Notes: generated from the letters alone by a model not told the origin. Shown: positions 1 to 64,000, numbered from the stretch's first letter. The stretch: 64,000 bases of DNA from Prochlorococcus sp. AG-388-D03 (GCA_003279875.1 QCGN01000001.1:1-64000); one strand, 5' to 3'. A program made the numbers and translations.

Positions 1-2
1 CA

Positions 3-68
3 TTTCCTGATAAAAAGGTAACCATAACAGATAATAAAGACGGTTCAAAAACAATCCTAATACTCTAA
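3..68 (+). CDS. C-terminal end of a CDS truncated by the window edge (…FPDKKVTITDNKDGSKTILIL*)
   Basis: Open frame from the window edge to TAA at 66-68. Confidence 0.35.
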   Translation, partial: FPDKKVTITDNKDGSKTILIL

Positions 69-256
69 TGATTTATGGTTGGCTCCAGTTTTATCAACGT
101 AACCCCCTCATAACAAACATGTTTTACACATAGGACTTTAATTAAATTTACGGGTTCATAATGCATACCTCTTCCCGTACCTTATAGTTCCTCAAACCGC
201 CCTATATATTACGAGGGAATAGTAGGACAATATAGATGTAGATCCAGGAGGTCTAA

Positions 257-403
257 ATGAAACTACAAACACAATTCACAGTTCCAAACAAAGAGTTTAG
301 AGATCTTGATTATGTCAACATAGTGGAAGTTTTTGAAGAAACTTTTAAGAGAGAATATCTAGATTATCCAACTCAAGAAGATTATTTAGTTTGCTGCCAC
401 TGA
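257..403 (+). CDS. 48-aa CP12-like mini-peptide (MKLQTQFTVPNKEFRDLDYVNIVEVFEETFKREYLDYPTQEDYLVCCH)
   Basis: AGGAGG ribosome site, ATG, stop; paralogous to 8604..8750; below the ORF-track cutoff. Confidence 0.6.
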   Translation: MKLQTQFTVPNKEFRDLDYVNIVEVFEETFKREYLDYPTQEDYLVCCH

Positions 404-476
404 ATATTATTATTCATTTTTTCATATCTTATAAATTCTAAAAAATTTTATAAATTAATTAATCAGAGGTTGAACT

Positions 477-995
477 ATGAAATTAAAATTCTTCCCAACA
501 ACTATTTTCAGAAAGACTCCTAAAGTAACATTCTTTGATGCAGGCTTGGAAACATCTAATGGATGCGATGTGGTGATTCACTCTGAAGAGGCTACATCTC
601 CTCCTGATGATTTTAAAGATGAACAATATTATGTTCACAATCATCAAATTGATCACAACTTAGTTATTACTGGGGAAAGAAAATTTGTTTTAATAAATAC
701 TTCATGGGATGAACCCCATCATGTGATTTATCTAAATAGATATATGGGAGCATTAGAAATTCCTATTGGAACTTACCATAGATCAATCTCAGGCAAAGAA
801 GGTAGTATTGTTTTAAATCAACCCAAAAGAGATAAGTTTTTTAATCCCGCTAAGGAATTTACCCCACAAAAATTAGACCAAGTAAGTTTAATTAAGGCAA
901 GAAAAACTCCACCCGTTTATTGGATTTACGAAAATAATCAAATTAAAAGAGTCAATTTTGATCCCTTAGAACGAAAAGTAAAGGCACTAAACTGA
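477..995 (+). CDS. Hypothetical protein, 172 aa, cupin-like His-rich motif
   Basis: ORF; 5' end duplicated at 8824. Confidence 0.75.
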   Translation: MKLKFFPTTIFRKTPKVTFFDAGLETSNGCDVVIHSEEATSPPDDFKDEQYYVHNHQIDHNLVITGERKFVLINTSWDEPHHVIYLNRYMGALEIPIGTYHRSISGKEGSIVLNQPKRDKFFNPAKEFTPQKLDQVSLIKARKTPPVYWIYENNQIKRVNFDPLERKVKALN

Positions 996-1107
996 TAAAA
1001 AAGATCTGTATCCAGCGATCTGTTTCTTTATTTTTTAATTTATTTTTTATAAGGTAAATTAGATTAGATAAATCTATGATTTGATCCTTTGTAGAGAGGG
1101 TAAAAGG

Positions 1108-1262
1108 CTTGCTCTGTTCACACCCCATTTACACATTACAACTTTCTTAAAAATAACTGCTATGAACGAGATTAATTACTGGCTAATGAAAAGCGATCAG
1201 GTTTGCTATCAGAAGGTATCTAAATCGTTCTTGATTTCTTATTCAAACTTTATTCAAACTTT
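1108..1262 (+). repeat. EVE-start repeat copy A (11-bp DR pair 1116-1137, ATG 1162, MNEINYWLMKSDQ…, downstream DR pair 1241-1262)
   Basis: Matches promoter and 5' codons of the EVE gene at 19426; DR-to-ATG spacing identical (46 nt). Confidence 0.8.
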
Positions 1263-1267
1263 TAACG

Positions 1268-1315
1268 ATTGACAGTAGATATAAAATAAAGGGCTATTAG
1301 CGCCTTTTTAGTATG
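1268..1315 (+). repeat. 48-bp element copy 1 (ATTGACAGTAGATATAAAATAAAGGGCTATTAGCGCCTTTTTAGTATG)
   Basis: Alignment to the other copies in 1.2-6.8 kb. Confidence 0.85.
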
Positions 1316-1708
1316 AAGTTAAAAAATATTTTAAAAACTACTGGGGGTCTTCATATTCTATTGGGATTATTAATTATTTTCCTACTAATTTTTTCTGTGG
1401 AAACAATTGCAGGCAATGCTTCAAGTGAAACATTGCTTCTTGTCAGAGGGACTGCAGATGTTGTAGCAGCTAGTAATTTAGGGATAGGTTTTTTATTGAT
1501 TATTAGCAGTTCTATCAAAGATAAAAAATCTTTAAAAAAACTTTTATCAGTTGAACTAGCTTTAATGGCTTGTTTGTTAGCAGTAGCTTTATTCAATACT
1601 TTTAATGCTGGAACAATAGTTGATGGAGGTCCTCCAACTCCTTTTTGGGTTGTTTTGATAGTTAACCCTATACTATGTATATATGGATTAGTTAAAAGGA
1701 AAAAATGA
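1313..1708 (+). CDS. Small membrane protein, about 4 TM
   Basis: ORF with hydrophobic segments; start abuts 48-bp element. Confidence 0.75.
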   Translation: MKLKNILKTTGGLHILLGLLIIFLLIFSVETIAGNASSETLLLVRGTADVVAASNLGIGFLLIISSSIKDKKSLKKLLSVELALMACLLAVALFNTFNAGTIVDGGPPTPFWVVLIVNPILCIYGLVKRKK

Positions 1709-1947
1709 AACGCTTAATTTTATTTATCCCTTTTATTTTTTTAATGTGGGGTTGTGTCAATACCTCGAATAAATTAGATATTATTGATATTTCCAACACT
1801 CAAAAGCAGAGAGACGTTTGTCTAGATTGGTATGGCTACAGAATTGATACCAAGAAAGCAATTAATGATTTAAATCTTAAAATTGAAACCGAATCAGAAT
1901 TAATGACTTATTGTGATTTCTTCAAGAATGTAGCTGATACAAAATAG
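1705..1947 (+). CDS. Putative lipoprotein (MKRLILFIPFIFLMWGC)
   Basis: Lipobox-like WGC; ATGA overlap with the upstream gene. Confidence 0.7.
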   Translation: MKRLILFIPFIFLMWGCVNTSNKLDIIDISNTQKQRDVCLDWYGYRIDTKKAINDLNLKIETESELMTYCDFFKNVADTK

Positions 1948-2115
1948 TAAAATTTCATTCTAACTATTACTTGGATATCAAGGAATTGTAACTTTACCCA
2001 AATTTTTATTAGTTGATATTTGATAAATAAAAACTCAAAAAGTTAAATTTAGTACTGACAAATATTTTAAAAATAAATACTATGAGTCTAAATAATTTTC
2101 TAGGAATTCAAATTC

Positions 2116-2544
2116 ATGATTAAGAATTTTTTCATAGCAATAGCCTTTGCTTTGATGCTCATCAACCCAAGCATTTCTATAGCTGCAGAATCTCCTGTAG
2201 ATGTACAAGAAGTATTTGTAGGTTCTGAAACTATGGATGGCGATGCTCTTAAATATCCAAAAGGAAAAGCTGAAATAAGATTACAAAGAGTCGAGTTAGC
2301 TGAAGGAGGGGTAGTACCACTTCACTCTCATCCAATTCCATTATTAGGCAATGTTGAGCAAGGTACGATAGTTGTCAAAAGAGAAGGAATGGGAGATCTT
2401 ACCTATACAGCAGGGGATACTTTTATAGTTGGTCCAAAGACACCAAAACATACAATGGGTAATGCAAAAACTGATAACGCAATAGTTTGGTTCGCAGCAA
2501 TTGGAGCAAAAGATGTTCCAATTTTAATTCCTGCAGAAGGATAA
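2116..2544 (+). CDS. Secreted cupin-domain protein
   Basis: Signal peptide; cupin motif (PLHSHPIP…G…GDTF…PKHTMGN). Confidence 0.75.
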   Translation: MIKNFFIAIAFALMLINPSISIAAESPVDVQEVFVGSETMDGDALKYPKGKAEIRLQRVELAEGGVVPLHSHPIPLLGNVEQGTIVVKREGMGDLTYTAGDTFIVGPKTPKHTMGNAKTDNAIVWFAAIGAKDVPILIPAEG

Positions 2545-2571
2545 TTTTTAACTTTAAATCAATTATTTTTG

Positions 2572-2617
2572 ATTGACACTCAAACTACAATCAGGAGAAA
2601 TTAGATCCTTTTTTATG
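2572..2617 (+). repeat. 48-bp element copy 2 (divergent)
   Basis: GATTGACACTC…TTAGATCCTTTTTTATG. Confidence 0.6.
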
Positions 2618-2923
2618 ACTGCTCAAAATTTTATGCATGTTGTTCGATTTAAATTAAAGTCAAATTGTGTAGATAAGTATTTTGAAGTAATAGATAAAAC
2701 AAGTTTTGAGGGGATGACTCAAAGATATATAGCTAAAACTGGAAATTATAATTACTGTTTTGTTGGGATCTGGAACAGTGCCGAAGCTATTGCAGCTCAG
2801 AGACCCGCTATGATTGCTCACCTTGATGAGGTTAGAGGATTTATGGAAGAGTTGTCTCCTGAACTTGGAGTTACTGATCCTGTTTCAGGAAAAATTGTTT
2901 CTAAAGTTGGTTATCATGATTGA
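2615..2923 (+). CDS. Hypothetical monooxygenase-like (ABM-fold-like) protein; start moved from track 2573 to ATG 2615
   Basis: ORF; ATG immediately follows the 48-bp element. Confidence 0.65.
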   Translation: MTAQNFMHVVRFKLKSNCVDKYFEVIDKTSFEGMTQRYIAKTGNYNYCFVGIWNSAEAIAAQRPAMIAHLDEVRGFMEELSPELGVTDPVSGKIVSKVGYHD

Positions 2924-2964
2924 CAGTCGATCTAAAATAAATAGTAATTAGTTCCTTTTTTATG
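2919..2964 (+). repeat. 48-bp element copy 3
   Basis: ATTGACAGTCGATCTAAAATAAATAGTAATTAGTTCCTTTTTTATG; its TGA is the stop codon of the upstream ORF. Confidence 0.85.
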
Positions 2965-3141
2965 GCTAAATTTTCTTCTCAAGAAATAGAAAGTCAATAC
3001 AATTTAATCAAAACGCTTTTATCTGATCCTGAAAAGTATAAGGATGCTATAGATGCAATTAAAAAAGATATTTCTTATATGCCACAGGAACTAAAGAAAA
3101 AACTTGAAGAGGAAAATATTACTTTTCTTGCTGATGATTAA
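2962..3141 (+). CDS. 59-aa hypothetical protein (MAKFSSQEIESQYNLIKTLL…)
   Basis: ATG supplied by element copy 3, TAA at 3139-3141; below track cutoff. Confidence 0.65.
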   Translation: MAKFSSQEIESQYNLIKTLLSDPEKYKDAIDAIKKDISYMPQELKKKLEEENITFLADD

Positions 3142-3324
3142 TTAACCACCAGTACAGAAACGAACAGAATCAGCTGTTGAGGAGACAGTAGCTTTCATTT
3201 CTTCAACACATTCATTAAAGAAATTTGATTCTTTTTTTAAGGCACAAAAGCTTAGAGCTATAGCTACTAATGCAACAGCAGAAACAACTGTTGAACCTAG
3301 TTGAATAACTCCATAAACAAGCAT
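3142..3324 (-). CDS. Small TM protein, 60 aa
   Basis: ORF with one hydrophobic segment. Confidence 0.6.
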   Translation of the reverse strand: MLVYGVIQLGSTVVSAVALVAIALSFCALKKESNFFNECVEEMKATVSSTADSVRFCTGG

Positions 3325-3386
3325 TGCTTTATTCCTTCTAAAATCATTTTTTATACCTCTTTTTTTATCAGCTATTTTTTAATCCA

Positions 3387-3476
3387 ATGAAAATCTTTCT
3401 GCTCCCGGCAATTATTTTTATAGGTGTTCTTTATGGTTGTGGGTTGTTCTGGCTACTATGGCATAAAATAATTTAA
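3387..3476 (+). CDS. 29-aa TM peptide (MKIFLLPAIIFIGVLYGCGLFWLLWHKII)
   Basis: Short ORF, strongly hydrophobic. Confidence 0.4.
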   Translation: MKIFLLPAIIFIGVLYGCGLFWLLWHKII

Positions 3477-3493
3477 TACTGCGGTTAATTATT

Positions 3494-3540
3494 ATTGACA
3501 GTCGATCTAGAATAATGGGCAATTAGCTCCTTTTTCTATG
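3494..3540 (+). repeat. 48-bp element copy 4
   Basis: ATTGACAGTCGATCTAGAATAATGGGCAATTAGCTCCTTTTTCTATG. Confidence 0.9.
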
Positions 3541-3843
3541 TCTTGTTCAGTCACCTCCGTGTTTACTTTTAAAATTGAAAGTACTTTCGATGAATGGGCT
3601 GCAATATTTGATAGTGCGGAAGCAGATAAAAGACATTCAGAATTTGATATTAAACCGCTTTTTAGAGGAGTAAGCAAGGAAGATCCTCAAAAAATAATTG
3701 TTATTCATCAAGCTCCAGAAGGTAATGTTCAAAAGTTTGTGGAAGCGAATGGTGACTGGATGGCAACTCATAGAGTTGACTTATCAACAATGGAGGAATC
3801 TTCTTGGACTCCTTCATTAACAATGGGCGATTGCTGTGATTAA
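3538..3843 (+). CDS. DUF3764-like hypothetical protein
   Basis: ORF; family recognised from sequence style only. Confidence 0.65.
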   Translation: MSCSVTSVFTFKIESTFDEWAAIFDSAEADKRHSEFDIKPLFRGVSKEDPQKIIVIHQAPEGNVQKFVEANGDWMATHRVDLSTMEESSWTPSLTMGDCCD

Positions 3844-3846
3844 CAA

Positions 3847-3996
3847 ATGAAACTAAAACTACTCCCACCACTATTCAAACTATTCAACAAACGTACTTTC
3901 CTCTCATCACTAAATCAAAACTCGTGCCCTGTTTTAGATGCTAAAGAGATAAAAAAGCAAGAACAAAATGAAGCTATTAAAAAGTTATATCCATAA
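3847..3996 (+). CDS. 49-aa hypothetical peptide (MKLKLLPPLFKLFNKRTF…)
   Basis: Short ORF; N-terminus resembles MKLKFFP of 477. Confidence 0.4.
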   Translation: MKLKLLPPLFKLFNKRTFLSSLNQNSCPVLDAKEIKKQEQNEAIKKLYP

Positions 3997-4050
3997 AATT
4001 TAAACAGAAATATCTTAGGTCATATTAAAAGCTGTAGAACGATCGTATGT

Positions 4051-4140
4051 CCCCAATACCACCAATCACTTTCCTAAATAAGAACTTTGATGGATAATAA
4101 ACATATAAATCAGATTCTGATTCTAGCAAAATTCTAGCAA
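4051..4140 (+). repeat. EVE-start repeat copy F, 5' half only (palindrome 4070-4084 and DR pair 4119-4140)
   Basis: CCCCAATACCACC…TTTCCTAAATAAGAA…GATTCTAGCAAAATTCTAGCAA, near-identical to copies B and C. Confidence 0.8.
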
Positions 4141-4192
4141 AGCTAATAAATATAAAGACATTTATTGAGGTAAAGATTTAGGATAATTTGTG

Positions 4193-4237
4193 ATTGACAC
4201 TCGATTTAAAATAGGTGTAATTATTAATAGAGATATG
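4193..4237 (+). repeat. 48-bp element copy 5 (hairpin part degraded)
   Basis: ATTGACACTCGATTTAAAATAGG…ATG. Confidence 0.65.
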
Positions 4238-4444
4238 AAATTTTTAGTTTTACTTACTTTAATTTTTAGTACTTTTTCCACTGTATTTGCGGAAGGTCAT
4301 AAGAAGTATAAAGAAGAAGAGTTTGATAAAATTAAACTTATGAAAATTGAATATTTAAATAAAAAAATTAATTGCGTAAAAGCCTCTAATAATTTTAAGG
4401 AAATGAAAAAATGCTGGAAAAAAAGAAAAAAGAAGATGATGTAA
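4235..4444 (+). CDS. Small secreted Lys-rich protein
   Basis: MKFLVLLTLIFSTFSTVFA signal peptide; ATG abuts element copy 5. Confidence 0.65.
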   Translation: MKFLVLLTLIFSTFSTVFAEGHKKYKEEEFDKIKLMKIEYLNKKINCVKASNNFKEMKKCWKKRKKKMM

Positions 4445-4454
4445 TCTATTGAAG

Positions 4455-4500
4455 ATTGACAATCGATCATCAAAAAGGGGTAATTAGCTCCTTTTTTAAT
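4455..4500 (+). repeat. 48-bp element copy 6 without a downstream ORF
   Basis: ATTGACAATCGATCATCAAAAAGGGGTAATTAGCTCCTTTTTT. Confidence 0.8.
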
Positions 4501-4873
4501 AGCAAAGTACGCTATCCGCTTTAATTGATTCTTCAACTAGAACATCTGGCATAACAAACTCTGCAGTGTATCCATCTAGAAGCTTCTCATCGTAACCCCT
4601 AGTTTTAGCAGACATTCCTGAGACATATATGGTAATTTTTGAATTCTTTAAATTTTGAAGATGTTCGTATAAATCTCCAGTCCCTTGACCAACTATTTCA
4701 CCAGCTTTTTTGCAATTTAATATTTGTACTCCGTCTCCTGCTAGAAAAAGTGTTACTTTATGATCGTTTTTTTCTGCAGTAAGGGCAGCCAATAAACCTA
4801 AAGTTATTTTATTTTTGGATTCTAAACCGCTGTAAATATGTACTAACACTGCATTGTCGGTAATGATAGACAT
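4496..4873 (-). CDS. DsrE/DsrF-like family protein
   Basis: ORF; ALTAEKNDHKVTLFLAGDGV motif style. Confidence 0.7.
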   Translation of the reverse strand: MSIITDNAVLVHIYSGLESKNKITLGLLAALTAEKNDHKVTLFLAGDGVQILNCKKAGEIVGQGTGDLYEHLQNLKNSKITIYVSGMSAKTRGYDEKLLDGYTAEFVMPDVLVEESIKADSVLCY

Positions 4874-4918
4874 TTAATCCTCCCTAAATTTTGTTTTTAT
4901 ATCCTAAATAAAATCTAT

Positions 4919-4940
4919 TTTCATTAGCTGTTTTTTTATG
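4919..4940 (+). repeat. Partial 48-bp element (3' half, TCATTAGCTGTTTTTTTATG) preceding truncated MKRLLLAPLSY*
   Basis: Resembles the ATTAGCTCCTTTTTTATG tail of the complete copies. Confidence 0.45.
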
Positions 4941-5171
4941 AAACGCTTACTACTTGCACCTCTTTCTTATTAGCAGATGGCTATTAAGTATTAAAAATAG
5001 CTCCAAAATATAGAAGTCTTCTTCCAACCTTTTTCCATAAATGATTGCGAATACTAGATTTATACACCTCGATTTTTTGCCAATTTTCTTGCTTTTTCCT
5101 TTTTTTTTCGTAAGTATGAGTATATAGGCTCTAATTTGCTCTAAAAAACTATCACATAGGGGTTGACGATT

Positions 5172-5438
5172 ATGGAAATTCCAGAAGAAATGTTGAAAGA
5201 AATCAGAGAGAGTGGATACGATCAAGAGCTTGTATATAACTACATAAGAGAACTATTAAACAGCGATAAACAAATTAAAGAAAATAACAATCTAGAACTT
5301 ATAGACAATTACTTATTAGACAAAGATCTACAAGAACCTGCTGCTGAGATACTGATTGCAGCAGAGCTTTTAGACAACTACTTATTAGATAAAAGATTTA
5401 TGAGAGAACTTGAAAATGAAGAATATGATGCTGCTTAA
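5172..5438 (+). CDS. Hypothetical acidic protein with internal duplication (IDNYLLDKDLQE / LDNYLLDKRFMRE)
   Basis: ORF. Confidence 0.6.
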   Translation: MEIPEEMLKEIRESGYDQELVYNYIRELLNSDKQIKENNNLELIDNYLLDKDLQEPAAEILIAAELLDNYLLDKRFMRELENEEYDAA

Positions 5439-5509
5439 TTAGATAAAGTACCTATTTTTTCCTATTTATTTAAAGGTTATTCTTTTGAGCAAATAACAGG
5501 ATTAAAACA

Positions 5510-5632
5510 ATGATGAAACTTGCAATCATTTTTTTACCAATTTTATTTGCAGTTATTTGGGCTGCTTTTATAGGTTTAAGAATTAATAAAGTAGAAACTA
5601 GAGATGGAAAAAGAAAATTAATTAATTACTAA
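5510..5632 (+). CDS. 40-aa single-TM peptide
   Basis: MMKLAIIFLPILFAVIWAAFIGLRINKVETRDGKRKLINY*. Confidence 0.5.
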   Translation: MMKLAIIFLPILFAVIWAAFIGLRINKVETRDGKRKLINY

Positions 5633-5635
5633 TTG

Positions 5636-5683
5636 ATTGACAGTCGATCTAACATAAGGGGCATTAGCTCCTTTTTTTTAATG
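5636..5683 (+). repeat. 48-bp element copy 7
   Basis: ATTGACAGTCGATCTAACATAAGGGGCATTAGCTCCTTTTTTTTAATG. Confidence 0.9.
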
Positions 5684-6061
5684 TCAAATACTAAAGCCAT
5701 AGAAGATTTAATTAATGGTTATGCAACCAGTGAAGATTCTTCTTTTCTAATACCAAACGTAACTGAGGATTTTTTAGCTGTAAGACCAAGTGGGAATCCA
5801 ATATCTGCTAAGGGATTAGTGGGAATGTTTGATAGTAAAGACTTAGTTGCAGAATCATCAGAACTAATCAAAACCCACAAAATTGAAATTTACGGTGAGA
5901 TAGCTTACGCAGTTTTTACTTTAAATGAAATCTTCAGTTATAAAGGAAATCAAAATAAAGATCTTTCAACTTATACTTGCATTTTTAAAAATGTAAATGG
6001 TACTTGGAAGTATTCTTGGATGCAAAGATCTCAAGGCACTACTGATATGACCACATGGTAA
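5681..6061 (+). CDS. SnoaL/NTF2-like (DUF4440-type) protein
   Basis: ORF; start set to ATG after the element. Confidence 0.65.
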   Translation: MSNTKAIEDLINGYATSEDSSFLIPNVTEDFLAVRPSGNPISAKGLVGMFDSKDLVAESSELIKTHKIEIYGEIAYAVFTLNEIFSYKGNQNKDLSTYTCIFKNVNGTWKYSWMQRSQGTTDMTTW

Positions 6062-6083
6062 TAAATGAAACGCTTAATATTTT

Positions 6084-6281
6084 CTCTTTCCTAAATAGGT
6101 ACTTTGATGGATAATAAACATATAAATAGAATTCTGATTCTAGCAAAATTCTAGCAGATAAATTCCTCCAAATCCCTTGATATGACTGAAGAAAAGTTTT
6201 GGCTAATGAACCATGTACCAGTAGTCATAGCAATGGATTTCAAAAACCGTTAAAAAAATGTTCACGATATGTTCACGATTT
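6084..6281 (+). repeat. EVE-start repeat copy B (palindrome 6087, DR pair 6136-6157, ATG 6182, downstream DR pair 6260-6281)
   Basis: MTEEKFWLMN…; near-identical to copy C upstream of the ATG. Confidence 0.85.
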
Positions 6282-6562
6282 AATGGCTTCACCTTCGAGT
6301 TGGGAATTCTATAAAGAAGAACAAACTAAGATTTTATGGGTCCATATTTGTACCCAAGATTTAACGGGCGTAGCTATTTCAATAAATAAATGGCGGAAGA
6401 CAAGGTATCCAGAGTTCAAAATGAGAATAGTTTCTAAAAAAGAATTCGAACATATAAAAATACAAGAGCAGCAACAGCAGCAATAAAATTAATCTTTGGT
6501 AAATTTTGATGCTGAATATTTTGTTTATGCAGCTAATATAATTTCAGTATATTAATGAATAA

Positions 6563-6718
6563 ATGAATTCCGCATTTGCAAAAGTCTCAAATTTGAAAGT
6601 CAATAGGGGTTCTAAAATAGCCATTACTCTCGCATCATCAACTTTCTTCTTATACGCATTAGGTCAAGCACCAATTTTTAAAAATATTCTTTCAGGTGCT
6701 TTCTCTTGTTCTGGCTAA
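6563..6718 (+). CDS. 51-aa hypothetical TM protein
   Basis: MNSAFAKVSNLKVNRGSKIAITLASSTFFLYALGQAPIFKNILSGAFSCSG*. Confidence 0.5.
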   Translation: MNSAFAKVSNLKVNRGSKIAITLASSTFFLYALGQAPIFKNILSGAFSCSG

Positions 6719-6765
6719 AAAAATAATTGTTTACAAGAGATGCTGAGAATCTAGAATAAATAGTG

Positions 6766-6812
6766 ATTGACAGTCGATCTAAACTAAGGGGCAATTAGCC
6801 CTTTTTTTTATG
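6766..6812 (+). repeat. 48-bp element copy 8 followed only by a 16-codon ORF
   Basis: ATTGACAGTCGATCTAAACTAAGGGGCAATTAGCCCTTTTTTTTATG. Confidence 0.9.
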
Positions 6813-6831
6813 AACACACTCATCACAGATA

Positions 6832-6870
6832 GAAAAAAAAAAGCTCGCTTATATCCCTAAAAGCAAGCTC
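6832..6870 (-). terminator. Hairpin terminator for the minus-strand gene at 6896
   Basis: A-run then AGCTCGCTT…AAGCAAGCT inverted repeat (one G-U); on the minus strand the stem is followed by a T-run. Confidence 0.6.
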
Positions 6871-6895
6871 TCATGACGGTTTAATTTTTAAATAT

Positions 6896-7111
6896 TTATG
6901 CTGGCAATCTACAATCAAGTTCTATTATTCCTTCATCCATAAGACGACCAATTTTTAAAACTAGTGCCATATCTAATCTTGAGAAATCTGATTGGTTATT
7001 CGTAATCCAATCCAATTCAGATAAAGTTATTACTCCTGAAGTATTAACTTTGAGGAAGAGTAAACCTAAATTCATTTTGCTATTAATTTGTTGCTTTTTT
7101 TCCTTTGGCAA
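6896..7111 (-). CDS. Hypothetical protein (MNLGLLFLKVNTSGVITLSELDW…); start codon uncertain
   Basis: ORF. Confidence 0.6.
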   Translation of the reverse strand: MPKEKKQQINSKMNLGLLFLKVNTSGVITLSELDWITNNQSDFSRLDMALVLKIGRLMDEGIIELDCRLPA

Positions 7112-7172
7112 TCATCAGTACTGGTACTAAAAGATATGCAAAAAATGAGATTAAAAAAATGTCTAAATTCAT
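7083..7172 (-). CDS. 29-aa TM peptide (MNLDIFLISFFAYLLVPVLMIAKGKKATN)
   Basis: Short ORF overlapping 6896..7111 through an A7 run. Confidence 0.5.
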   Translation of the reverse strand: MNLDIFLISFFAYLLVPVLMIAKGKKATN

Positions 7173-7174
7173 TT

Positions 7175-7303
7175 TTAAAAAATCCCAGGTATGATCCAGC
7201 CAAATAAGCCGTAATTTACTACTAATGCAAAGAAGCCCATCATTGCCATTCTTCCATTAGTTCTCTCTGCATTTTGCCAGTAGCTAGGTTTTGAATTTTC
7301 CAT
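7175..7303 (-). CDS. hli: High-light-inducible protein, 42 aa
   Basis: MENSKPSYWQNAERTNGRMAMMGFFALVVNYGLFGWIIPGIF: NGRxAMxGF and IIPG motifs. Confidence 0.9.
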   Translation of the reverse strand: MENSKPSYWQNAERTNGRMAMMGFFALVVNYGLFGWIIPGIF

Positions 7304-7334
7304 TTTTTTTGTTTTGGTTATTTGAAATTTGTTT

Positions 7335-7595
7335 TTAAACGAAACCGGGAATAATCTGACCTGTAGTTAGATATGCACCAATTGCAGCTATAAGTCCGAT
7401 CATTGCAAATCTACCGTTAAGAGTTTCTGCAACAACTTTTTCTTTTTCGATTGCTTTTGTTTTTGTGTTTGTGTTTGTCATTTGATTTTTGTTTGAATAA
7501 ATTAAATTTTCTTCTTGAAATTGTTTAGTTAAATAAGCCACAATCAAAGCAGTTAAAGATACTATGAGAATCAAAAAATCTACTAAAGGACTCAT
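7335..7595 (-). CDS. hli: High-light-inducible protein with N-terminal extra TM segment (alternative start 7481 gives a 48-aa Hli)
   Basis: LNGRFAMIGLIAAIGAYLTTGQIIPGFV; frame open upstream to ATG 7595. Confidence 0.85.
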   Translation of the reverse strand: MSPLVDFLILIVSLTALIVAYLTKQFQEENLIYSNKNQMTNTNTKTKAIEKEKVVAETLNGRFAMIGLIAAIGAYLTTGQIIPGFV

Positions 7596-7804
7596 TAAAA
7601 GATACCTGGAATGATTTGCCCAGTAGTTACGTATGCACCTAAGAGAGATACGAAACCAATCATTGCCCAACGACCGTTAATTTTCTCTGCATTTTGAGGA
7701 TAACCGTCATATGACACTGATTCGTCAATATATGGACGAGTTTCTGATGGAAACATATTCTGCCTTCCGCCAGATTCAGTTGTTGTATATGAAGAGTTTG
7801 ACAT
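7595..7804 (-). CDS. hli: High-light-inducible protein
   Basis: INGRWAMIGFVSLLGAYVTTGQIIPGIF; start corrected to MSNSSYTT…. Confidence 0.9.
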   Translation of the reverse strand: MSNSSYTTTESGGRQNMFPSETRPYIDESVSYDGYPQNAEKINGRWAMIGFVSLLGAYVTTGQIIPGIF

Positions 7805-7911
7805 TAGAACCAACCAGGGATAATTTGACCAGTTGTTACGTATGCTCCAACAGCTGCTACGAAGCCGAGCATTGCCGCCCAACCGTTAAATCTTTCTGCT
7901 TCAGGTGTCAT
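7804..7911 (-). CDS. hli: High-light-inducible protein, 35 aa
   Basis: MTPEAERFNGWAAMLGFVAAVGAYVTTGQIIPGWF*. Confidence 0.85.
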   Translation of the reverse strand: MTPEAERFNGWAAMLGFVAAVGAYVTTGQIIPGWF

Positions 7912-8249
7912 TTTTATAAAGAGTAATTTATGTAAATTAATATAACATTAATATTAATAAACGTAAAGAAATTGATCTAAATTGCTATTTACCTAAGATA
8001 ATTGATACATTTCTGTAGCATAAACGTATATTTTTAGCTAATTCACTGTTGGTATTGTTAATAAGGTGTTTCTTTTAGCATTAACTTAAATTTAATTCTT
8101 TTGAAGATAGTGGGCTGGTCATTATTTTGAATTTGAGAGTCTTTTTTGATCCTTAATCCGTACAATTTTGTTCCTCTAACCGCACACATAAAACTTGAAA
8201 TTAACTATTCAAATGAATTAGAACATAACTGTAGTCAATAGGTAAGTCT

Positions 8250-8402
8250 TATGGCACTAAACGACACATTTACCATCCAAGAGATGGACATGGATAAAAA
8301 AGACCTTTCATACGATATAAAGGCAAAAGAACTCGAAGCTTATTGGAATAATGAATGCAAAGAGCACCCTACTAAAAACCATTGCAAAGTTTATTGTGAT
8401 TA
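8250..8402 (+). CDS. 50-aa CP12-like mini-peptide
   Basis: MALNDTFTIQEMDMDKKDLSYDIKAKELEAYWNNECKEHPTKNHCKVYCD*; C-x3-P-x4-C-x-V-Y pattern. Confidence 0.55.
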
Positions 8403-8488
8403 ATACTTAATCTTTTAAGTATTCTTATGCTTGATTTTTATATATCACCCTTACTAGAGCATAGACAGATAGAAAGGAGGACAAGCAA

Positions 8489-8590
8489 ATGACTAATTTA
8501 GGAATAGAAATTCTATTTTGGATAATTTTAATTTCTTATCTGGGATTAAGAATATCTCAAACTCGGAATGGCTTTAAACAGCAATTTTAA
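8489..8590 (+). CDS. 33-aa single-TM peptide
   Basis: AAAGGAGG site then MTNLGIEILFWIILISYLGLRISQTRNGFKQQF*. Confidence 0.5.
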   Translation: MTNLGIEILFWIILISYLGLRISQTRNGFKQQF

Positions 8591-8603
8591 TTAGGAGGGC
8601 AAA

Positions 8604-8750
8604 ATGAAACTACAAACTCAATTCACAGTTCCAAACAAAGAGCTGCGAGATCTTGATTATGTCAACAAAGTAGAAGTTTTAGAAGAAACTTTTAAAAGAG
8701 AATGTCTAGATTATCCAACTAAAGAAGATTGTTTAGTTTGTTGCAACTGA
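8604..8750 (+). CDS. 48-aa CP12-like mini-peptide, paralog of 257..403
   Basis: MKLQTQFTVPNKELRDLDYVNKVEVLEETFKRECLDYPTKEDCLVCCN*. Confidence 0.6.
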   Translation: MKLQTQFTVPNKELRDLDYVNKVEVLEETFKRECLDYPTKEDCLVCCN

Positions 8751-8823
8751 CTATTCATTAATTGTTTTTCATATTTTATAAATTCTAAAAATATTCAAAA
8801 TTTATTAATTGAGAGGTTGAACA

Positions 8824-8952
8824 ATGAAATTAAGATTCTTCCCAACAACTATTTTTAGAGAGACTCCAAAAGTGACATTCTTTGATGCAGGCTTGGAGAC
8901 ATCTAATGGTTGCGATGTGGTAATCCACTCAGAATCGTCTATAAAGGTGTAG
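8824..8952 (+). pseudogene. 5' fragment of the 477..995 gene, diverging after …CDVVIHSE
   Basis: Near-identical N-terminus then premature TAG. Confidence 0.8.
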
Positions 8953-9145
8953 AAATGATCTCTAACTAAATGTAAAGCTATCCACCTTAGTACATTAATA
9001 ATATTTTTTCTCAAGATCTCTAGTAATTTAAAGAGCTATCTCAGAAACATAATCTATACACCTTGGTACAGATATCCCTAGTTAATTAAACTTTAGTCAT
9101 AGTAAGCTATCTTAGATATTAATCCTATATAATTCTTTCTATAAA

Positions 9146-9538
9146 ATGCCTAGATCAAATAGAACTGATGGCAAATATAACCGCAAAGCTGATTACTTTT
9201 TAGTCAGCGTTAAAGAGAGAAACATGCGTGAGTTTCTGGAGACTTTAGAAAGAGAGAAACGTAGACACGCTGAACCTAAAGCAGACTCAATTACAGCTCT
9301 TGGTTCTAATCAGAAACACTTAGGTTCTAAAGTTGATATGGAAGAGCTTTTCTATTTCTTAAATTCCTATAACTCTATGGAATCAGGTGGAACGTTTTAC
9401 CTGAGAAGACTTAAGAAAATAATTATGGAACAGATTGAAAAAGACTACAAAGAGATGGGAATGACAATGAGAGATTTAAAAATATCTTACTATGACAAAC
9501 AAGATGAGATGGATGAAAAAAAGACTTGCCTAAATTAA
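9146..9538 (+). CDS. Hypothetical protein, 130 aa, charged
   Basis: ORF. Confidence 0.6.
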   Translation: MPRSNRTDGKYNRKADYFLVSVKERNMREFLETLEREKRRHAEPKADSITALGSNQKHLGSKVDMEELFYFLNSYNSMESGGTFYLRRLKKIIMEQIEKDYKEMGMTMRDLKISYYDKQDEMDEKKTCLN

Positions 9539-9669
9539 TACATTTCTAAGGGATCTGCCGTCCAGCTATAGAAGCCCGCATCCAACCCCTATCTATTAAA
9601 TTAATAAGCTCCTAAATTTTGGCAGAAATTTGTGAAGTGTTATCTATACATTTTTGAAAAATAGACTTA

Positions 9670-9894
9670 CCCCAATACCACCCATCACTTTCCTAAATAG
9701 GAACTTTAATGGATAATAAACATATAAATGAAATTCTGATTCTAGCAAAATTCTAGCAGATTGATTACTCTAAATCCCTTGATATGACTGAAGAAAATTT
9801 TTGGCTAATGAAAAAAGAGCGAGATGCATTTTGCTAGTCATAGCAAGGGTTTTATTTTTTACCAAAAATTCTATTCGAACCTCATTCGAACTTT
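9670..9894 (+). repeat. EVE-start repeat copy C (palindrome 9689-9703, DR pair 9738-9759, ATG 9784, inverted repeat 9831-9846, DR pair 9873-9894)
   Basis: MTEENFWLMKKERDAFC*; best preserved repeat unit. Confidence 0.85.
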
Positions 9895-9960
9895 TTTCTA
9901 TTAACTAATGATTTTTCAAGATAAGAATTGAAGTAAATTACTAGATAAAGATGAAAACAA

Positions 9961-11466
9961 TTACCAAGTTTCCCAATCATTAAATTCAGCATCGATATGT
10001 ACATAATTTATCAAGCTTCTCTTTGAACAGTACTCTTCGGCAATTCTTAGACCATCTTTTTGTGCAGAAGTTTTTTCTAATTTCAATCTAACCCAACCTC
10101 TTGATTCATCAGTGTTATAACTTCCGCCATCCTCTTCAAAAATTCCTTTATATCCTTTACATCTAATATAAGAAGCGTATTGTTTTGAAGGATTTTCTTT
10201 AAGCCAATAAAAATATTTTAAAGTTTTATGCGTTCTAAATTCTTCTCCAAAAGGAATTTTACCTAAATAATAGGGATCAAATACAACAACTCTTCCGTCA
10301 TTACGCTCCCATTCTCTCACTCCTAAAGAATGAACTAATTCTCCTTCATTATTGTTATACATAAGATTGTTGTATTCGGCACTAGTTACTGAATCACATT
10401 TATCATCTAGAATTTCTTTAAAAATACCTTTAGCTTTTTCATATTCTGTCCATTTTCCTTTTTTGAGAAAAGCCACTTCATTATCTGAACATTTTACAGT
10501 TATTTCACTAATTTCTTGATCACTATTTGTGTAGTATTTAGTATCAAAATCCAAATATGATGTTGATTCATCTTCTTTCCAACCATTTACGTTTATCCAA
10601 TTATTAGAAGAGTATTTTTTCCAGTTATTTCTTTCTAATAAAGAAATAATTTCAGGATCATTTTCTTTTTGATCGCAAATCATTTTCACTAAACTTTTCT
10701 CATCTCGATTTTTTGGTTTTATCCATTTTTCTGAATCCCAGTCATATTTCTTTTTACTATGACATGCGACTGAAAAAGTATTAACTTCTCCTTCTTTTTT
10801 CACTTCAGCATTAAAAGTTATTGCATCGAAAGAAGCAAAATGATCAAAATCTATTCCAATCGAATTCAAATTAAGAGAATAGTTTCCATGACTAATCCAA
10901 TTAGTTTCTGTTATTGAAGAGGAATCTTTGCCTAAATTAGCTGACTCACAAGTCAGATATTTTGAGTCCTTACCGTCAGAATCCCACCACCAAAATTTAT
11001 CTTGGTAATATAATTCCCTTGCTTCACTATTCCCAAGATCCATTGCTTTTCTTAAATCCCTGCAATTAAAGGTGTAATTACCTGCCTGATAATAGGCTCT
11101 AGATCTCTGGAGAAAAGCATCTGAGTCACTTGGATTTCTAGAAATCCTATCATCAAGATCTAGAAAAGAGTAAAATTGATAATCAGAATTTTGATCTTCG
11201 TACGTGTAAAGATTCTCATTAGATACATATTGGGCAATCCCAAGTAGACCTCCTAAAGAAGCTAACCCAATAACAAAAAGGAGAGGTTTATTAAATTTTT
11301 TTTCTTTATTTTCAACCTTATTATCCTCTTCAATATTCTTAATAGGTACTGTTGGAATAACTTTTTTAACTTCTTTTTTTGCAACAGAAACTTCAATTTC
11401 CCATCCACAATTAGTACAAAATTTCTTATTTTCTTTAATTTGAAATCCACAATTTTTACATTTCAT
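9961..11466 (-). CDS. Membrane protein with N-terminal zinc ribbon and a large extracytoplasmic region
   Basis: MKCKNCGFQIKENKKFCTNCGWEIE; TM near residue 65. Confidence 0.75.
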   Translation of the reverse strand: MKCKNCGFQIKENKKFCTNCGWEIEVSVAKKEVKKVIPTVPIKNIEEDNKVENKEKKFNKPLLFVIGLASLGGLLGIAQYVSNENLYTYEDQNSDYQFYSFLDLDDRISRNPSDSDAFLQRSRAYYQAGNYTFNCRDLRKAMDLGNSEARELYYQDKFWWWDSDGKDSKYLTCESANLGKDSSSITETNWISHGNYSLNLNSIGIDFDHFASFDAITFNAEVKKEGEVNTFSVACHSKKKYDWDSEKWIKPKNRDEKSLVKMICDQKENDPEIISLLERNNWKKYSSNNWINVNGWKEDESTSYLDFDTKYYTNSDQEISEITVKCSDNEVAFLKKGKWTEYEKAKGIFKEILDDKCDSVTSAEYNNLMYNNNEGELVHSLGVREWERNDGRVVVFDPYYLGKIPFGEEFRTHKTLKYFYWLKENPSKQYASYIRCKGYKGIFEEDGGSYNTDESRGWVRLKLEKTSAQKDGLRIAEEYCSKRSLINYVHIDAEFNDWETW

Positions 11467-11528
11467 TGTTTAAAGAAAATGTTTAATTAACATAAAGTAT
11501 AAATTAATGATTAATTTAAATTAATTCA

Positions 11529-12563
11529 ATGACAGGTAATGAAAAACAAAATACAAATGACCCTGCATATAAATATATAAAAAATTCTTCATCTGAATAT
11601 GTAAATACAAATACTAATTGGAAGGAAAATTTAAATCCTGAAGAAAAAGAATTTTATAACTCACACCCTCTCCCTTTTTTAGAAAGTAAAGCCGAGAACT
11701 ATAGCTTATTTCTTAAAAGGTATGAAAAATCGAAAAAGGAATCATCAGTCTCGATTCCTTCTAGTCAAAAAATGAAGCCTAGCTTTAATAAACATACTTG
11801 TCCCAAATGCGGTTCGTCAGTTAATCCCGATGAAAAATTTTGTGGTGAGTGTGGTTTTAATTTAGAAAATTTAGTTTCTAAAGAAAATAATATGGAAGTC
11901 AAAAAAGAACAGGTCTCAATAAAAGAAGAAACTGCTCCTTTAGTTAAGGTAAAAAACAAAAAAGAGGATAAACCTTTAAAAATTAAAACTAAAATGAATA
12001 ATCTAATTTGCTCAGAATGCGGCTTTCCTTTAAATGATGGAGAGGATGTTTTTTGCCCAGAGTGCGGATGCAAAATTATTTATCCAACCGATGAAGTAAA
12101 TACAAAAATAATTGAAGTTAAGAATTCCACTAAAGATAATGAATTTATAAAAGTTACTGAAACTGAAGATTCAATTCAAGAAGAGAGCTTAGTTTCTGAA
12201 AATGAAGATTCAATTCAAGAAGAGAGCTTAGTTTCTGAAAATGAAGATTCAATTCAAGAAGAGAGCTTAGTTTCTAATAAAGAAATAAAAGAAAAACCAA
12301 AAAGTAAAAATAATCTTCCTATTGATATATTGATAGATTTAAAATCTTTTTTTGAAGATAAATTAATAAATGAAATTGAATATAATCAATTAAGAAAATT
12401 AGCTCTAAAAATAGCAACAGATCCAAAATCAAAAGGTGATCTATCAAAAATTAAATCAATTTCTAGAGAGAAATTATCTGAACTTAGAAATCTTTTTAAT
12501 GAACAATTAATTGATAAGGATGAATATGATGATTTAAGAAAAAATCTTATAGAAATAGAATGA
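11529..12563 (+). CDS. Protein with two zinc ribbons and two C-terminal SHOCT-like segments
   Basis: CPKCGSSVNPDEKFCGECG, CSECGFPLNDGEDVFCPECG; ILIDLKSFFEDKLINEIEYNQLRK / KLSELRNLFNEQLIDKDEYDDLRK. Confidence 0.75.
   Translation: MTGNEKQNTNDPAYKYIKNSSSEYVNTNTNWKENLNPEEKEFYNSHPLPFLESKAENYSLFLKRYEKSKKESSVSIPSSQKMKPSFNKHTCPKCGSSVNPDEKFCGECGFNLENLVSKENNMEVKKEQVSIKEETAPLVKVKNKKEDKPLKIKTKMNNLICSECGFPLNDGEDVFCPECGCKIIYPTDEVNTKIIEVKNSTKDNEFIKVTETEDSIQEESLVSENEDSIQEESLVSENEDSIQEESLVSNKEIKEKPKSKNNLPIDILIDLKSFFEDKLINEIEYNQLRKLALKIATDPKSKGDLSKIKSISREKLSELRNLFNEQLIDKDEYDDLRKNLIEIE
12165..12281 (+). repeat. Three tandem 39-bp coding repeats (EDSIQEESLVSEN)x3
   Basis: Two identical units and a third diverging in its last few bases. 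Confidence 0.95.
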
Positions 12564-13504
12564 CAGAAAGAATAATTCTTGAAGAATTAAGTCCAAAGGA
12601 ATATGAACATCCACTAGATAGAAAAGCTATAAATACGCTTGAGGCGATTCCTGGGGTTAGAGCATTAGTTGCAAAAATCTGGGAGAAATTCCTACAGAAG
12701 TTTTTAGTTCTTGAATATATGGGATCAAGTCTCAGAATTACTGATGAGAATTATCCTGATATATATAAGCTTCTTGAAGAGGCTTGTTTAATTTTAGATG
12801 TCAAAGAAATACCTCCTTTGTACTTGATAAATGACCCAACAATGCAGGCTTTGGCTATTGGAGCGAGCAAACCTTTTATAGGTATAACTTATGCTCTTGT
12901 TGAAAGATTAGATAGCGATGAATTGCTTTTTGTGATTGCGCATGAACTTGGTCATATAAAAAGTGGTCATGTTCTTTATTACAACATTGCTATCTATTTA
13001 AAGCCAATTGTCGAAGTAGCTAGTCAACTGAGTTTAGGGATAGCTGGTTTAGTTGGTGGAGGTTTTCAAATAGCTTTAAAATATTGGCAAAGGATGTCTG
13101 AATTCACTTCTGATCGAGCAGGCTTACTTGTTTGCCAAGATCCAAAAGTTTGTATTAGAGCAATGATTAAGATTGCGGGACTTCCTGTAGATAGAGTAGG
13201 AATAGAAGCTTTTGAGAAATCATTCTTACAACAGGCTAAAGAATTTGAAGACTTTGATTACGGTGCAATGAATAAATTTGTAAAAGTTATGAGCACCTAC
13301 AATAACAGTCATCCTTGGACAGTCTTACGAGCTTCAGAATTTATAAAGTGGGAAGGTTCAGAAGAATATAAATTGATCCTTAAAGGAGAAAGAAATTTTG
13401 ACATAGAGGAAAATTTAGAAGATTTCCTAGCATGTACTGTTTGCGGAAATAGGTTGGGTGATAGTGATAAATTCTGTGGCAAATGCGGAGCCAAAATTGA
13501 TTAG
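12560..13504 (+). CDS. M48-family metallopeptidase with C-terminal zinc ribbon
   Basis: HELGH motif; CTVCGNRLGDSDKFCGKCG; ATGA overlap with the upstream ORF. Confidence 0.85.
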   Translation: MTERIILEELSPKEYEHPLDRKAINTLEAIPGVRALVAKIWEKFLQKFLVLEYMGSSLRITDENYPDIYKLLEEACLILDVKEIPPLYLINDPTMQALAIGASKPFIGITYALVERLDSDELLFVIAHELGHIKSGHVLYYNIAIYLKPIVEVASQLSLGIAGLVGGGFQIALKYWQRMSEFTSDRAGLLVCQDPKVCIRAMIKIAGLPVDRVGIEAFEKSFLQQAKEFEDFDYGAMNKFVKVMSTYNNSHPWTVLRASEFIKWEGSEEYKLILKGERNFDIEENLEDFLACTVCGNRLGDSDKFCGKCGAKID

Positions 13505-13526
13505 AGCTCTTTAATATTAAAGCCAT

Positions 13527-13763
13527 ATGTTTTGTACTAAATGTGGTCACAAAAATAAAATCAATGCTAATTTTTGCAGTAAATGTGGAAGTAAATTAAA
13601 TATTATTATTGAACATGATCTAACGCCTAAGAAAGAAGTTAAGAAAAGTATGTCTTTAGAAAAAATTTTTCAAGTTATATCAGTTCCTTTGGGAATAGTG
13701 TTATTCGCTGTAGCAAGAATATCACTCAGAACTCTTTTTAAATACTGGTTTAATAACTCTTAA
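13527..13763 (+). CDS. Small zinc-ribbon membrane protein
   Basis: MFCTKCGHKNKINANFCSKCGSKLN plus C-terminal hydrophobic segment. Confidence 0.75.
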   Translation: MFCTKCGHKNKINANFCSKCGSKLNIIIEHDLTPKKEVKKSMSLEKIFQVISVPLGIVLFAVARISLRTLFKYWFNNS

Positions 13764-13799
13764 ATTATAAAAGTATTTAATTTAAATCTCTTTCAAAAT

Positions 13800-14411
13800 T
13801 CAATTTTTAAATCCACATGATCTACAAAAAATATCATTCATATTCATTGCTGCTCCGCAGTTTTTGCAGAACTTATTTTTAGAGAATTCTGGAGATGTAT
13901 CGCTTTCTGAAATACCATTTTCTCGTAAACGTTTTTTAGCAAATTCTCTAGCATTATTTATTGCAAGCTTTGCTAAAAAAGGTGTGAAAATAAACCAGCA
14001 AATAATCGCAGCTTCACCAAATAATAAACTTGAGATAATTCTTTCTATAAAAACATATCCAAACACAGTAATTGTTCTTCTTGAGAAAGCATAGAAAAGA
14101 CCTACGAAAGGAATCATATGAGCAAATGCATAACCCCAACCATCATCTTGCTGCCTTAATTTATAAGCCTTAATTAAACCTGGTTTGATACTTCCATAAG
14201 TTTTGCTTGATTTGCTTTTATAGCTGTAGTTTTTCTGTTGTGAAGTTTTTTTATTCTCTTTAACTTGATTATTAACTGTTTCTTTTGATTCGATTTTATT
14301 TCCATAAAAATCAACGGAACTATCCGTTACCACTTTCCAGCCACATTTTGGACAATTTTTAGCTTTATCAGAAATTTTCTGACCACACTCTAAACAATTT
14401 ATTAAAGCCAT
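13800..14411 (-). CDS. Membrane protein with zinc ribbons at both termini
   Basis: CLECGQKISDKAKNCPKCG and CKNCGAAMNMNDIFCRSCG. Confidence 0.75.
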   Translation of the reverse strand: MALINCLECGQKISDKAKNCPKCGWKVVTDSSVDFYGNKIESKETVNNQVKENKKTSQQKNYSYKSKSSKTYGSIKPGLIKAYKLRQQDDGWGYAFAHMIPFVGLFYAFSRRTITVFGYVFIERIISSLLFGEAAIICWFIFTPFLAKLAINNAREFAKKRLRENGISESDTSPEFSKNKFCKNCGAAMNMNDIFCRSCGFKN

Positions 14412-14498
14412 TTATTAAAGAATAAAAAGTCTTTCATAGCTTTATAGCAATATTGGTAATAGCTTTCCATTATAAATTTAAGGTTGTATATTTTAAAT

Positions 14499-14795
14499 AT
14501 GATTGAGAAAAAATTAATTTCGGGAAAAATTGTTCTAATATCATTTCTTTGTACAGCCTTAATTGAAATATTTAACACAATTTTAATAATAAATTTACCT
14601 GAAGAAGCTACCATTCCTTTTTCCATTTTAATACCGATAACAGTTCTTGAATATTCTTTTCTATTAATCGCTTTATTCTTTTCTATTAAGGGTCTTTTTT
14701 ATAATGATAATAAATCTAAAAAGTTAAATTTCATCTATTTAATAGCGAGTATAGTCTGGTTAAGCGAAAAAGTTTTTGAGACCCTTAATTGGTAA
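14499..14795 (+). CDS. Hypothetical membrane protein
   Basis: ORF with hydrophobic segments; start adjusted. Confidence 0.55.
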   Translation: MIEKKLISGKIVLISFLCTALIEIFNTILIINLPEEATIPFSILIPITVLEYSFLLIALFFSIKGLFYNDNKSKKLNFIYLIASIVWLSEKVFETLNW

Positions 14796-14803
14796 TAAGA
14801 TCA

Positions 14804-15244
14804 ATGAAATGCAAAAAATGTGGATTTGAAATTAAAGAAAATAAGAAATTTTGTACAAATTGTGGATGGGAAATTGAATTCTCAACATCAGAAGAATCTA
14901 AAAAGTTACCAACTAAACCAAACGATGGTAATTTATTCGACAATTTAATCACACAACCAGTCTTAATATTATTTGTCTTATTAATAAAACTATTTTTAGA
15001 TATTGAAGGATTTCTTCTTTTTAAAAAAGATATTTATTTTGTCGCAAATGAATTTTTAATTCTACTTACAATTTTACAAGTCATAGCTTTGTTTTCTGTA
15101 ATTATTATTTCGATTAAGAAGTTATATATTGAAAAATCTTTTAGTAAATTTGCAAATTATTTATACTTAGCTTTAAGTTTTGCTTTATTATCAACGACCA
15201 TTGAATCATTAATATTTTTTCAAAATATCCAATACGATCTCTAA
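14804..15244 (+). CDS. Zinc-ribbon membrane protein, N-terminus paralogous to 9961..11466
   Basis: MKCKKCGFEIKENKKFCTNCGWEIE. Confidence 0.7.
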   Translation: MKCKKCGFEIKENKKFCTNCGWEIEFSTSEESKKLPTKPNDGNLFDNLITQPVLILFVLLIKLFLDIEGFLLFKKDIYFVANEFLILLTILQVIALFSVIIISIKKLYIEKSFSKFANYLYLALSFALLSTTIESLIFFQNIQYDL

Positions 15245-15291
15245 GGAAGTTAATTCTAATTAGGCATGAAGAGAAAAAATTAATCAAACTT

Positions 15292-15930
15292 TTAGTCTTT
15301 AACTCCTTGCACTACTTCCTTATAATTTCCAATTGAATTTAACCAGAAACCTATTATTTTTATAATCCTTAAGACCCAAGCCCAAAATGGAGGGATAGCT
15401 ATTCCAGTACTCACTGCTGATCTATAACGTACTGTAATTTCAGAGGAAGCAGGATCAGTATTAGCAAGCATTAATATGATTATAAAAGTGCTTAAAGTTG
15501 CATTTATAACTAAATTACCCTGAGGCTTTATACGGAAGATCTTACAAATAAGACCAATTATGATGAGGTTAAGATAAGAAGTCCCAATAGCTCCTGCAGG
15601 AAGAACAAACAAGAAGCTAAAACTGAAAATATTGTAATTAAAGAAAGAAGATACGCTCTGAATAATTATTCCAGTTAATATTGTTGATCCAATCCATAGA
15701 AAAGAAATAGGAGCTTTAGGCGTTTCATTATTACCCCCTCTAATTTGCGTAGAGCTATTCTCATATGTTTTTGAAACTGAATTTTTTGATGGGAAACTTC
15801 TACTAAGAGCTAAATCAGGCTCATTTTCTCTCTTGTCATTCAAACCTGAATTAGATTTAATTAAAGTTCCACATTTTCCACAAAATTTTGCATCTACTTT
15901 AAGTTTTGACCCACATTTAGTACAAAACAT
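15292..15930 (-). CDS. Zinc-ribbon membrane protein
   Basis: MFCTKCGSKLKVDAKFCGKCGTLIK plus TM segments. Confidence 0.75.
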   Translation of the reverse strand: MFCTKCGSKLKVDAKFCGKCGTLIKSNSGLNDKRENEPDLALSRSFPSKNSVSKTYENSSTQIRGGNNETPKAPISFLWIGSTILTGIIIQSVSSFFNYNIFSFSFLFVLPAGAIGTSYLNLIIIGLICKIFRIKPQGNLVINATLSTFIIILMLANTDPASSEITVRYRSAVSTGIAIPPFWAWVLRIIKIIGFWLNSIGNYKEVVQGVKD

Positions 15931-16016
15931 TTCTCTTTAAAGTATTGACTCAATAATAACTAGTTAAGAACCCCCTAAACTCATAATATTAACTTCTTTT
16001 TCTAAGAGCTAATAAA

Positions 16017-16216
16017 CCCCATACCGCACATCACTTTCCTAAATAGAAACTTTCTTCGACTAATATTGTTCGATAAACTAAATAAAATGCTTTGGATTTG
16101 GCTGATTTCTGAAAAAGTTAACAAAATGCCATACCAGCACCATACCAGCAGCACTATTTCCCGCAAATTATAGACTATGACTGAAATCAACTACTGGCTA
16201 ATGAAGAGCGAACTGG
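16017..16216 (+). repeat. EVE-start repeat copy D (palindrome 16035-16049, DR pair 16129-16150, ATG 16177)
   Basis: MTEINYWLMKSELDAKKFS*. Confidence 0.85.
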
Positions 16217-16271
16217 ATGCTAAAAAGTTTTCTTAAATCTAAAATAAGCCGCAAGTTCTTTTTTAGACTCT

Positions 16272-16595
16272 CTAGTTATTTAATTTATAGTTCGTCTTAA
16301 TAGTTTTTATTATTGAATCTTGTGGTTCTTCACTTGGATAACAATTAATAATTCTATATTTTCCGCCTTTCTTATCAGTCTCTACAATTGTAAATTCCAC
16401 ATACTTACCTATTCCATCTATTAAATCTTTAACTTCTGTATTAATTATCTCTTCATTTTCATTTTCGATAATACGAGATTTCCCACCGCAACTAATTAAT
16501 GCATTTTCTTTGGTAACTAAAAAATCTTTATCATTACTGCATGAGGACAGAAAAGATAAAGAAAATACTATTAAAAGAAGTTTTTTCATAGTCAA
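16272..16595 (-). CDS. Putative lipoprotein
   Basis: MTMKKLLLIVFSLSFLSSCSN lipobox. Confidence 0.65.
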   Translation of the reverse strand: MTMKKLLLIVFSLSFLSSCSNDKDFLVTKENALISCGGKSRIIENENEEIINTEVKDLIDGIGKYVEFTIVETDKKGGKYRIINCYPSEEPQDSIIKTIKTNYKLNN

Positions 16596-16756
16596 AAGTT
16601 TTTATACATAATTAACTTATAAGGCAATTTTTTTAAGGAGAAGTTAAACATTTTTTTTGATTAAAATAATTAAAAAAATTTGAATGTCAATTAATTATTA
16701 AAAAAATTTTAGCTCCGTATCTTTATTTACTAATGCTAATCAAAATTTATACATTA

Positions 16757-16778
16757 CTTAAATTCAATTTAACCCTAG
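16757..16778 (+). promoter_or_regulatory. Pho-box-like direct repeat CTTAAATTCAA-TTTAACCCTAG
   Basis: Two PyTTAA-type units at 11-bp period upstream of phoX-like gene. Confidence 0.55.
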
Positions 16779-16813
16779 AGAACAATTTTTAAATTAGTTA
16801 TCACTTTTATGTT

Positions 16814-18622
16814 GTGGCTGATTTTAATGATGTTGTTTCAAGAAGAAAATTTTTGCAAGGTTCATTTGCTTTAGGCTCTGGAGCATTTATAGCTGCGACA
16901 ATTGGTCCTGCGAAAGCAACTAGTTTCTCAAGTGGTTTTAATGGTATAAGTTTTAATCCTGTGCCAGCTAATGGTAAAGATACAATTACTCTTCCAAAAG
17001 GATTTAGTTGGCATAAAGTTGCATCATGGGGTGATCCATTATGGAGCGGAGTTGATGATTTTGATCAAATAACACGAGGAACAGGAGAATCTCAGGAAGG
17101 GTCTTTTGGGGATAATAATGATGGCATGAGCCTCTTTGATATTGAGGGGAAATCAATTCTTGCAGTCAATAATGAATATTGCAATAGGAAAATAATTTAT
17201 GGAAATAGAGCTAGCGGATTACCAGAAACATCTGATGACGTACGCAAAGGAATTGCTTCGCATGGAGTTTCTATTTTTGAAATAGAAAAGAAATTAGGAA
17301 AATGGAAAATAAAAAAAGATTCACTTTACAACAGGAAAATTACAGGTGATACCAAAATAGCTTTAGATGGACCAGCAGCTGGGTTCTATTTAATGAAAAC
17401 TGATGAGGATCTAACCGGAAAAGTTGCAAAAGGTACTTTCAATAATTGTGGGAACGGCAGAACTCCATGGGGAACTTATCTAGCTTGCGAGGAAAATTTT
17501 CATGGTTACTTTTCTTCACCTTCCGTTCCATCCGCCTCTATTCCGCCAGAACAAGCAAGATATGGTCTAAAGACAAAAGACAAAGGCTATAACTGGGTTA
17601 TGAATCAAGATAGATTTGATTTAGTTAAAAATCCAAACGAAGTTAATAGGCACGGATACATAACTGAAATTGACCCTTCAAAGCCACAATCAATGCCAAG
17701 GAAACATACTGCAATGGGTAGGTTTAAGCATGAGAATTGTGAAGTATCTATTTCTAAAAATGGACAAGTTGTTGCTTATATGGGAGATGATGAACGAGGT
17801 GAGCATCTATATAAGTTCGTATCCAAAGGAAAATATAAAAAAGGTGCTTCTTCTAACTACGATTTATTAACTGAGGGAGAGTTATTTGTTGCTGTTTTTA
17901 ATGATGATGGAACAGGTAAATGGATAAATTTAAAAGAATCTGGAATGAGTGAGCCTGAAATCGCAATTTTCACAAGACTCGCAGCTACTAAAGTTGGAGC
18001 TACAACTATGGATAGACCTGAGTGGGTCGCTGTTAATCCCAAAAAAGTAGAAGCATACTGTGCCTTAACCAATAACAAAAATAGAGGAGTTAAAGATAAT
18101 CAACCAATTAACGCAGTAAATCCAAGAGAAAATAATCCTTACGGACAGATAGTTAGATGGACACCTAGCAATTCAGATCATGCATCAGTAGATTTCAAAT
18201 GGGATCTTTTTGTAATGGCTGGAAATCCTGAAACAGCAGAAGGATTATACAAAGGTTCAGAAAATATAAACAAAGATAATATGTTTAATTCGCCTGATGG
18301 GATCGCCTTTGACTCTAAAGGCAATTTGTGGATTCAGACAGATGGTAAATATAGTAATTCTGGAAAATTTGCAGGAATGGGAAATAATCAAATGCTTTGT
18401 GCAAATCCAAGGACAGGAGAAATTAGTAGATTTCTTGTTGGTCCCAAGGAATGTGAAATTACTGGCATAACTTGGAGTTCTGATAAGAAGACAATGTTTG
18501 TAGGTGTACAACATCCTGGAGAAAAAAATCCAGATAGTTGTCATTTCCCCGATGGAGGTAATAGCGTTCCAAGGTCTACAGTTATTGCCATCACAAGAAA
18601 TAATGGAAGAGCAATTGGATAA
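16814..18622 (+). CDS. phoX: PhoX-type (DUF839) alkaline phosphatase, Tat-exported
   Basis: SRRKFLQG twin-arginine signal; GNNDGMSLF, WGTYLACEENFHGYF, GRFKHENCEV, SPDGIAFDSKGNLWIQTDG motifs. Confidence 0.8.
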   Translation: MADFNDVVSRRKFLQGSFALGSGAFIAATIGPAKATSFSSGFNGISFNPVPANGKDTITLPKGFSWHKVASWGDPLWSGVDDFDQITRGTGESQEGSFGDNNDGMSLFDIEGKSILAVNNEYCNRKIIYGNRASGLPETSDDVRKGIASHGVSIFEIEKKLGKWKIKKDSLYNRKITGDTKIALDGPAAGFYLMKTDEDLTGKVAKGTFNNCGNGRTPWGTYLACEENFHGYFSSPSVPSASIPPEQARYGLKTKDKGYNWVMNQDRFDLVKNPNEVNRHGYITEIDPSKPQSMPRKHTAMGRFKHENCEVSISKNGQVVAYMGDDERGEHLYKFVSKGKYKKGASSNYDLLTEGELFVAVFNDDGTGKWINLKESGMSEPEIAIFTRLAATKVGATTMDRPEWVAVNPKKVEAYCALTNNKNRGVKDNQPINAVNPRENNPYGQIVRWTPSNSDHASVDFKWDLFVMAGNPETAEGLYKGSENINKDNMFNSPDGIAFDSKGNLWIQTDGKYSNSGKFAGMGNNQMLCANPRTGEISRFLVGPKECEITGITWSSDKKTMFVGVQHPGEKNPDSCHFPDGGNSVPRSTVIAITRNNGRAIG

Positions 18623-18653
18623 TGTATAAAAACAAAACTATTAGGCAGAAAAC

Positions 18654-18923
18654 ATGAATATATTTGGTGTTGGAATTCCAGAAATTGCTGTAATTTTTGT
18701 TTTAGCTCTTTTAATATTTGGACCTAAAAAGCTACCAGAACTAGGTCGTTCAATTGGAAAAACATTGAAAAGCTTGCAACAAGCTTCTGGAGAGTTTCAA
18801 AAAGAAATTGAGAAAGCAGTTAAAGAAACTGACGAAGAAGTAATAAATGATGGTTCTGAAGTTTATTCAGACAATAGTTTAATAACTGCCAATATTGATG
18901 AAGATGAAGATGATGACGATTAA
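18654..18923 (+). CDS. tatA: Sec-independent translocase TatA/E-type protein
   Basis: MNIFGVGIPEIAVIFVLALLIFGPKKLPELGRSIG. Confidence 0.9.
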   Translation: MNIFGVGIPEIAVIFVLALLIFGPKKLPELGRSIGKTLKSLQQASGEFQKEIEKAVKETDEEVINDGSEVYSDNSLITANIDEDEDDDD

Positions 18924-18960
18924 AGTCAATTAAATCGTTTTTTTAAGATATATTAGCAAT

Positions 18961-19116
18961 CTAAAGAAAATAGTTTTCATCATTTTCCTCAATACTTGTT
19001 TCGACCCATTCAGGCGGATAGTCGCCAAGTTTGACATATTGATAAAGCTTATCTAGATCTGGATCGTAATAAGTGTCATTGATTTTTGGATCTTTGATTA
19101 CTTTACTTGGATGCAT
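18961..19116 (-). CDS. 51-aa hypothetical protein
   Basis: MHPSKVIKDPKINDTYYDPDLDKLYQYVKLGDYPPEWVETSIEENDENYFL*. Confidence 0.55.
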   Translation of the reverse strand: MHPSKVIKDPKINDTYYDPDLDKLYQYVKLGDYPPEWVETSIEENDENYFL

Positions 19117-19302
19117 AAATAAAATCTGATTTATAAAAGTGAATTTTTAAAAATCATTTATTGCTTTAAATGGTTTGTCTTCAATATTTAAGGCGTAAAA
19201 ATAAAGAAGACTTTTAAAAATTAAGTTGCCAAGATTAAGGAAAAATTAATTTAAAAATAAATTTTTTTTAAACAACTTTAATTGATCAAAACTGTTTTAA
19301 CC

Positions 19303-19465
19303 CCCCTTACCCATTATCACTTTCCTAAAAAGGAAATTTGATGGATAATGAACCTAGAATTGAGCGTTTTCAGTATTCTGTTCACACACCGTTCACACAT
19401 TGTAATTTTCTTATAACTAATTGATATGACTGAACCTAACTACTGGCTAATGAAAAGTGAACCAG
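19303..19465 (+). repeat. EVE-start repeat copy E: promoter and 5' codons of the intact EVE gene (palindrome 19321-19336, DR pair 19380-19401)
   Basis: Parent sequence for the truncated copies. Confidence 0.85.
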
Positions 19466-19893
19466 ATGCTTACAGTATTGATACATTTAAAAGGGATGGA
19501 GTTACATTATGGGATGGTATCCGAAATTATCAAGCACGCAATTTCATGAGAAGGATGAAAATTGGTGATAAAGTTTTTTTTTATCACTCAAATTGTAAGC
19601 CTCCAGGAATCGTTGGTTTTATGGAGGTTATAGATCTGAAAATTGTTGATCCAACTCAATTTCAAAAAGAATCAAGGTACTATGACCCTAAATCAAGTCA
19701 GGAGAATCCTAGATGGGATTGTGTGAAAGTAAAATATCTATTTAAAGCAGATAAATGTTTAAGTTTACCGGAATTAAAAATCTTATTTAATGAAGATGAA
19801 TTATTACTTGTTAAAAAAGGTAATAGATTATCTATCATTCCTGTAGAAAAAAAAATAGCAAAATTGATTCTAGAAAAAATCAAATCAAGTTAA
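19426..19893 (+). CDS. EVE-domain (DUF55) protein
   Basis: YWLMKSEPDAYSIDTFKRDGVTLWDGIRNYQARNFMRRMKIGDKVFFYHSN. Confidence 0.9.
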   Translation: MTEPNYWLMKSEPDAYSIDTFKRDGVTLWDGIRNYQARNFMRRMKIGDKVFFYHSNCKPPGIVGFMEVIDLKIVDPTQFQKESRYYDPKSSQENPRWDCVKVKYLFKADKCLSLPELKILFNEDELLLVKKGNRLSIIPVEKKIAKLILEKIKSS

Positions 19894-19900
19894 ACCTTGA

Positions 19901-20152
19901 TTAATTATCAAAATCCATTGAAAACATTTTGCCTATGTAAAGTCTAGTTAGATCCCTATTTTGGAATCCATTTTGCATCAAAAATCCTGCAATTGCTGCT
20001 TGTAGTATTCTGTACTGATCCCATTTAGGATGATCTTCAACAAATTTAATCATAGCTTTTTGAAGATTTCCATGAAGATCGCATTTGAAGCTAATTATTT
20101 CTTCTTTCTTATTTATAAATGTTTGGTTAACATCGTCATTTAATTCTTGCAT
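19901..20152 (-). CDS. DUF2811-like protein
   Basis: ORF. Confidence 0.6.
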   Translation of the reverse strand: MQELNDDVNQTFINKKEEIISFKCDLHGNLQKAMIKFVEDHPKWDQYRILQAAIAGFLMQNGFQNRDLTRLYIGKMFSMDFDN

Positions 20153-20352
20153 AATTTAAAAAAGTAATACAAATTTCATAGAATACAAAATATATATTTC
20201 TCCAAAAAAAGTAATAAGTCAACTTTTATTATTTCATTAATGTCTCAGTCTGTATTGTTTTGAGAACCTTGTAAGAGAACGGTTTTTAATATAAATTCGC
20301 CTAAATTATAAAAATCTTATAAGTAATATAAAAATTTCTTATGTTTAAAAGT

Positions 20353-20416
20353 TTTTCCACACGAGGCTGTTAAAGAGACATTTTTTCTAATTTACCTGTG
20401 GAAAAGATGTGAAAAA
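20353..20416. promoter_or_regulatory. Cluster of DnaA-box-like sites
   Basis: TTTTCCACA 20353-20361; TGTGGAAAA 20397-20405; TGTGAAAAA 20408-20416. Confidence 0.4.
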
Positions 20417-20468
20417 AATTTTTAAGAACGGGGAATTTTTTTTAAAAAATTCCAATTTAATTAATTTT

Positions 20469-20840
20469 TCAATCCATTGATTCCCACATTTTTTTTATTT
20501 CATAAAATAAATTTTCAGCGGTTGGTATAGGCCAATACATTTCAAAAGATCGCGTTTGCTCCGAACTTTCAAATATTAATCTTAAGTTCCATTCACTTTT
20601 TTTACCTTCTAATTCTGCATACCAAGGCATTTGCTCTATTTCTAAATTGATAAACTCTTCATCCATTAAGTCATCTTTTATTTCCAGCAATTGACTATTA
20701 AGTTTTAAAAGTAGTTTGTATAGTAGTTCAAATTCATGTTTTTGTAACTCAATCGCCCAATTGTTTACCCTAATCAAAAAACAATATTTACCTCTTTTTA
20801 TGTCTTTTATTAATCTCCAATTTTTTTCTTCTACTGACAA
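20469..20840 (-). CDS. DUF1818-like protein
   Basis: ORF. Confidence 0.65.
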   Translation of the reverse strand: MSVEEKNWRLIKDIKRGKYCFLIRVNNWAIELQKHEFELLYKLLLKLNSQLLEIKDDLMDEEFINLEIEQMPWYAELEGKKSEWNLRLIFESSEQTRSFEMYWPIPTAENLFYEIKKMWESMD

Positions 20841-20842
20841 AG

Positions 20843-21079
20843 TTAACCAGGCAGTAAATCTGGCTGATCTTGTTCATCACTAAGTTCAATAATAGATCTT
20901 TGAACTGGTTTGATTGAGGACTCCTCTAACAATCCATCAAAGTCATCAAAACGTCTTTGTTTTGCTCTGAAAGCAATTCTTACAGTAGTTAAGTATCTAT
21001 TAGTAGATTTTCTTATTAAGCTTTCTCCTCTTTTTGCAAGGTCATTATGATCAATATTTGAATTATGTGATACGTTCAT
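20843..21079 (-). CDS. rpoZ: RNA polymerase omega subunit
   Basis: Cyanobacterial omega pattern ([17 protein letters not shown]). Confidence 0.8.
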
Positions 21080-21184
21080 AAAAAATTTTTTTATTTTAAT
21101 TATACAATAGAGTTTACATTAAATTAAATGCTATTAAATTTATAAATTACCAAACGAACTTATAATGTAATTAAGTAAATTGAT

Positions 21185-22750
21185 ATGGAAAATAATTTTT
21201 CAGGAACTCTTGCTCTTGACTTGGGAAATACTAATACCGTAATCGCTTTTCAAGAGGAGAAAGGTAAGGATTCAGTTTTAATAGAAATACCTGGTATTAC
21301 TTCTTCACCTGGTGTTGTACCAACAGTAGTTTGGTTCGAAGGGAGCGAAAACATGGCCAAAATTGGTGTCTCTGCATTGCAAAAGAAAAATTACTCTAAT
21401 TCGGAAATATATTTTCATTCAAATTTCAAAAGATTAATTGGAAATCCTATTGAAAGGAAACATAAGAAATTTTTAAGTCCTATTGAATCAGGTGAAAAAT
21501 TCTTTCAAATTCTTTGGGAAAAAATTCCAAAAGAATTAGACATTAAAAGGCTAGTTTTAACTGCTCCAATTGACACTTATAAAGGTTATAGAAAGTGGTT
21601 AATAAATCTCTGTAAAGGATTACCTATAAATGAGATTGCTCTAGTTGACGAACCAACTGCCGCAGGCATAGGCATCAATGTTCCTTTAGGATCAAAAATC
21701 ATGATTATCGATATCGGTGGGAGTACCATCGATATGAGTGTAATAAAAACACAAGGTGGTGAAGGAAAATCTGCACCTATTGCAGAACTTTTGAAATTTC
21801 AAGGTATTGATGTCAGTTCAATATCAAAGCAAAAAATAAGATGTGCTGAAGTAATAAGCAAATCGGGATCAAAAATAGGGGGTAAAGATATAGATCAGTG
21901 GATTGTTAATTATTTTTTACCTCTAAATCAAGATGATAGAAATCTTTCAATAGCAGAAAATGTAAAATGTAAGCTTAGTAACCCTGAAATTAAATCTGAG
22001 AGAAGATATGTAATCTCATTATTTACAGAAGATAATGAAGAAAAGGAATTTTTTATGAGTAAAGAAATACTAGAAAAAATTTTGATTGAGAATAATTTTT
22101 TAAGTCACTTAAATTCCCTACTTAAGGATTTATTAAACGAAGCCAGAGGAAATTTTTGTCAACCAGATGATTTGAACTCTGTTATTTTGGTTGGAGGAGG
22201 AACACAAATTCCATTTGTTAAAGAATGGATCTCTAATGAGATTTCAGGAATACAAATCAAGTCTCCGCCTCCGATTGAATCAATAGCAGTTGGAGCTTTA
22301 GCTATGACGCCTGGAGTTAAGATTAAAGATATTTTGAATAAAGGTATATCTATAAGATTATTTAACAAAAGAGAACAAAAACATTTCTGGCATCCAATTT
22401 TCTGTAAGGGCCAGACTTGGCCTACAGAAAAACCATTTGAGTTAATTCTTCAAGCCAGTACAGAAGGTCAGAACATATTCGAGATTATTATTGGAGAAAC
22501 TATAACTAAAAGAGACTACGATGTAATTTTTGAGAATGGTTTACCCAAGTTATCAGAGTTTCAAAATGAAGAAGAAGTTCTTAAATGGAATAAAAAACCC
22601 TTAAAAATAAGTTTAAAAAATGGTTGCAAAATTGGAGAAGATTGCTTAAAGCTTTATTTTCGTATTGCAAAGGATTCATCTTTATATATTAGATGTCAAG
22701 ACAATAATAAGGAAGAGTTAGGCGAATTTCTTTTAGGAAATATCTTTTAA
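21185..22750 (+). CDS. Hsp70-family (DnaK-like) protein
   Basis: LALDLGNTNTVIAF, DEPTAAGIG, IIDIGGSTIDMS, ILVGGGTQIP. Confidence 0.85.
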   Translation: MENNFSGTLALDLGNTNTVIAFQEEKGKDSVLIEIPGITSSPGVVPTVVWFEGSENMAKIGVSALQKKNYSNSEIYFHSNFKRLIGNPIERKHKKFLSPIESGEKFFQILWEKIPKELDIKRLVLTAPIDTYKGYRKWLINLCKGLPINEIALVDEPTAAGIGINVPLGSKIMIIDIGGSTIDMSVIKTQGGEGKSAPIAELLKFQGIDVSSISKQKIRCAEVISKSGSKIGGKDIDQWIVNYFLPLNQDDRNLSIAENVKCKLSNPEIKSERRYVISLFTEDNEEKEFFMSKEILEKILIENNFLSHLNSLLKDLLNEARGNFCQPDDLNSVILVGGGTQIPFVKEWISNEISGIQIKSPPPIESIAVGALAMTPGVKIKDILNKGISIRLFNKREQKHFWHPIFCKGQTWPTEKPFELILQASTEGQNIFEIIIGETITKRDYDVIFENGLPKLSEFQNEEEVLKWNKKPLKISLKNGCKIGEDCLKLYFRIAKDSSLYIRCQDNNKEELGEFLLGNIF

Positions 22751-23292
22751 ATTTTATTATTCAAGAATATACCTTCTTCACCATCAACTTGTTTTAGACA
22801 CAATTGTATAGTTTCCTTTTTACTTGTAGGTACTTTTCTTCCACAAAAATCAGGCTGAATTGGTAGTTCTCTATGACCTCTATCAATCATTACTAATAAC
22901 TTTATACTTTTGGGTCTTCCCCAAGTAAGAAGAGCATCCATTGCAGCTCTAATCGTTCTTCCTGTATAAATAACATCATCAACTAAAACAATATCTTTTT
23001 TTTCTACAGAAGTAGGGATATCCGTTGCCTCTATTAAGCGAGTTCCAACTCTATTTTGATCATCTCTATAAAAAGTTGGGTCAATTATTCCTGTTTTTAT
23101 ATTACATCCTGTTTTTATAAACATTTCTTGTCTCAAAACTTCAGCGAGATGAATACCTCTAGTTGGAATCCCTACCAAGAGAACATTATTTAGATCAGAG
23201 ATCTTTTCAATAATTTCAAATGTAAGGCGAGAGAGCGTTTTTCTTAGCTCATTTTCAGTAAGTATTACGATTCTTTTATCTGAATTGGTCAT
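22747..23292 (-). CDS. pyrR: PyrR-like uracil phosphoribosyltransferase/regulator
   Basis: VLVDDVIYTGRTIRAAMDAL. Confidence 0.9.
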   Translation of the reverse strand: MTNSDKRIVILTENELRKTLSRLTFEIIEKISDLNNVLLVGIPTRGIHLAEVLRQEMFIKTGCNIKTGIIDPTFYRDDQNRVGTRLIEATDIPTSVEKKDIVLVDDVIYTGRTIRAAMDALLTWGRPKSIKLLVMIDRGHRELPIQPDFCGRKVPTSKKETIQLCLKQVDGEEGIFLNNKI

Positions 23293-23428
23293 TATTTATT
23301 TAAATAACTTTATTCAATTTCCTTAATAAATTAGCAAAAGCTAACTAAATTACATATAAATTGTATGGAACAGCTTTTACAGCTAAATTAAAGATTGCTT
23401 CTTTAAAGCCCTGCATTTTAATTAAGAT

Positions 23429-25051
23429 ATGTCTAATTTTAGCAGCAAAACTATAAATAAAGTAAAAGTTCCTGTAAGTCCAGTTGTTCTTGCAATCCTT
23501 GATGGATGGGGACATAGAGAAGAAACTTTAGACAATGCTATTAAAAAGGCCAACACACCTGTTATGGACTCTTTATGGCATGCTTATCCGCACACTCTTG
23601 TTAGTGCAAGCGGAGCTGATGTAGGTTTACCACATGGTCAAATGGGTAATTCTGAAGTCGGACATCTCACAATTGGTTCTGGAAGAATTATTCAACAAGA
23701 ACTTGTTAGGATTACAAATATAGTAAAAAACAACGAATTAAATCAAGTGATTGAGTTAGAGGAAATAGCTAATTCAATAAAGAAAAAAAAAGGCACTTTG
23801 CACATCACAGGTTTATGTTCTGATGGAGGAGTTCATAGCCATATTGATCACTTATTAGGATTAATAAAATGGGCCTCTGAAGTTGGTATAGAGAGATTAG
23901 CTATTCATGTTATTACAGATGGAAGAGATACACCAGCAAAAAGTGCTTCTAACTATATAAAACAAATAGAAGATTGTATAAAAGAATTCAACATAGGAGA
24001 AATAGCATCTATATGCGGAAGATATTGGTTAATGGATAGAAATCTATTATGGGAAAGAACAGAAAAAGCTTTTATAAATCTAACTGATCCTAATATTAAG
24101 GTAACAAATATTTCTCCTGAAGATTATTTAAAAAAAAGTTATAGCGCTAGTATTACAGATGAATTCTTAGAGCCTATAAGATTATCTAACAACTTTTTGA
24201 AGGATGAAGATAGTTTAATTTGTTTTAATTTCCGTCCTGATAGAGCTAGACAAATAATAAAAGCTCTCTCCGAAAAAAATTTTGATGATTTCGAGAGAAA
24301 AGACTTCCCTAATGTAGATATACTCACATTCACTCAATATGAATCAAATTTACCAGTTAAAGTAGCTTTCCCACCTGAGTCTCTTAATAACTTTATTGGC
24401 CAGATAGTCTCAGAAAACGGGCTAAAGCAATACAGGACAGCAGAGACAGAAAAATATCCGCATGTTACTTATTTTTTTAATGGAGGGGTAGAAGTTCCTT
24501 TACCTGGAGAAAAAAGACATTTAATTCCATCCCCCAGAGTTGCAACTTATGATATGGCTCCAGAAATGTCTGCTGAAGAATTAACTATTAGTTGCTCTAA
24601 TGCAATAAAAACTGGTGAGTATTCTTTTGTAGTAATCAATTTTGCAAATCCTGATATGGTTGGACACACAGGTAATATGGATGCCGCTGTCAAGGCCATT
24701 GAAACTGTCGATAGATGTATAGGCAAGATAGTTAATGCTACGGGAGAAATGGGCGGTAGTATCCTTATCACGGCAGATCATGGCAATGCTGAAGTAATGA
24801 AAGGTCCTGCTGGAGAGCCTTGGACAGCTCACACTATTAATAAAGTTCCTTTAATTTTTATTGAGGGTGAGAAAAGAAAAATCCCAAATATGGGCAATGA
24901 GATTTATTTGAGAGAGAATGCTGGATTAGCAGATATTGCTCCAACTTTATTAGAAATACTAAATCTTCCAATTCCAAAAGAAATGACAGGGAAATCACTT
25001 ATTAATGAAATTGAACTAAAAGGATATAATAAGGTCGTTCAACATGTTTAA
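23429..25051 (+). CDS. gpmI: 2,3-bisphosphoglycerate-independent phosphoglycerate mutase
   Basis: [34 protein letters not shown]. Confidence 0.95.
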
Positions 25052-25076
25052 ATTAAATACGTAGAAGGTACAAAAC

Positions 25077-25301
25077 ATGAGTCAAATATTTACTTGGGTA
25101 TGGGTTATTTCTGGAATTCTTCTAATACTTTTAGTTTTACTTCATAGTCCCAAAGGAGACGGCATGGGAGGAATAGCAGCTAGTGGGAGCTCAATGTTTA
25201 CAAGCGCTAGTAGTGCAGAAGCATCACTTAACAAAATAACTTGGACTATTTTAATAATATTTTTATCTCTTGCAATTATTCTTAGCGCTGGTTGGATTTA
25301 G
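25077..25301 (+). CDS. secG: Preprotein translocase SecG
   Basis: Two TM with HSPKGDGMGG. Confidence 0.85.
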   Translation: MSQIFTWVWVISGILLILLVLLHSPKGDGMGGIAASGSSMFTSASSAEASLNKITWTILIIFLSLAIILSAGWI

Positions 25302-25346
25302 TATTTTAAAATCAAATTAATTTATATTTGGATTTTTTTGAATAAA

Positions 25347-25375
25347 AAAAGGGATTGTTTTTAACAATCCCTTTT
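25347..25375. terminator. Bidirectional intrinsic terminator between secG and groL
   Basis: AAAAGGGATTGTT-TTT-AACAATCCCTTTT, 13-bp perfect stem. Confidence 0.9.
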
Positions 25376-25395
25376 AAATTAAACAATTAAGTTAT

Positions 25396-27057
<1,662 letters not shown>

Positions 27058-27081
27058 TTAATAATTTTTGAAACAAATAAT

Positions 27082-27393
27082 TTAGCTTACTACAGCCAAA
27101 ATATCTTTTTCTGAAAGCAAGACGTACTCATCTCCTCCCAATTTAATGTCTGTTCCAGCATATTTGCTGTACAAGACTTTGTCGCCAATACTCACTTCGG
27201 GAGTTTGCCGAGAACCATCATCGTTAAGTTTCCCAGGTCCAACCTGAGCAACTTCTCCTACTTGTGGTTTTTCTTTGGCTGAGTCAGGCAAAAGGATGCC
27301 CCCAGCAGTTTTTTCCTCAGATTCGGAAACTTTGATAAATATTCTATCTCCCAGTGGTTTGACTGTAGAGACTGTAAGTGAAACAGCTGCCAT
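27082..27393 (-). CDS. groS: Co-chaperonin GroES
   Basis: [33 protein letters not shown]. Confidence 0.97.
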
Positions 27394-27505
27394 AGATTAA
27401 TGGAGGGTCATAATTGCGACGCTATGCGTCAAAAAATTGGAAAGAGCATAACTCGAACCGTATGATGAACAACATAATCTGTCATGCAACAATTAAACCA
27501 CTCTT

Positions 27506-27533
27506 TAACTGTGCGGTTGGCCGAACCCAGTTA
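27506..27533 (+). other. Hairpin in the atpD leader
   Basis: TAACTG…GGTT-GGCCG-AACC-CAGTTA. Confidence 0.5.
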
Positions 27534-27592
27534 ACGAATATACCCTCGGGGTGGTAATATTTCGCATTATGAGCTGTTCTAAAATCAGCTAA

Positions 27593-29074
<1,482 letters not shown>

Positions 29075-29124
29075 ATTTTCAACTTTTTTATAAATAATTT
29101 TAAAAACTTTAAAAATTCAAATTA

Positions 29125-29529
29125 ATGGCAATTTCACTCAAGGTTTTAGCTCCAAACCAGAATGTTTACGAAGGGGATGCTGAAGAGGTAATTCTTCCAA
29201 GCACCACTGGTCAAATTGGGGTCCTCCCAGGACATATATCTTTAGTTACCGCAATTGATATTGGTGTACTAAGACTAAGAATGAATTCAAAATGGAAATC
29301 TATAGCCTTAATGGGTGGCTTTGCTGAAATTGAATCAGATGAAGTTATAGTTTTAGTAAACAGCGCTGAAATTGGTTCTGAAATTAATATACAAAATGCT
29401 GAGGATGCTCTTAAAAATGCAAAATTAGCAATTAGCAAATTTCCTGAAAATGAAAAAAGTCCAGAAAAGATAAAAGCACTTAATGAAATATCAAAGGCTG
29501 AGGCAAGAATTCAAGCATCAAAAAACTAA
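29125..29529 (+). CDS. atpC: ATP synthase epsilon subunit
   Basis: Epsilon family pattern downstream of atpD. Confidence 0.95.
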
Positions 29530-29532
29530 ATT

Positions 29533-30009
29533 TTATGCAGTCCCACAGAAAGCAACCTCAGGAAACTTGAGCTTTGCTTCTTCCAATTTCTTTGTTTTCC
29601 CTTCTTCTTGCCAATAATTGATTACTTCAGTAGCTTTATTTAGTATTTCTACTCTTTCGTTATCTGTAATCCAACTTTTATTCTCTAATTCACTTTTTAA
29701 TTTTTCCCAAGCATCATCCCTCGGCCAAAAATAATAAGCAGTAAGAGGACTTGGGCCTCCGCCAACAATTTGATCAACTGCCAACGCAACATTATCAGGT
29801 AACCACAAAATTTTAATAATAAATCTACCTTCATCAGGCTTAGGTGTATAGCCTGTTGGAACCCCATCTTCATCAATTTTGGCAGCAGCCAAAACGGCAT
29901 TTGCTCCCATCATCCCAGCATTTGGAGAAGTTTTTTTTGATTTTTGAGAATCACTTTTTTGTTCTTGTAGCTCCTGCGAGTTCCCATTGCTCTTATCGGA
30001 TGAAGTCAT
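29533..30009 (-). CDS. ycf65: Ribosome-associated PSRP-3/Ycf65-like protein
   Basis: [43 protein letters not shown]. Confidence 0.85.
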
Positions 30010-30117
30010 TCAATATTAATTAGATTTAGTTAATAATTTATCAGCTTATGGTCACTTATTGATCATTTTGATCAAAAATTCTTGCTTTTATTTATTCATA
30101 ATTACTAAAACTTTATG

Positions 30118-30276
30118 TTATCTATCACTTGATACCTCATAAAATTCGTAAATAGTTGTTTCTAAAGAGTCCCAAAGATCTTTAGGAATATCATTTTCTT
30201 CTGCAAACATCCCAAGTTGACTAGCTAAGCCTCTTGCTTGGGATAGTTTAGAATCATAAGAATTAGTTTTATCCAT
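30118..30276 (-). CDS. 52-aa hypothetical protein
   Basis: MDKTNSYDSKLSQARGLASQLGMFAEENDIPKDLWDSLETTIYEFYEVSSDR*. Confidence 0.55.
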   Translation of the reverse strand: MDKTNSYDSKLSQARGLASQLGMFAEENDIPKDLWDSLETTIYEFYEVSSDR

Positions 30277-30334
30277 GTTGAAATTTTTTTATCCTTAATA
30301 AAAAATAAATCTATTAACTGGATAAGTCAAATAT

Positions 30335-31660
30335 TCAAGATTCTAGATCAGAAATTTCTTTCAAAGCTGCGATACTAAGAATTTCTGGCTCTTCCTCGTT
30401 TACAAGAACATCATCTTCAATTCTTATTCCGATACCTTTCCATTTTTCATCAATACTGGGTTGGCCTTCGGGGACTGGTATCCTATCACTTATGTAGATA
30501 CCTGGTTCAACAGTTAGTATCATTCCATTCTGTAATGGAACATCATATTCTCCCATCCTATAAGCTCCTACATCGTGAACATCCAAACCAAGCCAATGTC
30601 CAGTTCTGTGCATATAAAGATGTTTATAAGATCCTTTTTCAATTATTCCATCAGTATCTCCTCTTAAGAGTCCGATTTCTTTTAATCCCTCTACCAAAAT
30701 TCTTAAAGCAATATTATGCACATTACTAGAGTTAGAACCTTTTACAGAATTGCTAATTGCTTTTTTTTGTGCTTCTAAAACAATTTCATATATAAGTTTC
30801 TGTTCTTTAGAAAACTTCCCACCGATAGGAATTGTTCTCGTTATGTCTCCATTGTAATAGTCAATTAATGAACAACCTGCATCTACCAACAATAAATCTC
30901 CATTATTCAAGTCAGAGTTATTTAATGTGTAATGCAAAATACAGGCATTATCACCTGAAGCAACGATAGAGTTATAAGCTGGTCCTCTTGCACCTTTTTC
31001 TAGAAAAAATCCTTCTATTAAGCCTTGAATTTGTCTTTCATTTTTTTTCGATGAAATAGATTCCCTCACTAATTCATGTGCCTCGGCTGAAATTTGAGTA
31101 GCCTCTCTCATCCTATTGATCTCAAATTCACTTTTAATTAAGCGCATTTCATTGAGATAAATTTCAGGAGATTTTATAGAATTTGCTCCTATTCCAACTC
31201 TTGAACGAGCTTCAAGTTGTTGGGAATATATTTCCAAAACAATTTTTTCAATCTTGGGATGTTTACCTATTGAATAAACAATCTCTTCTGAATCATCAAT
31301 ATAAGCTGGAAGTAAACGTCTAAAATCATTAATTGAATGAGCTTTATCTGCCTTAAATTCTGTTTCAGCGCCCTCTATACCCCATCTAAAGCCATGCCAA
31401 ACCTCGCTAATAATATCTTTTGGGGCAACAAATAAAATAAACCTTTCACCTTTTGGCTTATTAGACAAAAAAAGAGCAATAGAATCAGGTTCATCAAAAC
31501 CAGTAAGATACCAGAAATTACTATCTTGTCTAAAAGGGTATTCACAATCGGCATGATGATTAACTAAGCTTGAGCTTGGAATAATAGCAGCTGCACCATT
31601 TAATTTTTTTAAGAAAATTTCTCTTCTATCTTCAAAAAATTTAGTATTAGTTTTAAACAT
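30335..31660 (-). CDS. pepP: Xaa-Pro aminopeptidase
   Basis: LLVDAGC…GDITRTIP, HRTGHWLGLDVHD, VEPGIY. Confidence 0.9.
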   Translation of the reverse strand: MFKTNTKFFEDRREIFLKKLNGAAAIIPSSSLVNHHADCEYPFRQDSNFWYLTGFDEPDSIALFLSNKPKGERFILFVAPKDIISEVWHGFRWGIEGAETEFKADKAHSINDFRRLLPAYIDDSEEIVYSIGKHPKIEKIVLEIYSQQLEARSRVGIGANSIKSPEIYLNEMRLIKSEFEINRMREATQISAEAHELVRESISSKKNERQIQGLIEGFFLEKGARGPAYNSIVASGDNACILHYTLNNSDLNNGDLLLVDAGCSLIDYYNGDITRTIPIGGKFSKEQKLIYEIVLEAQKKAISNSVKGSNSSNVHNIALRILVEGLKEIGLLRGDTDGIIEKGSYKHLYMHRTGHWLGLDVHDVGAYRMGEYDVPLQNGMILTVEPGIYISDRIPVPEGQPSIDEKWKGIGIRIEDDVLVNEEEPEILSIAALKEISDLES

Positions 31661-31733
31661 AAATTTTCAATTGGCGAGTTTTATAAAAAAGTGGAAGAAT
31701 GAATTAAAAGATATTTAAAACTAATCAATTTAA

Positions 31734-32711
31734 ATGGAACCCAATGTATACATCCTAATTTTACTAATAATAATTATTTTAGTAGGTTCGGCGTGTTGTT
31801 CAGGGGTAGAAGCAGCTTTTTTAGCAGTAAATTCAATAAGAATATTAGAAGTAGCATCAAAACAAAAACCTAAAAGTTCTGCTGATCAACTTCTTAAACT
31901 TAGAAAACATCTTGGAAGAACTTTAACTGTAATTACTATAACTAATAATGGTTTTAATATAATAGGGAGTCTCCTCTTGGGGGTTTACGGAGCATTAATT
32001 ATTAAAAGTAGTTTTGGTTTAACATTATTTTCAATTACTTTTTATATATTAGTTGTATTACTTGGAGAAGTACTTCCTAAAGCAATAGGTACAAGATTTT
32101 CATTACAAATAGCCATATTATCTGTACCAATTTTGAGGATGTTAAACAGTTGTATGAGGCCATTTTTAATATTAATAGAGCATTTATTTCCTGTTATTAC
32201 TGCAGAGAACGAAATATCTACTGATGAAGAAGAGATTAGACAAATGGCAAAAATTGGTTCACAGAAGGGATTCATTGAGGCTGATGAAGCAGCAATGATA
32301 CTCAAAGTTTTTCAGTTAAATGATTTAAAAGCAAAAGATTTAATGATACCTAGAGTATCAGCTCCTAGTCTTGATGGTTCCTCAAATCTTGATGAAATTT
32401 CAAAACTAATAATTTCAAATAATTCTCCATGGTGGATTGTGTTGGGAGATAAAGTTGACAAAATACAAGGAATAGCAAAACGCGAAAACTTACTAACTAG
32501 CCTAATCAAAGGAGAAAATAAAAAATTGTTATCAGAACTATGTGATCCTGTTGATTACATCCCAGAAATGATAAAAGTAGACAAGTTGTTAACAAGATTT
32601 GACAAGGATCACAAAGGCGTAAAAGTAGTAGTAGATGAATTTGGGGGATTTGTGGGAATAATTGGATCTGAAGCTGTACTATCTGTATTGGCCGGATGGT
32701 GGCAAGAATAA
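31734..32711 (+). CDS. CNNM/CorC-type DUF21-CBS membrane protein
   Basis: CCSGVEAAFLAVN, LPKAIGTRF, DLMIPRV. Confidence 0.85.
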   Translation: MEPNVYILILLIIIILVGSACCSGVEAAFLAVNSIRILEVASKQKPKSSADQLLKLRKHLGRTLTVITITNNGFNIIGSLLLGVYGALIIKSSFGLTLFSITFYILVVLLGEVLPKAIGTRFSLQIAILSVPILRMLNSCMRPFLILIEHLFPVITAENEISTDEEEIRQMAKIGSQKGFIEADEAAMILKVFQLNDLKAKDLMIPRVSAPSLDGSSNLDEISKLIISNNSPWWIVLGDKVDKIQGIAKRENLLTSLIKGENKKLLSELCDPVDYIPEMIKVDKLLTRFDKDHKGVKVVVDEFGGFVGIIGSEAVLSVLAGWWQE

Positions 32712-32713
32712 AT

Positions 32714-33955
32714 ATGAAGAAAACAAATATTGATAAAAGTTATTTGCTTTTGAAAAAATGGTGGGAGAGTATTGAACTTACCAACTATGAAAAAAGTACA
32801 TTAAATAAAGAAATAATTTCTTTTAATCAACAACTTTTTAGACTAAAAGAAAAACAATTAAGAATTGGTATATATGGCAAAGCAGGGGTTGGAAAGTCAT
32901 CTATTTTAAATTTGTTATTAAACAAAAACGAGTTTAAAACAGATATTATTAATGGATCAACAAAAAATATTCAAAAAAAAGAGTGGTCTGTAAAAATTGA
33001 GAACCTAAATACTATTGAATTAATTGATTCTCCGGGCTTTGATTTTTGTGATATTAAAGACCCAGAAAATATATTCTCGCATATTAATAATTCAGAATTA
33101 ATTTTATTTACATTAGCTGGAGATATCAATAGAAGTGAGCTTTCTAAGATTAATTCATTTATCAAAAATGGAAAAAAAATTGTTCTCGTTTTAAATAAAA
33201 TTGAATCCTGGCACCCGCAAGATTTAAAAAACATTTTAAAAAATATAAAATTAAAGCTGCCTAAAAATACTAATATCCCTATAATTTGTAATTCAAGAAA
33301 TAAAATTAAAAATGACCTAGTTGATTTAATTATTAGACAAGGTGAAAATTTATTAACATTTAACTCTCTCCAATTGGCTGATAAATTATTTTTGCAAATT
33401 AAAGAACAAAGATTAAAAAGAAGGCAAAGGGAAGCTCAATCAATTATTGGTAAATTTGCAACAATCAAAGCGTCAGGAGTGGCATTAAACCCATTAATTT
33501 TTCTGGATATTGCAGGAGGTTTTGCTTTAGATACTGCATTAGTTAGTGAATTAAGTAAAGTTTATGGGTTAAATCTTAAAGGTGAATCAGCACGAAAAAT
33601 CATCAAAAAGATTTCTATCAATAACATTCTTTTGGGAGCATCTCAAGTCGGTATAAATACATCTTTTAATTTATTACGTAAATTTTTCTTAGCCACTGCT
33701 CCTTTTACACACGGTTTATCATTGTTACCATACGGACCAATTGCTATTGTTCAAGCAGCAATATCAGTTAGATCTACAAAAATTGTTGGGGAATTAGCTG
33801 CTAAAGAAATATTTAGAAAAAGCAAAGGATATCTTTTAGATCCATCTCAAATAATCAAAAAACTCATAATGAAAGAACCTGAAATTTTTGATCATACAAA
33901 AATTTATTTATCAAATAAAAATTTAAATAACAACTTTGCTATTTTTCTACCTTGA
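32714..33955 (+). CDS. GTPase with C-terminal DUF697-like domain
   Basis: GKAGVGKSS, DSPGFDF, LVLNKIE. Confidence 0.8.
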   Translation: MKKTNIDKSYLLLKKWWESIELTNYEKSTLNKEIISFNQQLFRLKEKQLRIGIYGKAGVGKSSILNLLLNKNEFKTDIINGSTKNIQKKEWSVKIENLNTIELIDSPGFDFCDIKDPENIFSHINNSELILFTLAGDINRSELSKINSFIKNGKKIVLVLNKIESWHPQDLKNILKNIKLKLPKNTNIPIICNSRNKIKNDLVDLIIRQGENLLTFNSLQLADKLFLQIKEQRLKRRQREAQSIIGKFATIKASGVALNPLIFLDIAGGFALDTALVSELSKVYGLNLKGESARKIIKKISINNILLGASQVGINTSFNLLRKFFLATAPFTHGLSLLPYGPIAIVQAAISVRSTKIVGELAAKEIFRKSKGYLLDPSQIIKKLIMKEPEIFDHTKIYLSNKNLNNNFAIFLP

Positions 33956-34533
33956 AATTTGATACTAAAAATCGAATTGCCCTATTTGGAACTAGTGCAG
34001 ATCCACCAACAACGGGCCACAAGAAAATACTCGAAGAATTATCAAATATTTATTCTTGTATTATTACTTATGCAAGTGATAATCCCAAAAAAAAGCATAA
34101 AGAAAATATTTTTTATAGAAACCTTCTGTTAAAAACACTAATCAAAGATATAAACAATCCAAAAATAATATTTAATCAACGAATAAGTAGTCAATGGGCA
34201 ATAGAGTCCATTGAAAAATGTAAAAAAATTTATGCCTCCAATTCAATAGATTTTGTAATAGGTAGTGATTTAATAACCGAAATTTTCTCATGGAAAAATT
34301 TTAATAAAATTATTTCCGAAGTTAAATTACTTATAATTAAAAGAGAAGGATATCCTATTAAATCAAATACTATTAAAAGGCTAGAAATTAATAACGTTTT
34401 ATTTGAAATTTCTTCGTTGAATATTCCTAAAATTTCTAGTTCAAAGGTTAGATTAAATAATAATTATTCTGATTTACCAAAATCATTAACCGATATAGTA
34501 AAGAAGAATAATTTATATGAATCTATGAAGTAA
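33952..34533 (+). CDS. nadD: Nicotinate-nucleotide adenylyltransferase
   Basis: ALFGTSADPPTTGHKKI; SSSKVR. Confidence 0.8.
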   Translation: MKFDTKNRIALFGTSADPPTTGHKKILEELSNIYSCIITYASDNPKKKHKENIFYRNLLLKTLIKDINNPKIIFNQRISSQWAIESIEKCKKIYASNSIDFVIGSDLITEIFSWKNFNKIISEVKLLIIKREGYPIKSNTIKRLEINNVLFEISSLNIPKISSSKVRLNNNYSDLPKSLTDIVKKNNLYESMK

Positions 34534-34537
34534 TTGA

Positions 34538-36235
34538 ATGAAGTTTTTCCTTGCTCAATTAAATCCAATTGTTGGTGATCTAGATGGAAATGCAAAAAAA
34601 ATTCTTTATGTAGCAGATAGAGCATATGCCAATTCTGCTGATATGGTGCTCACCCCAGAATTATCTTTGTGGGGTTATCCTGCTAAAGATTTACTTCTGA
34701 AAAAAAATTTAATTGAAAAACAGTACATTATTTTAGATCAGTTATCCATCGCCATAAATAAAAAATATGGGGATTTGAGTATTACGATAGGAATTGCTGA
34801 AAAAATTGATGACCTTTTTTTTCCAAATCTTTATAATTCTGTTGTTCTTATTGAGGGTGGTGAATGGAAAACGATTGCACGTAAAATTATTCTTCCAACT
34901 TATGAAGTTTTTGATGAGAAAAGATACTTTCGCTCAGAGGATAAAGTATCTGTAATCTCCAAAAAAATTAAAAGCAAAACATACAAGATTGGTTTAACCA
35001 TATGTGAAGATTTATGGGTTAATGAAAATATAGAAGGAAGAGGTATCCATGAAAAGAATCCGATTTCGGAATTAAAGAGCGAAAATATTGATCTTTTAGT
35101 AAACTTGTCTGCCTCTCCATACACATTCAAAAAATTTAAATTAAGAAATAAAATTTCGAGTTTTGCTGCTCAATACCTCAAAGTACCCTTAATATACGTT
35201 AATCAAGTAGGCGCAAATGATGATTTAATTTTTGATGGCAATAGTTTCATTATCAATAAAAATGGCTCAAAGATTAAGCAATTAAAATCTTTTTCAGAGG
35301 ATATGTTTAGTTGGGATACTAAGGAAAATTTAAAATTAGTAAATGAAAAAAAATCTTCTGAAATTTCTTCTGTGTTCGATGCTTTAGTTTTGGGAGTAAA
35401 AGACTACGCTAAAAAATGCGGATTTAGGTCGGCTTTGATTGGCTTAAGTGGAGGTATTGATTCAGCACTAGTATCAGTGATTGCAACGGCTGCATTAGGA
35501 AGTGAAAATATCTTTTGCGTCTCAATGCCTTCTAAGTGGAGTTCCGAACATTCTAAAATCGATGCGAAAAATTTAGTCAAAAGACTAAATATAAGTTTAA
35601 AGACAATCTCGATTCAAAGTATTATGTCCTCTTTTGAGGACTCTTTTATAGAAAGCTTAAACTTCAAGGCAGAAGGTATAACAAATCAAAACATCCAATC
35701 AAGGATAAGGGGTACCCTTTTAATGGCTTTAGCTAATCAAGAAAAGCATTTATTACTTGCAACTGGTAACAAATCAGAACTAGCTGTTGGATATTGCACA
35801 CTATATGGTGATATGAATGGAGGACTATCTGTGATAGGTGATTTATATAAAACTAATGTTTTTAAATTGTGTAATTGGCTTGATAGTGAAGATTCAGTAG
35901 AACGTAGGAGAGCTTATAAATTAGATACCAGAGTTAAAATCATTGGGGATCTAATCCGAAAAAAGCCTCCCAGTGCTGAACTAGCTCCTGATCAACTTGA
36001 TACTGATTCACTTCCTCCATATTCTTTATTAGACAAAATTCTGAAAGGAATTATTGAAGAAAAAAAAGATTTACAGCTTCTTGAACAAGATGGTTATACC
36101 AAAGAACAAATTATAGAAATAATTACACTAATTAAAAAAGCAGAATTCAAAAGAAAGCAAGCTCCACCAATACTAAAATTAAGTAGTCAATCACTTGGTA
36201 GTGACTGGAGAGTACCAATAGCTATTTCTAACTAA
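34538..36235 (+). CDS. nadE: Glutamine-dependent NAD synthetase
   Basis: Nitrilase domain plus GLSGGIDSALV. Confidence 0.93.
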   Translation: MKFFLAQLNPIVGDLDGNAKKILYVADRAYANSADMVLTPELSLWGYPAKDLLLKKNLIEKQYIILDQLSIAINKKYGDLSITIGIAEKIDDLFFPNLYNSVVLIEGGEWKTIARKIILPTYEVFDEKRYFRSEDKVSVISKKIKSKTYKIGLTICEDLWVNENIEGRGIHEKNPISELKSENIDLLVNLSASPYTFKKFKLRNKISSFAAQYLKVPLIYVNQVGANDDLIFDGNSFIINKNGSKIKQLKSFSEDMFSWDTKENLKLVNEKKSSEISSVFDALVLGVKDYAKKCGFRSALIGLSGGIDSALVSVIATAALGSENIFCVSMPSKWSSEHSKIDAKNLVKRLNISLKTISIQSIMSSFEDSFIESLNFKAEGITNQNIQSRIRGTLLMALANQEKHLLLATGNKSELAVGYCTLYGDMNGGLSVIGDLYKTNVFKLCNWLDSEDSVERRRAYKLDTRVKIIGDLIRKKPPSAELAPDQLDTDSLPPYSLLDKILKGIIEEKKDLQLLEQDGYTKEQIIEIITLIKKAEFKRKQAPPILKLSSQSLGSDWRVPIAISN

Positions 36236-37299
36236 GATTGCTGGTTTTTAAAAGTCAATTCTTTGATTCTATTTAGAGGTCTTTGAATTGATTGAGGGTT
36301 TATTCCCTCTCTAATAGCAAGAATTAAACCTGCTGCCTCAAAGTAATTATCCACTTCAATAAGATTGGGATAATTAAAGTTAAGATTATCTAGATTTATT
36401 ATATTTTTATTTTTAACAGAGATTATATTTAACCCTCTCTCAATACCAGCTAATACTCCTTCTCCTCCTAATGCCCCACTTGGAACAACAATAGATTCTA
36501 CATCATTTGGATGTAATGAGATATTGTCAATTTTATCAGTTAATTCTATAAGATCTGGAGCTTTACTTAAACCAATTAATACTGATGGCAAAAATGTATA
36601 TCCTATTTCTTCAGAAGCAGCACGAGGATCTAAATTTTCATTCAATTCAAGTGGATTTAATGCAGGTGCATGTGCACAGGGAACTTTGAGAAACTTACTT
36701 ATCAAATGACTTATTACAGCCTCAACTCCTGCAATAGGATCAACACCTTTTCCCTCCCTATAAGAATTTGTCTCAACCAAATCTAAATTATCAGGGAATT
36801 TGGATACTATCGCTATTGCCGTTATGCCTTTATTTATTAACCTTTCTCCTGCTTCAATTAAAGTATCGGGATTTTCAATTACTCCTTCACTGATGCCTTG
36901 TGATTTAGAACCAATAATTATTCCTAAAGGTTTTTTTGTTAATACATAAGAATCAACATCTATTCCTAATGTTGCTATACAAGCATCTGCTACTTGTAAA
37001 TGTCTTATTAATATTTCATGTTCAATACTTGAGTCAAAAATTATTCCAATTTTCTGCTGTTTTACACTTTTTAGACCAATTTCTCCTTTAGCAAATCTAT
37101 CTAAACTATAACCCTCGACATAAAAAATATCTTTGTTTTTTTCAGCAAGAGATCCACCATTCATAACATTTGGATGAGTTATTAAACATCCACTAGCAGA
37201 GGCTAACAATTTTGCTGCCGGGAGAGAATCTCCAGCAAATCCTCCGATTTCACATCCAATCCCAGTCGGAATAATAAATATTGTTGGTGTTATAGCCAT
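36232..37299 (-). CDS. DUF3326 family protein
   Basis: GIGCEIGGFAGDSLPAAKLLASA. Confidence 0.75.
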   Translation of the reverse strand: MAITPTIFIIPTGIGCEIGGFAGDSLPAAKLLASASGCLITHPNVMNGGSLAEKNKDIFYVEGYSLDRFAKGEIGLKSVKQQKIGIIFDSSIEHEILIRHLQVADACIATLGIDVDSYVLTKKPLGIIIGSKSQGISEGVIENPDTLIEAGERLINKGITAIAIVSKFPDNLDLVETNSYREGKGVDPIAGVEAVISHLISKFLKVPCAHAPALNPLELNENLDPRAASEEIGYTFLPSVLIGLSKAPDLIELTDKIDNISLHPNDVESIVVPSGALGGEGVLAGIERGLNIISVKNKNIINLDNLNFNYPNLIEVDNYFEAAGLILAIREGINPQSIQRPLNRIKELTFKNQQS

Positions 37300-37318
37300 T
37301 GACTAAATTGAGTTATAT

Positions 37319-37522
37319 TTATGAGTTTATTGGATTTACCAAAACAGCTTTAATTCTTATTCTTTTTACATTATAAGAATTTACTGAATCTTTTATATCG
37401 ACAATAGACCATCTTATAAGACTTCCTTGTTTCATCAAATTTCCGATAATATATCTCCTTAAATTAATAATTTTTATTGATACTGGCCAATCTAAATAAA
37501 AATCAACCTTTATTAATTTCAT
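37319..37522 (-). CDS. Hypothetical protein, 67 aa
   Basis: ORF overlapping the start of the ferredoxin stop region. Confidence 0.55.
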   Translation of the reverse strand: MKLIKVDFYLDWPVSIKIINLRRYIIGNLMKQGSLIRWSIVDIKDSVNSYNVKRIRIKAVLVNPINS

Positions 37523-37845
37523 TTTTGATATTTACCAAATTGATTATTGTATAAATTATCTTCAACTTCATCTCCGATAATAATATGTAGATCAGACTTA
37601 GGATAAGCTACACATAGAAGTGCAAAACCTTTTTCCTTCAAATCATCATTTAAACCCATTGCATCTTCCTGTTCAACTGATCCATCAATAACCATTGAGG
37701 CACAGCTAGTACATACTCCCGAACAGCAACTGCTTGGCAAATCAATTCCATTAGCTTTAGCAGCACTTACTATATCTTGATCTTCAGGACATAAAAAAAA
37801 ATAGGTCTCTTTTTTTAATTCAACTTTTATATTATATTCCGACAT
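37519..37845 (-). CDS. Plant-type 2Fe-2S ferredoxin
   Basis: LPSSCCSGVCTSCASMV. Confidence 0.9.
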   Translation of the reverse strand: MSEYNIKVELKKETYFFLCPEDQDIVSAAKANGIDLPSSCCSGVCTSCASMVIDGSVEQEDAMGLNDDLKEKGFALLCVAYPKSDLHIIIGDEVEDNLYNNQFGKYQK

Positions 37846-37859
37846 TTTTAAGGCTTAAG

Positions 37860-38810
37860 CTAAACTGCTGAACCTCCTACTACTTCTAAAATCTCCTGGG
37901 TTATTGCAGCTTGCCTTGCTTTGTTATAAGTAAGGTTTAAGGTACTTGCTAATTCTTTAGCATTATCACTCGCATTATTCATTGCAGTCATTCTGCAGGC
38001 TAATTCTGAAGCAGCAGACTCTTGAAGAGCTCTAAGAATTTGATTCTGCAAGTACAAAGGTAATAAGGAATCTAGTAATTGATCAGGACTTTGTTCAAAA
38101 ACGATATCAGAAGGCAGTTTCTCTAATTCGTTCTTTTCTATATTGGATTTTTCAACTAGTAGCTTACTATTTTTTGTAGTTAATCTAAAAATCTCATCAT
38201 TTTCCTCTGCAATTCCTTGTGGATCTAATGGCAGCAATGTTTGCACAACTGGTGCACAACTTACGAGAGTAATAAATTTGGTGTAGATGATCTCTACCCT
38301 ATCTGAGTTTTCTGATAAAAATTCCGCTAAAACCTCATTAGTTATCCCTTCAGAATCTATAGCTGTTGGTACTTGTTCTAGCTCTTTGAATGTATTTTTA
38401 ATTAAGTATTTATCCTTTCTATTTTGGAAGTAACCTATTGCCTTTTTACCAACTAAAATCAAATTTGGTGCGTAACCTTGTTTAATTAACTCTGCATACC
38501 TAATTTCTACCTTCTTAATTATGTTGGTATTATATCCACCACACAAACCTCGATCGGCAGTTATGCAAACCAAAGAAATTGTCTTTACGTCTCTTTTTGA
38601 TAAGAGAGGAGAATCTACAGCTTCAAACTGCACTCTAGATTGAATATTCTCTAAAACACGGGCGAGTTTGTCTGCAAAAGGTCTACTTTTCAGTACTTGA
38701 TCTTGTGCCCTCCTTACTTTTGCAGCCGCAACTAATCTCATAGCCTCTGTTATTTTTCTAGTATTTTTAACAGAAACAATTCGATCTCTAATTTCTTTAA
38801 GATTTGCCAT
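37860..38810 (-). CDS. atpG: ATP synthase gamma subunit
   Basis: Family pattern and operon position. Confidence 0.95.
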
Positions 38811-38830
38811 AATATCTCCTTAAAATAAAT

Positions 38831-40360
<1,530 letters not shown>

Positions 40361-40379
40361 TTAAGGTTGAATTTTGAAT

Positions 40380-40922
40380 TTACTTGGATAGTGACAAACC
40401 AAGCTTTCTAATTTGAGAGGCAAGACTAGCATCAATTACTTTAGATCCTACACTCGCGACGAAACCACCAATGAGAGATGGGTCGATTTTAGTTACAAGT
40501 TCTAATTTTTCAGTCCCAGCTATATTGATGATTTTTTTGGTAATTAAAACTTTTTGGTCATCAGTTAGCTCGACAGCGGAAGAAACAGTTGCTAATGCAA
40601 TATTACTATTTTCTCTGTAAATTTCTAAAAATCTATCAAGAATTGAAGTTACAATTCCAATTCTTTGCCTATCAGACAATAATTTTAAGAAATTTAGAAG
40701 AGAAGAATTAATCTTGTCCGAAAAAATTTCAATTATGATCTTTTTCTTAGTCTCTGTCTCTAAAACTGGTGAAGACAATGTTCTTCCTAGATCAGGGGCA
40801 TCATTAATCAAGGAAAGTAGTTGTTTTACTTCCTTAACCATTTCTTCAGTTTGGTCTTTTTCATTAACAACCTGAAGTAACGCTTCTGCATATGGAGTAG
40901 TGACTGAATTTAAAAGTGGCAT
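40380..40922 (-). CDS. atpH: ATP synthase delta subunit
   Basis: Family pattern and operon position. Confidence 0.93.
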   Translation of the reverse strand: MPLLNSVTTPYAEALLQVVNEKDQTEEMVKEVKQLLSLINDAPDLGRTLSSPVLETETKKKIIIEIFSDKINSSLLNFLKLLSDRQRIGIVTSILDRFLEIYRENSNIALATVSSAVELTDDQKVLITKKIINIAGTEKLELVTKIDPSLIGGFVASVGSKVIDASLASQIRKLGLSLSK

Positions 40923-41434
40923 TAGTTCATCTCAATATTGTTTATGGATTGAGTTACCAAATTTTCTTGAGCATTTTGATCAAGTCTATTTGGCAGAGAA
41001 TCTAAAGCTTTCTTAATAGCTATTTCTACAGCTTCTTTACGAAGTTGGGAAATTGCTCTTTTAGCTTCTGAGCTTTCATCAGAGATTGCGCTTTGTTTTA
41101 TTCGTGCCATCTCTTCAATAGCTTTTTTCTCACTTTCCATCCTGATGGATTCAGATCTTTTAAGAGAATCTGCTTTAATTTGACTAGCTTTTTCTTCTGC
41201 TAAAGATAAGTCAGTCTTTGCTTTGTCTAAAGCTTGCGTTGCCTTTAAAAGTCGATTTTCTGCTTCTTTTAATTCAAGGAGTATTCCCTCTCTTCTTTTT
41301 TGAAGCATTTTACCTAGAAAACCCGGTAAAAATTTATAAAGACCAAAAACAACTACAGCCCAATTAAGAACATTAGTCTCGAATAAATTAAGATTTAATC
41401 CAAAACCTTCTGTAGCTAAAAGAGGTAAATTCAT
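40922..41434 (-). CDS. atpF: ATP synthase subunit b
   Basis: N-terminal TM plus coiled coil, operon position. Confidence 0.92.
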
Positions 41435-41892
41435 TTTTTTAGAATTAATCTATTAACAATAAGCTCGCTTAAGTCCTCAGCTTGCTTAAATAATTGTTCA
41501 CGAGCTGAAGATGTCTGATTTTCTATTTCTAACCTTGCTTTTTCTTTAGAAGCATTTGCTTCATTATTAGCAAGTTCAAGAGCTTCTTTATAAAGCTTAT
41601 CAGATTCATTTTCTGCTTCACTCACAATCTTTTGAGCTTCAGATCGAGCACTTTGAAGCTGACTTAGTAAATCAGCTTCTAATTTTTCAACTTCTGAAAG
41701 TTTATTTTTAGCCTCCATAATATTATTACTTACAAATTTTTCTCTTTTTTCAACAACATTGCCCACAGGCTTAAAAAAGAGAGAATTTAATATGTAAGTA
41801 AGAGCTACTACTTGTATTGCCATAAGAGGCAGAGTGGCATTTATGTCAAATAATCCACCTTCAGTAGTACAAAAAAAATCAAAGGCCAACAT
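41431..41892 (-). CDS. ATP synthase subunit b'
   Basis: N-terminal TM plus coiled coil, operon position. Confidence 0.9.
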
Positions 41893-41961
41893 ATTGTTTC
41901 AATTGAAATTAAAAAATTATATTTTAATATTGCTAATAAGAATTATAAGCAACATTTACTT

Positions 41962-42225
<264 letters not shown>

Positions 42226-42284
42226 TTAATGCTTGTGATAAATCTTTTTGTCTAAGACGCTTGGACATTCTTTTTTTTAAGAAT

Positions 42285-42354
42285 GGGCCTGATTTTTCAG
42301 ACCTACGCGATTAAACATTTTGCCAGATTACAGGCCCTTTGTAAAAGAGTCTGA
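42285..42354 (-). other. Structured RNA region between atpB and atpE
   Basis: Interleaved inverted repeats GGGCCTGA / TCAGACC / CAGGCCC / GTCTGA. Confidence 0.5.
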
Positions 42355-42370
42355 ATGTATTAAAGAAAAA

Positions 42371-43096
42371 CTAGTGATGTTCCTCTACTGCTTCTCCAAT
42401 GTAGTAAGCAGCGAGTGTAGCGAAGATTAACGCTTGGATTGCACTTGTGAACAACCCTAGAAACATTACAGGAATGGGTAAAACCAAAGGAACTAAAAAA
42501 ACCAAAACACCAACAACAAGTTCATCAGCAAGAATATTTCCAAAAAGCCTGAAAGATAAAGATAAAGGTTTAGTAAAGTCTTCTAGAATTTTAAAAGGCA
42601 GCATTATCGGTGTTGGATGAACATAATATTCAAAATATCTCCAACCCTTATTACTAAGGCCAGCATAGAAATAAGATAAAGAAACTAACAATGCCAATGC
42701 AATAGTTGTATTAATATCAGCTGTTGGGGCTCCTAATTCTCCACTTGGTAATTTTATTAATCTCCAAGGTATAAGTGCTCCTCCCCAATTACTTACAAAC
42801 ACAAATAAGAAAAGAGTGCCTATAAAAGGCATCCAATCTCTATATACTTTTTCGCCAATTTGAGTTCTTGCAAGATCTCTGATGTAGTCCCATAAAAATT
42901 CAAGTAAATTCTGCAATCCCTTCGGATCATTTTCCATTTTTTTAGTCCCTAAAGAGATGAAAACTAATAAAGCACCTAATAGGATCCAAGAAGTTAAAAA
43001 AACTTGTCCGTGAAGTCTTATATTTCCAATTTGCCAATAAAGATGTTGACCCACTTCTAATGCTGCAAAATTTGTTGGCAAGTAGTTTAAGAACAT
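42371..43096 (-). CDS. atpB: ATP synthase subunit a
   Basis: Membrane topology; [17 protein letters not shown]. Confidence 0.96.
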
Positions 43097-43140
43097 TTTG
43101 ATTTAAATAAAAATTAATAAATTTTGTAGACAAAATTTAT

Positions 43141-43620
43141 TTAAGAACGTGAGAAATAAAAAATAAGAGAAGGCTTGTAGATAAAAAAACCTATCATTGC
43201 AGGTAAAATATCTAAGGATCCTAGCTTGCTAGCAAAAATAAAGAGACAAACTGGAACGAATAGTTGTAATTTAGAACCCCCATTAGATTCTTTCCCTATT
43301 TTTCTTATGCTTTTAGCAAGCAAACGCAAGTAAAAAATACCAGCAATGGCACCTATAAAAACACTAAAACCAAAGGTATACCCAATTATAATTCCTGTTA
43401 TAGATGCAACTAAAATGGCAATAATAAAAGTAATACCAAAAATTGTCATTTGCATCCTGGAGTATTCATCATTTTTTAAAAATAATTTTTGAAATTGACT
43501 TGCAAAAACTAATTTAATTTTATTAATGAAAGAATTATCGTGGGAAGAGGATTCGTGAACATTCTTACTAGGAAGATGTTCAACAATTTTTTTTCTATTT
43601 GAGTCCACTGATGTGAACAT
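43141..43620 (-). CDS. ATP synthase subunit I-like protein
   Basis: Four-TM protein at the head of the atp operon. Confidence 0.75.
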   Translation of the reverse strand: MFTSVDSNRKKIVEHLPSKNVHESSSHDNSFINKIKLVFASQFQKLFLKNDEYSRMQMTIFGITFIIAILVASITGIIIGYTFGFSVFIGAIAGIFYLRLLAKSIRKIGKESNGGSKLQLFVPVCLFIFASKLGSLDILPAMIGFFIYKPSLIFYFSRS

Positions 43621-43889
43621 AATTTAGAAACCCCCTCGTATACGGATTTAAGTAAGTATTTAAACCCACGGAATCTATCATGGGAAGGGGCCTTTTAGCT
43701 AGGTATTTTTTGTTTAAAGTCCTAATTCTTAAGATTTGTGATATTTGATTTACATGTTTTTGAAAAACTAAAAATAAATTGAGTTTTTATTAACCAAAAT
43801 CTAAAAACTAAAATTAACTCAAAAATGCTGCATAAAGACTTGGCAAAGTGGTCATTTAACGTCTCAATAGTATATCTACAAACTTTAAA

Positions 43890-45122
43890 TTGGAGATAAG
43901 TAAAACAGCTACAAAAACATATAAGAGTGATTTTACAAGAAATAGAACTTTTGATTCCATAAGCAACCCCAACTATTTAAGGGACAATTTCTTACCTCTA
44001 CCTTGGAAAATCTGGCCTTATGAAGGGAAACTTCTGTTAATTTTAATAGGTATTTGGTCTGTTGTAGGTTTATTTATTCTCGGTTCTGCAAGTTGGTGGG
44101 TAGCTAGCAAGGAAATGGGGGATTGGGCTTATTATTTAAAAAGACAAATTGTTTGGTGTATTCCTGGATTAACTTTTTTTTATTTTATTTTAAATACAAA
44201 TATTAGAGATCTCTTAAAAATTTCAAAAATTATTTTTTACATCTTAATATTCTTAATAACTTTAACAATATTCTTTGGCAGTACAGTTAACGGTTCTTCA
44301 AGATGGTTAATTCTGGGGCCTCTACAAATGCAACCTTCTGAATTAATTAAACCTTTTTCAATTTTGGAAGCAGCCAACTTATTTGCACATTGGAATTTAG
44401 TTAAAAATAATAAAAAAATTATTTCATTAAGCTCTTTTGGGTTTTTAATTTTATTAATAATGAAACAGCCCAATTTAAGTACCGCAGGATTAACAGGAAT
44501 TCTTTTTTGGATGATGGGTTTATGCGGGGGAGTTAGATTCAGTTCACTTTTATCAGTAGCTTCATTAGGATTTTTAAGCGGTTGTATTAGTATTTTGAGT
44601 AATGAATATCAAAAGCTAAGAGTCATATCATTCATAGATCCTTGGAAAGATTCAGAGGGCAATGGATATCAATTAATTCAAAGTTTGCTTGCGATAGGTT
44701 CAGGAGGATTATTTGGACAAGGATTTGGTCTATCTACACAAAAATTACAATATTTACCAATTCAAAGCACAGATTTCATTTTTGCTATTTTTGCAGAAGA
44801 ATTTGGTTTATTAGGATCAACATTATTGTTAGGCTTTTTAGTTCTTTTTTCTTATGTAAGCTTACGTATCGCTATAAAATGTAGGAATAACTATACAAAG
44901 TTAGTTGCAATTGGATGTGTAACCTTACTTATAGGTCAATCTATAATGCATATAGCAGTAGCTACAGGAACAATGCCTACCACTGGATTGCCATTACCTT
45001 TTGTAAGTTATGGAGGAAATTCCTTATTGTCTTCATTTTTTGTAACTGGAATGTTGTTAAGGTGTTCACTTGAATCAACTGGCTATATAGGCATGATTAG
45101 TGCACGAAAGTCTTTTCATTAG
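43890..45122 (+). CDS. ftsW: FtsW/RodA/SpoVE-family cell division protein
   Basis: GSSRWLILGPLQMQPSELIK; VSYGGNSLL. Confidence 0.9.
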   Translation: MEISKTATKTYKSDFTRNRTFDSISNPNYLRDNFLPLPWKIWPYEGKLLLILIGIWSVVGLFILGSASWWVASKEMGDWAYYLKRQIVWCIPGLTFFYFILNTNIRDLLKISKIIFYILIFLITLTIFFGSTVNGSSRWLILGPLQMQPSELIKPFSILEAANLFAHWNLVKNNKKIISLSSFGFLILLIMKQPNLSTAGLTGILFWMMGLCGGVRFSSLLSVASLGFLSGCISILSNEYQKLRVISFIDPWKDSEGNGYQLIQSLLAIGSGGLFGQGFGLSTQKLQYLPIQSTDFIFAIFAEEFGLLGSTLLLGFLVLFSYVSLRIAIKCRNNYTKLVAIGCVTLLIGQSIMHIAVATGTMPTTGLPLPFVSYGGNSLLSSFFVTGMLLRCSLESTGYIGMISARKSFH

Positions 45123-45205
45123 CTAGAATTTAGAGGATTTTAGTTCTTGTTATCGCCTCAATTAATTTATTTATTTCAGAATTAGCTCAAAAGGGTAATT
45201 TCCTA

Positions 45206-45862
45206 ATGGAGCAAGGACTTAATCATCCAGGTCCACTTACCATATTTTTAATTTTTACCGCAGGCCTTTTAACCAGTCTTGGGCCATGTTCTTTATCCTT
45301 AATGCCAATAACAATTGCTTATGTTGGTGGAACTAAGAATAATAAATTTAAACTTATTAGTTTTGCTGGAGGGGTTATTTTTTCCCTAATTACATTGGGT
45401 GCATTAAGTGGATTCTTAGGAAGAATATATGGACAATTACCCTCTTACTACTCATCTTTAGTAGCTTTCATAGCAATAATTATGGGTTTAAATTTATTAG
45501 GCATTTTAAAATTCCAATTACCTAATGGGCCAGATCTCCGATTTATGGAAGATAAGGTGCCATCTATAATTACCCCTTTTGTAATAGGTGGAGCTTTTGG
45601 TCTTGCCTCTTCACCTTGTATTACTCCAGTATTAGCAACACTCTTAGCATGGGTATCCCAAGCAAAAAACCCTACAATTTCAATAATTTTTTTGTTCTTC
45701 TTTGGCCTTGGTCAAGTCACCCCATTAGTTATTGCAGGAGCGACTACTGAAAATTTAAAGCAGTTTCTTGAACTCAGAAAATATAGTCAAATAATTCCTA
45801 CTTTAAGTGGATTTTTTTTAGTTTCTATTGGGACTCTTAATTTAATTTCAAATTGGATCTAA
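45206..45862 (+). CDS. ccdA: Cytochrome c biogenesis protein CcdA
   Basis: GLLTSLGPCSLSLMP; SSPCITPVLA. Confidence 0.88.
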   Translation: MEQGLNHPGPLTIFLIFTAGLLTSLGPCSLSLMPITIAYVGGTKNNKFKLISFAGGVIFSLITLGALSGFLGRIYGQLPSYYSSLVAFIAIIMGLNLLGILKFQLPNGPDLRFMEDKVPSIITPFVIGGAFGLASSPCITPVLATLLAWVSQAKNPTISIIFLFFFGLGQVTPLVIAGATTENLKQFLELRKYSQIIPTLSGFFLVSIGTLNLISNWI

Positions 45863-47149
45863 ATGGACATTTTCAAGAAATTTATTCTAAAGATATCAAG
45901 TTTAAGATTTGCAATATTATTAATAATTTTCATTGCCATTTCAAGTGGAGTTGGAACGTTTATACCTCAAGGAAATGATCAACAAGAATATATTGATTTC
46001 TACAACGAAACGCCAATTTTGGGATTTATTAATGGATTCCAAGTTATAAAACTCCAATTAGATCATATTTATACAAGTAATTGGTTTTTATTTTCATTAA
46101 TACTTCTTTGCATTTCTCTTGCAGCTTGCAGCTTTAGGAGGCAAATTCCGTCTTTAAAAGCATCCTTAAAATGGACTGACTACAAAGACGAAAAAAAATT
46201 CTACAAACTTGAGTTAATAAATCATTACGAAATAATCAAAGATGTAGATCACATTTTAAAAGCTGATACTCTGCTTAGAAAAAAAGGTTGGAGCATTACC
46301 AAATTTGAAAATCGCTTGTCTGCAAGAAAAGGCTTAGTAGGAAAACTTGGACCTATAATTGTCCATATCGGGCTAATTATTTTACTGATTGGATCTGCAT
46401 ACGGAAATTTCAGTAGCCAATCTAAAGAACAATATTTGAGATTAGAAGAAAGTTTAGATTTAATAAATGAGAATACACATGCAAAAGTAAAAATAAAATT
46501 AAAAAACTTTTTTATTGAACGTGAAAGTGATGGGAAACCAAAGCAATTTATTTCAAATTTAGAATTTTTTTCGGAAGAACAAAATTTAAATGAAATAAAA
46601 ACAACTCAAGTTAATCAACCTATAAGATTTAAAGGTTTAACGATTTATCAAGCGGACTGGTCTGTTTCAAATATTGTTATAGAAATTGATAGTGTTCTTT
46701 ACCAACTCCAACTCAAGCCTATTCCTGAAATAGGAGATCAAATATGGGGTCTTTTAATAGAATTAGGTAGCGAAAATAAAAAAAATTATCTTTTAACTAT
46801 CGATAATGAGAATGGTCCTCTTAAAGTCACAAATATTGAAGATTTTTCTGAAAATTTTATTTATTTAAATAACAATCCATTAGAAATTAATTCTTCAAAA
46901 ATTTCCTTAAAAAAAATAATTCCTAGTAGTGGTTTAATTATCAAAAATGATCCTTCAATTCCATTTATATATTTATCTTTTACTTTAATAATTTTAGGTA
47001 CAATTTTTAGTCTTATTCCCACAAACCAAATATGGATTTTATTTAATGAGAATTCAAATAAATTATTTATTGGAGGTTTAAGTAATAGAAATCTTTTAGG
47101 TTTTAAGAAGGAATTTTTAAAATTATCAAATGAGATCAAGAATAATTAG
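45863..47149 (+). CDS. ccs1: Cytochrome c biogenesis protein Ccs1/CcsB
   Basis: ResB-like family pattern downstream of ccdA. Confidence 0.88.
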
Positions 47150-47565
47150 TTTATTCTCTTTCCACTGTAAATATCTAATTTCATAGAAACGTTGCCTCTA
47201 GGATTAAATTCAGCATTTAAATGAATCCAGTGAGGCGATGCTGCATTTAAAAGATCATCCATAATTCTGTTTACTACTTCTTCATGTGATATTTTTATAT
47301 CTCTAAATTTATTAATATAAAGTTTTAAGGATTTCAACTCATATACTTTCATCTTAGGTTGATAAAAAATATTTAATTTTGCAAAATCTGGATAACCAGA
47401 AAATGGACATTTACAAGTAAATTCAGGTAACTCAATTGAAATTTCATAAATTCTTTTTTTATTTGGATTTTCAAAACAAATTATATTTGATTCTTCTATT
47501 AGTCTTTCTCCATATAAAGGCTTATTAGTTGAATCGTGTAAATTAGCTGTGCTCATTTTTTTCAA
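47146..47565 (-). CDS. queF: NADPH-dependent 7-cyano-7-deazaguanine reductase
   Basis: [31 protein letters not shown]. Confidence 0.92.
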
Positions 47566-47693
47566 AATTACCTTTACTAAAACTATATAAAAAACTCAAT
47601 AAAAAACTATATAAAAAGCTAATCATCCTAAAAAATTAAAAACTTACTTAAGTATTACAAATCAATAAGTCAAAGTATATAAAATTTAATTTT

Positions 47694-47707
47694 GTATCAA
47701 TAGTAAC
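47694..47707 (+). promoter_or_regulatory. NtcA-like site GTATCAATAGTAAC
   Basis: GTA-N8-AAC (one mismatch to GTAN8TAC) followed by TTATAT at 47731-47736. Confidence 0.45.
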
Positions 47708-47757
47708 AATCCTTTGGTCATCAAAAGGGGTTATATGGATAAAGTTTCAAAAGACTT

Positions 47758-48003
47758 ATGGACATCTGTTTGGTAAATATAGACAAAAATTTAAATAAAT
47801 CTCTACAACCAACTAGTGCTATTGGAATGTTATGGCTCCAGACACATTTTGAAGATGATCAATGGGAGGCGTTATCAAATAATCAAGTAATAGTATCAAA
47901 TGAAAATTCTAAGTTACTAGTTAAAGATGCAATTAGCGCGGGTCTAAAGATTAAATCATTTTCTGGTGTTTCAATGCTAGATGTTTTTCAGAAAAAGAAT
48001 TAA
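47758..48003 (+). CDS. Hypothetical protein upstream of glnB
   Basis: ORF. Confidence 0.65.
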   Translation: MDICLVNIDKNLNKSLQPTSAIGMLWLQTHFEDDQWEALSNNQVIVSNENSKLLVKDAISAGLKIKSFSGVSMLDVFQKKN

Positions 48004-48009
48004 AATTAA

Positions 48010-48366
<357 letters not shown>

Positions 48367-49179
48367 TTAAAGAGTTTCTTTTACTAACTTTTCTATAAAA
48401 TTACTATCAATTATTGGATTAGCTGTCCCAAGCTTAGACATCCAGGCTAAATATTCATGATTCCCTGCGGGCCCAACTAATGGAGAAGCTACTAGACCTT
48501 GGATATTCCATTGCAGTTGTTCTCCTGCATTAATAACTGACTCTATAGCCTCAATATGATATTCAGCTTTTCTTACAACACCCCCTTTACTTACTCGATC
48601 TTTTCCTACCTCAAATTGAGGTTTAATAAGAAATATTCCCTCTATAAAATCTCCCGATAATAAATTATTAATAGAGTGGAAAACTAACTTTAGTGAAATA
48701 AAAGACAAATCCGCTACAACAAAATTTGGCAATAAACTTTCTTCAGAATAAATATCCAAAGGCTTTAAATTTCTAATATTTGATCTTTCAAAGAGTTTCA
48801 CTTTGGGATCTTTCCTTATTTTCCATGCCGTTTGTCCATAACCTACATCTATCCCATAAACCATTTTCGCTCCTTGTTGCAACAAGCAATCGGTAAATCC
48901 TCCAGTAGAAATTCCGACATCTATACAAACTCTATCCTTCACATTAATCTTTAGTTTTTTGAAAGCCTCCAGTAATTTTTCTCCTCCTCTCGATACAAAT
49001 TGAGGTTCAGATTCAATAATAAATTCAGTTCCTATTAAAACTTGTTGACCAGGCTTATCAAAGATCTTACCATTGATATCTTTAACCTTTCCTGCAAGAA
49101 TTAGACCCTGAGCTTTCTGACGAGTCTCACATAAACCTTCGTACAGAAGATAAAGATCTAACCTGCTTTTTTTAATCAT
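48367..49179 (-). CDS. tlyA: TlyA-family rRNA methyltransferase/hemolysin-like
   Basis: S4-like N-terminus; DVGISTGGFTDCLLQQGA. Confidence 0.88.
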   Translation of the reverse strand: MIKKSRLDLYLLYEGLCETRQKAQGLILAGKVKDINGKIFDKPGQQVLIGTEFIIESEPQFVSRGGEKLLEAFKKLKINVKDRVCIDVGISTGGFTDCLLQQGAKMVYGIDVGYGQTAWKIRKDPKVKLFERSNIRNLKPLDIYSEESLLPNFVVADLSFISLKLVFHSINNLLSGDFIEGIFLIKPQFEVGKDRVSKGGVVRKAEYHIEAIESVINAGEQLQWNIQGLVASPLVGPAGNHEYLAWMSKLGTANPIIDSNFIEKLVKETL

Positions 49180-49470
49180 TTATTCTAAAAAGGTAATTGA
49201 ATAAATAATTACTGTATATTTTCAGATTATATTTTTTAAACATAATGCCAATTTTAAATTTTATTAAACCAAAATGCCTACTATTTATAAAGATAATCCA
49301 ATAGCAGGTTTTAGACACATTTCAAAATGAATTGATATTTACAAATACAAAAGCTTTTAAATATGACAACAATACTTTTACAAATATGTTCAATGGCAAG
49401 TAGATCTTTAACGTATAGAGCAATTATGAGAATTTAGTTATAAAGTTGAAAATGAAGATGTTTAAAAATT

Positions 49471-50766
49471 GTGATTGAGCGTTACACATTACCCGAAATG
49501 GGAAGAATCTGGACTGAAAATGCAAAATTCCAGAGTTGGCTTAAAGTTGAAATTGCAGCATGCGAGGCAAATTGTTCACTTGGAAAAATGCCGGAAGCTG
49601 CGCTAAAAGAGATTCGTTTAAATGCAAAATTTGAAGAGTCAAGAATTAAAGAAATAGAGAAAGAAGTAAAACATGATGTCATAGCATTTTTAACAAATAT
49701 CAATGAACATGTTGGTGATTCCGGAAGATATATTCATGTTGGAATGACTAGCAGTGACGTCCTTGATACTGGCCTATCTTTGCAGCTAAAGGATTCCTGC
49801 GAATTGTTATTAGAGGAAATTGAAAAACTAGAAAATGAAGTCAGATTATTAGCGAGAAAGCACAAAAATACTTTAATGATTGGAAGATCGCATGCAATTC
49901 ACGGAGAGCCTATTTCGTTTGGGTTTAAATTGGCCGGATGGTTAGCAGAAATCTTAAGAGATAAAAAAAGATTATTAATCCTTAAAGAATCTATTGCCAT
50001 TGGACAAATAAGTGGAGCGATGGGGACTTACGCTAATACAAACCCAGAGATAGAAAAAATAACTTGCGATTTACTGGGTTTAAAACCAGACACAGCAAGT
50101 ACTCAGGTGATATCAAGAGATAGGCATGCTGAATATGTTCAAACAATCGCTCTAGTAGGAGCTTCACTTGATAGATTTGCGACAGAGATAAGGAACCTTC
50201 AGAGAACAGATGTTTTAGAAGTTGAAGAAGGATTTTCAAAAGGGCAAAAAGGAAGCTCAGCCATGCCTCACAAAAGAAACCCTATTCGTAGTGAAAGGGT
50301 TAGCGGTTTATCTAGAATTTTGAGAAGTTATATTGTAACAGCTCTTGAGAATGTTCCACTTTGGCACGAGAGAGATATTAGCCATAGTTCTAATGAGCGT
50401 ATCATGTTACCGGATGTATCTATATGTCTACATTTTATGCTTAGAGAAATGAAAGACATAATACATAATTTAAAAGTTTATCCAGAAAATATGCTCAAAA
50501 ATTTAAATATATATGGGGGAGTAATTTTTAGTCAGAAAGTTTTACTTTTACTTGTTGAAAAAGGTTTATCTAGGGAAAAGGCTTATAGCTTGGTGCAAAA
50601 AAATGCTCATCAAGCTTGGAATAATGAGAATGGTAATTTCAAGCAGAATATCGAAGGAGACCAAGAGATAATGGAATTAGTTACTGAGACTGATTTAAAG
50701 GAATGCTTTGACCCCTCAATTCATCTCAACAATTTAAATGTAATATGGGAAAAGTTAAGTATTTAA
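49471..50766 (+). CDS. purB: Adenylosuccinate lyase
   Basis: KGSSAMPHKRNPIRSE. Confidence 0.95.
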   Translation: MIERYTLPEMGRIWTENAKFQSWLKVEIAACEANCSLGKMPEAALKEIRLNAKFEESRIKEIEKEVKHDVIAFLTNINEHVGDSGRYIHVGMTSSDVLDTGLSLQLKDSCELLLEEIEKLENEVRLLARKHKNTLMIGRSHAIHGEPISFGFKLAGWLAEILRDKKRLLILKESIAIGQISGAMGTYANTNPEIEKITCDLLGLKPDTASTQVISRDRHAEYVQTIALVGASLDRFATEIRNLQRTDVLEVEEGFSKGQKGSSAMPHKRNPIRSERVSGLSRILRSYIVTALENVPLWHERDISHSSNERIMLPDVSICLHFMLREMKDIIHNLKVYPENMLKNLNIYGGVIFSQKVLLLLVEKGLSREKAYSLVQKNAHQAWNNENGNFKQNIEGDQEIMELVTETDLKECFDPSIHLNNLNVIWEKLSI

Positions 50767-50807
50767 ATCCCTAAATATTATTTGAAGTTTAACCACAGTT
50801 TTTTTTA

Positions 50808-52193
50808 ATGACCAAGAACTTTAGATTTGAAAAAGATAGTATGGGACAGATTCAAGTTCCAGAAGAGGCTTTGTGGGGAGCCCAAACTCAGAGATCAATC
50901 ATAAATTTTTCTATTGGTGAGGAGTTAATGCCAATTGAATTAATTTATTCACTCACAGTTATAAAAAAAGCAGCTGCAATTGCTAATTTCAAATTAGGTT
51001 TAATAAATAATCTAAAAAAAGATCTCATTATTGAAGCCTGTACAGAAATACTCGATGGGAAACATGATTCTCAATTCCCTTTAAAAATTTGGCAAACAGG
51101 TAGCGGTACGCAAACAAATATGAATATAAATGAAGTCATATCTAATATTGCTGCATTAAAAACGAATTCAGAACTTGGGAGTCATCATCCTATTCATCCA
51201 AATGATGATGTTAATAAATCGCAGTCTACAAATGATACTTTTCCTGCGGCTATTCAGATATCTGTTGTTACTCAAATAATTAAAAAATTAGTTCCATCTA
51301 TAAAGAAACTTACTAAGATTCTTGATAGTAAGAGTAATGAATGGAAAGATCTTATAAAAATAGGTAGAACTCATTTTCAAGATGCAGTACCAATTTCTCT
51401 TGGTCAAGAATTTTCTGCATGGTCAAAACAACTAAAAGACGCTGAAGATGCTCTCATAATCAGTCTTAATGAATTATGTTTCTTACCACTAGGTGGTACT
51501 GCAGTTGGTACAGGTATTAACTGTCCAAAAGATTTTTCAGAGGAATCTATAAAATCAATTTCAGAGCATACTAATCTAATTTTTTTTAAATCGAAGAATC
51601 ATTTCTCTTTAATGGCATCTCATGATCGATTAGCCCAAGTAATGAGTCAATTAAAAATCCTGGCAAGTGCATTATTTAAGATTTCTAATGATATTAAAAT
51701 ATTATCCTCAGGACCTAGGGCAGGTATTTATGAATTAATAATTCCTCAGAATGAACCTGGGAGCTCAATCATGCCTGGGAAAGTCAATCCCACTCAATGT
51801 GAAGCATTATCAATGGTATGCACTCAAGTAATGGGCTTTGAATACGCAGTATCAATAGCAAATGCCAGCGGTAATTTACAAATGAATGAATACAAGCCAC
51901 TAATTGGATTTAATATTCTGACGAGTATAAAATTACTGAATAATGCAATAAGTAACTTCAGACTAAAATTAGTTGAAGGGATACAACCAAACCCAAAAAC
52001 TATAAAAACTAATCTTGAAAATTCACTAATGCTTGTGACAGCATTGGTTCCCAAAATAGGTTACGAAAAAGCAGCAGAAATTGCTAATCTTGCCTTTAAT
52101 GAATCAATTAACTTAAAAGAAGCAACAATTAAATTAGGTTATTTAACTGCTAATGATTTTGATGATGCTACAAATACTAAAAAAATGATTTAA
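50808..52193 (+). CDS. fumC: Class II fumarate hydratase
   Basis: GSSIMPGKVNPTQCEA. Confidence 0.95.
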   Translation: MTKNFRFEKDSMGQIQVPEEALWGAQTQRSIINFSIGEELMPIELIYSLTVIKKAAAIANFKLGLINNLKKDLIIEACTEILDGKHDSQFPLKIWQTGSGTQTNMNINEVISNIAALKTNSELGSHHPIHPNDDVNKSQSTNDTFPAAIQISVVTQIIKKLVPSIKKLTKILDSKSNEWKDLIKIGRTHFQDAVPISLGQEFSAWSKQLKDAEDALIISLNELCFLPLGGTAVGTGINCPKDFSEESIKSISEHTNLIFFKSKNHFSLMASHDRLAQVMSQLKILASALFKISNDIKILSSGPRAGIYELIIPQNEPGSSIMPGKVNPTQCEALSMVCTQVMGFEYAVSIANASGNLQMNEYKPLIGFNILTSIKLLNNAISNFRLKLVEGIQPNPKTIKTNLENSLMLVTALVPKIGYEKAAEIANLAFNESINLKEATIKLGYLTANDFDDATNTKKMI

Positions 52194-52204
52194 GTTAACT
52201 ACTT

Positions 52205-54931
52205 TTAAGAATTATTATCAATTCTTTTTGTTGCTGGATTTATATTTTCAGAGACTTTTAACAAATCATTAGATTCAGAAACAGGAAATCTATTAATAGC
52301 TTTTAATGCTAACTTTGCTTTATTTTTTAGTTTATTACTTACTCCTACGCAATATTGAATTTGTGACAAAACATCCATAGACCTTCTTAAGATCCGCACA
52401 ACATCCCCCTCATCTAAAGAAGTATTAAAAATTAGTTCTTTCCATTTTTTACCACCTGCCCATTCTGAAATTATCCCAGTCAAATCTGTTTCTAGAAAAA
52501 TTGGAGTATTAATATTAAATTTATTTTGTTTTGAGGCTAATAATTTTCTTAGGCTTTCTAACTCATTAAAAACATCTATAACTTTTATGGAAGGCTTAAA
52601 ATTACACCAAAGATTTGGTCTTCTTACATCCACACAAATTGCTTGAATGATTGCGGCTAAATCTGGCGGGTTCAAATCATCCAAATAGCCACTAAGTAAA
52701 ACAAGTCCAACCCATAATTCATTTTCACTTCTTATGGCGCCAACTGATTGTCCTACTTCGGTAAGCTCTAAATCATTTAAACACCCAAAATGATTTAAAA
52801 TTTTTATTAAATCAGTAAATTTTTTCCAGTTGTGATTTTCTTTATCTTCCATAAGATTATTTTTCATCACTATTTCTTGCTCAATCTCGATAATCCTTTT
52901 TCTATATCTTTTTAATTTTTTAGAGTCGCCAAATTTATGCGCAGGCTGATTATTTATTGTTTCATTTAAATTAGTAATTAGTTTCTGTTGTGCTAAAACC
53001 TCAGTTGTTAAATCATATTGAGGAGTTGTCAAATCATATTTTTCAGAAATTTCAAAAATTTTATCTGCAAAAGTTTGTGATTCTTTATCACCTCTCACAA
53101 CTTCTCCTGAGAAATTCATCTTGGGTTCCTTAAGCTTCAAAATTTCAATCTCCTCTAAATCAGGAAAAATATTAACTATATAAGAAGGTTTTATAAGAAT
53201 AAATAAATTATCAATAGTTATACAGAGCAAACTTTTAATTTTTTTTGATTCATATATTTTTTTACAAATCAAAGCTGGAACAACTTTTCTTTTTAATTGA
53301 GGGGCTTTTATAGAAATTAAACTTCCATCTTTAATAAAAGTAAGAGCACTAGTTATTTCTTCTGACAATTTTTCAGCTGCTTGTTTTTCTAATATCCTTA
53401 ACAATCTTCTTTCTTCTTTTAAACGACTTTTCAACTTTTCGTATGAATCAAAATCTTGCCAAGAAATATTAGAAGTTATTTTTTTTAGTTCTTTTAAATC
53501 TCTTTCTAAATTATCAAGAATAGTCATCTCTTCTGAAGATTCTCTTAAATATAAAAAGCTACCAAAACTTCTTTTTATTAATTCTCGAGATTTATCTAAA
53601 CTATAATTTTGCAAAAGGTTAAGAACCATTCCATAGCTTGGCGTGAACTGACTAACTAGTGGATTTGGTTCACTTATAGCCAAGGTACTAGCTTCTTTTG
53701 CTCCTTCAAATCTAGTTTGTAAAGTTACAACATATCCCTGCAAATCCTTTCCTCTTCGTCCGGCTCTTCCTGACATCTGCAAAAATTCACTACTAAATAA
53801 TAATCTATGTCCTTCATCAGTCCTTTTTGATAATGTTGAAATAACTGTTGTCCTTGCAGGCATATTAATACCCGCAGCTAAAGTTTCAGTTGCAAAAACA
53901 ACTTTTATCAATCCTTGCTGAAATAGTTCCTCTACTAACTCTTTCCACGCTGGTAGCAAACCAGCATGGTGTGAAGCGATACCTCGTTTAAGAGCTTCAC
54001 AATGAAATTTATCTTTTACACCCTCTTCATTATTTTTTAGATAAACATCTAATCTTTGAGATATCAAAGTTGCTTCTGAATAACTTACTAAAGATAAATC
54101 TTTTATATATTCAACAGCCTTATCACACCCTCTTCTACTAAAAATAAAGTAAATAGCTGGCAACATATTTCTCTCTGCAAGTTTAGAGACTACAAAGGCA
54201 ATAGGAGGGGCCTTTGGTTGTATTATTCTGCCTACTTTACCTTTCTTTTTTTGCCCTTTTGGTGCTCTCCAAATCTTACAATTTGGATGAATCCCATTAC
54301 CCTTATTATTCAAAAGGGGGTGAAGTCCCTTTGCACTACAAAAAATAAAATCCAATGGAACTGGTCTTTTATTACTATTCACAAGTACTGTTGGACCATG
54401 AACTTTTTCTATCCAATTTTGAAGTTGGTCTGCATTAGAGATAGTCGCTGATAAAGCTATTATCTGAGATCTACTTGGACAATGAATTATTGTTTCTTCC
54501 CAAACTGTTCCCCTTTGCGGATCATTCATATAATGACATTCATCAAGAATTACGGATTCCAGATTTACTAATGGGTCATCAAATTCTTCAAATTCTCCAT
54601 AAAGCATATTCCTAAAAATCTCAGTAGTCATTACTAAGATTGGAGCATCTCTATTTATACTAATATCGCCTGTGAGAAGACCCACTTTCTTCTCTCCAAA
54701 TTGACTAATGAAATCCCTAAACTTTTGATTTGATAAAGCTTTTAAAGGAGTTGTATAAAAAACTCTACTATCATGAGACAAAGCTCTATAAATAGCAAAT
54801 TCACCAATTAATGTTTTACCTGAACCTGTTGGAGCAGTTAAAACAACAGAATTTCCACTATTAATAGCTTTAATTGCTTCTATTTGGAAGGGGTCTAAAG
54901 GGAATGGGAAATATTCCTTTAAATTAAGCAA
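52205..54931 (-). CDS. Ski2/DSHCT-type DEAD-box helicase
   Basis: APTGSGKTLIGEFA; DECHYM; QMSGRAGRRG. Confidence 0.92.
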   Translation of the reverse strand: MLNLKEYFPFPLDPFQIEAIKAINSGNSVVLTAPTGSGKTLIGEFAIYRALSHDSRVFYTTPLKALSNQKFRDFISQFGEKKVGLLTGDISINRDAPILVMTTEIFRNMLYGEFEEFDDPLVNLESVILDECHYMNDPQRGTVWEETIIHCPSRSQIIALSATISNADQLQNWIEKVHGPTVLVNSNKRPVPLDFIFCSAKGLHPLLNNKGNGIHPNCKIWRAPKGQKKKGKVGRIIQPKAPPIAFVVSKLAERNMLPAIYFIFSRRGCDKAVEYIKDLSLVSYSEATLISQRLDVYLKNNEEGVKDKFHCEALKRGIASHHAGLLPAWKELVEELFQQGLIKVVFATETLAAGINMPARTTVISTLSKRTDEGHRLLFSSEFLQMSGRAGRRGKDLQGYVVTLQTRFEGAKEASTLAISEPNPLVSQFTPSYGMVLNLLQNYSLDKSRELIKRSFGSFLYLRESSEEMTILDNLERDLKELKKITSNISWQDFDSYEKLKSRLKEERRLLRILEKQAAEKLSEEITSALTFIKDGSLISIKAPQLKRKVVPALICKKIYESKKIKSLLCITIDNLFILIKPSYIVNIFPDLEEIEILKLKEPKMNFSGEVVRGDKESQTFADKIFEISEKYDLTTPQYDLTTEVLAQQKLITNLNETINNQPAHKFGDSKKLKRYRKRIIEIEQEIVMKNNLMEDKENHNWKKFTDLIKILNHFGCLNDLELTEVGQSVGAIRSENELWVGLVLLSGYLDDLNPPDLAAIIQAICVDVRRPNLWCNFKPSIKVIDVFNELESLRKLLASKQNKFNINTPIFLETDLTGIISEWAGGKKWKELIFNTSLDEGDVVRILRRSMDVLSQIQYCVGVSNKLKNKAKLALKAINRFPVSESNDLLKVSENINPATKRIDNNS

Positions 54932-55071
54932 TAATTGAGATTGAAGATTTGAGGAGTTAACTTCTTAAGATATGATCTATATAGATATTAATAAGTAATA
55001 ATCACCTTGCAAACTTTAATAGTAAATCTAGATCATTTTATAAAAAATCAATTAGTTATAGTTGTTTCAAA

Positions 55072-56217
55072 ATGAATAAAATAAAAATCCCAAAAAATAG
55101 GCTTCGTAAATTAAAAACATTTGCTTTAGGTCAAAAACCTTATGAACTTCAAAGTTTAAATCCAGAAAAAGTTAACAATAATCTTATTGATTTATGCAGT
55201 AATGATTATTTTGGATTAAGTAGAGATAATGATGTAATAAAAGCCTCTTATGAAATTAGCTTATCAGAGGGTCTTGGTTCTGGTAGTTCTAGATTTATAA
55301 CCGGCTCAAGACCAATACACAAATTATTAGAAACACAACTTGCAGAATGGCTTAATCAGGAAAAAGTACTTTTATTTCCTAGTGGGTTCCAAGCCAATAT
55401 TGCTGCCGTACAAGGTTTAGCTAATAGAAATAGCATTGTAATAGCAGATAAATTTATTCATAATTCTTTATTAGTTGGAGTAAAAGCTTCTGGATCAAAA
55501 CTAGTAAGATTCGCACATAATGATTTAAAAGACTTAGAAAATAAAATTCTTAAATTCAATGGAACTCAAAAGTCCATTCTTATAATTGTTGAATCCTTAT
55601 ACAGTATGGAAGGTTCAATTGCTCCTCTCAAAGAAATTTCTGGAATTTGTAAACAATATAATGTTGAATTATTAGTTGACGAAGCTCATGCTATTGGAAT
55701 TTTAGGACCTGAAGGTAAAGGTTTATGTTTTGATTTATCTGGCGAAATAACTATGATTACTGGTACATTTGGTAAATCGTTTGGCAGCGGCGGGGCTTTC
55801 ATAGCTTGTAACTCAAAAATTGGTGAACACCTTATTCAAACGAGCGGGGCATTTAGATATACAACTGCTCTTTCCCCAGCTTTATCTGCAGGTGCACTTA
55901 AATCCCTTCAAAAAATCAAAAATAATAACGAATGGGGTATGAATTTATTGATCTCTTCTAAAAAATGGAAAAAAGAAATTCTTGAAAATTTTAGTTACCC
56001 AGTTAAAGGAGAATCCCAAATCTTATCTATAATCGTTGGACAAGAAGAAAAGGCCATACTTTTACAAAAACATCTTGAAAAAAATGGTTTTTTAGCAATA
56101 GCTATAAGACCACCGACTGTTCCTGTGAACGAATCAAGAATAAGGATAACAATTAGAAGAGATTTAAATCTAGACTTACTCAAGACTTTTATTTCTGTTT
56201 TAAAAGCTTTCAAATGA
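55072..56217 (+). CDS. bioF: 8-amino-7-oxononanoate synthase
   Basis: PLP-dependent AOS pattern; TGTFGKSFGSGGAFI. Confidence 0.92.
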   Translation: MNKIKIPKNRLRKLKTFALGQKPYELQSLNPEKVNNNLIDLCSNDYFGLSRDNDVIKASYEISLSEGLGSGSSRFITGSRPIHKLLETQLAEWLNQEKVLLFPSGFQANIAAVQGLANRNSIVIADKFIHNSLLVGVKASGSKLVRFAHNDLKDLENKILKFNGTQKSILIIVESLYSMEGSIAPLKEISGICKQYNVELLVDEAHAIGILGPEGKGLCFDLSGEITMITGTFGKSFGSGGAFIACNSKIGEHLIQTSGAFRYTTALSPALSAGALKSLQKIKNNNEWGMNLLISSKKWKKEILENFSYPVKGESQILSIIVGQEEKAILLQKHLEKNGFLAIAIRPPTVPVNESRIRITIRRDLNLDLLKTFISVLKAFK

Positions 56218-56924
56218 ACCAAGTTATTACTCAGCATGGTTGGGGTTTAGATCAAAGTTTCTGGGATGACTATAAAGTTGAATTTCAAAAAAATGGATGG
56301 CATTGGCAAGATAATGAAAGAGGTTATTTTTCAAAAAATGTCAATCAATCAAAATGGATAAACAACAATTTGACTAATCAAATCAAGATGGTTTTGTGTC
56401 ACTCTTTAGGTTTCCATTTAATTCAAGAAAATCTTTTATATGAAGCATCCCATGTTGTATTTATAAATTCATTTAATAATTTTCTTCCTTCAAGCAAAAA
56501 AAGAAATCTAATTTATAGATCTCTTAAGAGAATGGAGAAAAAAATAATATTATTTGAAGCAGAGGTTGTGTTAAAAGAATTTATACGTCGATCTTTTTTG
56601 CCCAATAATATGACTATTAATTTCCAAAATATGTTTCATGAAAACTTAGGGGGTTTAAATAATAATCTTCTATTAAATGACCTTAAAAAACTTTATGCCG
56701 ATAAAAATTCTTTAAAGTCTTTTAAGAAAAATTGCAATGTCATTATTCTAAATTCTAAAAACGATTTAATTCTTGACCAAGATTCTAGTGAAAACTTTAT
56801 TGAATTACTAAATAAAACGTTAACTAAAAAGCCAACTGTAATTGAATTAGATAATCAAGGGCATTGTCTTTCTAATTTAAATTTTTACCTAATCATCAAA
56901 AGAACTCTTGATAATAAATTATGA
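56214..56924 (+). CDS. Alpha/beta hydrolase, putative pimeloyl-ACP methyl ester esterase (BioK/BioH role)
   Basis: GWGLDQSFW, CHSLGFHL, position between bioF and bioC. Confidence 0.7.
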   Translation: MNQVITQHGWGLDQSFWDDYKVEFQKNGWHWQDNERGYFSKNVNQSKWINNNLTNQIKMVLCHSLGFHLIQENLLYEASHVVFINSFNNFLPSSKKRNLIYRSLKRMEKKIILFEAEVVLKEFIRRSFLPNNMTINFQNMFHENLGGLNNNLLLNDLKKLYADKNSLKSFKKNCNVIILNSKNDLILDQDSSENFIELLNKTLTKKPTVIELDNQGHCLSNLNFYLIIKRTLDNKL

Positions 56925-57679
56925 AAAAAAACATCTGGCATGAAACAGTTAAAAAAAACTTTAATAATGCTTCCGCAAATTATTTAAGTTATTCAAATAT
57001 TCAAAAACATTTTGCTGAAAAGATTGTTTCTTTCGTAAAAGGTCTAAATATTCAAAAAGGTGAATGGATAGATCTTGGTTCAGGAACTGGCTTATTAGCT
57101 GATGAAATAGAAAAAATTTTTTCTAAAGAAAATATTACTCGAATTGATTTCAGTAAAAAAATGCTTCTTCAAAATAAAGACTCTAGTAAAAAGATTTTAT
57201 GGGATTTAAATAATGGTTTACCTCCATCAATTAGTAAATGTTCTCTAATAACATCAAACTTTTGCATACACTGGTTAGACGATCCCGAAAAAATAATAAG
57301 AGGTTGGTTCAGCAAATTAAGATCTGGCGGCTATTTAATAATTTCATATCCCACAATAAATTCCTTCCCGGAATGGAAGCAAACTTGCAAAGAAACTAAT
57401 ATTGAATATAGTGGCCTAACTTTCCCTGTTTCAAGAGATATAATCCAAAGTTTCAACTCCGATGAAATATTCTTCTCAAATAAATACTTATATGTAGAAA
57501 ACTTTCCAAATGTTTATAAACTTTTCAGAAGCATCGTAAATGTGGGAGCGCAATCAAGTAAGTGTGAACGTAAAAAAGTACATGAATTAAAAGAAATACA
57601 AAAGTATTGGCCTAAGAAAGCAACTAATTCAGTTAACCTAACTTGGGAGATTAATATTCAAATATTAAAAAAATCATGA
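56921..57679 (+). CDS. bioC: Malonyl-ACP O-methyltransferase BioC
   Basis: WIDLGSGTGLLADEI; operon position. Confidence 0.85.
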   Translation: MKKNIWHETVKKNFNNASANYLSYSNIQKHFAEKIVSFVKGLNIQKGEWIDLGSGTGLLADEIEKIFSKENITRIDFSKKMLLQNKDSSKKILWDLNNGLPPSISKCSLITSNFCIHWLDDPEKIIRGWFSKLRSGGYLIISYPTINSFPEWKQTCKETNIEYSGLTFPVSRDIIQSFNSDEIFFSNKYLYVENFPNVYKLFRSIVNVGAQSSKCERKKVHELKEIQKYWPKKATNSVNLTWEINIQILKKS

Positions 57680-58341
57680 GCGCTATAAATAATAAATTCC
57701 AATTTGTCATATGTGGTACGGATACTGATGTAGGAAAGACATTAATTAGTTCTTTTTTTGTAAGGGGATTAAATTCTTTTTACTGGAAGCCTATTCAAAG
57801 TGGGATAGAGTCAGAGACCGATAGTCAAGCTGTTGCAAGACTTGCAAAAGTGAACAAAACAAAGATACTCAATGAAGCTTATATCTTTAGAGAACCTGTT
57901 TCACCTCATTGGGCGGCAGAAATAGATCACAAACTTATAAATTTTCAGCTATTAAATTTACCGAATATTGATGGTTCATTAATTGTAGAAACAGCGGGAG
58001 GCTTGATGGTTCCAATTACAAGAAATTATTTACAAATAGATCAAATCAAGAAATGGGACATTCCCGTAATACTTGTATGTAAGAGCGGACTTGGGACTCT
58101 CAATCACACTCTTCTTAGTATTGAGGCATTAAAAAAAAGAAATGTTAAAATTCTAGGCCTAGTTATTAATGGAAAAAAACACTTAGATAATCCAAAAACA
58201 TTAACTGAATTTAGTAATCTACCTATTATTGCTGAATTTCCATATATCCAGAAAATTGACTCCAATCAGTTAGATATACTGTGGGAAGAACTAAATATTA
58301 ACAATAAATTGATAACATTATTAAATTCCAAAAAATATTAA
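57676..58341 (+). CDS. bioD: Dethiobiotin synthetase
   Basis: CGTDTDVGKTLISSFFVRG. Confidence 0.93.
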   Translation: MSAINNKFQFVICGTDTDVGKTLISSFFVRGLNSFYWKPIQSGIESETDSQAVARLAKVNKTKILNEAYIFREPVSPHWAAEIDHKLINFQLLNLPNIDGSLIVETAGGLMVPITRNYLQIDQIKKWDIPVILVCKSGLGTLNHTLLSIEALKKRNVKILGLVINGKKHLDNPKTLTEFSNLPIIAEFPYIQKIDSNQLDILWEELNINNKLITLLNSKKY

Positions 58342-59643
58342 ATGAAATCTCAGGTTTTAAAAAATACTAATCAAAATTGGCACCCTAATATATGGCCGCC
58401 TTTTACACAGATTAAAAATAGCAAACCTCAAATAGAAGTAACTCACGGAAAAAATGCTTTAATTTATACTAAAAATCCAAGACAAGAACTCATTGATGGA
58501 ATAAGTAGTTGGTGGGTTACTCTGCATGGACATAGTAACGATTACATAGCAAATGCCATTTTTCATCAAGCCAAGACCCTTGAACAAGTTATATTCGCAG
58601 ACTTCTTACATCCACAGGCTCAAGTATTATCAGAGAGGCTAAGTAGATTAACAAAGTTAGAACGACTGTTTTTTTCTGACAATGGATCTACCGCAGTAGA
58701 AGTGGCTTTAAAAATTGCCTATCAATTTTGGCAAAATCGAGGTGAATTAAGAAACCAAATAATTGCTTTTGATGGAGCTTATCATGGTGATACATTTGGT
58801 GCAATGGCTTTAGGGGAAAGAAATATTTTCAATGAAAATTTTGATAATCTAATGTTCCCAGTCAAAAGGGCCCCATGGCCTTCAACTTGGATAAATGATG
58901 AAGAGGTTGAAATAAAAGAGAATAAATCGATTCAAATATTAACTAACCTTCTTAAAAAGCCAACTGTAGCTGTCATCCTCGAACCATTAGTACAGGGTGC
59001 GGGAGGAATGAATATGGTTAGGCCTGAATTTATCAAAAAAGTTTCAGAAGTAGTAAAAAATAATAATTCTTTATTAATAGCTGATGAAGTATTAACTGGA
59101 TTTGGACGATGTGGAAGTCTCTTCGCATTTCAAAAGGCAAATATAATTCCTGATTTAATTTCTATTTCAAAGGGTTTAACGGGAGGATTCCTACCTATGG
59201 GCATAACATTAGCTAAAGAGAATATTTTCCAAGCTTTTATTAGCGATTCTCCTAAAAAAACTTTTTGGCATGGTCATAGCTTTACTGCAAACCCTTTAGG
59301 ATGTGCTGCAGCTAATGCGAGCCTTGACTTACTAGAAAATGATCCAATGAAATATCTTGCTATTGAGAAAAAGCATCTTTCCCATTTAAAGAAATTTAAA
59401 AAATTATCATTCATAAAAAACATGAGAGTCACAGGAACTATCGCCGCATTTGATATTGAAATCGGAAAAAATATAGGTTATTTGAACAATATTGGCAAAA
59501 TGATAAAGGCCTTATCAATTAAAAAAGGTTTATTTATTAGACCACTTGGTAATGTCATCTATCTCTTACCCCCTCTTTGTATTACAGATAATCAATTAGA
59601 AAAAAGTTATAGGATTATTTTTGAAATTTTAAGCGATCTTTAA
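58342..59643 (+). CDS. bioA: Adenosylmethionine-8-amino-7-oxononanoate aminotransferase
   Basis: WPPFTQIKN; GISSWWVTLHGH; ISKGLTGGFLPMGITLA. Confidence 0.95.
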   Translation: MKSQVLKNTNQNWHPNIWPPFTQIKNSKPQIEVTHGKNALIYTKNPRQELIDGISSWWVTLHGHSNDYIANAIFHQAKTLEQVIFADFLHPQAQVLSERLSRLTKLERLFFSDNGSTAVEVALKIAYQFWQNRGELRNQIIAFDGAYHGDTFGAMALGERNIFNENFDNLMFPVKRAPWPSTWINDEEVEIKENKSIQILTNLLKKPTVAVILEPLVQGAGGMNMVRPEFIKKVSEVVKNNNSLLIADEVLTGFGRCGSLFAFQKANIIPDLISISKGLTGGFLPMGITLAKENIFQAFISDSPKKTFWHGHSFTANPLGCAAANASLDLLENDPMKYLAIEKKHLSHLKKFKKLSFIKNMRVTGTIAAFDIEIGKNIGYLNNIGKMIKALSIKKGLFIRPLGNVIYLLPPLCITDNQLEKSYRIIFEILSDL

Positions 59644-59652
59644 ATTGTAATA

Positions 59653-59910
59653 TTAAGGTCCTTGTAAAATAGAATTTTCAATATCTTCTCTATTAATACA
59701 ATAAGAAAATAATCTTTTAGTCAATTTCCCTCCACTCTCCCAGACTACACTTAAATCTTCTTGTTCAAAAATAATAGTTGCATTCCAATTAGAAAGTAAC
59801 AAATACCATTTTGATGGATTATCAATATCCTTAGTTGCGCCAAGATCTTTTAACCATAATTCTAATGATTGAAGTGAATGTTGATTAATTGGTGTATCAG
59901 ATGGGATCAC
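59653..59910 (-). CDS. DUF3143-like protein
   Basis: ORF; conserved style. Confidence 0.6.
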   Translation of the reverse strand: MIPSDTPINQHSLQSLELWLKDLGATKDIDNPSKWYLLLSNWNATIIFEQEDLSVVWESGGKLTKRLFSYCINREDIENSILQGP

Positions 59911-59927
59911 AGAAGTTCTTTAAATTA

Positions 59928-60407
59928 TTATCTCAAAAGCCAAGTTGGGACTGACTCTATTTCTTTTCCAGTAAAAGAGGCAATTAAGATAGCAAAAAGC
60001 AAACTAATAAAAATTATAGTAATTAACAAAAATAATGAGAACATTTCTCCATTTGAAAATGGTCTCCTATTACCTACTAACTGTTGATTATTCGAATCCA
60101 TAATAAAATTATTTAAAACATGTATATTATCTTTATTTGATTTTTTAAGGTTTAACCTTAATTTCTCATCATAAATTTTCCTTAAATTAGAATTATTTAA
60201 ATTCTCATAGGCCTCAAGTACTTTTTGAAACTTTTTTTTTGCCTCTTCTAATTCTAAGGAAGTTGTATCGGGATGAAGCTCTATTGATAGTTTACAAAAA
60301 GCCTTTCTTAATTCATTATTTGATGCATTTTCTTTAACACCTAAAATTTTATAATAAGTTATGTCGCCTTTCAAAAATTTATTTATCGTTAAATTCATTC
60401 TAATCAA
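59928..60407 (-). CDS. J-domain protein with C-terminal TM
   Basis: YYKILGVKENASNNELRKAFCKLSIELHPD; HPD motif. Confidence 0.85.
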   Translation of the reverse strand: MIRMNLTINKFLKGDITYYKILGVKENASNNELRKAFCKLSIELHPDTTSLELEEAKKKFQKVLEAYENLNNSNLRKIYDEKLRLNLKKSNKDNIHVLNNFIMDSNNQQLVGNRRPFSNGEMFSLFLLITIIFISLLFAILIASFTGKEIESVPTWLLR

Positions 60408-60463
60408 TTTTGATATTATTGAATGTTTTTTACAACAGTAAAGTAGAAACTATTTAAAACTTA

Positions 60464-61183
60464 ATGACAAAAGAAAGTATCCCTAACGAACTTCTCAAAT
60501 TAATAAATGAAGAAGAAATAATGATGTTTAAAGAATTACAAAGAAGAATTCAAGAACTAAATCATAAAACTAACTTAACGAGATTAATTGAAGGAGATGA
60601 TTACTGGATTTCCCAAGTTTATGACAGTATTTGGACATTTAAAGAACATTCAAATACTAATTTTGATAGTAAAAAATTTATTGATATTGGATCAGGGTGT
60701 GGTTTCCCAGGATTTGCATATGCAATAACACATCCTAATTCAGAAATTTATCTAATAGATTCATCAAAAAAGAAATCAGATTCTCTCAAAAAAATTATCA
60801 AGAGAATCAATTTCAAAAATAATATATATGTAATCAATGATCGTATTGAAAACATTGCAAGGCAATCTTCATTTAGAAATAGTTTTAATATTGCAACAGC
60901 AAGAGCCGTTAGTAATCCTTCAACAGTTTCAGAATATATATTGCCAATGTTGAGAGAAAATGGATTAGGTATTTTATATTGTGGAAAGTGGGATCATAAA
61001 GATAATGAAAATTTAGAAAAAACATTAAAGGTATTAGAAGGTAAAATCTTAGAAACTAAAAGTAATAATCTACCTAGAGAAAAAGGCATCCGTAATGCTA
61101 TTTTTATTGAGCCAAAAGCTTCTTGTCCTGAAATTTATCCTAGAGGTAATGGCAAAGCTGAAAAATATCCGATCAAAGGTTAA
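60464..61183 (+). CDS. rsmG: 16S rRNA m7G527 methyltransferase
   Basis: KFIDIGSGCGFPGFAYAI; TARAVS. Confidence 0.92.
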   Translation: MTKESIPNELLKLINEEEIMMFKELQRRIQELNHKTNLTRLIEGDDYWISQVYDSIWTFKEHSNTNFDSKKFIDIGSGCGFPGFAYAITHPNSEIYLIDSSKKKSDSLKKIIKRINFKNNIYVINDRIENIARQSSFRNSFNIATARAVSNPSTVSEYILPMLRENGLGILYCGKWDHKDNENLEKTLKVLEGKILETKSNNLPREKGIRNAIFIEPKASCPEIYPRGNGKAEKYPIKG

Positions 61184-62379
61184 TTCTTTGATAATCTTGA
61201 TAATTCTTCTTTTCCGAATTTTTCTTTTAGAACTCTCAATTTCCTTATAACCTTTTTGGGTTTTATATGTTTTTCTAGCACAGTTAATAATTGACCTTCT
61301 GAAATATCGACATCTAATAAATTTGCATTATTACCTGGGAACCAATGACTTCCATTACCAAGCAATTGGTATCTAGATTTTGCAAATTGTTCCAGATCAA
61401 ATGAATCTATTAAATTTGAGAGCCAGAGAAGAACAGGAATATTGATACCACCAGGTGTATTTTGCCAATTTGGTATATTTTCAGCCCAACTTTGATACCA
61501 CTCTAGACCTAAGGAATTTATTGATTCTTCCTTTAAATTAATTAGTATTTTAGGAATATATTGCTCAGATTCTGGCAATAAAGACAGTGCTTCTAAATGT
61601 AAATCAAAGTCTTTCTCTTTTGATATTCCCACACTTATTGTATGAATATTCATATTCCTTAAGCAAAAAAGATCGTTAAAAACTATTGGGTGTAGGGGAC
61701 TACAAAGTTCCAACATTTTTTCAGATGGAGTATGAAGATGTCCACCTTTATCTGTAGGACTTATTATGAAAACCCCAAGATCATATTTATGAGCGAGATC
61801 AATTACCTTTGAATTTGTTTGATTAATGAAATACCAGTGCAAATTAACATAATCAAATAAATTTGTTGATATCGCTTTTTCTATAAGTGATGATTCTCCA
61901 TGAGTCGAAAAGCCTATATACCCAATTAAATTTTCTTTTTGGAATTTTTTTAAAACATCAATACAGCCTCCATCTCTTACAGCATGATGAAGGTGTTCAG
62001 GCAAATTTATACCATGTATTGCTAATAAATCAATTTTCTTTACTTGCAATTTTTCAAAGCTTTTCAAAAGTTCTCTTTCGAATAATTTTGGATCACTATT
62101 AGGAGGGATTTTGGTTTGAATGATTTTTGGTATTTTCTTAGTATTCTTAAAAGCCATACCTAACTGAATTTCAGAAGTCCCATAATACTTAGCTGTCTCT
62201 ATGTGGTTAAAACCAAATTGATTGGCAAGATTAAATATGTTTTCAACTTTTTTCTGTTCTTTTTTTGAGATTTCCGAAAATTTTAATTCATCCCAACTTT
62301 TTTGAAATCTCATACCTCCTAATGACAAAACTGGCATTTTTAGATTCGTTCTACCAAATCTGCGATGAGGCAAATCCAT
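61180..62379 (-). CDS. Aldo/keto reductase
   Basis: RRFGRTNLKMPVLSLGGMRFQ. Confidence 0.88.
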   Translation of the reverse strand: MDLPHRRFGRTNLKMPVLSLGGMRFQKSWDELKFSEISKKEQKKVENIFNLANQFGFNHIETAKYYGTSEIQLGMAFKNTKKIPKIIQTKIPPNSDPKLFERELLKSFEKLQVKKIDLLAIHGINLPEHLHHAVRDGGCIDVLKKFQKENLIGYIGFSTHGESSLIEKAISTNLFDYVNLHWYFINQTNSKVIDLAHKYDLGVFIISPTDKGGHLHTPSEKMLELCSPLHPIVFNDLFCLRNMNIHTISVGISKEKDFDLHLEALSLLPESEQYIPKILINLKEESINSLGLEWYQSWAENIPNWQNTPGGINIPVLLWLSNLIDSFDLEQFAKSRYQLLGNGSHWFPGNNANLLDVDISEGQLLTVLEKHIKPKKVIRKLRVLKEKFGKEELSRLSKN

Positions 62380-62385
62380 TAGAAA

Positions 62386-62751
62386 TTAATGCTTATTAAT
62401 TCTTGGTAGTTTTCCCAAAGATTGAAACATATCTCTATCAAGACTATTTTCTAAAGCTTCTAAATTATCAAATTTAACCCAATGAATACAATCAACAGGG
62501 CAAGTATCGATTGCTTCTTGCATCGTTTCTAAATTATCCCCATCTTGTCTTATTGCTCGACTCCTACCGTATTCTTCATCAACAACAAAAGTATTAGTTG
62601 CAACATGGGCGCAGTATCTACATCCTATACATCTAGATTCATCAACCCAAATAGCTTTTTCTGTTAATTCTCCTCCAAGAACAGGTTCAAAACCTGTTAA
62701 TTGGTTAATTTCATCAAGATTATCAACATCAAATATAGGATTGATATCCAA
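62386..62751 (-). CDS. Bacterial-type ferredoxin
   Basis: CIGCRYCAHVA…CPVDCIHWV. Confidence 0.88.
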   Translation of the reverse strand: MDINPIFDVDNLDEINQLTGFEPVLGGELTEKAIWVDESRCIGCRYCAHVATNTFVVDEEYGRSRAIRQDGDNLETMQEAIDTCPVDCIHWVKFDNLEALENSLDRDMFQSLGKLPRINKH

Positions 62752-62754
62752 TGA

Positions 62755-63147
62755 CTAACTTTCCCACTTGGTAAGGACCAATTCAATTGATCCATCATTT
62801 TGATTTTTTTTCTCAACTATTTGGTATCCATCTTCCTCTGTTTTAGAAATAATTGTGTTATAAGCATACAATTGAGTAACCTTAGATATAAATCTTTCAA
62901 CTGGCAAATCAAATTTCCATAGATCGAGATCTGTAACAAGTTCATAGGAATTTGAATTATTATCCCATTTAAAACCAACTTTTGTATCTCTAGGTAAGTC
63001 CATGCTTATGTCAACTTCAGTAAATTGTCCTCTATAACCTTTAATAAATTTTTTTTCTTGATTTATCACATAACCAAGTTGAGTTAATGCTTTAGTTAAA
63101 GCTTTAACCTCTTTAAGCTGCGTTTTAATAGTACTAAAATGTGACAT
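62755..63147 (-). CDS. ycf35: DUF1257 (Ycf35-like) protein
   Basis: MSHFSTIKTQLKEVKALTKALTQLGY. Confidence 0.8.
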   Translation of the reverse strand: MSHFSTIKTQLKEVKALTKALTQLGYVINQEKKFIKGYRGQFTEVDISMDLPRDTKVGFKWDNNSNSYELVTDLDLWKFDLPVERFISKVTQLYAYNTIISKTEEDGYQIVEKKNQNDGSIELVLTKWES

Positions 63148-63358
63148 TAGATTCTTTGTTGAGTTGTTGTAAGTTTTTTGTTTGATTAGAGATAAAAGCC
63201 TCTGATGTTTTGTTTTTAACTTTTACTTCACCAAGCGACTTTTCAATATTTCTGGTAGCCTCATCGCATGCTCTACCATTAAATCCTTCCACAGTTTCTT
63301 CAACTCTTCCATCTTGATGAATTTTGAATCTTAATGTTCTTTGTGGCATTAAAATCAA
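63134..63358 (-). CDS. DUF2997-like protein
   Basis: RFKIHQDGRVEETVEGFNGRAC. Confidence 0.75.
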   Translation of the reverse strand: MILMPQRTLRFKIHQDGRVEETVEGFNGRACDEATRNIEKSLGEVKVKNKTSEAFISNQTKNLQQLNKESNVTF

Positions 63359-63466
63359 TAATTAGTATTTGTACTGTATACACATTAACGAAAAATAAAT
63401 GTTTCAGTTGGTACAAGTTAATTAATTTTGATTTTTTTATATTGATTGCCTAATAAATACAAAACT

Positions 63467-64000
63467 CTATTTATAAAAACCTTTCATTCCCATTGAATCC
63501 AAGGCAGTTTTTGCTTCTTCCATAACTGAAGGTTCTTTATCAAATAGTGCAATTTTTGTACATTCATCAACAAATTTCTCTTGAAATATATTCTCTAACT
63601 TTTCAAACAACCTACATAAAGACCATATACAATTACTTCTTACTACAGGCTCATTATCTATTTTTAAGCTTATTAAAAGTTGTTCAGCGGCCAATTGAGC
63701 ATTCGAAGATGAGATACTTCCTATTTCGGCAAGAGAACTAGATGACCATAATCTTACTGAAGCCACATCATTTTTTAATGAATTTATTAATGGCTTCAAA
63801 ACAATTTGATTATCATAGTTAGCTAAACTCCAAGCAGTAGCTCTTCTTACATATGCATTATCGTCTGTTTCTAAAAGAGTCACTAATTTTTCAACTGCGC
63901 TAGGGAATGGATTTCTACCCAATGCATAGACAGCGCTCATTCTTTCTACTGGGCAAGGTTGATCAAGTAAAGGTAATAAAAGAGGGAAAGATCTTTTATC
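63467..64000 (-). CDS. HEAT-repeat (PBS-lyase-like) protein, N-terminus beyond window
   Basis: Repeats of VRRATAWSLANY type; frame remains open to the window edge. Confidence 0.75.
   Translation of the reverse strand, partial: DKRSFPLLLPLLDQPCPVERMSAVYALGRNPFPSAVEKLVTLLETDDNAYVRRATAWSLANYDNQIVLKPLINSLKNDVASVRLWSSSSLAEIGSISSSNAQLAAEQLLISLKIDNEPVVRSNCIWSLCRLFEKLENIFQEKFVDECTKIALFDKEPSVMEEAKTALDSMGMKGFYK

Follow-up and report, generated by a model that had tools for sequence, protein, structure and literature searches.

Apparent serial insertion of mobile elements at the 5′ end of an EVE-domain gene in Prochlorococcus

Introduction

Why should a bacterial genome carry, in front of one intact gene, a series of truncated copies of the start of that same gene? 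This question is raised by a stretch of 64,000 nucleotides from Prochlorococcus sp. AG-388-D03 (GCA_003279875.1 QCGN01000001.1:1-64000), referred to here as the window, which is the first 64 kb of a contig of a 52-contig genome. Hypervariable islands of Prochlorococcus, the most abundant photosynthetic microbe of the ocean, carry phosphate, light-stress and other niche genes, and the mechanism of their exchange is unsettled apart from tRNA-linked elements. In a sequence-only reading of the window, an intact EVE-domain gene was found to be preceded by four truncated relatives, and it was proposed that serial insertion at the 5′ end of this gene had divided the region into modules, each event leaving a duplicated target, while homologous recombination between the repeats could also swap modules. 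The observation was borne out when the sequence was re-examined, and it is genus-wide and stronger than first thought. The proposed interpretation, serial insertion at the 5′ end of one protein gene, is likewise supported by the comparison of strains. In effect, dozens of small mobile DNA elements appear to insert themselves, one behind another, into the first codons of a single protein gene, each rebuilding the start of the gene as it lands, so that the genome carries a reshuffled string of gene cassettes there.

Anatomy of the island

All five EVE starts are located on the + strand where they had been placed, with ATG codons at 1162, 6182, 9784, 16177 and 19426. Nevertheless, what is shared between them is a short core, the 11-mer TGGCTAATGAA (codons W-L-M-K), flanked at fixed distances by pairs of repeats with an exact 11-bp period, which look like integrase arm sites and which differ from copy to copy. 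The exact core occurs five times in the 64-kb window, always on the + strand, always before 19.5 kb and once per copy, whereas 0.09 occurrences are expected by chance. Upstream pairs include two copies each of TTCTAGCA (at 6137 and 9739), ATACCAGC (16129) and TTCACACA (19380), and downstream pairs two copies each of TTCAAACT (1241), TTCACGAT (6258) and TTCGAAC (9872); around the core, the copies differ in upstream pairs such as ATTCTAGCAAA|ATTCTAGCAG and downstream pairs such as TATTCGAACCT|CATTCGAACTT. The arms were grouped into classes, designated by letters.

The first junction (1117-1263, +) consists of a degenerate F-class upstream arm (1117-1137), the ATG at 1162, the core at 1180-1190 and a B-class downstream arm pair (1241-1263). 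A second junction, at about 4051-4139 (+), had been missed in the sequence-only reading and lies inside what was there taken for a single first module (1162-6182). Here, an upstream arm region (from 4066 on) is fused to a downstream A-class arm through the shared 20-bp repeat ATTCTAGCAAAATTCTAGCA (4120-4139), and the core and EVE start are deleted; the complete downstream arm is found at position 3870, in EVE-oriented coordinates, of locus L059 (loci compared here carry the prefix L, and genomes the prefix G). The third junction (6083-6280, +) has an upstream block at 6083, an A-class arm pair (6137-6157), the ATG at 6182, the core at 6200-6210 and a G-class arm pair (6258-6280). The fourth (9685-9893, +) has an upstream block at 9685, an A-class arm pair (9739-9760), the ATG at 9784, the core at 9802-9812 and a C-class arm pair (9872-9893). 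In the fifth (16031-16205, +), an upstream block at 16031, an E-class arm pair (16129-16150), the ATG at 16177 and the core at 16195-16205 are present, but no downstream arm pair is seen. Finally, the terminal, attR-like junction with the intact EVE gene (19317-19893, +) has an upstream block at 19317, an F-class arm pair (19380-19401), the ATG at 19426 and the core at 19444-19454, and the EVE ORF runs to 19893 (PF01878, E=2.8e-53).

The cargo between these junctions is as it had been described. Module w1 (1191-4119) holds small ORFs, a cupin and 48-bp elements, the latter being a separate repeat. Module w2 (4140-6199) is the only one in the window with arms of the same class at both ends (A at the scar and A at 6137). 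Module w3 (6211-9801) encodes Hli-like peptides and others, and its first ~610 bp align from the core in other genomes, next to other upstream arms. Module w4 (9813-16194) encodes zinc-ribbon proteins and an M48 peptidase, and module w5 (16206-19443) PhoX (16814-18622) and TatA (18654-18923). No tRNA is found in the window, and Rfam returned nothing in positions 1-21000. Because the window starts at the first base of its contig, the island may continue beyond it.

Distribution in the genus

The repeat matched 43 of 79 genomes searched, all 43 in one genus, and an EVE search found a match in 102 of 121 genomes of the same genus. About 100 relatives (~101 loci) were then read around EVE, and many carry the same directional arrays ending at an intact EVE gene. 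In these loci, 241 cores (up to one mismatch) lie on the EVE strand and 25 on the other. Pairs with an exact 11-bp period (at least 8 of 9 positions) are found upstream in 55% and downstream in 60% of copies and at none of the 25 other-strand sites, and no other period from 6 to 17 is comparably enriched. Their positions are nearly fixed, mostly -67 to -63 upstream and mainly +47 to +49 or +59 downstream. Of 90 intact EVE genes, 66 have the upstream pair and none has the downstream pair.

Arms at the two ends of a module

If modules are integrated elements, the downstream arm at the left end of a module and the upstream arm at its right end should belong together, whereas the two arms that meet at one junction should not. 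This is what is observed. Module ends match in class in 40 of 85 cases, against 18.7 expected by shuffling (maximum 31 in 10,000 shuffles), while arms at the same junction match in 16 of 83, against 16.3 by chance. The classes were defined after the words had been seen, but before this test was made. After the removal of near-duplicate modules, 30 of 73 match (14.6 expected; maximum 27 in 20,000), and without class B, the commonest, 16 of 32 (5.9 expected). Still, about half of the modules have unmatched ends and only one in the window matches, so that decay, arm exchange or undetected junctions are common.

Exchange of modules between strains

It had been stated in advance, in the sequence-only reading, that breakpoints between strains unrelated to the EVE-start repeats would speak against insertion. 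When junction pairs from different genomes were compared, 265 of 385 pairs whose downstream 60 bp agree have unrelated upstream 60 bp, and 626 of 909 alike upstream are unlike downstream. By contrast, at five offsets 200-700 bp into the modules the count of such switches is 0 of 54-83 pairs, and at -200 and -300 it is 2 of 67 and 13 of 89, respectively. Thus, the proposal withstood this comparison, and homology between strains switches at the core.

Individual modules show the same behavior. A 2.62-kb module is about 99-99.8% identical from core to core in seven genomes with five kinds of upstream arm at its left; identity starts at the core and ends at it, followed by the genome's own EVE gene or, in L127, by another element. 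The PhoX module of the window is 98.0% identical over 3,056 bp in G026 (locus L053) and 98.7% over 3,003 bp in G135 (L095), between other neighbors, although the EVE protein of the L053 genome is 79.6% identical; this module has evidently moved recently. In addition, the upstream class of intact EVE genes needs 53 changes on the tree of the gene body, as many as shuffled labels (53.9), and is thus uncoupled from it.

Could the copies instead have arisen by duplication of the 5′ region of the gene, with homologous recombination between them swapping modules and no site-specific recombinase being needed? The scar at 4120 is what recombination or slippage across a 20-bp arm repeat would leave, and arrays offer homology in their upstream blocks. 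Nevertheless, homologous recombination between the repeats fits this minor scar and not the main exchange, as the sequence on both sides of the core is unrelated at the switch, leaving only about 11-14 bp of homology. Neither does it predict the exact 11-bp spacing of the arms, the matching arms at the two ends of a module or an integrase gene at the junction. This explanation is considered very unlikely.

The recombinase

The statement that no integrase is visible is right for the window, where no integrase remnant was found either, but relatives carry one exactly beside the core and arm. A PF00589 search near EVE gave no integrase among the listed hits; the recombinase falls below that cut-off and was found by clustering the ORFs of the modules. 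It is a divergent family of tyrosine recombinases of roughly 522-533 aa, encoded immediately after the core and downstream arm. Among its homologues (L205-L213), all eight with upstream sequence start directly behind the core and arm. Five elements were followed to a right-hand junction, namely L205, L206 and L207 (class E), L209 (B) and L210 (D, with the integrase split by a frameshift); in each, the arms at both ends are of the same class, and the next intact junction is the EVE gene. In a search of the genus, the strong homologues and most remnants lie in EVE arrays, while weak ones lie elsewhere and one remnant (G091:C14) was not placed.

Assignment to the tyrosine recombinases rests on a match of one member to the PHROG_1 integrase (E=3e-14) and on the conservation of the Box-II Arg and the Tyr; the presumed catalytic residue is Tyr490 in the numbering of L117. 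However, in an alignment at about 23% identity, the Arg-I position reads Ser (SGMSPEE) in all three members compared, so that catalysis needs proof. AlphaFold models of four integrases were poor (pLDDT 48.7); the model of the N-terminal domain was good (pLDDT 84), but a fold search of the PDB with it gave no decisive answer. Identity in this domain follows arm class. It is 85-90% between E members (86-88% in the catalytic part) but 39-44% between E and B members (74-77% in the catalytic part for the closer members); for L176 and L213, both B, it is 67%, while the rest is 48% identical.

Viral sequences were also searched. Three arm or junction patterns, one pattern of the 48-bp element and the integrase gave no viral contig, and isolated phage records gave only chance-level matches. 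One junction pattern hit one T4-like viral contig (L093; UvsX, DnaB-like helicase, MazG), which carries a core with a D-class arm and island cargo upstream of uvsX, and is a possible vehicle or an assembly artefact.

Unoccupied sites and a second target gene

EVE is found in 134 of 151 genomes of the family. It lies 21-105 bp from murD in five Synechococcus-like genomes, 0.7-3.4 kb in three, and about 23-171 kb in the Prochlorococcus genomes compared. Upstream sequence was read in two of the close pairs (L225 and L226), where murD is directly upstream and no arms are seen, whereas most low-light Prochlorococcus read show arm-like pairs upstream of EVE. It might be expected that murD marks the left edge of the island, but in high-light genomes core-looking genes follow murD. 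This possibility was consequently rejected, the interval is not all island, and the left edge was not found.

A distant relative does the same at the 5′ end of another gene. Two integrases of 444 and 452 aa, distantly similar to that of EVE (23% over 430 residues, E=6e-15, for the first), stand behind a truncated start ATGTCTCACGAA with TTAGACAG repeats. This is the start of pdhC (pyruvate dehydrogenase E2, judged by eye from its sequence). Intact pdhC lies 6.8 and 7.6 kb further on, on the same strand, with matching TTAGACA repeats and an altered second codon upstream of the shared part (ATGAGTCACGAA). By contrast, an unoccupied genome (L257) has the native upstream region, which in L194 is left at the far end. 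This provides an occupied-versus-empty comparison of the same mechanism.

A model for accretion at the EVE start

The explanation that best fits these observations, and which is held with high confidence, is that the 5′ end of the EVE gene is the bacterial attachment site (attB) of a family of integrative elements that use a dedicated, divergent tyrosine recombinase. In this view, the attP of the element carries the same 11-bp core between two arms, each a pair of 8-bp words spaced 11 bp. Recombination in the core would leave, at the left, the old promoter and first codons followed by the P′ arm and integrase gene of the element and, at the right, its P arm, a new promoter region and new first codons joined to the EVE body, so that the gene stays intact. 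A later element could use the rebuilt site, so elements would pile up head to tail, with older ones pushed away from the gene. Several recombinase lineages would share the core but differ in arm words and N-terminal domain, and most modules would now lack an integrase, by decay or as cassettes moved in trans. Of 42 modules with matching ends in the filtered list, 38 lack a known integrase (the four that carry one being counted in that set), which suggests decay or mobilization in trans, although the data do not separate these two. The sequences themselves show the core and the arms, the matching of module ends, the switch of homology at the core, the integrase beside the core and the correspondence of its N-terminal domain with arm class; recombination itself, that is, catalysis and a crossover inside the core, is inferred, as are the order of events and mobilization in trans, no excised circle or junction read having been examined. 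For one island, the site, the recognition sequences and the likely enzyme are thus identified together, with exact junctions.

A further reading is possible, but more tentative. The EVE start may be a public docking site shared by many competing, mostly integrase-less cassettes that are mobilized in trans by a few autonomous elements of matching arm class. This would form an integron-like but arm-addressed system of gene exchange across Prochlorococcus, with a sister recombinase family doing the same at pdhC, and the promoter and first codons of the host gene would be exchanged at each event.

Comparison with known systems

Integrative elements at the 5′ end of a protein gene are already known; what is unusual here is the diversity of arm classes and the arrays across the genus. 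A literature search found no account of an EVE attachment site, although a prior description in the main tycheposon paper is not excluded. In the dusA-associated islands (Farrugia et al. 2015, PMC4482086), a dedicated tyrosine recombinase family also targets the 5′ end of one conserved protein gene, and the cargo is diverse, the integrase being the common feature. However, those islands concern another gene, the target here being EVE, and another host group (Proteobacteria), whereas here there are arrays, divergent arm classes and mostly integrase-less modules.

The tycheposons of Prochlorococcus (Cell 2023; PMC10872708) are also cargo elements that use tyrosine recombinases. They are described at 7 tRNA genes, while the site here is the start of a protein gene. 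That the present elements are tycheposons that happen to use a protein gene would be compatible with the model above and is a question of filing, but it is considered unlikely. The EVE recombinase shows no significant similarity to three integrases found near tRNA-Ser genes here (L197-L199, E 0.06 or worse); the published tycheposon recombinases were not part of this comparison, which consequently does not settle whether the hallmark recombinase is present.

Head-to-tail elements sharing one attachment site, with integrase-less ones possibly moved in trans, are also seen in the accretion of ICEs, IMEs and cis-mobilizable elements and in SGI1 tandem arrays (PMC5704250, PMC2297512). No conjugation or mobilization genes were recognized in the ORF lists of four integrase-bearing elements, but most of these ORFs were not scanned, so that membership on this count is left undecided. 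In addition, several arm specificities share one core here, and the arrays are found in many genomes of the genus.

Mobile integrons likewise have a one-way array of cassettes shared between strains, and the present array is directional, with small cassettes that mostly lack an integrase. An integron-like system, with cassettes added at one site by an integrase fixed beside the array, is nevertheless very improbable. The integrase sits inside an element next to its left core and not at a fixed platform, the shared site is a core with arms inside a protein gene, and modules carry several genes in both orientations; attC-like sites and IntI were not sought specifically, and the argument rests on this anatomy. 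Finally, as in lambda-type att sites, a core lies between arm-type direct repeats and the integrase gene is next to attP, but here the arm words differ by element class while the core is constant.

Additional features of the islands and their relatives

In the window, a 48-bp element, TTGACAGTCGATCTAAAATA...GGGGCAATTAGCTCCTTTTTTATG, is found at 1269, 2920, 3495, 4194, 5637, and 6767, and it is also present at many other loci. This element, which has a terminator-like hairpin, is often located directly before a small ORF and sometimes starts right after a downstream arm. In addition, the window holds a duplicated pair of small genes (MKLQTQFTVPNKE... and MKL.FFPTTIFR...) at 257-995 and 8604-8952, with the second copy cut short. 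Two small genes of unknown function also recur near the right end of class-E and some other elements, as seen at 2122-2725 (minus strand) of the EVE locus L095 and in many EVE-proximal modules. A T4-like viral contig (IMGVR_UViG_3300006334_000917; L093) holds, at 1-1090, island cargo, 48-bp elements, and an EVE-core junction upstream of uvsX.

A conserved integrase-like gene (a frame of ~389 aa in most genomes) is present at G000:C36:6049 (locus L001) and in most genomes of the genus. Its role is unknown; it might be a trans-acting recombinase, although this possibility was not tested. Sister integrases (L193:7213 and L194:7106, minus strand; loci L257-L259) target the 5′ end of pdhC (pyruvate dehydrogenase E2), with a truncated pdhC start, TTAGACAG repeats with an 11-bp period, and an unoccupied site for comparison.
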